Positions 1 to 33,435 of a DNA stretch of 33,435 bases are shown here, in pieces (the first letter of the stretch is position 1; the number at the start of each line of letters is the position of its first letter). Source of the stretch: Bacteroidales bacterium. Its GTDB lineage: Bacteria; Bacteroidota; Bacteroidia; Bacteroidales; Paludibacteraceae. Location: the NCBI GenBank assembly GCA_015654525.1, contig JAATGT010000158.1, positions 1 to 33,435 on the forward strand, in the 5' to 3' direction. The translations under genes were made by a program, and so were the position numbers. Under the pieces are notes generated by a model. It was not told the origin of the DNA. It made no database searches and was given only the letters and a program-made list of their open reading frames with translations.

Positions 1-1648
1 CCTCATCTTCTATTTTTTCAAAGAGCAGTACGGGCGTTCCGAGTTCAGCTCCTGCCTTTAGTAAATCAATTTTCCCCAAATCTTTCCAATTAAATGAGCC
101 AATGCCAAGCATGGTGCGAAGTTTGGCCGAAGTAAATGGAAGGAATGGCTCAAAAGCAATGGCCAGATTGGCGGCAATCTGCAAACTCAGGTGCATAATG
201 GTTGACACACGATCCATATCGGTTTTGGCAACTTTCCAGGGTTCTGTGTCAGCCAGGTATTTATTACCAATACGGGCCAGATTCATAGCTTCTTTCTGAG
301 CATCACGGAAACGGAAGTTATTGAGTAATTTCTCGACATCCACTTTTACGTTTTCAAATTCCTCCAGGGTTTGTTTATCGTAATCATTCAGCTCACCGAG
401 TCCGGGAACTTTACCGTCATAGTATTTTTGAGTCAGCACCAAAGCGCGGTTGATAAAGTTACCAAAAATAGCTACTAATTCGTTATTATTGCGTGCCTGA
501 AAATCTTTCCAGGTAAAGTCATTATCTTTCGTTTCGGGAGCATTGGCAGTAAGTACATAACGTAACACGTCTTGTTTTCCTGGAAAATCTACAAGGTATT
601 CGTGCAGCCACACTGCCCAGTTGCGCGAAGTGGAAATTTTATCGCCTTCGAGGTTTAAGAATTCGTTTGCTGGCACATTGTCGGGTAAAATATACGAACC
701 CTCTGCTTTTAGCATAGCCGGAAAAACGATACAGTGGAATACAATATTATCTTTACCTATAAAATGAATCAATCGGGTTTCAGGATCTTTCCACCATTTT
801 TCCCATTTTCCATATTTATCCGATTGGTTATCGCACAATTCTTTGGTATTGGAAATATAGCCAATCGGAGCATCAAACCAAACATAAAGTACTTTACCAT
901 CAGCCCCGGCAACAGGAACAGGAATTCCCCAGTCGAGGTCACGACTTACGGCACGCGGTTGCAGCCCCATGTCGAGCCAACTTTTGCATTGTCCGTATAC
1001 GTTTGGTTTCCATTCTTTATGCTCTTCGAGTATCCATTGACGTAACCAGGCCTCGTGTTGATCAAGCGGAAGATACCAGTGCTTAGTTTCACGCATAACC
1101 GGTGCCGAACCGCTGATGGCCGATTTCGGATTGATCAGGTCGGTGGGGTTTAATGAAGTTCCACACGATTCACATTGATCGCCATACGCATTTTCGTTAC
1201 CGCAATGAGGGCATTTACCGGTAATATACCGATCGGCCAGAAATTGTTGTGCCGTTTCGTCGTAATATTGTTCGTTTGTTTTTTCAATAAAGCCGCCCTT
1301 ACTTTCGATGGTTTTGAAAATATCGGAAGCCAGTTCGCGGTGAGTTTTTGATGTCGTGCGGGAATAAATATCAAACGAAATGCCAAAGTCTTCAAACGAT
1401 TTTTTGATAATTCCGTGGTAACGATCCACAATATCTTGTGGTGTAACACCTTCTTTTTTAGCTTTGATGGTAATAGGTACACCATGTTCGTCCGATCCGC
1501 CGATAAAGAGCACTTCTTCGCCTTTCAAACGAAGGTAGCGCACATAAATATCTGCAGGAACATAAACTCCTGCCAGGTGCCCGATGTGTACGGGTCCATT
1601 AGCATAAGGCAAAGCCGAGGTAACGGTAGTACGTTTAAAGTTGGTCAT
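1..1648 (-). CDS. metG: Methionyl-tRNA synthetase, 5' part (runs off the left edge)
   Basis: Charges tRNA-Met with methionine in the cytoplasm. I translated this strand by hand from the ATG at 1648-1646, and 549 codons are open to the window edge. Class I signatures are present: the HIGH motif as HIGH at residues 21-24 (context [10 protein letters not shown]) and the KMSKS loop as KISTS from K337, a variant I associate with Bacteroidota enzymes. A zinc knuckle with two CxxC pairs lies at C146/C149 and C159/C162. Residues after about 360 match the anticodon-binding helical domain. The missing 3' end would hold the rest of that domain and possibly a C-terminal tRNA-binding module. The gene is divergent from the 1828 gene. 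A -7-like box TATCTTTG (1771-1764) lies about 115 bases upstream, implying a longish leader. Confidence 0.96.
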
Positions 1649-1763
1649 ATTGAAAATTAGTTGATTAGTTCATCGGTTCATCAGTTTGGTCATAAAATGA
1701 TTCGCATATAGACGAACCAGCTGGTCTACAACCCTATTAACTCAAAAAAATAGAACCGGAATG

Positions 1764-1771
1764 CAAAGATA
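1764..1771 (-). promoter_or_regulatory. Bacteroidota-type -7 box for metG
   Basis: Minus-strand TATCTTTG fits the Bacteroidota -7 consensus TAnnTTTG. No convincing TTTG -33 element lies at the usual 19-21 base spacing. It sits in the divergent interval between metG and the next gene. Confidence 0.45.
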
Positions 1772-1794
1772 CAGACAAAATCTCAAAATTTGCA

Positions 1795-1802
1795 TATATT
1801 TG
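1795..1802 (+). promoter_or_regulatory. Bacteroidota-type -7 box for the 182-residue protein gene
   Basis: Plus-strand TATATTTG matches TAnnTTTG and ends 25 bases before the ATG at 1828, giving a short leader of about 19 bases. I see no clear -33 element. Confidence 0.5.
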
Positions 1803-1827
1803 CCAATCAAAAACTAAACGAACCCTT

Positions 1828-2376
1828 ATGCCCCGAGACAAAGCAATATTAAAAGAACAAGTAAATGAGCTATCAAAAAAAGAGTTGGTGGATATTGTAC
1901 TTAAATTGTCAGCTAAGCGGTATAATTATGAATACCTGTTGGTCAATTTTCTGGATAAAGAGGGTGGCGAACAAATACTGTTCGAAGAAGCCAGAGAAAA
2001 TATTGACAAGTTATGCCAAAAGGAATTTAAAGGCAGCACCAAACTCAAGCAACTTGTAAAGAAACTCAATGCCTGTACAAAACGGATAACTGAATTTACG
2101 GTTGAAACAAAAAGTAAAAAGCTGGAGGCTGATTTAATTCTGTATGTATTGGAAATTCAATTCTCAACTTATTCCCGCATGTTCGGCGAAAGGATCTCAG
2201 GCTACGATTATAAAGTAGGGCTGTTACTGAAAAAGCTGATTGTCCTTGTTACAAAGAAACTTCATCCAGATTATTTGATAGATTATCAGGATAAGATTAA
2301 TCAATTTCTGACCAAACTACATCATACCTCCAACCGCATTAATACAATCAAAGAGCTACCCGACAAGATTGAATGA
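1828..2376 (+). CDS. Unrecognised helical protein, 182 residues
   Basis: I do not recognise a family. The protein is soluble, rich in Lys, Glu and Leu, with no signal peptide or membrane segment and a pattern of amphipathic helices throughout. Charged heptad-like stretches occur at residues 8-30 and 55-100. A tyrosine/phenylalanine-rich patch (around 110-130, including YSRMFGERISGYDY) is the most distinctive part and could be a binding surface. The ATG is directly downstream of a good -7 box and the reading frame is clean, so it is very likely expressed. Divergent transcription from metG gives no functional hint. The codon use looks like that of its neighbours. Confidence 0.75.
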   Translation: MPRDKAILKEQVNELSKKELVDIVLKLSAKRYNYEYLLVNFLDKEGGEQILFEEARENIDKLCQKEFKGSTKLKQLVKKLNACTKRITEFTVETKSKKLEADLILYVLEIQFSTYSRMFGERISGYDYKVGLLLKKLIVLVTKKLHPDYLIDYQDKINQFLTKLHHTSNRINTIKELPDKIE

Positions 2377-2811
2377 AAAATTGTAATAGAAATCCCGGTT
2401 CGAGAATATACACATTCATTTTTTTTTATAACTTAGCGCCCTAAATCAATTCATTCTTCTCAAATGGGCTATTCATCCAAATACCTCGGCAATATACTCC
2501 ACAAATCCGGTAAGGGTCTGTATGAGTGTTGGATGATTTAGAGATACTTCCCGGAATCCGTATCAAAAGCAGGCAAATAAAGGAAACAACACAAATTTTT
2601 GCAAACAAGGCTTGTAAAGTTGAGTATAATCTGCTGAATTTTAAACTAATGAAATTACGTTTATTTCCCGAATTTCATGTTATTTGCGTTCAAGAAAGCA
2701 TTTGATACAGGTTTTTCTTCTATAGTGCAACACAGAACTTTCTGCACTTCCTATAAAATTACACTTTTCCATTTTTCATTTATCCTCCTTGTAGGGACTA
2801 AGGCTTGTTAC
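2377..2811. other. Gene-poor interval with a possible AraC-regulator remnant
   Basis: No intact gene seen in 435 bases. TAACTTAG (2429-2436) is one base from the -7 consensus TAACTTTG and precedes a 25-codon reading frame (2464-2541). That frame contains SSKYLGNILHKSGKGLYECW, which resembles the HTH helix of Bacteroidales AraC regulators (SPKYLS.. then a GK..YEW pattern). It could be a decayed regulator gene or coincidence. The part from 2677 is open in the frame of the following activase, but this upstream extension is probably not translated. Confidence 0.3.
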
Positions 2812-3606
2812 ATGGCTATTATATTCGATATAAAACGTTTTGCCGTACACGACGGTCCGGGAATCCGCACAACGGTTTTTCTGAAAGGCTGTCCGCTTTC
2901 GTGTCGCTGGTGTCATAATCCGGAGAGCATGAGTACGGCTATATGTTCCGTTGCTAAAACAGTGCGGATTGGGGATAAAACTTTCACCGAAAACGAAACG
3001 GTCGGATCGGAAATGAGCCTGGAGGATGTGATGAAAGAACTACGCAAAGAACAGGTCTTTATGGAAGAATCGGATGGAGGAGTAACTTTTTCGGGAGGTG
3101 AACCTTTGCTGCAACATGCATTTCTTGCAGAAATTCTTGCTGCCTGCCAAAAGGAAGGAATGCACACAGCAGTCGACACCTCGGGTTTTGCCCAATGGGA
3201 ATCACTGGAGAAAGTAGCCCGGCATACAGATTTGTTTTTGTATGATCTGAAGCTGATGGACGATGACTTGCATAAAACCTACACCAGTGTTTCGAACAAA
3301 CTAATTCTGGAAAACCTGCGGCAGTTGCTTGATTTCGGCAAAAAAGTACGCATTCGGTTACCCATGATTCCCGGAATCACATTTACCGAAACGAACATTT
3401 GTCAGACACTTGAATATTTGTGCTCATTGAGCAATGAGGTGGAAGGAGTAGACTTACTGCCTTACCACAACACGGCTTCGCATAAATACGAACGATTTGG
3501 AATAGACAACTCACTTAAAGAGTTGAAAACAGTAACTAAAACTGATTTATTCGAAGCCCAAAAACTGTTTGAACAAGCAGGCTTCGACGTGAAAATTGGT
3601 GGCTAA
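2812..3606 (+). CDS. Glycyl radical enzyme activating enzyme (radical SAM)
   Basis: Uses S-adenosylmethionine and a [4Fe-4S] cluster to install the glycyl radical on its partner, here the HypD encoded 62 bases downstream. The frame is open from 2677, but family members begin at the motif FDIKRFAVHDGPGIRTTVF, so I chose ATG 2812 (264 residues). The first 45 codons upstream are low-complexity and unlike the family. The radical-SAM cluster motif CPLSCRWC (CX3CX2C) comes at residues 27-34, followed by HNPES, and SAM-binding GGVTFSGGEP follows. Most activases of the dehydratase class carry an inserted ferredoxin-like domain with eight cysteines between these motifs. Here the insert is short and has a single Cys (ICSV), so only one Fe-S cluster is expected. 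No Shine-Dalgarno is visible. Confidence 0.93.
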   Translation: MAIIFDIKRFAVHDGPGIRTTVFLKGCPLSCRWCHNPESMSTAICSVAKTVRIGDKTFTENETVGSEMSLEDVMKELRKEQVFMEESDGGVTFSGGEPLLQHAFLAEILAACQKEGMHTAVDTSGFAQWESLEKVARHTDLFLYDLKLMDDDLHKTYTSVSNKLILENLRQLLDFGKKVRIRLPMIPGITFTETNICQTLEYLCSLSNEVEGVDLLPYHNTASHKYERFGIDNSLKELKTVTKTDLFEAQKLFEQAGFDVKIGG

Positions 3607-3612
3607 CCGTAA

Positions 3613-3645
3613 AACTTTTCCAAAGTTTGGAACTTTGGAAAAGTT
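3613..3645. repeat. Palindromic spacer repeat, copy 1
   Basis: Perfect 15-bp arms AACTTTTCCAAAGTT (3613-3627) and its reverse complement (3631-3645) around a 3-base loop TGG. It lies between the activase and hypD. Near-identical copies occur after hypD and after the aminopeptidase gene. Confidence 0.95.
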
Positions 3646-3668
3646 ATACTAACTAAAACAACAATAAT

Positions 3669-6032
3669 ATGACTCCCAGAATTCAACAACTCCGCGAACA
3701 AAGCCTCAATGCTATCAACAGTATTTCTGCAGAGCGAGGCTTATTGATTACTGAATTTTATAAGAATCACCTGGCTTTCGGTGACTCTATTCCTATGCAG
3801 CGCGCCAAATCATTTCAATATATTTTGGCGAATAAAAGTATTTGTATTAATGATCAGGAACTGATCGTAGGCGAACGCGGCCCTGCCCCGAAGGCTACAC
3901 CTACTTATCCGGAAATTACCGTTCATTCTTTAGAGGATCTGGAGATTCTGAACACCCGCGAAAAGGTCTGGTTTCGGGTAGATGAAGAAACCCGCAAAGC
4001 TTTTGGCGAAACAATTATTCCGTTCTGGACAGGTCGGTCTAACCGCGACCGCATGATGGAAGCCATGACCGATGAATGGAAGGATGCTTACGGTGCCGGT
4101 ATATTCACCGAGTTTATGGAACAACGGGCACCGGGTCATACGGTGGCCGGATACAAGATTTACCAAAAGGGAATGCTTGATATTATGCAGGATATAGAGG
4201 AAAGTATCAAAGCACTTGACTTTATAACCGACCCCCTGGCTTACGACAAAAAGGAGGAGCTCAAGGCAATGAAGATTACAGCCGAAGCCATTATCCTGTT
4301 TGCCAACCGGCATGCCGATAAGCTGGAAGAGCTTGCTGTCCTTGAAAAAGACAGTGCCCGCAAAGCCGAATTGACTGAAATGGCACGTATATGCAGACGT
4401 GTACCGGCTCATGCTCCGGCTACTTTCCACGAAGTGTTGCAGCATTACTGGTTTATCCATCTGGGCGTGGTGACGGAACTTAATCCCTGGGATTCGTTTA
4501 ACCCCGGCAGACTGGATCAGCATCTTTATCCGTTTTACAAAGCCGAGACCGAAGCCGGAACGCTCACACGCGATCAGGCGGTGGAAGTACTCGAATCATT
4601 TTGGGTGAAATTCAACAATCACCCATCACCTCCCAAAATTGGTGTAACAGCTCAGGAAAGCAGTACCTATACCGATTTCTGTCTGATTAATCTGGGCGGT
4701 GTAAAGCCGGACGGAACCGATGCGGTGAATGAGATGTCCTATATCCTGTTGGATGTGATTGAAGAAATGCGCCTGTTGCAACCCAGCTCCATGGTGCAGT
4801 TGAGCAAGCTGAATCCCGATAGTTTTATCGACCGGGCAGTAAAAATTACTAAAACAGGATTCGGTCAACCTTCCATATTTAATACCGATTCCATTATTCA
4901 GGAATTGGTGAATCAGGGTAAGGAGTTGGTGGATGCGCGCAACGGAGGCTGTAGCGGTTGTGTGGAAACCGGAGCTTTCGGAACTGAAAGTTACATTCTT
5001 TGCGGCTATTTCAATCTGCCCAAGATTCTCGAAATCACCTTGCACAACGGTTTTGATACCCGTACTCAGAAACAACTGGGACTCCCAACCGGAGAAGCTT
5101 CCGACTTTAGCACTTATGCACAATTGCTGCAAGCTTTCAAGGCACAGGTTGAACATTTTTTGCGGATAAAAGTTATAGGTAACAATACGATCGAAAAGAT
5201 TTTCATGACGCATATCCCCACGCCTTTCCTGTCGCTGATTATCGACGACTGTGTGGCGCGTGGCATGGATTATATTCAGGGAGGAGCACGTTATAACTCC
5301 AACTACATTCAGGGAGTGGGTATGGGAACAATTACCGACTCACTTACTGCGCTGAGAAAACATATTTTTGAAGATAAATCCATAACTTTGCCCGACTTTG
5401 TGGATGCACTCGAAAGCAATTTTGAAAACAAGGACGAATTGCTTTACAAGTTGCTTTACAAAACTCCGAAATACGGGAACGATGACGACGAAGCCGATGC
5501 GCAACTGGTAGATGTGTTCAATATTTATTACGATGCAGTAAAAGGACACCGGAGTCCGCGGGGTGCCGAGTACCGGATCAACCTGTTGCCTACCACTTGC
5601 CACGTGTACTTTGGCAGTGTGATGCATGCCAGTCCGGACGGACGAAAAGCAGGGTTGCCGGTTTCCGAAGGGATTTCGCCCGTGCAGGGATCGGACAAAA
5701 AAGGACCGACTTCGGTCGTGAAATCGGCCGCTAAGATTGACCATTTGCACACCGGAGGCACCTTGTTGAACCAACGGTTTAGTCCGGCCTTTTTCGAGGA
5801 CGACACCGCTATCCGAAAGGTCTCAGGATTGGTGCGTAGTTATTTCAGGATGCACGGACACCATATCCAGTTTAATGTTGTGGACTCGTCTACACTGCGC
5901 GACGCTCAGAAACATCCGGAAAAATACCGAAATCTGATTGTACGGGTGGCAGGGTATAGCGATTACTTTAATGATTTAGGACTCGATCTGCAAAATGAGA
6001 TTATTCACCGGACTGAACACGAATCTTTATAG
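3669..6032 (+). CDS. hypD: trans-4-hydroxy-L-proline dehydratase, glycyl radical enzyme
   Basis: Removes water from trans-4-hydroxy-L-proline to give (S)-1-pyrroline-5-carboxylate, which ProC can reduce to proline. At 787 residues it has nearly the length of the characterised Clostridioides difficile enzyme. Every catalytic or substrate-contact residue I recall from that enzyme is present at a constant offset of three: thiyl C431 and base E433 (in SGCVETG), glycyl G762 (in RVAGYSD), plus F149, H157, D275, S331, D336, F337, Y447 and T642. This separates it from pyruvate formate-lyase, glycerol dehydratase and choline lyase. It probably forms an operon with the activase upstream. No proC is visible in this window. 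The enzyme is oxygen-sensitive once activated, which implies an anaerobe. Confidence 0.96.
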   Translation: MTPRIQQLREQSLNAINSISAERGLLITEFYKNHLAFGDSIPMQRAKSFQYILANKSICINDQELIVGERGPAPKATPTYPEITVHSLEDLEILNTREKVWFRVDEETRKAFGETIIPFWTGRSNRDRMMEAMTDEWKDAYGAGIFTEFMEQRAPGHTVAGYKIYQKGMLDIMQDIEESIKALDFITDPLAYDKKEELKAMKITAEAIILFANRHADKLEELAVLEKDSARKAELTEMARICRRVPAHAPATFHEVLQHYWFIHLGVVTELNPWDSFNPGRLDQHLYPFYKAETEAGTLTRDQAVEVLESFWVKFNNHPSPPKIGVTAQESSTYTDFCLINLGGVKPDGTDAVNEMSYILLDVIEEMRLLQPSSMVQLSKLNPDSFIDRAVKITKTGFGQPSIFNTDSIIQELVNQGKELVDARNGGCSGCVETGAFGTESYILCGYFNLPKILEITLHNGFDTRTQKQLGLPTGEASDFSTYAQLLQAFKAQVEHFLRIKVIGNNTIEKIFMTHIPTPFLSLIIDDCVARGMDYIQGGARYNSNYIQGVGMGTITDSLTALRKHIFEDKSITLPDFVDALESNFENKDELLYKLLYKTPKYGNDDDEADAQLVDVFNIYYDAVKGHRSPRGAEYRINLLPTTCHVYFGSVMHASPDGRKAGLPVSEGISPVQGSDKKGPTSVVKSAAKIDHLHTGGTLLNQRFSPAFFEDDTAIRKVSGLVRSYFRMHGHHIQFNVVDSSTLRDAQKHPEKYRNLIVRVAGYSDYFNDLGLDLQNEIIHRTEHESL

Positions 6033-6073
6033 TCATTTGCTTTCCCGATATTCGTAAATATTTATTATTTTAC

Positions 6074-6106
6074 AACTTTTCCAAAGTTTAAAACTTTGGA
6101 AAAGTT
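6074..6106. repeat. Palindromic spacer repeat, copy 2
   Basis: Arms AACTTTTCCAAAGTT (6074-6088) and reverse complement (6092-6106), loop TAA. The arms are identical to copy 1. Located between hypD and the aminopeptidase gene. Confidence 0.95.
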
Positions 6107-6124
6107 ACAACAAGACAAAAAAAT

Positions 6125-7513
6125 ATGTTCAACAAAGAAACTTACATTAAACGCCGCAAGACACTGGCCGAAAAAATTGGTTCGGGTCTGGTTTTGCTTC
6201 TGGGAAACGACGAAAGCCCGATGAATTACGCCGACAATGGTTATCATTTTCGTCAGGACAGTACTTTTTTATATTATTTTGGTATCGATTTTCCGGCTTT
6301 GGCGGGAGTGATTGATGTAGATAATAACCGTCAGCTTATTTTTGGCAACGATTATACCATCGACGATATTGTGTGGATGGGACCTCAGCCCACTATAGCC
6401 GATTATGCCGCCCAAAGTGGAATCAGTGAATCGCATCCTACAGCCGAATTGGCCAAACTGCTGGGCGAAGCTCAGAAGAAAGGGCGCGAGATTCACTTTT
6501 TGCCGCCTTACCGTCCCGAAAACAAACTGAAGCTGCAGGATTTGCTTGGACTTCATCCGGCAGAGATAGCTTCGAAGTCGTCAGTCAAACTGATTCGTGC
6601 CGTGGTAAGCCAACGCGAAATAAAATCGGACGAAGAAATCCGCGAGATAGAAAAAGGAGTGGATGTTTCGGTGGATATGCACATAGCTGCCATGCAGTTT
6701 GCGCATGCAGGCATAACCGAAGCACAGGTTGCTGCCCGTGTACACGAAATAGCTCATGCTGCAAACGGTGAAATTTCATTTCCCATCATTGCTACCATCA
6801 ACGGACAAACGCTGCACAACCATTGCCACGGTAATGTGCTTAAAAGCGGCGACCTCTTTCTGCTCGATGCCGGTGCCGAAGTGGAAAGTCATTACTGCGG
6901 CGATCTGTCCAGCACGTTTCCGGTAAATCTGACTTTCACAGCTCAACAAAAACTGATTTATGAAATGCAGTTGAAAGCACATTATGCAGCCATTGATGCA
7001 TTGGCACTGAATGTGCCTTATCGGGAGGTACACTGGGCGGCTTGTCGCTCAATCACCAACAGCATGAAAGAACTCGGGCTGATGAAAGGTGATACCGAAG
7101 CAGCCATGGCAGCAGGGGCGCATGCACTTTTTAACCCCTGCGGAACCGGACACATGATGGGGCTGGACGTACACGACATGGAAGACCTCGGCGAAGTGTG
7201 GGTGGGCTATGATGGCGAACCGAAGAGCACACAGTTTGGACTCAAATCGCTCCGTTTTGCCAAACCGCTCAAACCGGGACATGTATTTACCATTGAACCG
7301 GGCATTTACTTTATCCCCGAACTGATGGACAAATGGCAGGGCGAAGGTTTGTTCACCGACTTTATCAACTGGAAGGAAGTACAAAAGTTCCGCTCGTTTG
7401 GAGGCATCCGCAACGAAGAAGATTACATGATGACCGAAAGCGGACCGCGCCGACTGGGTACAAAAGTAAAACCCAAAACAGTAGAAGAGGTAGAAGCAGT
7501 ACGAAGAGGCTGA
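6125..7513 (+). CDS. pepP: Xaa-Pro aminopeptidase (aminopeptidase P, M24B)
   Basis: Removes an N-terminal residue when proline is second. Cytoplasmic, no signal peptide. Residues 1-150 match the AMP_N domain and 165-462 the pita-bread metallopeptidase fold. All five dimetal ligands are visible: D248 (LLDAG), D260 (YCGD), H343 (GTGHMMGLDVHD), E391 (TIEPG) and E431 (GGIRNEED). At 462 residues it has the usual length of the long aminopeptidase P form. It lies 92 bases after hypD, separated by the shared palindrome, on the same strand. Co-location suggests a joint role: freeing residues from proline- or hydroxyproline-containing peptides that then feed HypD. Cleavage before hydroxyproline is an inference. 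No Shine-Dalgarno. Confidence 0.93.
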   Translation: MFNKETYIKRRKTLAEKIGSGLVLLLGNDESPMNYADNGYHFRQDSTFLYYFGIDFPALAGVIDVDNNRQLIFGNDYTIDDIVWMGPQPTIADYAAQSGISESHPTAELAKLLGEAQKKGREIHFLPPYRPENKLKLQDLLGLHPAEIASKSSVKLIRAVVSQREIKSDEEIREIEKGVDVSVDMHIAAMQFAHAGITEAQVAARVHEIAHAANGEISFPIIATINGQTLHNHCHGNVLKSGDLFLLDAGAEVESHYCGDLSSTFPVNLTFTAQQKLIYEMQLKAHYAAIDALALNVPYREVHWAACRSITNSMKELGLMKGDTEAAMAAGAHALFNPCGTGHMMGLDVHDMEDLGEVWVGYDGEPKSTQFGLKSLRFAKPLKPGHVFTIEPGIYFIPELMDKWQGEGLFTDFINWKEVQKFRSFGGIRNEEDYMMTESGPRRLGTKVKPKTVEEVEAVRRG

Positions 7514-7525
7514 TTTTAATCAAAA

Positions 7526-7560
7526 CAACTTTCCCAAAGTTTTGAACTTTGGGAAAGTTG
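7526..7560. repeat. Palindromic spacer repeat, copy 3 (covarying)
   Basis: 16-bp arms CAACTTTCCCAAAGTT (7526-7541) and reverse complement (7545-7560), loop TTG. Compared with copies 1 and 2, TTTTCC has become TTTCCC on the left and the pairing bases have changed to match on the right, so the stem is kept perfect. It follows pepP and might act as its terminator. Confidence 0.93.
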
Positions 7561-7789
7561 TTTCTAATTATTTCCAAATGGACATCCGCTTTGTTGCCTA
7601 ACAATAATATCGATAGATATTATCTTTTGTGGACTTCAAAAACAATTTACCACAAAAGGCACAAAAGGTACACAAAAGCAGGAAATGAAAGTTTTGAGCC
7701 ATATATCGTCTGCATTTTCAAGGAAACAAAAGCTAAGCAACTGAACGAAATGTGTTTTTTTAGTTTTTCAAAGACGATGGTATTTCACA

Positions 7790-7852
7790 TCCCCTTTAGG
7801 GGCTTGGGGCGGAAATACATTTGAAATCCGCCCCTAAATCCCCTAAAGGGGA
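7790..7852. repeat. GC-rich intergenic inverted repeat
   Basis: Left arm 7790-7813 (begins TCCCCTTTAGGGG, ends GGGGCGGA) pairs with right arm 7827-7852 (TCCGCCCC to CTAAAGGGGA). They differ by a two-base bulge and a mismatch. The arms contain nested CCCCTTTAGGGG palindromes. It is an intergenic repeat of unknown role, much richer in GC than its surroundings. Confidence 0.85.
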
Positions 7853-7916
7853 CTTAAAATTACAACCGTATCATATAATGCTTATCTGAGAAATAAGACA
7901 TTATTTAATTCCTATT

Positions 7917-7947
7917 ACAAAAGTTTCTATTTCACAAAAACTTTTGT
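7917..7947 (-). terminator. Possible terminator hairpin of the GH97 gene
   Basis: ACAAAAGTTT (7917-7926) pairs with AAACTTTTGT (7938-7947) around an 11-base loop, 49 bases past the GH97 stop. The stem is A/T-rich and no clear U-tract follows on the minus strand, so the role is uncertain. Confidence 0.35.
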
Positions 7948-7995
7948 GGTATCATCTTTTGATAAGCTGAAATAAAGGATAATCACTATTTCCAA

Positions 7996-9942
7996 TTACA
8001 AAACCACTACAAACCCGCCATTCGGTTTTAGTTCTACCGACAGTTTATTGTTGTTGATCGTTACCTGTTTTTGAACAAAATTGCGGTTAGTATCGCCGTC
8101 AGTAATCAGCGTAGGGACGAAAGTCCGACTCAATTTTAGTTTCAGTGCAGACAAATCGAGTGTCAGTTTTTGCGTTTCGGCCTGTGAGTTGATGCCGGCC
8201 AAATACCACCTGGTGCCGCAACGCCGTGCCATGATCACGTACTTTCCGGGGAAGCCATCGATCAGTTTCACATCGTCCCAATGACGTGGAACCTGACGCA
8301 TATAGTCTTTTACAAACCCGGGTTGTTTCTCCATACTTTCCGGTATTTCCACATAATGGCTCACACCCGATTGAAGAATCACTGTTAGTGCTATTTCAAA
8401 TCCATTACTTGTGCGACGTTGCTTTCCAACAATTTCGCCAAAGCATACCGGAGTAAAATCCATAGGTCCTACTACGTTTCGGGCATAGGGCATCATGGTA
8501 AGATGCTTGGGAGCCTTGTCGGTATCTTTCTGATCGAAGGTGGTAAATTCAAATCCACGAATAGCTTCCATCGAAACCAGATTAGGGAAAGTGCGCGACC
8601 AGCCACGGGGAACGGTGGTGCCATGGAAATTTACCAGCAAATGATAATCGGCGGCATCTTTCATCATGTCGTAATAATATTGAATAGCCGACTGACCATC
8701 GCCCGGCCAGAAATCAACTTTTATCCCTGCAATGCCCATATTGTGAATCCGCTCGAACTCCTTACGGCGTTCAACACGTTCAAACAATGCATTTTTAGGC
8801 GAATAAACAGTAGTATTCCAGGAACCCGAAGAATTATACCAAAGAATCAGACCCACATTTTTTGTTTTGGCATAATCGGCCAGTTCTTTTATTTTATCAT
8901 ACCCGATACGTCTGTCCCAGTCGGCATCAATCAGGCAATACTCCCAGTTCATATCCGAAGCGTAATTGATAAACTTTTTAGTGACCGGATAATTCACCGA
9001 TTCGTCGTGTAATATGCCCCAACTCCACGATGCAATGCCTGTTTTTACCCAACTAAAATCAGCTTTTTTATCTACTGCCGGTGCCAGGTCGGTCACCATT
9101 TGCGATTCTACGACGGTGGACAATGAACCCACTACCATTACGCGCCAGGGCGAAACGATGGTAGCCGAAACCGGATAAGCCGGATCGTCGGGGTGTGTGG
9201 TTTCACCTTTTTGAGGAAAGCCAATCATGTATTCACCATCCGGCGACTGCTGCGCCAACCGCGTTCCCACATAGTTGGGAGTCAGACCGGCTTCGGTAAT
9301 CAGCACCCAGTGTCCGTCAGTCTGAAACAAAGCCGGAAACGACCAACCCGCCACTTCGGGCGACTGCGTGCCAACCGGAATCTCATATTCGTATTGTTCC
9401 TCGTAGCTCGGTTGCGTTTCGCACCAACCTTCCTTCACATTAGCATGCGGATGCATCCATGCTTTAGTAGAGGGAGTAAATTTAAACGATGTAGCTTCAC
9501 TTGTCACAGCTATTCCCTTTTTGGCATTCAGCAAATAGCGGAAAGCAACTCCCTCGTTGGTGGCTTTAAATTCAATAATGAGCTTTTTATTGTCCGCATT
9601 GGTAAGTGTCATAGCCGAACTGTTGGCGGTATAAGTGCGGCTAACCCGTTTTTCGGCAGGAGTCGAATAGGTTTCGGTGAATGTTGTAACCTCCGATACT
9701 TTATCGACCTTCAGGCCTTTGCTGAAATCGCCCTTATCGGTCACCAGACCCAGTGCCGACTGTAAAATCACAGGCTGATTGTTCAGTTTTACATCATAAA
9801 CCGCTTGTCCCCGGGCATTCAGCCCCGCTTTAATGGTCAGCTTTCCATTGGGCGATCTTAAAACTAATTTTTGCGTTGTGGCTGCCTGCATATAACAGAT
9901 TGACAACAATACCAAAGAGAACGAAAGAACATGTTTCTTCAT
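7996..9942 (-). CDS. Glycoside hydrolase family 97, secreted
   Basis: An exo-acting glycosidase, probably periplasmic: residues 1-20 are a signal peptide (MKKHVLSFSLVLLSICYMQA). Residues 25-290 form the N-terminal beta-sandwich and 300-560 the (beta/alpha)8 barrel, followed by a C-terminal beta domain. At 648 residues the length is typical. D410 in GIKVDFWPGD aligns with the catalytic Asp of the retaining, alpha-galactosidase-like branch, and E459 in SMEAIRGFE is the likely acid. The SusB-type inverting alpha-glucosidases lack that Asp, so I favour alpha-galactosidase or beta-L-arabinopyranosidase, both known in the family. The second would fit the arabinan locus 6 kb away. It is a single gene with its own -7 box (9997-9990) and no SusC/D partner nearby. 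Confidence 0.92.
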   Translation of the reverse strand: MKKHVLSFSLVLLSICYMQAATTQKLVLRSPNGKLTIKAGLNARGQAVYDVKLNNQPVILQSALGLVTDKGDFSKGLKVDKVSEVTTFTETYSTPAEKRVSRTYTANSSAMTLTNADNKKLIIEFKATNEGVAFRYLLNAKKGIAVTSEATSFKFTPSTKAWMHPHANVKEGWCETQPSYEEQYEYEIPVGTQSPEVAGWSFPALFQTDGHWVLITEAGLTPNYVGTRLAQQSPDGEYMIGFPQKGETTHPDDPAYPVSATIVSPWRVMVVGSLSTVVESQMVTDLAPAVDKKADFSWVKTGIASWSWGILHDESVNYPVTKKFINYASDMNWEYCLIDADWDRRIGYDKIKELADYAKTKNVGLILWYNSSGSWNTTVYSPKNALFERVERRKEFERIHNMGIAGIKVDFWPGDGQSAIQYYYDMMKDAADYHLLVNFHGTTVPRGWSRTFPNLVSMEAIRGFEFTTFDQKDTDKAPKHLTMMPYARNVVGPMDFTPVCFGEIVGKQRRTSNGFEIALTVILQSGVSHYVEIPESMEKQPGFVKDYMRQVPRHWDDVKLIDGFPGKYVIMARRCGTRWYLAGINSQAETQKLTLDLSALKLKLSRTFVPTLITDGDTNRNFVQKQVTINNNKLSVELKPNGGFVVVL

Positions 9943-9989
9943 ACATCTATAAACTTAATGATTTATCGGATTTCGTTTTTTGTAGAACA

Positions 9990-9997
9990 CAAAGATA
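9990..9997 (-). promoter_or_regulatory. -7 box for the GH97 gene
   Basis: Minus-strand TATCTTTG, matching TAnnTTTG, lies 47 bases before the GH97 start codon. It is the same octamer as the metG and toxin gene boxes. A clear -33 element is not seen. Confidence 0.5.
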
Positions 9998-10124
9998 AAA
10001 AACTTTAGTAAAACCAACGTGGACAAAAAACTCTTTATAGGGGATAATGAGTTAATGTTTTGAGGCCGGGAAGGAAGCCGGGAATAAAAAAATATCTTTT
10101 ATCCTAAAATATTTTTGAATTTCT

Positions 10125-10154
10125 TTTGAATTTCTAAAATATTTAATATATTTG
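10125..10154 (+). promoter_or_regulatory. Plus-strand promoter candidate in the gene-poor interval
   Basis: TTTG (10125-10128), 18-base spacer, TATATTTG (10147-10154). This is close to the Bacteroidota consensus TTTG-N19-21-TAnnTTTG. Transcription would begin near 10161 and run through the unassigned block and the 21-bp array toward the 10826 gene, giving a leader of about 665 bases or a separate RNA. Confidence 0.45.
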
Positions 10155-10507
10155 CAGCCATTAATTAGAATAACCCGTTGATCTTTGTCTTTTTAAAACC
10201 ATTTGTTTCCTATACGTGCCGATCACTATATTGTATCGGTGCTGATATAACTGTTTGACGAAATGACCTGGCTTTTTCTGACATCCACACCCTCTATAGA
10301 TTTTATCGACCATTATCTGCTGATAAAATCTTCTCCCTGCATCTACACAAAACCTGCTGCAATCGGCTATGTATATCCCCGGGCCACTTCGAACCCTGTT
10401 TGGGCTTTGCACTTTTATGCTTTTAGCTCCCGGGCGAGGCATCGCTTCCGGTGTGAAGCAGTATTCCGATGATATTTTAGTATCTATTGACTTCGTTTTG
10501 GAGAAAA

Positions 10508-10738
10508 TAAGTACCGAAGTACCGGAATCAAGTCCCAATATTGAATATTTAAGTCCGGATATTTAATATTGGAGCTCCAATACGGAAGTCCGGGACTTCA
10601 TTTCTCCATATCGGAACTTCAATATCGAGGTCCGGGACTTCAATATTCAATAATGAAGCCCGAATATAGAAGTACTGAACTTCATTTCTTTGTATCGGAA
10701 CTTAAATATAAAACATTGGGGCTTATTTACCCAAAATC
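10508..10738. repeat. 21-bp tandem repeat array, 11 units
   Basis: Exactly 21-base units step through the region: starts at 10508, 10529, 10550, 10571, 10592, 10613, 10634, 10655, 10676, 10697 and 10718. Units are degenerate around GGAACTTCAATATCGAAGTCC. Unit boundaries often form small palindromes, such as GAAGTCCGGGACTTC (10585-10599). Because 21 is a multiple of three, a frame (10569-10811) stays open with a heptapeptide pattern (ELQYGSP, GLHFSIS, ELQYRGP, GLQYSIM). I regard the array as DNA-level repeats, since the frame has no ribosome binding site. A repeat protein is the alternative. Confidence 0.85.
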
Positions 10739-10814
10739 GTTTTCGCACAACTGTATTTTAAATTTTCAATTTGAACCATGCATAAATAAACATTATAAAA
10801 AACTATTTTAAAAA

Positions 10815-10820
10815 AGGAGG
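10815..10820 (+). promoter_or_regulatory. Strong Shine-Dalgarno sequence
   Basis: AGGAGG, five bases before ATG 10826, within an A-rich context. A perfect purine-rich site is rare in Bacteroidota and absent from every other gene start I inspected here. It fixes the start codon and suggests strong translation or a foreign origin. Confidence 0.8.
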
Positions 10821-10825
10821 ATTAT

Positions 10826-11209
10826 ATGAGTAACCCTAATTATCGGGTAGAAATACCCACTAACCCAACAGAATTAATAGATTTAGCTGATAAGGTATAT
10901 AAAAAACATACCGAATTAGGTCCTGATTCACCACTCAACGCAATGGTGTCGCATAAATGGAGTGATAACGGAGCTAAAATAGCGCAGGCAGCTGCACTCG
11001 ATAAGCAGGCTCAGGATCTGAAAAAGCAATCTGAAGAAGCTATCAATAAACGCAATGCGTTGATGCCCGACATTGAGAATTCGGTGAAAGGTAGCCGTGA
11101 TGTATTACAAGGTGCGTACCGCGAAACACCACGAACGCTTGCCCAATTTGGTTTTGAGGTTATTGAATCAGCTCGCTCGGCAGCAAAAAAAACAAGTGAA
11201 AATAAATAA
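10826..11209 (+). CDS. Small protein of unknown function, 127 residues
   Basis: I do not recognise a named family. The protein is hydrophilic and cytoplasmic. Residues 10-35 include NPTELIDLADKVYKKH. Residues 50-85 form a probable coiled coil (alanine, lysine, glutamine and glutamate rich). The C-terminal motif ETPRTLAQFGFEV resembles a (P)xxLGxxGFEV element I have seen in small conserved Bacteroidota proteins. The end is lysine-rich. It is the only gene in the window with a canonical AGGAGG site and it has a very strong intrinsic terminator directly after it, so it looks like an abundant, independently expressed protein. The upstream array and promoter candidate suggest a long leader. Confidence 0.82.
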   Translation: MSNPNYRVEIPTNPTELIDLADKVYKKHTELGPDSPLNAMVSHKWSDNGAKIAQAAALDKQAQDLKKQSEEAINKRNALMPDIENSVKGSRDVLQGAYRETPRTLAQFGFEVIESARSAAKKTSENK

Positions 11210-11246
11210 AAGGCCCTTTAGTCGGTGCATGGGTACGACTAACTAT

Positions 11247-11280
11247 AGAAAAAGCAGTGCTGTGAGGCGCTGCTTTTTCT
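11247..11280. terminator. Strong bidirectional intrinsic terminator
   Basis: AGAAAAAGCAGTGC (11247-11260), six-base loop TGTGAG, GCGCTGCTTTTTCT (11267-11280), with one wobble pair. It ends in a T-rich run on the plus strand, and A-rich bases precede it for reading on the minus strand. It lies between the 10826 gene and the converging antitoxin gene. Confidence 0.88.
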
Positions 11281-11283
11281 ATT

Positions 11284-11610
11284 TTATTTTCCTACATTGA
11301 TATGGATATTCGGTAAATCTACCTGAAACCGGACTTTCGCTTTCAAAGCGGTAAAAACACGTAATAAAGTATCCAGCGTAACATTGTTGGCATTGTTTTC
11401 AAGCCGGGATATTTGAGCTTTCTGAACACCAATGAGCTTGCCCAATTCTTCCTGAGTCATGTGTCGTTCCTGACGGGTTTGCTTTATCGCTTTCCCTATC
11501 ATATCTAATTGTAGCTCGTATTCATATCTTTCACGAGCGGGTGTTCCTACAGTACCGATAAGTTCATCCTGCACTTCGTCTAAGCTATATGTTTTCATCT
11601 TATTTTTCAT
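11284..11610 (-). CDS. XRE-family antitoxin (HigA-like)
   Basis: DNA-binding antitoxin of the toxin-antitoxin pair. Residues 35-95 form an XRE-type helix-turn-helix (TQEELGKLIGVQKAQISRLE). The N-terminal 30 residues are probably the toxin-binding part. The start at 11610 overlaps the toxin stop by 11 bases. An in-frame ATG at 11598, just after that stop, is equally possible and would give 104 residues. Gene order toxin-then-antitoxin is the HigBA arrangement. It likely binds the promoter upstream of the toxin and represses the pair. Confidence 0.9.
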   Translation of the reverse strand: MKNKMKTYSLDEVQDELIGTVGTPARERYEYELQLDMIGKAIKQTRQERHMTQEELGKLIGVQKAQISRLENNANNVTLDTLLRVFTALKAKVRFQVDLPNIHINVGK

Positions 11611-11935
11611 TTAAATATTTTATTCTCTGCTGAATGGCTTTCTGAATCTCGTTATCGGGCACCTTATTTCTTTTCTTTATAAAACCGTGAGTTGAAACGA
11701 CCAGGGTATTTGTGTTATCCCTTTTATCCCAAAATGCAAGCAAACGGTATTGCAATCCCTGATACAGGGTTCTGAATTCCCAGATGTCTTCATTCAGCTT
11801 TTTGAAAAGTTCGGGGTCATTCTCCACTTGAGATTTTCTTATATTATAAAGTATTTTCTCGTAATGCTTTCTATCAAGACCCTTCAAGAAGTCATAGGCT
11901 TCTTCCAAAAAAACGATTTCAAAAAGTTTTTCCAT
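11600..11935 (-). CDS. RelE/HigB-type toxin (Gp49-like)
   Basis: Predicted mRNA interferase of the RelE/ParE superfamily, 111 residues. The order of strands and helices fits the phage-derived Gp49/HigB group: FEIVFLEEAYDFLKGL at the start, central WEFRTLYQGLQYRLLAFWD, then VVSTHGFIKKRNKVP. The central Arg/Tyr and the Lys/Arg-rich GFIKKRNK segment are the typical functional positions. It is encoded immediately before the antitoxin and overlaps it. A -7 box (11962-11955) lies 19 bases upstream. No inactivating change is visible. Confidence 0.9.
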   Translation of the reverse strand: MEKLFEIVFLEEAYDFLKGLDRKHYEKILYNIRKSQVENDPELFKKLNEDIWEFRTLYQGLQYRLLAFWDKRDNTNTLVVSTHGFIKKRNKVPDNEIQKAIQQRIKYLNEK

Positions 11936-11954
11936 AAAGTAGTTGATTTGAGTG

Positions 11955-11962
11955 CAAAGATA
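11955..11962 (-). promoter_or_regulatory. -7 box for the toxin-antitoxin operon
   Basis: Minus-strand TATCTTTG matches TAnnTTTG, 19 bases before the toxin ATG. No good -33 element is seen, which would be compatible with autoregulation by the antitoxin. Confidence 0.5.
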
Positions 11963-12042
11963 TAGAATGTTTCCTTATGACGATACTTTTGGCAAGTTTA
12001 TTTAGGATGTTGATTCGGGTAAGATCAAAAAAAAGAAGAGGA

Positions 12043-12070
12043 AAGTCTTATCGGGATTCCGATAGAACTT
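12043..12070 (-). terminator. Terminator-like hairpin after the CPBP gene
   Basis: AAGTCTTATCGG (12043-12054) pairs with CCGATAGAACTT (12059-12070) with two internal mismatches. On the minus strand it is followed by a pyrimidine run ending in eight T. It begins at the stop codon of the membrane protease gene. Confidence 0.5.
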
Positions 12071-12708
12071 TACCATGCCGATTTATACAAATCCAGAAAA
12101 GAAGGTACCGACAGATTGAGAAAATCGACCAGAAAATGTGCAAAGATAACCCATCGCAGTGAATTTGTTTTTTTGAACACAAGTCCCCAAATCACACCCA
12201 TAAAAAATGTGGATATAATAACAGCCACACCACTGTTCAGTGTTGAATTCACACCAAATACGGCATGGTTTAACGCAAATACAGCACTGGTAAAGAGTAC
12301 GGCCACCCAATCCGGCCATTTCGACGCATATTGCAAAAGAAGCCCCCGCCAATAGAACTCTTCCATCCACGGATTAATCAGGGCAAGCAATATCCATGGA
12401 AGCCAAATAATCCAGGACGACAGTGTGGCTGAATGTAATAAAAACAGTGGAAGAGGAATCATACTAACAAATAAGGCCAAAATAGTCCATCCGAAAGATC
12501 CGGAAGGTTTTTTCAACCATTTATTTATCGATTCGGATCCGCCAAACCGCAACACCAAAAATAAAAAGAAACACCATTCAATTAAAATAACAGGAATAAA
12601 AGCCCACTTCCCGATTAATTTTCCCGAGACAATAGCCACAATGAAATTGATAAGTATAATCAGGAACGGTGATAAAAGAACGATGATGCGCTTTTTATTT
12701 AAATCCAT
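12070..12708 (-). CDS. CPBP-family intramembrane metalloprotease
   Basis: Polytopic membrane protein of the CAAX-protease/bacteriocin-processing (Abi) family, 212 residues with about seven hydrophobic segments. The catalytic motifs are present: EExxxRG as EEFYWRG (about residues 116-122), FxxxH as FALNH (about 143-147) and the C-terminal HFLVDFLN. The bacterial substrate is unknown. Such proteins are often linked to bacteriocin self-immunity or membrane protein turnover, but nothing nearby points to a bacteriocin. It stands alone with a textbook promoter (12790-12759) and its own terminator-like hairpin. Confidence 0.9.
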   Translation of the reverse strand: MDLNKKRIIVLLSPFLIILINFIVAIVSGKLIGKWAFIPVILIEWCFFLFLVLRFGGSESINKWLKKPSGSFGWTILALFVSMIPLPLFLLHSATLSSWIIWLPWILLALINPWMEEFYWRGLLLQYASKWPDWVAVLFTSAVFALNHAVFGVNSTLNSGVAVIISTFFMGVIWGLVFKKTNSLRWVIFAHFLVDFLNLSVPSFLDLYKSAW

Positions 12709-12758
12709 TTTTCAGCGGTTGTTTAATGTATATGATTTCAAATTCCGGTTATTGTCTG

Positions 12759-12790
12759 CAAATATAACTGTTTTTAATCTGAGATTCAAA
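12759..12790 (-). promoter_or_regulatory. Complete Bacteroidota promoter for the CPBP gene
   Basis: Minus strand: TTTG (12790-12787), 20-base spacer, TATATTTG (12766-12759). This is the best promoter match in the window, leaving a leader of roughly 45 bases. Confidence 0.7.
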
Positions 12791-12921
12791 TAATCAGAAG
12801 CATTTCAAAAAGAAGGACATTGGTTGAGTCCCAACGACTAACCAAACACTGCAGCCCTGACATTCAAAAAAACAAAGGCCACCCATTTCTGAGTAGTCTT
12901 GGCTGTAATTTTTTTATTTTA

Positions 12922-12956
12922 TATTCGGGGCGCGACTTAAAGTCGCACTCCGAATA
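12922..12956. repeat. GACTT-A-AAGTC palindrome
   Basis: 35-bp palindrome centred on 12939. The left arm TATTCGGGGCGCGACTT (12922-12938) pairs with the right arm (12940-12956) with two G-T wobbles. It lies just past the S9 peptidase stop. It shares the GACTT-N-AAGTC core with the palindrome at 31385-31417. Confidence 0.8.
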
Positions 12957-12968
12957 CTTTTTGCTAAA

Positions 12969-15212
12969 TCATTTTTTAATTGCCACCTTGTCCCAGCTGG
13001 GGGGTGTAACACCCATCAGGTTTTTCACAAAGAAGTCGAAGCGTTTGTGCTCGCCATAGTCGCCACCCATGGTGTGCGGCATGCCGGGTAGCACCACCAA
13101 CTCGAAGTCTTTATTGGCTTTTATCAGTTCGTTGCATACCTTGTAGGTGGTCGAAGGATCTACATTGTCATCCATCTCGCCTACTACCAACATGAGTGGG
13201 CGGGTAAGCAGGTGTGCATTCTCCACATTGGAACTGGCAATGTAACTGGAGTCGACAGGATAGCTCATCCACTGCTCATTCCACCAGATTTTGTCCATGC
13301 GGTTGTCATGGCATCCGCACGAAGAATAAGCCGCTTTGTAGTGCTCGGGGTGAAACAGTACCGCACCCATAGCTTCCTGTCCGCCTGCCGAGGCACCGAA
13401 AATACCCATATGTTCTATGTCCATATACGGATATTTGGCAGCCGCAGCTTTTGCCCACAGGATGCGGTCGGGGAATCCGGCATCTTTCAGGTTCTTGTAA
13501 CAGATTTCTTCGAATGCTTTGGAACGAAACGAAGTTCCCATACCATCCAGCTGAATAAGGATAAACCCCAGCTCGGCAAGAGCAGACATATTCCGGTTAT
13601 ACGAAATAAATGTTTTGGGAGTATATTGGCTGCCCGGTCCGGCATAGATATATTCAATGACAGGATATTTCTTAGTTGCATCAAAGTTAGTCGGACGGTA
13701 AATAATTCCCCAGATATCGGTTTTTCCATCGCGCCCTTTGGCTACAAAAGGTTCCGGCGCAATCCATCCGGCTTTGAGCAACTCGCTGATGTCGGCTTTT
13801 TCGAGCGGCATAATGATTTTTCCATCCGCCGCACTGCGTAATACAGTCACCGGAGCTTTGTTGACCATCGAATAAACGTCTACCAGATACTTTTTATCGT
13901 CGGAAAACCAGGCCTGATGCATTCCTTCTTCCGGCGTAAGGCAAGTAAGCCCCGTGCCGTCAAAGCGGATACGGTAATAACGCACCAGATAGGGATCTTC
14001 ATTGGTTTTCATCCCGTTGGCCGAGAAAATGATTTCACGCTTTTTCTCATCCACATTTAGCACATCGCGTACGTACCATGCCCCTTTGGTAATTTGGTTT
14101 TTCACTGTCCCCGTCAACCTGTCGTATAGGTATAAATGATTCCAGTTATCACGTTCGCTCATCCAGATCATTTCTTTGCCATTGTTTACAGTCTGGCGGA
14201 AATAGCGTGTATAGTTTACAAAGGTTTTGGCTGTCTCTTCTACCAAGGTTTTTATCTCGCCGGTCTCAGCCGACATTTCGAGAGCGCGATAAACCTGATG
14301 TCCCCGCTGATTGTATTCGAACATGACGGATTTACTATCGGGCAACCACTCAAAACCTTTCAAATCCATCTGACTTTTGAAAAGATCGTTTGATGCAATT
14401 TTCTGATCGTCACTTACGATGTCAAAAATAACCGGTGTACGAACAGGTAATACATCACCCGGTTTCACATAGTCGCGGGTTTGGAGTTTAGGTTGAAACT
14501 GATCGGCTGGCGATGACTCAATCAGATACAGTTGTCGGGTTTCAGCACCATGAATACGCATCACAGCCAGTTTTTTCGAGTCCGGCGACCAATACGGATA
14601 AGCCGAATAATAATCTTCTTTGGTACCATCGGTGCTCAGTGCTTTTTCAATACCTGTTTTCAGGTCTTTCACGTACAGATTATTGTCTTTGACAAAAGCC
14701 GATAGCTTTTTATCGGGCGAAACAACCGGTTTGCCATCCCTTTCTGTATCCACTTTTCCCCAATATTCTTCTTTAACCGCTACAACCTTGTCGCCTTTTT
14801 TGAGTGAGTTCTGCTTAAAGCCATACGTCCAGTTGTATGAATTGTACACAAAGTACAAACTGTCTAGCGCTTCGGTTACTTTCAACGATTGAAGAGGCAG
14901 TTTCTTTGCATCAACAGGTTTATCGGTAGCTAATGCCAGTTCCACCGCCAGTTTATTGTGATCGAAAAGATCAGTACGGGTCTTTTTTTGTGCATCAACA
15001 AGTACATAGGTTTTTCCTTGTGGTGTATTTTGTACATACCAAAAACGACTTGAGTTTCCAATCCATTGAGGAGTTACATTGGAGTAGAATACTTTTTCTT
15101 TGAATTTATCCTGAAGCGAAAAAGCACGGTTGTACGATTCCACCGTGCCCTGAGCTAAAAGAGACTGGCCCATAAGCCAAAGTCCGAATGAGAGAAGAGT
15201 AAGTTTTTTCAT
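12969..15212 (-). CDS. DPP-IV-like S9 family serine peptidase
   Basis: Exported peptidase that likely removes dipeptides or cleaves after proline. I chose ATG 15212 (747 residues) because it begins with a signal peptide (MKKLTLLSFGLWLMGQSLLAQ); the frame is open to 15299 but that extension lacks family similarity. The N-terminal half is a DPP-IV-type beta-propeller (repeated WSPDSKKLA-like blades) and the C-terminal 230 residues form an alpha/beta hydrolase. The catalytic triad is S608 in FGASAGGQE, D681 or D682 in GEMDDNVD, and H713 in PHTMGG. The nucleophile elbow GASAGG differs from GWSYGG of classical DPP-IV and belongs to a common Bacteroidota subgroup with the SSCGCHDNRMDKIWWNEQW signature, so strict X-Pro specificity is not assured. 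Confidence 0.92.
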   Translation of the reverse strand: MKKLTLLSFGLWLMGQSLLAQGTVESYNRAFSLQDKFKEKVFYSNVTPQWIGNSSRFWYVQNTPQGKTYVLVDAQKKTRTDLFDHNKLAVELALATDKPVDAKKLPLQSLKVTEALDSLYFVYNSYNWTYGFKQNSLKKGDKVVAVKEEYWGKVDTERDGKPVVSPDKKLSAFVKDNNLYVKDLKTGIEKALSTDGTKEDYYSAYPYWSPDSKKLAVMRIHGAETRQLYLIESSPADQFQPKLQTRDYVKPGDVLPVRTPVIFDIVSDDQKIASNDLFKSQMDLKGFEWLPDSKSVMFEYNQRGHQVYRALEMSAETGEIKTLVEETAKTFVNYTRYFRQTVNNGKEMIWMSERDNWNHLYLYDRLTGTVKNQITKGAWYVRDVLNVDEKKREIIFSANGMKTNEDPYLVRYYRIRFDGTGLTCLTPEEGMHQAWFSDDKKYLVDVYSMVNKAPVTVLRSAADGKIIMPLEKADISELLKAGWIAPEPFVAKGRDGKTDIWGIIYRPTNFDATKKYPVIEYIYAGPGSQYTPKTFISYNRNMSALAELGFILIQLDGMGTSFRSKAFEEICYKNLKDAGFPDRILWAKAAAAKYPYMDIEHMGIFGASAGGQEAMGAVLFHPEHYKAAYSSCGCHDNRMDKIWWNEQWMSYPVDSSYIASSNVENAHLLTRPLMLVVGEMDDNVDPSTTYKVCNELIKANKDFELVVLPGMPHTMGGDYGEHKRFDFFVKNLMGVTPPSWDKVAIKK

Positions 15213-15342
15213 TGAAATATAGCTGAATTTTATTTTTGTGAGAAATTCCGGATATAAGTAGTTTACAATATTTAATGATATGTTTCTATCACATAGCACA
15301 CATATGGAACATCCCTATACTCGGGAGAAATAATGGGAGAAA

Positions 15343-15437
15343 AAGACTTAGGTCACATAGTAAAAGTATCTGACGATACTTTTGCTTAGTCTGAAATTAT
15401 CCCGGTACCCGGGATAATACTATGTGTTCTTAGTCTT
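15343..15437. repeat. Nested inverted repeat, predicted three-way junction
   Basis: The outer stem pairs 15343-15362 with 15418-15437 (17 of 20). Inside are two perfect hairpins: AAAAGTATC/GATACTTTT with loop TGAC (15362-15383), and ATTATCCCGG/CCGGGATAAT with loop TAC (15396-15418). Such nesting is unlikely by chance. It could be a small structured RNA, a REP-like element or a remnant of a miniature mobile element. Confidence 0.85.
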
Positions 15438-15661
15438 ATATTTTCTATTTGAAACTACTGTGAACTATTGTGGTAAAAAACATAGCAATAATAATTATCA
15501 TTGACTTACTATCCGACTTGCTTAAGTCCGTTAATCTTTTCCAGTACAAATATATTAATTTATCTTTTCTGATTCACCGCTCGTGCGACCGAATAGACAA
15601 TAATGATACTTTTTTAGACGGGTTTATCCTCCTCAGATAAAATGACAGACACTCGCAAAAA

Positions 15662-15689
15662 AAAGCAGAGTCGTTTAAAACTCTGCTTT
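15662..15689 (-). terminator. Intrinsic terminator of the arabinan locus
   Basis: AAAGCAGAGT (15662-15671) pairs with ACTCTGCTTT (15680-15689). On the minus strand a run of eight T follows. It lies 26 bases past the last GH43 stop and so ends the susC-susD-GH43-GH43 transcript. Confidence 0.85.
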
Positions 15690-15714
15690 CCTTCATTAAC
15701 TACAACTTTTTTAT

Positions 15715-16731
15715 TCAATTACTAACAACTAAAGGCCAACCTTCCTTATTCCATTCTAGTTTTTCTATTCTTAGTTTTGGTTTTCCATCATCATGAGCAT
15801 CGTAAGCGTGAAAAACAAGATAATCAATTCCATCAAAAGTGGCTACTGCATTGTGTCCCACTCCATGCCAGTTATCATCTCCTTGCAGAACAATGGTTCC
15901 ACCTCCTTTAATCATCGGGACTCCCGCCTGATCTACATAAGGCCCGGTAACTTTTTCCGACCGACCGACAATCATTTTATACGTGCTATTTATCCCTTTG
16001 CAACAATAATCAATGGAAGCAAATAGGTAATAATACGCTCCTTTCCGGAAAATAAACGGTGCTTCAATGGCATTTCCACCGGCATCGACAGGATTGCCTT
16101 CCACTGCCGGAGGATTTTCCATATTCGGATCTGCTTTTCGGGAAGCAATAGTGGGAATAAGTCTGATATCTTCATCTACACTCTTTGCATCTGGCGAAAG
16201 CTTTACCATTTTAATACCATCCCAAAAAGAGCCGAAACACAAATAAGGAGTACCGGTTTCATCAATAACCAGATTGGGGTCAATAGCATTCCAGTTTGTT
16301 TTACCAGGAATAGATTGAATCACTTTCCCGTGATCTATCCAGCTAAATGCAGGATCTTTCGGATCAAGTGTTTTGTTCGTTGCCAAGCCAATACAAGAAG
16401 TATTTTTTCCAAAAGCCGAAACTGAATAATACAGGTAGTATTCTCCATTGTAAAAAGAAATATCCGGTGCCCAGATATGTCCTGCGAAAGAAGGAATAGA
16501 ATCTGTAGCCCATTGAGGCCCTTTTGCAAATACTGGTTGCTCATTCTTCCAGCTCTTCATGTCCTTCGACGAGAAAACAGAAACTCCCCAACCGGTACAA
16601 AAAATATAATACGTACTATCTTGTTTGATAATTACGGGATCATGAACAATTACGTTGTTTTGAGAATATGACATGGAAGAGAAAAAGAAAGCAATCAGAG
16701 TGAGAAAAAGGTAGTTGTATTTCTTCACCAT
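15715..16731 (-). CDS. GH43 arabinanase/arabinosidase, exported
   Basis: Hydrolyses alpha-1,5-linked L-arabinan or its oligosaccharides. I chose ATG 16731 (338 residues), which starts a signal peptide ending near SYSQ (residue 24); the frame extends to 16824 without support. Single five-bladed propeller with the GH43 triad D31 (VHDP), D151 (AIDPN) and E223 (AIEAP). The metal-coordinating His is probably in GVGHNAV. No lipobox, so it is probably periplasmic, downstream of the surface endo-arabinanase. It is the last gene of the locus, 144 bases after the other GH43. Whether it is endo- or exo-acting cannot be told from sequence alone. Confidence 0.93.
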   Translation of the reverse strand: MVKKYNYLFLTLIAFFFSSMSYSQNNVIVHDPVIIKQDSTYYIFCTGWGVSVFSSKDMKSWKNEQPVFAKGPQWATDSIPSFAGHIWAPDISFYNGEYYLYYSVSAFGKNTSCIGLATNKTLDPKDPAFSWIDHGKVIQSIPGKTNWNAIDPNLVIDETGTPYLCFGSFWDGIKMVKLSPDAKSVDEDIRLIPTIASRKADPNMENPPAVEGNPVDAGGNAIEAPFIFRKGAYYYLFASIDYCCKGINSTYKMIVGRSEKVTGPYVDQAGVPMIKGGGTIVLQGDDNWHGVGHNAVATFDGIDYLVFHAYDAHDDGKPKLRIEKLEWNKEGWPLVVSN

Positions 16732-16875
16732 GTCTCTTCTTCTGGTTGATTCGTTTGTTATGTTCGTTTTTAGGAGCATTTGAGTTACTTGAATTAAAAT
16801 GACAACAACGTAAAATAGATGCAATCAATAAAATAGAAAGAGAATATAAACCGGATTTTTCCAATAAGAATAATG

Positions 16876-18357
16876 CTATAGTTTTTTACCCCACACAGCA
16901 GTACCGTTGTTATTTAAACCGGAAAAAACAACTGTTTTAGGTCTTCCTGTCTTTTCCCAATCATGTCCTCTTTGCACTAATACTTTATCTATATTGCCAG
17001 TACTCCAGTTGATTTGCAATAAAGGCGCATTATAGGTCCATGTACTGCCGGCATCTCCGTTGACAGTTCCGTTCGCTGAGATTGTCAACGATGTTGCAAC
17101 TTGTAAATCAGGTGAAGTCTGTTCGGCTGAATAACCGGGTACAATATGATAACCAAGCGAAATATAATCCCAGTTTCCTGCAATACTATCGCTTGGAATA
17201 GTCGTATTACCCTCCCAGGCATAACGTTCAGGAGAAGCAACAGGCCATCCATCTGAAGTCCAAAATAATTTACGAACATGTAAATCCATAAAATAACTAT
17301 TCACACTCGGGCGTCCCTGATGTGCAATATAATATTGACCACTACCATCGTCAAATACGCTAACATGAGATGTTCCTTGCCAACCGCCATGTCCGGTAAA
17401 TTGATATGGAGCAATAATCATTGGACCATGATCAATGTTTGTATTTGCATCCACCCCATTATAGTCATAATAAGGCCCTGTAGGATTATCTGCTCTACAT
17501 ACACGGGTATTGTATTTTGTTTGCAACCAATCGTAAGCAATAAACAAGAAGTATTTTTTTAAGTCCGGGTTGTAAATAACTTCAGCTCCTTCAATGTTTC
17601 CATTATATTTACCATTTGTAAATCCTCTGTTTGCTATACGAACTCCTTTATCACCGCTGTTGGCGACAAGCCCCGTTGTAGGATCTAGCTTCAGAATATA
17701 TATGCCATCCCAGGCTGAGCCATAATACATGTATTGATCACCTGCTGGTGTCGTAATAACTGTAGGATCAATCGCATTAGTCTGAGTTAAGGCGTCATTA
17801 GCAGAAGTAACCACTAAACCTTTTTCAGTCCATGGTCCGGTAGGAGAACTTGCAGTTGCTAATCCAATCACACTTAAACGAGATACTGCAGAGGACAATG
17901 AATAGTAAAGGCGATATTCACTACCAACCTTCATCACGTAAGGAGCCCAAAGCGCATCATAAGGTGTTCCTCCCATCTGCTTTATATAAGCTGAACCCAG
18001 AGCAGGAAGAGAAGAAAATACCCACCCGACAAAAGTCCATTGCACAAGATCTTTAGATTTTCTGATTTGAATACCTGAACGCACGGTGATACCATATCCA
18101 ACATCAGTGCAATAACAATAATAATAATCTCCAAATTTCTTTATGGATGGATCATGAACATTGTAGGATCCCCATTTATCATAATAATCAAAAGATGCCA
18201 GATTAGCATAAGTATCACCAATAGAATTGATGTCAAACGCTGTTGTGGTAGTATCACTAGCAGTTCCTCCTGAAGTTGTACTGTTTGGTACATCAGTTTT
18301 CGAACAAGAAGAGAAAGATAGAAGTACAATAACAAAAGGAACAAAACACTTATGCAT
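16876..18357 (-). CDS. GH43 endo-alpha-1,5-arabinanase, surface lipoprotein
   Basis: Lipoprotein signal with lipobox ending at C18 (VLLSFSSC), followed by a Ser/Thr/Gly-rich linker (residues 20-42), typical for enzymes anchored on the outer membrane. The catalytic propeller spans about 55-385, with D69 (VHDP), D197 (AIDPT) and E256 (NIEGAE), and a His in the GHGGWQGTSH segment that should bind the central calcium. Residues 390-493 match the small C-terminal beta-barrel of two-domain endo-arabinanases such as Bacillus Abn2. Likely makes the first cut in extracellular arabinan. It lies 77 bases after susD, with a hairpin between. Confidence 0.94.
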   Translation of the reverse strand: MHKCFVPFVIVLLSFSSCSKTDVPNSTTSGGTASDTTTTAFDINSIGDTYANLASFDYYDKWGSYNVHDPSIKKFGDYYYCYCTDVGYGITVRSGIQIRKSKDLVQWTFVGWVFSSLPALGSAYIKQMGGTPYDALWAPYVMKVGSEYRLYYSLSSAVSRLSVIGLATASSPTGPWTEKGLVVTSANDALTQTNAIDPTVITTPAGDQYMYYGSAWDGIYILKLDPTTGLVANSGDKGVRIANRGFTNGKYNGNIEGAEVIYNPDLKKYFLFIAYDWLQTKYNTRVCRADNPTGPYYDYNGVDANTNIDHGPMIIAPYQFTGHGGWQGTSHVSVFDDGSGQYYIAHQGRPSVNSYFMDLHVRKLFWTSDGWPVASPERYAWEGNTTIPSDSIAGNWDYISLGYHIVPGYSAEQTSPDLQVATSLTISANGTVNGDAGSTWTYNAPLLQINWSTGNIDKVLVQRGHDWEKTGRPKTVVFSGLNNNGTAVWGKKL

Positions 18358-18396
18358 AAGAATAACTATTAATCTATTATTTTACAATGTACTAAA

Positions 18397-18425
18397 CATG
18401 CCCTTGCTTAAATAGCAAGGGCATG
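18397..18425 (-). promoter_or_regulatory. Intercistronic hairpin after susD
   Basis: CATGCCCTTGCT (18397-18408) pairs perfectly with AGCAAGGGCATG (18414-18425), loop TAAAT. It lies between susD and the GH43 gene. On the minus strand it is followed only by a short TTTAG, so partial termination or mRNA 3'-end protection is more likely than a full stop. This would make susC/susD transcripts more abundant than those of the enzymes. Confidence 0.75.
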
Positions 18426-18434
18426 AATGCAATA

Positions 18435-20039
18435 TTAATTGGCTGAATTCCCAGTTAAATTAGGATTGTCATCTAATTCCAATTGAGGAACCGGAAGATA
18501 TTCATGACCAACCACCCACGTGTTAAATTCGGAGTCATGACTTCTTACTGCAGCTAATTTTGTTGCATCAGACAACCAGCCCCAGCGCATAATATCAAAG
18601 AATCGGACACTTTCAATTCCCAATTCCAAAGCTCTTTCATGAGCAATCTGATCTCTCATTTGAGCCTGACTTAAGTTGGGTTGCGTAGTTGCAAGATCGG
18701 GCAAGTTAGCTCTAGTCCTAACTTCCTGTATATACGAATATACATCTGATGTAGGTCCATTTATCTCATTTAATGCTTCGGCATAAAGAAGAAGAATCTC
18801 GGCATAACGCATAATTCGATAATTTATACCGGAATTATCTCTGGACCCGTCACCTTCAGAAGTATGTCCACTCAGGCGTGCATAGGTATACTTTGCAATA
18901 TAAATTTTAGTGTTAGTGCTATCAATTTTATTTGTTGAATAAGGTTGTATCCCGAAAATGGTGTTTGACCTTCCATCAGTAGTAGGATACGTATCATATT
19001 CTTTTTCATACGACACGATAGTCCAATACAGTCGGGGATCTAGTTTTCCATCTTTACATCTCTCTTTCTTAAATTCATTATAAAGCCATTTAGTAGGATG
19101 AAAATCCTCCCAAGCTCCGAAAGCAGACATTCCATAACAATAATCCTGGCAACTTGCTTGTTTCCATGCCGAAGTCGGATCTCCTAACCAATTTTCGGTT
19201 GTTCCAGTACCTGTTATAAACTGCACTTCGAATAAGGATTCTGAATTATTTTCATTCAACATGGTAAAATTATCGCCATAATTTGCAACTAAACTATATT
19301 GTTTAGAATCAATAATAGCTTTAAGTTGTGTGGCAGCATCAGACCATTTTTGTTCTATCATATAGAGCTTTCCCAACAATCCGGTGGCAGCACCCCAAGT
19401 GGCTCTTCCTTTTTGTCCTTTATCGGCTCCGGTTACACTTTCATAGGTCTTAGGCAACATAGACTGAGCATTCAATAAATCAGACTCAATGGCTGCAAAT
19501 ATCTGTGCACGTGTCGCTGTAGCTGGGTAATAATCCTTTTGATCAAGAGGCTTAGTAAGAACTAATGGGACTACCTGATAATTCTCCATTAATTGATAAT
19601 ACGCGAGTGCACGAAGATAATATGCCTGCCCTAACAACCTGTTTTTGTAATCTGAGCTGGTGAATGTAACATTCGGAGCATTATAAAATACCAAATTGGC
19701 TTTAGCAATCAACTGATACAAATCCCTCCATGGCCACTGCAATACATCATAATCTGCCTGAACCGTAAAATTACCTGTCAATGGATAAATAGTCCAGGGA
19801 GATTCCGAATGAACATCATCTCCACGAACATCCTCAAGCAATGGGAGTGTCCGCATATAAGTTCCATCTAAAATAAGACGATTGTAAATGGCCGTGACGC
19901 CTTCTGCTATTTCGCTTTCTGTTTTCCAAAAATCAGCAGAAGTCTGTAGATTTGGATTTGTGACATCTAACTTATTGTCACAGGAGGCGAACAATGCTGC
20001 AAACGATAGTGCAGCTAGAATATATTTTATGCTTTTCAT
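18435..20039 (-). CDS. susD-like: SusD/RagB-family glycan-binding lipoprotein
   Basis: Surface lipoprotein that covers the SusC channel and binds oligosaccharide. Signal and lipobox end at C20 (ALFASC). The NPN.. segment after the anchor and TPR-like helical pairs across residues 30-330 fit the SusD fold. The C-terminal part contains the conserved NYRIMRYAEILLLYAEALNE motif (about 405-425), and the protein ends with the typical LGIESVRFFDIMRWGW stretch (about 480-495). Length 534 is normal. It starts 16 bases after the susC stop, so the two are co-transcribed. The pattern of aromatic residues does not by itself give the ligand; arabinan is inferred from the neighbours. Confidence 0.96.
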   Translation of the reverse strand: MKSIKYILAALSFAALFASCDNKLDVTNPNLQTSADFWKTESEIAEGVTAIYNRLILDGTYMRTLPLLEDVRGDDVHSESPWTIYPLTGNFTVQADYDVLQWPWRDLYQLIAKANLVFYNAPNVTFTSSDYKNRLLGQAYYLRALAYYQLMENYQVVPLVLTKPLDQKDYYPATATRAQIFAAIESDLLNAQSMLPKTYESVTGADKGQKGRATWGAATGLLGKLYMIEQKWSDAATQLKAIIDSKQYSLVANYGDNFTMLNENNSESLFEVQFITGTGTTENWLGDPTSAWKQASCQDYCYGMSAFGAWEDFHPTKWLYNEFKKERCKDGKLDPRLYWTIVSYEKEYDTYPTTDGRSNTIFGIQPYSTNKIDSTNTKIYIAKYTYARLSGHTSEGDGSRDNSGINYRIMRYAEILLLYAEALNEINGPTSDVYSYIQEVRTRANLPDLATTQPNLSQAQMRDQIAHERALELGIESVRFFDIMRWGWLSDATKLAAVRSHDSEFNTWVVGHEYLPVPQLELDDNPNLTGNSAN

Positions 20040-20055
20040 ACTATTTTTTTGTAGA

Positions 20056-23000
20056 TTATTTAAGACTTAAATTAACTCCAAACATAATGGTTCTGGGAGT
20101 TGGGTATGACCCTGCATTGTAACCAGGATTCCATACACTGCCTGCATAGTCCGGATTGTACCCTTTATAAGAAGTGAAGGTGTACACATTTTGGCAAGTC
20201 CCATATACTCTGACCGAGGAAAAAATACTCTTAGTCAAATTCTGAGGTAATGTATAACCTATAGATATAGTTGACAATCTCAGATAAGCGCCATTTTGCA
20301 ACCATCCCGGACGATTTGAATTTCTATCATTGTCATTGCCATCAACATAAACAACTCTTGGAATATCAGTATTCGTGTTAGTTGTAGTCCAACTATTCAA
20401 AATGTCCGTAGACCAGTTTAGTCCGCCTGCCGTATGCATCAAAGTACGATAAGTATTGTCGATAACTAAAAATTTTGTTACACCATGTGCGAACAATGAA
20501 AAATCCCAATTTTTATAAGATGCACTAAAATTTAGGCCATACGAAAAATGTGGAATAGAACTACCTAAATCTGTTCTGTCTGCAGCTGTAATTTTACCGT
20601 CGCCATTCAAGTCTTTGTATTTGACATCTCCCGCGGAAGTCGATGAAGATTGGTAAACCGAACCGGCTCCATTTTTTGAAACGGCTAAAGCGTTAGCAGC
20701 ATTAACTTCAGCTTGTGATTGAAAAATACCATCATACACATACCCATATTGACGACCTACTTCTTTTCCTTCTTCCGAAATAGATCCTACTCCGTAAATC
20801 GGTTGTCCGTTGTTACCAAGACTAATTACTTTGTTAGCTAGTGTAGCACCATTTGCAGAAATATCAAATTTGAATGGATTTTTGTGATTATGATACGTCA
20901 ACGTAAATTCAAATCCCTGATTCTCCATGGTACCAGCATTTACAACAGGGTTGGTAACAATTGAACCAACTGAATAAGGAAGAGTTACATTAACCAGCAA
21001 ATCTGTACTTCTTGAATTATAGTATTCTGCTGTAAAATCGAATGCATGATCTAGGAAACTGGCATCAAGACCAACATTGGCCATACGTTTACTTTCCCAT
21101 TTGATATTGTTATCTACAACAGATGATTCGCTACTTCCATATACAACTGTATTATTGAAATTATATACATAGTTCCGATTAACCGATTGCAAATATTGAT
21201 AATTTCCGATATTTTCATTTCCAAGTACACCCCAACTAGCTCTCAATTTCAAATCAGAGATAGTATGCTCATCGACAGTAAAGAATTTTTCGTGATTTAT
21301 TTTCCATCCTACCGATACGGAAGGAAAATATCCGAAACGATTAGCTTTTGAAAAACGGGAAGAGCCATCTCTTCTTATTGTTCCAGACAATAAGTATCGA
21401 TCATCGTAGTCATAATTCAAACGAGCCATAAGCGAGGACAAATAATGGGCATTACTGTAACTTGAACTAGTAGTTGTTTGTCCATTTGCCAACTCTATGT
21501 AATAGGGAGTTGTAAACCCTTCGGCATGTCCAGTTACAGTGTTATAATTATCCGCCTGAAAAGATTGTCCTATCATAGCATCTATTTTATGCAATCCGAA
21601 TTTTCCTGAATAATTTAGCGTATTTTCAATCAATCCTGTACTATAATTTCTGTATCCTTCATCCAGTTTAGCCACATTATTAGTATAAAAATCTGTGAGA
21701 CTAAATGCCGGAATCCAGTTTAAGTCTTTAGCATAGGTCTTATCCCATGATACATTGAGTTTATATTTTAATGTTTGATTTCTAAGATTAAGAATTTTAT
21801 TAAAATCTATTTCTGCTGAGCCACTTGCCAAAATACGATCAACATTGGTACTCGATTTTAAGATATTATTCATAGCCACCATATTTAAAGAGTACATTTC
21901 TCCCTGAGTGGCGGTATTATAGGTACCATAGCCCGTTGAAGTCGAAGAATCATAAACCTTCTGGGTCGGAACTGCAGCTAATATTTTGACAATCATTGGA
22001 GGATTACCTCCGGAAAAGCTCGATTGATCAGTTGAATTTAAAGAATTTTGATCAGAATGAGAATAAGTCACGTTCGTATTAAATTTGAATACGCCTACTT
22101 CAGCAGTATTTGTAGCACGGATAGTATAGCGTTTATAGTCTGGACCTACTCCTACCAGAGTTCCTTTTGAATTATAATAATCTAACGAAAGATTGTATGT
22201 TGAACTCTTACCGCCTCCTGCAAAATTAAGATTATAATCTTGGCGAATACCTGTTTTCAGTGCTTCCTTTTGCCAATCAGTATTTACATCACTTATATAA
22301 TCAGATGACGTTGGATCATTTGCCGACCAAAGCGCACTACCATTATTGACCCGGCTACGATTATTGATAGTTTGATACTGTGAACTGTTCAAAACTGAAA
22401 TTGTCTTTGGAACATTATCAACACCAAAATAACCGGAAAAATCTACTTTTAGTGGAGTGCCTTCTTTTCCATGTTTTGTTGTAATAATAATAACACCGTT
22501 AGCTGCACGTGCTCCATAAATTGCTGCTGCAGATGCATCCTTTAAAACCTGCATAGATTCAATATCATTCGGTGAAAAATCGCGAATGGTTGTTCCTACT
22601 GGAACTCCATCAACAACATATAATGGCGAAACATCCCCGAAAGAACCAACACCCCTTATTCTAACTGTTGGATCGGCACCCGGTTGTCCATCTGTTGATA
22701 CGCTGACACCGGCAATGCGACCTTCAAGCATAGTACTCATGTTGCTATTCGACATTTTTTTCATATCTTTTACGGATACTACTGCAACAGAACCGGTCAA
22801 ATCGCTTTTCTTCTGTGTTCCGTAACCGACAACCACTATTTCATCAACATTTACAGAATTTTCAACAAGTGATACGTTGATTATTTTTTTATTTTCAATA
22901 CGTATTTCCTGTGTTACCATTCCAATATATGAGAAAGTAAGAAATTTTGCATCTTGTGATAAAGACAGTGTATAATTGCCTTCGAGGTCAGAGATAGTCC

Positions 23001-23211
23001 CGGCGGAAGTTCCATTTACTTTAATAGAAACCCCCGGCAACCCATTACTACTAGCGTCGGTTACTTTTCCTTTTATTGTTTGTATCGATTGTGAATAACC
23101 TGACACAGCATAAAAGCTGTTGACCAAAAGAATCAGCATAAAGCTAATTAATTTAGTGTGATTTTTTAATGTTTGAGCATATGTTGCTCCATCTTTCTGT
23201 GTTTTATACAT
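20056..23211 (-). CDS. susC-like: SusC/RagA-family TonB-dependent transporter
   Basis: Outer-membrane importer of oligosaccharides, 1051 residues. Signal peptide to about residue 41 (GYSQS). A carboxypeptidase-D-like beta-sandwich follows (about 46-108, IKGKVTDASSNGLPGVSIKV). The TonB box is near 122-133 (VDEIVVVGYGTQ). The plug domain runs to about 250 (DASAAAIYGARAANGVIIIT), then the 22-strand barrel ending in an aromatic-rich strand (TIMFGVNLSLK). No extra N-terminal STN signalling domain is present, in agreement with control by the hybrid sensor rather than an anti-sigma factor. It is the first gene of the susC-susD-GH43-GH43 operon. A -7-like TACATTTG lies about 145 bases upstream. Confidence 0.96.
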   Translation of the reverse strand: MYKTQKDGATYAQTLKNHTKLISFMLILLVNSFYAVSGYSQSIQTIKGKVTDASSNGLPGVSIKVNGTSAGTISDLEGNYTLSLSQDAKFLTFSYIGMVTQEIRIENKKIINVSLVENSVNVDEIVVVGYGTQKKSDLTGSVAVVSVKDMKKMSNSNMSTMLEGRIAGVSVSTDGQPGADPTVRIRGVGSFGDVSPLYVVDGVPVGTTIRDFSPNDIESMQVLKDASAAAIYGARAANGVIIITTKHGKEGTPLKVDFSGYFGVDNVPKTISVLNSSQYQTINNRSRVNNGSALWSANDPTSSDYISDVNTDWQKEALKTGIRQDYNLNFAGGGKSSTYNLSLDYYNSKGTLVGVGPDYKRYTIRATNTAEVGVFKFNTNVTYSHSDQNSLNSTDQSSFSGGNPPMIVKILAAVPTQKVYDSSTSTGYGTYNTATQGEMYSLNMVAMNNILKSSTNVDRILASGSAEIDFNKILNLRNQTLKYKLNVSWDKTYAKDLNWIPAFSLTDFYTNNVAKLDEGYRNYSTGLIENTLNYSGKFGLHKIDAMIGQSFQADNYNTVTGHAEGFTTPYYIELANGQTTTSSSYSNAHYLSSLMARLNYDYDDRYLLSGTIRRDGSSRFSKANRFGYFPSVSVGWKINHEKFFTVDEHTISDLKLRASWGVLGNENIGNYQYLQSVNRNYVYNFNNTVVYGSSESSVVDNNIKWESKRMANVGLDASFLDHAFDFTAEYYNSRSTDLLVNVTLPYSVGSIVTNPVVNAGTMENQGFEFTLTYHNHKNPFKFDISANGATLANKVISLGNNGQPIYGVGSISEEGKEVGRQYGYVYDGIFQSQAEVNAANALAVSKNGAGSVYQSSSTSAGDVKYKDLNGDGKITAADRTDLGSSIPHFSYGLNFSASYKNWDFSLFAHGVTKFLVIDNTYRTLMHTAGGLNWSTDILNSWTTTNTNTDIPRVVYVDGNDNDRNSNRPGWLQNGAYLRLSTISIGYTLPQNLTKSIFSSVRVYGTCQNVYTFTSYKGYNPDYAGSVWNPGYNAGSYPTPRTIMFGVNLSLK

Positions 23212-23355
23212 GCTTTTTAGATTTTGTGAGTTTTCGTATTTATTGATTTAATATAGACATTAAAGAATAATTTCGAAATAAACTAAGGATAATTGTGTGC
23301 TTTCATGACTTCTGTTTTTTAATGATTACTATATTTCTCTCTGATTTTATGTATG

Positions 23356-23363
23356 CAAATGTA
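23356..23363 (-). promoter_or_regulatory. -7-like box for the susC operon
   Basis: Minus-strand TACATTTG matches TAnnTTTG. No -33 TTTG at the normal distance, as expected for an activator-dependent promoter. The leader would be about 135 bases. Confidence 0.4.
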
Positions 23364-23443
23364 TGAATAGTTAGAGCCGACGCCGTAAACAAATGTTTTT
23401 TTAAAGAGGACAATTGTATATTTAGATGAAAAAAAAATCTAAT

Positions 23444-23656
23444 TTATTTTGCTAAATTGCTCCAGTACGTATAAGGATTGCTTTCGTGCTGAAATGCACT
23501 CCATAACCTGCTACCTATCATAACTATTGTGGTGAAAAGCATTATAATGAAACGAATAAGGAGAGTCCTTATATTAAAACGAATTTCCACAAAGTCTATG
23601 ACTCTAGTCATCCAACAAACTATCGGATAAAAAAAATCATCATAAAATCGATTCAT
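23444..23656 (-). CDS. Doubtful small membrane protein, 70 residues
   Basis: Open frame between susC and the GH51 gene with a hydrophobic central segment (about residues 28-50, TLLIRFIIMLFTTIVMIGS). No ribosome binding site, promoter box or family resemblance. It may be a real small membrane protein or a chance frame in A/T-rich DNA. Confidence 0.22.
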   Translation of the reverse strand: MNRFYDDFFYPIVCWMTRVIDFVEIRFNIRTLLIRFIIMLFTTIVMIGSRLWSAFQHESNPYTYWSNLAK

Positions 23657-23752
23657 AAATATTATATAATCAACTTTAGGATGAAAATAACAAAATGATT
23701 AAACGCAGATTTATTCTTTGCTTTAGCTAATCAACGATATCACGACTTCTAA

Positions 23753-25711
23753 CTATAATTTTATCGTATATAAATTAAATGATTGCGGAGCAAGTTCCAC
23801 CTCTAATTTATTTCCGGGAATTCGAATTTCTTTTTCAGTTGGAACAACATTATCCGGTTTATCCAAGGTATTTTCGGCATCCATATCGGTAGATACAAAG
23901 ATGGTTTGCGTTCCTTTTCGTTCGGAAGTTTTTAAACCATTAATAGTATAAGCGATTTTGCGGGGCTCTTTGGATGTATTAGCAATCTTCAGAATAATTT
24001 CATTCTTATTCTTATCGAGTGCCGAACTTGCAAAAATTCCATCTTGCCCTGCCAGCGGTAATTTATTTTCAACAGTAGGAAGTACATTAGTTCCAACATG
24101 CATTCCATAAAGCTGCTGAACATAATAATTAGGCGATTTTACGGAACGTAGATTATCAAACCAAATGAGGTCAGGCTTCCATTGCCATCCTTCAACATGA
24201 GCAAAAAGCGGTGCATAAGTACATTGATAAACCACATCGGCATTACGTTCAAAACCGGTCATAAAAGCAGATTCGCAAAGTGCTGATTCAAAATTATTTT
24301 TCCGGTTTTTAGGATGGCAGGCATATTCGCCGGCAAATACTTTCGGTCCTTTGCGATCATAATTATCATAGCGTTTTGCATTTGCCAGAAACCATTGTGG
24401 ATCTTTGTAGTAGTGTTCGTCCACCAAATCAGCTTTTAAGCGTTTCATTTCACTCCACCCAAATTCAAAGTCTTTTCCATCCGGACTTGGACCGGCTGAA
24501 CCTATGATTTTAATAGCCGGATATTTACTTCGGATTGCTTTTACAAACGGTTCGAGACGTTCGGGATAAAGTTTTCCCCATTGTTCGTTCCCTACAGCTA
24601 TCATTTTCAGATTAAAAGACGCCGGATGTCCCATATCAGCACGCAGTTTTCCCCATTTCGTAGTTGCATCTCCATTGGCAAATTCAATTAAATCAAGTGC
24701 ATCCTGAATATAAGGATCAAGATCATTCACAGCTACATGAGCTTTGTCATCTTTGTTTTGGAACTGGCAAGATAATCCGCAACTAATAACAGGAAGTGGT
24801 TCGGCACCTATTTCTTCCGATAATTGGAATAACTCAAAGAACCCCATTCCATAGGATTGAAAATAATCGGGGAAGAAACGGTTTGGAAATGTATATTCCC
24901 AACGGTTCTCATTTAGTTTACGATTTTCAACAGGTCCAACAGAGTTTTTCCACTGGTAACGGGTTTGCAAATCAGTTCCCTCCACAATACAGCCTCCGGG
25001 GAAACGAAAAACACCCGGATGTAAATCATACAGTGCTTGTGCCAGGTCTTTACGCAAGCCGTTTTCACAACCTTTCCATGTATCAACAGGGAAAAGGGAA
25101 ACGTGATCCATATCCACAGCGTTTTTTGATGCGAGGAAAATGCGCAGACGGGCTTTCGCTTCGGTCTTGCCGGCTTTTAATACAACCTGATATTTTTTCC
25201 ATTCCTTCGAATCGATAGTCAGTTTTTGTGTACTAAACACACTACTTTCCGGGTCGATCAGCTCTACCCGAAGACTTCCTGAAATATTTTCTTGTGGCAG
25301 GCGAGCCCAAACAGAAAAACGATATTCTGCATCTTGCTTAACACCTATACCAAAGAAACCTTCGTTATCAAGCCCGGTTTGTTTTTCATCGTGACCAGGA
25401 TATGAAAGACGAATATAATGTGGGTTGTTCGGAAAAGGTGCTTCATCTGTACGGACTTCCACGTTACCAAAAGTAGTCCAGCCTAAGAGACTTTGGGGAA
25501 ATTCAAAAGATCGGTTTTTGATCAGTTCGGCGTATAATCCACCGTCTGCACCATAATTGATATCCTCGAAAAAGATGCCATACATCGTTTTTTGGATAGG
25601 CGAACCAACCTTCTTCAAATCGACCTGAATGTTGTGTGTCTGCGAAAAAATCAGTTGTGTTCCTAATACAATTGAAAGTATAGACACAACTAAAGATTTG
25701 TTTTTTTTCAT
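23753..25711 (-). CDS. GH51 alpha-L-arabinofuranosidase, exported
   Basis: Releases L-arabinofuranose from arabinan and arabino-oligosaccharides with retention. Signal peptide to about residue 24 (LIFSQ). After the start of the catalytic barrel (YGIFFEDINYGADGGLYAEL, 44-63), a carbohydrate-binding-like jelly-roll insert covers about 70-210. The barrel then continues, with acid/base E376 in GNEQWG and nucleophile E462 in FAGEYACH. A C-terminal beta-sandwich ends the protein. At 652 residues it belongs to the long, exported Bacteroidota form rather than the cytoplasmic 500-residue type. It lies between the regulator and susC, same strand, with 140 bases after the regulator stop side, so it is probably induced with the locus. 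Confidence 0.95.
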   Translation of the reverse strand: MKKNKSLVVSILSIVLGTQLIFSQTHNIQVDLKKVGSPIQKTMYGIFFEDINYGADGGLYAELIKNRSFEFPQSLLGWTTFGNVEVRTDEAPFPNNPHYIRLSYPGHDEKQTGLDNEGFFGIGVKQDAEYRFSVWARLPQENISGSLRVELIDPESSVFSTQKLTIDSKEWKKYQVVLKAGKTEAKARLRIFLASKNAVDMDHVSLFPVDTWKGCENGLRKDLAQALYDLHPGVFRFPGGCIVEGTDLQTRYQWKNSVGPVENRKLNENRWEYTFPNRFFPDYFQSYGMGFFELFQLSEEIGAEPLPVISCGLSCQFQNKDDKAHVAVNDLDPYIQDALDLIEFANGDATTKWGKLRADMGHPASFNLKMIAVGNEQWGKLYPERLEPFVKAIRSKYPAIKIIGSAGPSPDGKDFEFGWSEMKRLKADLVDEHYYKDPQWFLANAKRYDNYDRKGPKVFAGEYACHPKNRKNNFESALCESAFMTGFERNADVVYQCTYAPLFAHVEGWQWKPDLIWFDNLRSVKSPNYYVQQLYGMHVGTNVLPTVENKLPLAGQDGIFASSALDKNKNEIILKIANTSKEPRKIAYTINGLKTSERKGTQTIFVSTDMDAENTLDKPDNVVPTEKEIRIPGNKLEVELAPQSFNLYTIKL

Positions 25712-25851
25712 ATTGAAATCATATTTAATTAGCCAATTGAGTTTTTTAATTGTACAAAGTAAATGTAATTTCCAAAGGCAAAGGTGGACGAAATCTTCTT
25801 TTTAGTGGAAGAATGAGCACAAATTTAAATTGAACTTATCCTATCAGAACT

Positions 25852-28800
25852 TTAGTTATCTTTCTTGTCATCAAAAAATGAGCTGGGCTGAATGCCAAAA
25901 TGTTTGGTAAAACAGCGTGTAAAATACTTAGGATCATTAAATCCAACTTCATAAGCAATCTCAGAAATATTTAGCGAATGATTTATCTGATTCTTTATAA
26001 TTAATTCGCGTGCAATGTTGAGCCGGTAAATACGAATAAACCTGCTGGCCGATTGCCCTGCCAAATTCTTCAGTTTTTTATGTAGTAGACTCCTGCTGAT
26101 TCCCATGGCATCCATAAACTCAGTTACATCAAAATCCGGATTTGTATAGTTTTCTTTAATCACTTTCAGAGCCTTGTCAATAAATTTTTTATCCAATGAT
26201 TCATTATCAAAGTTCAACGTGTCCGGATCCATGTTCTCGGCAAAATTGAGTTGAATTCGTTTACGTTTTTCGCTCAGATTTCGGATTATTGCTTTTAACA
26301 GATCTTCATCAAAGGGTTTCACCAGAAATGCATCGGCTCCTAGTTGAAAGCTTTCAATTTGAGTATCGGTTGAAGATTTAGCTGTAAGTAAAATAATCGG
26401 AATATGCGAAGTAGTAAAAGTGGTCTTTACCCGTTTGCAAAACTCCATACCATCCATTTCAGGCATCATAATGTCACTTATAATCAAGTCAGGAAGATAT
26501 CGGTTAGTTACCTCAAGTCCCACAACTCCATTAGGAGCCTCAAGTACGTTAAACTCATCGCTCAAAATGGACCGAATATATTGGCGCATATCGCTATTAT
26601 CTTCGACGATTAATAAAACAGGCTTTCCTTTTGAAATTTCTTCAGAAATAGTATCATTCTCATCTGTTTGATTTGTCACTAACATTTCAATAGGTTGACC
26701 ATCCAACGATACTACACTTGAAAGTCGGCGTTCTATCGGTATAATAAACCGAAAACTAGCTCCTCCGGAAGCTTGATTTTTTACTTCAATTTTTCCATTG
26801 TGCAACTGAATGATTCGCTTACACAGATAAAGTCCAATGCCGGTTCCACTTTGCCCATAGCCCGAGAAAGCCTGATTTTGTTTAGATTGATAGAAACGAT
26901 CGAATATTTTTTCCTGATCTTCTTCGGGTACACCTTTCCCTGTATCTTTTACCGCTACATAAAGCCGCTCTTTCTGATCTGATTTATCTACATAGGTACT
27001 GGCAACTACCGTAATAGTTCCTTGATTAGGAGTGAATTTAATTGCATTAGAGAGTAAATTACTCAATACTTTTTGCATGTTATCTCTGTCAAACAAAAAC
27101 TCGGCTGGATTGATGCGGTATTGTTTGCGGAAAGTAACGCCCCTGTCTTTTACCAGATCTTCGAATGGTAAAATCAGATCATCCAGGAATTCTACAAAAT
27201 TTTGTTGTGTTTTTACCAATTCCATCTTACCCGAATCCACTTTTCTAAAATCCATTAGTTGATTGATTAGTGTCAGCAACAATCGGGAATTGCGTTGTAC
27301 AATATTAAGCTGTTCAAGAACTTTCGGGTTTGTGCTCAACTTCAACGATCGTTCTACTGGTCCAAGAATCAATGTGATCGGGGTTCTGAATTCGTGGGTA
27401 ATATTAGTAAAAAATGATATTTTGTCCAGATTGGCTTCCTGTACTTTCTTGGACAAGGTAATAAGTTGTTCCTTTTGATGAGTAATTTTCTGATTTTGGT
27501 TTGTCAACATTTCATTCTGTCGGGATACTTCTTGCTGATGCTCAATAAGTATTTCCATATTCGATTTTAGCTGATCTGCTTGTTCTTCGAGCATTTCTTT
27601 TTGTTGCTCAATTTCATGAGTCCGTTCCTCCACCAATTGTTTCAGTTGAATCTTTTGTTTTTTCAATAAGTTGATTCGATGAACATAGTATTGATACACG
27701 CTATAAATCAGAGAGCTAAGAAACAGAAGGAGAAACCACCATGTTTTATAAAACGGAGGAATTACTTTTATTTTGAGAGTTGTAAGCTCTTCAGACCAGG
27801 TTCCATCAGTATTTGTACATTTAATTTCAAGTTCGTATTTACCATATTTGATGTTGGTAAAAGTTGCAAAGCGCCGATCTGAACTTACCTCAGTCCAGTT
27901 ATTGTCAAACCCTTTCAGGCGATAAGCATATTTAATCTTATCAGCCAAATTATAGCAAAGTGCAGAAAATTCTACACTGAATGTTTTGTCCGACTCTTTA
28001 AGAACAATCTGATTTAGATTAACCCCATCAAATTTTAAATGACGATCCGAATTTTTGAAATTAGGAGGGAATATATCTTCATTTAAAACTTTAATCCGGG
28101 TAATCGAAGCTTTATTTTTGATTAATATCGGATTTGATTTCAATGGATCAAAGCTGGTAAATCCGGCTACGCTCCCGAAGTACATTTTTCCATCTATGCC
28201 CTTGCAAAAAGCATCCCAATAAAATTGATTGGATTGTAATCCGTCTACTTTAGTGAAACTTCTATTACTATCTTTGCTTGGATCGTAGGCGCACAAACCC
28301 TTATCGGTACTTAACCAGATCCTGCCCGCATCATCTTCGAGCATACCATATATCACATTGTCCAGCAAACCGGTATTTTGATTGAAATTCTGGAATTTCA
28401 TTCCATCCGCTTTTTCATTAAGGCAATAAATACCATTGCCGTTACTTCCAAACCACAAATGACCTTCTTTGGTCTCTAGTATACAATTTATTTTCTCAAT
28501 TTTGCGTGAAGCCGGATTTGTTAACTCGTAATGAAAATGCTTGTAACATATCCTGTTCCGTTTTATATTTGTTTTATTTAAATAAATACAAAACAATCCA
28601 TTACCAGCACCTACCCACAACCGTCGATTATGGTCAATATACATTCCGGTTATAAATTTTGGACGCTTTTCCAATGGCAAATAACTTAAAACATGGATAA
28701 ACTGATCATTATCCAGATCAAGATAATCCAGTCCAAGGCGTGTACCCACCCACAATGCATGGTTTTTATCATCCGATGCCATGGCAGCAACAAAGTCATT

Positions 28801-30153
28801 GAATATGGATTTCATTGAATGTGGATCATTATAGAATTGTTGGAATACCGGCTTATACCTGTCTGCATACTTCACTCTGTTAATTCCTCTTCCCCACGTT
28901 GCAAACCAATAATCGCCGCGATAATCCTGACAAATATAGCTAACAGAATTGTGACTTAACGATTTGAGATTACCCAACTCACTATAATAATGAGAAAAAG
29001 CAGTTGAGCCTCGTTTGCGCAGATTAAGTCCTCCCTCCACAGTGCCGACCCACAAGTCACCGGATTTATCTTCATAAATGGAATTCACCGGATTTTTGGA
29101 CAAACTGCCAGGGTTTTCCGGAGAATACAGAACATTACTGAAGATATTTGGATCCGGAGTCAAGAGATTTATACCTCCTTTTTCGGTTCCAACCCAGATG
29201 GAATTGTCATTAACAAAAACACAGCTTACAAAATTATTATTCAGAGAAACTCCATTCCAATTAGTTTCAGAGCTTATATGCTCAAAATTATCAGTTCGAT
29301 AATCATAGATATTTAAACCAATAAGAGTTCCTATCAGTAATTGTCCGTTTTTGTTTTTATTGATATCGGTTATATAGCTCGACGAAAGAGAGGTATTCCG
29401 AAATGGATTTGCCAGATAAGGGGTTAAAGCCTCTGAATTGGGTTCATACTTGTAAAGACCTATAGAAGTTCCAACCCAGATTAAACCATTGTCGTAATAT
29501 AGCACATTTACGAACCCTAAAAAGTTTTTTAATTTTTCATCTGTATTTACCTTCTTATACTTTCCGTTAGCTCCTTTTATCAAGCGACACACCGTATTAT
29601 CAATTCCCAAAAACAGACTTCCATTGAGTTGTAGAAATGCAATAACAGGAGAGGTACTTCGATAAATGATTTCTGTTTGGATTTTATTGTCAGCAGTATA
29701 ATGTAGTTTTACCAACCCTTTGTCATAGCCAATCCACAAGTCACCGGAGTCATCTTTTTTTATAAAATTTATGGTGCTGCAACGCAGATTAAACTTGGAA
29801 TCAAACATGGCATTTGCTATTTCGCCGGTTTGATAGTTGAAGAAGTTGAGTCCATTTTCAGTTCCAATCCAGAAATTGCCATTATTATCTTCTTCAATAC
29901 AGTGAATATTATCACTCTGCAGGACATTTCCTAAGTTTCGACTATTAAAGTGGATAAAATCATACCCATCATATCTGTCGAGCCCATTGCTGGTTGAAAT
30001 CCACATAAATCCCCTGGAGTCACGGAAAATCTGATTTACCAGATTTCGCGACAAACCGTTGTCGGCTGTTAAGTAACTGATTTTATAAGGCAACGACCAC
30101 GAAAGGTTTAAGCTGACAACTGTAAGGATGGTCAGAAGGAATATTTTCTTCAT
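25852..30153 (-). CDS. Hybrid two-component system regulator (sensor kinase, receiver, AraC output)
   Basis: One-protein signalling system that senses a glycan fragment in the periplasm and activates the locus. Signal peptide or anchor at residues 1-20. About 25-700 are ligand-sensing propeller repeats (recurring DLWVGT.GGL and WIGTENGL motifs), with a Y_Y_Y domain near 715-790. One transmembrane helix lies near 805-825, then a coiled coil (830-905). HisKA has phospho-acceptor H920 (HEFRTP). HATPase has NLLSNAIKFT, DTGKGVP and GTGIGL. The receiver has phospho-acceptor D1227 (SDIMMPEMDG), and the last 100 residues are an AraC-type double helix-turn-helix. Every catalytic box is intact. The arabinan signal is inferred from the adjacent GH43 and GH51 genes. 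Confidence 0.96.
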   Translation of the reverse strand: MKKIFLLTILTVVSLNLSWSLPYKISYLTADNGLSRNLVNQIFRDSRGFMWISTSNGLDRYDGYDFIHFNSRNLGNVLQSDNIHCIEEDNNGNFWIGTENGLNFFNYQTGEIANAMFDSKFNLRCSTINFIKKDDSGDLWIGYDKGLVKLHYTADNKIQTEIIYRSTSPVIAFLQLNGSLFLGIDNTVCRLIKGANGKYKKVNTDEKLKNFLGFVNVLYYDNGLIWVGTSIGLYKYEPNSEALTPYLANPFRNTSLSSSYITDINKNKNGQLLIGTLIGLNIYDYRTDNFEHISSETNWNGVSLNNNFVSCVFVNDNSIWVGTEKGGINLLTPDPNIFSNVLYSPENPGSLSKNPVNSIYEDKSGDLWVGTVEGGLNLRKRGSTAFSHYYSELGNLKSLSHNSVSYICQDYRGDYWFATWGRGINRVKYADRYKPVFQQFYNDPHSMKSIFNDFVAAMASDDKNHALWVGTRLGLDYLDLDNDQFIHVLSYLPLEKRPKFITGMYIDHNRRLWVGAGNGLFCIYLNKTNIKRNRICYKHFHYELTNPASRKIEKINCILETKEGHLWFGSNGNGIYCLNEKADGMKFQNFNQNTGLLDNVIYGMLEDDAGRIWLSTDKGLCAYDPSKDSNRSFTKVDGLQSNQFYWDAFCKGIDGKMYFGSVAGFTSFDPLKSNPILIKNKASITRIKVLNEDIFPPNFKNSDRHLKFDGVNLNQIVLKESDKTFSVEFSALCYNLADKIKYAYRLKGFDNNWTEVSSDRRFATFTNIKYGKYELEIKCTNTDGTWSEELTTLKIKVIPPFYKTWWFLLLFLSSLIYSVYQYYVHRINLLKKQKIQLKQLVEERTHEIEQQKEMLEEQADQLKSNMEILIEHQQEVSRQNEMLTNQNQKITHQKEQLITLSKKVQEANLDKISFFTNITHEFRTPITLILGPVERSLKLSTNPKVLEQLNIVQRNSRLLLTLINQLMDFRKVDSGKMELVKTQQNFVEFLDDLILPFEDLVKDRGVTFRKQYRINPAEFLFDRDNMQKVLSNLLSNAIKFTPNQGTITVVASTYVDKSDQKERLYVAVKDTGKGVPEEDQEKIFDRFYQSKQNQAFSGYGQSGTGIGLYLCKRIIQLHNGKIEVKNQASGGASFRFIIPIERRLSSVVSLDGQPIEMLVTNQTDENDTISEEISKGKPVLLIVEDNSDMRQYIRSILSDEFNVLEAPNGVVGLEVTNRYLPDLIISDIMMPEMDGMEFCKRVKTTFTTSHIPIILLTAKSSTDTQIESFQLGADAFLVKPFDEDLLKAIIRNLSEKRKRIQLNFAENMDPDTLNFDNESLDKKFIDKALKVIKENYTNPDFDVTEFMDAMGISRSLLHKKLKNLAGQSASRFIRIYRLNIARELIIKNQINHSLNISEIAYEVGFNDPKYFTRCFTKHFGIQPSSFFDDKKDN

Positions 30154-30387
30154 AATTTTTGAAATAAAGTCAGCTACGAAAATAAATAAAAAATCTTGTT
30201 CACAAGGTGGATATATGTTTAATATATGTGGACTATTTCGTACAAGATCTTTTCAAACCGAATAGACTTAGCATGTTCGACGACAGAAAAACCTTATTCA
30301 AGATAAAGTGAACCGGTTCGTTATTTTCAGCTCCAGCCAATCATTGTTCTGCTATAATGCAAGCAACTCCTACATGGCTTTACATCA

Positions 30388-31248
30388 TTATGCTCCATAT
30401 TTCTTTGCCGTATCAATCCAATGTTCAGCAAGTATCTCGGGGTTTGCACCTAAACTACGGGCAAGATGCAATGCTACGCCCATTATTAAAACAGATGCTT
30501 CGTGCACCTCCTGCATGGTTTGCAAGGTTCCGAATTGTTCCTGCGCTTTTAGTAAGAGTAAATCACTATGCTTTTGGACAAATAAAACCGGATCGTCTGT
30601 GTCATCCGGAATTTCAGGGACGATCAGGCTATCGATCCACTCCGGTCCGATATTGTTTGCTACTGTCTCCGGGGCTTCGTTACCCATCTTTCTCCACAAC
30701 GGTAATGTTTCGATATCTTCCGACTCAGCCAAGCCGGTATCGAGCAACAGCTCAAAGGCAATATCAGCTAAGCTTTGCATTAGTTGCAAATATTCGTTTT
30801 GAGCCTTTTCGAATGCTTCGGTCTGCTGTCCTTTCAGGTATTCGGCTACCGTCAACAGTGGTAATCCGGTAACTTCGGGACACCCATCCAAACACGGGAA
30901 CACTTCGCCCTGATGCATATAGCTAAGCGCTTCACTTTGTATCTGTCGACCAAGCGGAAACAACCGGCAAGCGAGCGGACGTCCTACATGAACGCTGCAT
31001 CCAAAATTATCGATATACTGACTACAGGCTTTTTTATCTTGCCAACCGGCTTTGCCATCAAAGCGCAAACGAATTCCGCCAGACTCACAATACAGATCAC
31101 GAAATTCACGGGGACTCACTTTTTTCTCGCGAGCCAGGCAAAACAGCTCCCAGGGATTCAGCATGACCAGGTTTCCATGACAGCAAGTTCCCCTGCGCGA
31201 ACAGGTAAGCGGTAATTTATCTTCAAGACTTAGTTTTGTTGTTTGCAT
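30388..31248 (-). CDS. YkgJ-family cysteine cluster protein
   Basis: Cytoplasmic protein of the CxxxxxCC (UPF0153-like) family with a probable metal or Fe-S site. The signature is complete: C16-x5-C22-C23 near the N-terminus (TCSRRGTCCHG), then ACSQYIDNFGCSVHVGRPLACRLFPLG at about 94-120, which holds the C..Y..C....RP..CR.FP pattern (shown here in parts: ACSQY, GCSVH, RPLACRLFP). Two further Cys follow in FPCLDGCPE. The C-terminal 150 residues are helical and not informative. The molecular role of the family is not established. It lies downstream of the helicase gene on the same strand, 185 bases away. Confidence 0.85.
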   Translation of the reverse strand: MQTTKLSLEDKLPLTCSRRGTCCHGNLVMLNPWELFCLAREKKVSPREFRDLYCESGGIRLRFDGKAGWQDKKACSQYIDNFGCSVHVGRPLACRLFPLGRQIQSEALSYMHQGEVFPCLDGCPEVTGLPLLTVAEYLKGQQTEAFEKAQNEYLQLMQSLADIAFELLLDTGLAESEDIETLPLWRKMGNEAPETVANNIGPEWIDSLIVPEIPDDTDDPVLFVQKHSDLLLLKAQEQFGTLQTMQEVHEASVLIMGVALHLARSLGANPEILAEHWIDTAKKYGA

Positions 31249-31285
31249 TGTTGTGTGATTCCTGTTTGTGTTTACTATGTAGAGG

Positions 31286-31364
31286 AACGCAAATTACGCA
31301 AAAAATCACAAGTCTACGCAAATCATAATCAGTTATATTTGTGAGAATTTGCGGTTTTTGCGTT
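31286..31364. repeat. Imperfect inverted repeat rich in ACGCAAA
   Basis: AACGCAAATTACGCAAA (31286-31302) pairs with TTTGCGGTTTTTGCGTT (31348-31364), 14 of 17. A further ACGCAAA (31315-31321) lies inside. It is upstream of the cysteine-cluster gene. Confidence 0.7.
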
Positions 31365-31384
31365 CAAAAAAAACTCTTTCATGT

Positions 31385-31417
31385 AGTGATAGTATGACTT
31401 GAAGTCATACTATCACT
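31385..31417. repeat. GACTT-G-AAGTC palindrome
   Basis: Perfect 16-bp arms AGTGATAGTATGACTT (31385-31400) and reverse complement (31402-31417) around one central G. It lies 17 bases after the helicase stop. No T-run follows on the minus strand, so a simple terminator is unlikely. The core matches the palindrome at 12922-12956. Confidence 0.9.
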
Positions 31418-31433
31418 TACGGCCACACGCTCA

Positions 31434-33435
31434 TCACTGACAAAGAATAAGTTGGATGGCATCCATTCTTAGCTGTGCATGTTGAATGAGTGTAGCCAAT
31501 GTTATCTGTTCATCAAAGGCTATTTGAATTTCTTCCGGTCTGATGTTTTTATTTTTCTGCTGTAATATTTTCAGTCGGCCTATTTCATGATTCAGCGTGA
31601 GGTTCATGCGTAACATTCCATTTGCAATTTCATCTTTGCGCTGTGCTTCCGCTATGCTTTTGGCTGCCGCAATCATATCTGGCAAAAGGGTTTCCACCAC
31701 CCTTTCGTTATCCAGCAAAGGATCAATGGAGCCGGCTTTCAACTTTTTGTCGAATGTTTCAACAGGATAACTATCTGTCACATCTTTGCCGGTATGATCT
31801 ACCACAATTCGCAAGGGAGTATTGGGCAGAAAACGGTCTACATAGATGCTTTGCTCGCCGGTTGTTTCAAGTACAAAAAGAACCTCAAGCAAGATGCCGG
31901 GACTGTTGGAACCTCGCAACACGCCAAAGCCGGCACTTCCGGTGCCCGAGCTTACTACCATATCTATGGAAGCGGTTGTCATGGGATGATCCCAACTCAG
32001 GAAACTCATATCTTCCCTGCTCAGCGCACGCTTCCGATCAAATGTAACCCCTATTCCTTCGGGCGGAATAGATGGAAACACACCAGTGATTTCGGAAGTC
32101 GGTTGCAGAAAGTAGGTGCGGGCAGCCAGGTCTTCCACTTCCATATCAAAGTAATGAAAGACTCGCATCATATAATTCTCAAGACTCCTGTCACTGTCTT
32201 CTGCCTGAATCTGCTCCACCAGTTTTGCAGCGATTGCAGGGCGATACGAATTCATCTCCAGCAGTCGGTCACGTCCATCGGCCAGGCGTTTTTGAAGTTC
32301 TTTTCTGAAGACGGATGTTTCGGCTATCAATGCTTCGAGTTCGGCATTTGCGTCAGTTGATAACTGTGACTGTGAAATAGCAAGCAGTCGGTCGCAAAAC
32401 AATTTGGAAATTTCGTTTCCACCCTCTATGTTTTCTTCAAAGGCATTCAGTCCTTCGTGAAACCATCGCACCAGTACCTGTTGCGGAGTGTTTTCAAGGT
32501 AGGGGATGTAAATATGAATCTCCTCGGTTTGTCCTATTCGATCCAACCGACCGATGCGCTGCTCCAACAATTCGGGATGAAGCGGCAAGTCAAACAGCAC
32601 AAGGTGATGGGCAAACTGAAAATTCCGTCCCTCGCTACCTATCTCCGAACACAGGAGAATTTGCGCACCGTCCGATTCCGAAAACCAGGCTGCATTTCTG
32701 TCCCGTTGCACAATGCTGAGGTCTTCGTGAAAAACACCCACTTTCGGACCGAGCTGTTTTGTCAGGACTTCTTCCAATGCCAGTACCTTTTCTTTACTTT
32801 TGCAGATAAGCAGCACTTTTTCGCGGTAGAGTTCCTTCAGCATCGATAAAAGCCACTGCACGCGGGGATCTTCAGCAAACGAGTATTGCTGCTCATCGGC
32901 TATATTTGTTGATGCCATATCACGGGCAAACTCCTTTGAGAAACGTTCCACCCACAAAGAAAGATCTTCAGTTTCCGATAAAGGAATCAGATGGGCTTTA
33001 CGGCTCGGGAATCCGCTCATGGCCGATCGGGTATTGCGAAATAACACGCGCCCCGGACCGTGCTGATCCAATAAATCTTCAATCAGCTTATCCCTTGCAG
33101 CATCACCTCCTTCGGCGAGAGCATGTATTCTTTCTTTTGAGAACAGAGTGGCCAATAACTTTGTATCCTTAGCTGGTAACTTTTTCCCCCGGTGTAGTTT
33201 CTCTACTATATCGGCAATATTTTGAGGATCGGACGACTCCTGCATAAAATCATCGTAGTTCGAGTATCGGTTGGGGTCCAGTAAGCGGAGTCGGGCAAAA
33301 TGACTTTCCTCCCCCAACTGTTCCGGGGTAGCGGTGAGGAGGAGTAAGCCTTTGGCCACTTTGCTCAGTTGTTCCACCACAGCATATTCCGAACTTACGG
33401 TGTCGACAGACCATTCCAGATGATGGGCTTCATCC
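31434..33435 (-). CDS. rapA-like: RapA-like SNF2 helicase, 3' part (runs off the right edge)
   Basis: RNA polymerase-associated ATPase of the SNF2 group, thought to help recycle stalled polymerase. The frame is open beyond any ATG to the window end. The right edge carries the Walker B DEAHH box (33434-33420), so about 667 codons are visible and the N-terminal part with Walker A is outside. LLLTATP (motif III) follows. The second helicase domain has VLLICKSKEKVLALE, then SEIGSEGRNFQF (motif V) and EQRIGRLDRIGQ (motif VI), and a long RapA_C-like region (about the last 350 residues) ends the protein. A GTG at 33380 is an artefact of the cut, not the start. Confidence 0.92.
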   Translation of the reverse strand, partial: DEAHHLEWSVDTVSSEYAVVEQLSKVAKGLLLLTATPEQLGEESHFARLRLLDPNRYSNYDDFMQESSDPQNIADIVEKLHRGKKLPAKDTKLLATLFSKERIHALAEGGDAARDKLIEDLLDQHGPGRVLFRNTRSAMSGFPSRKAHLIPLSETEDLSLWVERFSKEFARDMASTNIADEQQYSFAEDPRVQWLLSMLKELYREKVLLICKSKEKVLALEEVLTKQLGPKVGVFHEDLSIVQRDRNAAWFSESDGAQILLCSEIGSEGRNFQFAHHLVLFDLPLHPELLEQRIGRLDRIGQTEEIHIYIPYLENTPQQVLVRWFHEGLNAFEENIEGGNEISKLFCDRLLAISQSQLSTDANAELEALIAETSVFRKELQKRLADGRDRLLEMNSYRPAIAAKLVEQIQAEDSDRSLENYMMRVFHYFDMEVEDLAARTYFLQPTSEITGVFPSIPPEGIGVTFDRKRALSREDMSFLSWDHPMTTASIDMVVSSGTGSAGFGVLRGSNSPGILLEVLFVLETTGEQSIYVDRFLPNTPLRIVVDHTGKDVTDSYPVETFDKKLKAGSIDPLLDNERVVETLLPDMIAAAKSIAEAQRKDEIANGMLRMNLTLNHEIGRLKILQQKNKNIRPEEIQIAFDEQITLATLIQHAQLRMDAIQLILCQ

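Follow-up and report, generated by a model that had tools for sequence, protein, structure and literature searches.

The stretch of Bacteroidales DNA analysed here (33,435 nucleotides, hereafter the window) carries genes for hydroxyproline and peptide breakdown together with genes for arabinan breakdown, raising the question of whether its two halves work on the same material. A sequence-only reading had proposed a joint attack on hydroxyproline-rich, arabinosylated plant wall glycoproteins. Our analysis leads us to favour, with some confidence, two modules standing side by side, one for hydroxyproline-peptide use and one for arabinan utilisation, over a single coordinated machine. The gene content, the separate terminator-like hairpins, the recurrent linkage of hypD with prolidase and with S9 peptidase genes, and the tendency of hypD, within the genus, to occur in genomes that also have arabinose-type genes are directly seen.

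HypD, its activase and the adjoining peptidase

The named genes of the window have family scores that exceed chance; the inventory is real, and it is arranged in separate blocks. Block 1 opens with a radical SAM HypD activase (2812..3606, + strand; 264 aa counted from the start conserved in relatives), followed by trans-4-hydroxy-L-proline dehydratase HypD, a glycyl radical enzyme (3669..6032, +). HypD scores 1227.1 bits against the curated NCBIfam equivalog NF043068 (cut-off 1100) and 1006 bits against the C. difficile type HypD 6vxc, with which its Cys431 and Glu433 (in GCVETG) and Gly762 (in RVAGYSD) align, Glu433 being matched to what we take to be the catalytic Glu of the Cys loop. The hydroxyproline dehydratase of the sequence-only reading is thus borne out, since the enzyme resembles the C. 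difficile type in passing the curated cut-off and in its aligned catalytic Cys, Glu and Gly; the system differs in that hypD is here followed by a prolidase-like gene. The discovery of HypD was reportedly published in Science in 2017. Cys434 and Gly765 of HypD are named in PMC7077986, where a word search returned none of gene cluster, peptidase, plant or Bacteroid.

The best model for the activase is NF043069, at 303 (302.6) bits against an NCBIfam cut-off of 425, and the protein is above the cut-off of the generic activase model TIGR02494. Compared with known HypD activase it is a short form, its best stretch covering NF043069 positions 97-299. The activase cluster is present in 73 of 83 hypD loci and lies directly 5' of hypD in 72 of those 73.

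The next gene encodes an M24/AMP_N peptidase by Pfam (6125..7513, +) that the sequence-only reading had called aminopeptidase P. Its scores and residues point elsewhere: human prolidase (2iw2) gives 186 bits, compared with 134 for the best aminopeptidase P chain (5wze) and 116 for the E. coli chain 1a16, and the equivalents of all nine human residues checked (W107, H255, D276, D287, H370, H377, R398, E412 and E452) are present; on these grounds we reject the earlier name. These residues serve in human prolidase as metal ligands (D, D, H, E, E) or in substrate binding (PMC8438212). The protein falls under both relevant NCBIfam cut-offs (Xaa-Pro dipeptidase NF010133, 151 of 339 bits; aminopeptidase NF008131, 141 of 465 bits). 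Under strict patterns, the 30 proteins of the prolidase cluster carry WMG in 28, GxGH..G..VHD in 29, EPGxYF in 27, GxRxEED in 18 and SLRxA (human R398) in just 18, the last of which speaks against our assignment. The protein is nonetheless most likely a cytosolic prolidase (Xaa-Pro/Xaa-Hyp dipeptidase), judged from sequence: it shares the metal ligands and substrate-binding residues of human PEPD, an Xaa-Pro dipeptidase, and differs in being a bacterial protein of 462 aa with a predicted activity and a gene directly 3' of hypD. A terminator-like hairpin (7523..7563, +; 19-bp stem, fold -25.5 kcal/mol) lies 3' of the activase-hypD-prolidase row; its stem is the longest among the 21 sites found by pattern scan, where shuffling expects 16.6 sites.

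The exported S9 peptidase, GH97 and the arabinan locus

Convergent with block 1 lies a retaining-type GH97 gene (7996..9942, - strand; Pfam GH97 N-terminal, catalytic and C-terminal domains). Among solved chains it scores best with 5xfm (418 bits; the IKVDF motif aligns), which we take to be BT3661, followed by the alpha-galactosidase 3a24 at 169 bits. The beta-L-arabinopyranosidase activity suggested earlier fits this closest chain and is a prediction; the enzyme is possibly a beta-L-arabinopyranosidase/alpha-galactosidase.

The S9 gene (12969..15212, -, in an ORF reaching 15299; Pfam DPPIV_N and Peptidase_S9) has a probable start at 15212 and, as read from the sequence, a signal-like N-terminus. 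Its catalytic Ser-Asp-His triad aligns (GASAGG, DDNVDP, MPHTMG), and its predicted model (pLDDT 81.9) finds SmDAP IV, P. gingivalis PTP and bacterial DPP-IVs as its best Foldseek folds. In the window protein a short loop, EDYYSA, replaces the double-Glu motif (DWVYEEE in L049, L070 and the bacterial DPP4 7y4f), which in dipeptidyl peptidases binds the substrate N-terminus (PMC5807507). The exported DPP-IV-like peptidase proposed earlier therefore stands as to fold, triad and N-terminus; it shares the propeller and hydrolase fold and the triad with DPP-IV and prolyl tripeptidyl aminopeptidase, but for want of the double-Glu motif we reject the name DPP-IV. An NCBIfam search at 1e-20 gave no matches for a distant hypD-linked S9 protein and an S37 neighbour.

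We also considered the S9 gene as the last gene of the arabinan operon and rejected this, because a terminator-like hairpin with a T run (15657..15694, -; fold -19.1 kcal/mol) stands between them, 3' of the operon and ahead of the S9 gene; it comes from folding, and the pattern scan with 21 sites did not list it. The S9 gene is probably its own transcription unit.

The full arabinan locus of the sequence-only reading holds up: at 15715-30153 on the - strand, a SusC/SusD pair, an HTCS, two GH43 genes and a GH51 gene stand together in one locus, the combination by which we recognise an arabinan PUL. It comprises an AbnA-like GH43 endo-arabinanase (15715..16824, -; NF053747, 315 bits, cut-off 480), a BT0367-like arabinanase with GH43 and GH43_C Pfam domains (16876..18357, -; NF049888, 437 bits, cut-off 800), a SusD-like glycan-binding lipoprotein (18435..20039, -; Pfam SusD_RagB), a SusC-like TonB-dependent transporter (20056..23211, -; TIGR04056, 872 bits, above cut-off), a GH51 alpha-L-arabinofuranosidase with CBM4/9 (23753..25711, -; Pfam ASD1, Alpha-L-AF_C and CBM_4_9; MgGH51, 279 bits) and an HTCS with AraC-type output (25852..30153, -; Pfam Reg_prop, Y_Y_Y, HisKA, HATPase_c, Response_reg and HTH_18). 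Both GH43 proteins thus fall short of the curated arabinanase cut-offs; being endo-arabinanase-like, they would match pectic arabinan better than glycoprotein glycans. SusC/SusD, HTCS, BT0367-like and AbnA-like GH43s and GH51 are shared with the Bacteroides arabinan locus of the BT0348-BT0369 type; the window locus differs in lacking GH146 and in the nearby S9 gene: of the 11 genomes with S9 at 68% identity or more, four (G000, G132, G146 and G151) have it no farther than 11 kb from GH51. Since G132 lacks hypD, the S9 gene could belong to the arabinan side. Scans for tRNAs and Rfam families in the window gave no matches.

Among the family hits of the window there is no GH127/GH146 type enzyme, as the sequence-only reading had objected, and hence no beta-arabinofuranosidase of that type by which the locus could be called HRGP-degrading. 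Elsewhere in the same genome, however, three strong PF07944 proteins lie on contigs C54, C185 and C351; the genome has one PF07944 protein closest to 6ex6, followed by SusC- and SusD-sized genes (called by size alone) and a GH43, and one closest to 5opj. The objection is weakened because GH146-like and GH127-like genes are present in the genome.

Neighbourhood and inheritance of hypD in relatives

Genes 3' of hypD were counted on 80 loci plus the window, 81 sources in all (L084 and L101 left out); 60 of these have at least three ORFs on that side, and each cluster is named from one scanned representative. Within three genes 3' of hypD the prolidase cluster occurs in 22 of the 60, the S9 cluster in 10 and both in 8; outside the genus (n = 53) the counts are 15, 8 and 6. 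Any of five peptidase clusters is found there in 34/60, compared with 2/83 control windows of three genes each, more than 5 genes away from hypD on the same loci. Within the genus, prolidase follows hypD in 9/9 genomes (with one ORF between in G139), and S9 lies within 10 kb of hypD in five of the nine (G000, G124, G137, G146 and G151). Since hypD next to prolidase and/or S9 recurs in Bacteroidales loci, hydroxyproline-peptide use is the probable role of block 1, even though one of the six non-genus loci with both peptidases (L070) has a classical double-Glu S9. Our literature search found no paper treating HypD together with aminopeptidase and, for HypD with prolidase, no title about bacterial gene clusters among those listed.

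Linkage of hypD to arabinan genes is another matter: a SusC, HTCS or GH51 cluster lies within three genes 3' of hypD in 2/60 loci, genus included, and the 73 hypD loci from outside the genus, whose lengths run from 3 to 22 kb, yield no match to the window GH51 at 1e-10; on these results we reject such linkage as a general rule beyond the genus. Inside it, hypD and the GH51 orthologue lie no more than 20 kb apart in 3/9 hypD-bearing genomes (G000, G146 and G151) but not in five (G105, G122, G124, G126 and G137), the contigs of G139 being too short to tell; G126 has hypD linked with other arabinose-type genes. The absence of conserved linkage, named earlier as refuting the joint attack, holds by half: some linkage is seen within the genus, and none was found in the outside loci.

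Co-occurrence was scored across 48 genomes of the genus. The GH51 orthologue is present in 9/9 hypD genomes and 11/39 others (size-stratified permutation p 0.001), with presence defined as identity of at least 60% and including an edge fragment in G131 and a split gene in G147; a 70% threshold gives 9/9 vs 6/39, and dropping G131 gives 9/9 vs 10/39. S9 is found in 7/9 genomes with hypD vs 4/39 without (size-stratified p 0.002), homologues in G128 (48%) and G139 (50%) being scored absent; if included, the counts are 8/9 vs 5/39 (p 2.7e-5). For prolidase, G128 (57%) was likewise scored absent and an edge fragment in G131 present. GH97 occurs in 6/9 vs 4/39 (size-stratified p 0.02), and PF07944 matches, weak ones included, average 4.9 vs 2.3 (size-stratified p 0.004), or 3.6 vs 1.2 when only those above 200 bits are counted. 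Control genes do not go together with hypD in the same genomes (GH10 xylanase 4/9 vs 22/39; RapA 1/9 vs 6/39). These figures come from often incomplete genomes with rounded sizes, and presence cut-offs were set after the tables were seen. Within the genus, the shared inheritance of hypD with the GH51 orthologue goes beyond what genome size explains. On a metG tree, which leaves out 7/48 genomes without a metG match and in which G146 is a long branch, hypD is scattered, with 9 state changes, at least 5 of them on supported branches; a tree-based pair test has 5 supported independent pairs, so few that co-occurrence cannot reach p 0.05 by it.

Two proposed modules and the competing explanations

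In the two-module reading, the exported S9 peptidase would trim proline/hydroxyproline-rich peptides, small peptides would enter the cell through a carrier encoded outside the window, and prolidase would cleave Xaa-Pro and Xaa-Hyp dipeptides; the activase would switch HypD on, and free trans-4-Hyp would become pyrroline-5-carboxylate for proline synthesis or fermentation. In the second module the HTCS would sense arabinan, SusC/SusD would import it, and the GH43 endo-arabinanase-like enzymes and the GH51 arabinofuranosidase would degrade it. Both modules may serve growth on plant walls, for example on arabinogalactan proteins or extensins and on pectic arabinan; a plant-wall niche common to both halves is partly supported.

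The joint attack goes further, with glycosidases encoded in the window and at other loci stripping arabinose and galactose side chains, S9 and prolidase dismantling the Hyp-rich core, and HypD consuming the Hyp. The co-occurrence of hypD with GH51, GH97, S9 and more PF07944 genes, and not with GH10 or RapA, speaks for it, as do the genome's own PF07944 proteins close to 6ex6 (with a GH43 nearby) and 5opj. So do three relatives: in G146 (L002) a PF06964 arabinofuranosidase, GH43, Melibiase_2 (GH27 type) and GH97 form a same-strand row 5' of activase-hypD-prolidase; in G126 (L003) a PF06964 protein and a GH43 lie divergently, directly 5' of the activase; and G146 and G151 share the order HTCS, GH51, S9, prolidase, hypD, activase, prolidase being set off from S9 in G146 by two small ORFs; metG is about 10 kb from this row in G146 and on a different contig in G151. 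Against it, hypD is not within 20 kb of GH51 in 5/9 genus genomes, one more being undecidable, and 0/73 outside loci match GH51; the window GH43s are endo-arabinanase-like; GH127/GH146, galactanase and endopeptidase families are all missing from the window hits; the hairpins are separate; and the sole regulator sits on the arabinan side. Of the earlier proposal, the genus co-occurrence and the GH127/GH146 genes elsewhere in the genome speak in favour, while the hairpins, the arabinanase-like GH43s and the patchy linkage do not, and we consider coordinated attack rather unlikely.

Chance neighbourhood, in which arabinose-type genes were long near metG and a functionally unrelated hypD block landed there, is a serious contender that we nevertheless hold somewhat doubtful. 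The old metG neighbourhood is marked by a 182-aa protein (1828..2376, +; no Pfam or NCBIfam match at 0.001), conserved beside metG in the genus: it adjoins metG or stands one gene off in G001, G034, G094, G105, G124, G126, G132, G145 and G146, and was not seen beside it in G122, G137 and G151. Relatives have arabinose-type genes and no hypD in this neighbourhood: in G145 and G126 some 11 kb separate GH51 from metG, an interval that lacks hypD, and G132 has an S9-arabinan locus between metG and RapA, without hypD. The repeated state changes of hypD on the metG tree favour chance as well. Chance leaves unexplained the genome-wide co-occurrence, which extends to genomes where the genes sit on different contigs.

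Module 1 might instead serve collagen-like or general protein peptides, unrelated to plant glycoproteins. For this count hypD-like matches in 101/295 genomes of the order (E at most 1e-250; other glycyl radical dehydratases may account for those at about 50% identity) and some hypD loci that add, both under cut-offs, a protein of the proline-racemase family, nearest to trans-3-Hyp dehydratase, and an ornithine cyclodeaminase/pyrroline-2-carboxylate reductase family protein, 3-Hyp being a collagen residue. Yet within the genus hypD tracks arabinose-type genes, and the window hits include neither a collagenase nor these 3-Hyp families; we find such a use fairly improbable.

Returning to the two modules, the HypD-prolidase (and S9) one that recurs in Bacteroidales would provide the link by which peptides yield free hydroxyproline. 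A genome-based proposal for Latescibacteria has GH127 and peptidases dismantling extensins and AGPs (PMC4454575), and the part of it available describes neither a hydroxyproline dehydratase nor linkage between genes. It is conceivable, though rather unlikely, that some Paludibacter-like bacteria use hydroxyproline-rich plant glycoproteins through a dedicated anaerobic programme, with GH51, GH97, GH27, GH127/GH146, clamp-less S9, prolidase and HypD inherited as a set; such a programme would consume both the sugar and the protein core. The module's co-occurrence with arabinose-type enzymes in this genus makes it a testable question what becomes of extensins and arabinogalactan proteins under anaerobic conditions.

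A probable hydroxyproline module with a predicted prolidase

The window, contig C29, comes from a 4.16 Mb genome (361 contigs, 89% complete). Its left end carries metG (minus strand) and a gene for a 182-aa protein (plus), followed on the plus strand by genes for a HypD activase (2812-3606), HypD (3669-6032) and an M24 peptidase (6125-7513), with a hairpin of 19-bp stem at their 3' side (7523-7563). To the right, on the minus strand, lie GH97, a CPBP protein, an S9 peptidase (12969-15299), an arabinan block of two GH43, SusD, SusC, GH51 and an HTCS regulator, left to right (15715-30153), and, at the right end, a CxxCxxCC protein and a RapA-type helicase. Two small overlapping genes between GH97 and CPBP (11284-11935) look like a toxin-antitoxin pair, judged from sequence, with a helix-turn-helix antitoxin and a RelE/HigB-like toxin.

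The HypD score exceeds the curated cut-off, and Cys431, Glu433 and Gly762 are conserved in the protein. The M24 protein, which a sequence-only reading had named aminopeptidase P, is closer to human prolidase than to solved aminopeptidases P, and in the alignment with human prolidase retains all nine residues to which PMC8438212 gives roles in binding metal and substrate or in releasing the product; since it falls below every NCBIfam cut-off, the name prolidase rests on these nine residues. Prolidase substrates are Xaa-Pro and Xaa-Hyp dipeptides (PMC8438212), so the predicted prolidase would feed HypD its substrate directly. The hydroxyproline half is better founded than that reading held.

The window's activase is a short form (264 aa), its best stretch covering positions 97-299 of the HypD-activase model. 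At locus L004 of genus genome G139 a 379-aa ATPase-like ORF separates activase from hypD and a 326-aa ORF separates hypD from prolidase, so the operon seems to be interrupted there.

Peptidases around hypD in Bacteroidales

Gene clusters were counted within eight genes of hypD in 83 sequences (80 loci, two further loci and the window), many of which end at contig ends, with family names based on one scanned representative per cluster. The activase cluster is present in 73 of the 83, prolidase in 30, S9 in 16, S37 peptidase in 12, M3 peptidase in 11, a proline-racemase-family protein in 9 and C69 peptidase in 8. Any of five peptidase clusters (prolidase, S9, a 593-aa M24, and C69 and S37, the latter two without demonstrated proline specificity) occurs at most three genes downstream of hypD in 34 of the 60 loci with at least three downstream ORFs, compared with 2 of 83 control windows. 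S9 and prolidase both lie downstream of hypD on its strand in 6/53 loci outside the genus, one of which (L070) has the classical double-Glu motif.

Ornithine-cyclodeaminase/pyrroline-2-carboxylate-reductase-family and proline-racemase-family proteins occur in some hypD loci (L036:16257-17261, L042:8517-9560), the latter nearest trans-3-hydroxyproline dehydratase with all scores below cut-offs, suggesting that such loci may combine 3-Hyp and 4-Hyp use.

The description of the S9 protein as DPP-IV-like holds for its fold and catalytic triad, but it lacks the double-Glu motif, reported as essential for exopeptidase activity (PMC5807507). Among 21 S9 sequences compared, the loop at this site is short in the window (EDYYSA) and in ten close relatives, and longer but lacking the motif in eight more distant sequences; the other two (L049 and L070) keep DWVYEEE. 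The enzyme could be an endopeptidase or an exopeptidase using another clamp. It is 96% identical to the S9 of the closed genome G001 (GH51 75%, metG 93%), and the gene may have been exchanged recently. POT-family peptide-transporter-like genes near S9 in two relatives (L084:18120-19649, L094:11971-13329) are possible dipeptide carriers of the hydroxyproline-peptide module.

Arabinan genes and their association with hypD

The right half is ordinary. It holds the parts of an arabinan utilisation locus, although its GH43s score below curated arabinanase cut-offs, and a hairpin with a T run separates it from S9. The evidence on conserved linkage of hypD to arabinan genes is mixed. G146 and G151 share the order HTCS, GH51, S9, prolidase, hypD, activase; in G146 metG lies roughly 10 kb from these genes, in G151 on a separate contig. 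G132, which lacks hypD, resembles the window in that metG and RapA flank S9, two GH43, SusD, SusC, a 561-aa protein, GH51 and HTCS; in G145 and G126, too, GH51 lies close to metG, so the proximity is partly an old neighbourhood. GH51, HTCS and S9 of G132 are 81-82% identical to those of the window, SusD and SusC only 38-47% (L088, L089), or 34-47% when one GH43 is included; the import cassette may have been exchanged. The RapA-type helicase (31434-33434), adjoining the arabinan locus, occupies the same place in G132 and is present in just 7/48 genus genomes. In G146 (L002:1703-8745), the genes directly upstream of activase-hypD-prolidase form a row of PF06964 arabinofuranosidase, GH43, a Melibiase_2 protein with a sorting tail, and GH97.

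hypD was found in 9/48 genus genomes and 3/120 sampled family genomes (both at E 1e-200) and in 101/295 sampled order genomes (E 1e-250). Mapped on a metG tree that includes 41 of these 48 genus genomes, hypD requires 9 changes, close to the 8.3 that shuffled labels need on average, and is therefore not the trait of one clade. Comparing genomes with (n=9) and without hypD (n=39), by Fisher's test and by permutation within genome-size quartiles, we found GH51 in 9/9 vs 11/39 (1e-4; permutation 0.001), S9 in 7/9 vs 4/39 (1.3e-4; 0.002) and GH97 in 6/9 vs 4/39 (1.1e-3; 0.02). Matches to PF07944, the family searched for GH127/GH146-type enzymes, averaged 4.9 vs 2.3 (p 0.0017; permutation 0.004). 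Other presence cut-offs gave the same picture, and the control genes GH10 (4/9 vs 22/39) and RapA (1/9 vs 6/39) do not track hypD in the genus. A pair test on supported tree branches gave 2.7-3.5 pairs for and 0.0-0.1 against, 5 pairs in total being too few to reach 0.05. These associations agree with the suggestion that both halves use hydroxyproline-rich, arabinosylated wall glycoproteins, but the halves are best described as two co-occurring modules, plausibly directed at the plant wall; that they attack a single glycoprotein jointly and under shared regulation is still inference.

Candidate beta-arabinofuranosidases elsewhere in the genome

The sequence-only reading saw none of the GH127/GH146-type enzymes needed for such an attack; they are indeed not encoded at the window locus, but PF07944 proteins are found on contigs C54, C185 and C351 of the same genome. 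The nearest structures are 5opj for the C54 protein (362 bits) and 6ex6 for the C185 protein (692 bits), structures that we take to be those of GH146 BT0349 and GH127 BT3674, respectively. According to PMC10850190, BT0349 is a GH146 acting on arabinan-derived oligosaccharides, BT3674 is among the characterised beta-L-arabinofuranosidases, and some GH146 enzymes cleave Araf-beta1-Hyp. Deglycosylation is therefore possible in this organism, with genes outside the window locus. The C185 gene is followed by two genes whose lengths fit SusC and SusD, and by a GH43. The C351 protein scores over the aceric acid hydrolase cut-off and its gene adjoins GH141 and rhamnosidase-type genes, which together suggest RG-II as its target.
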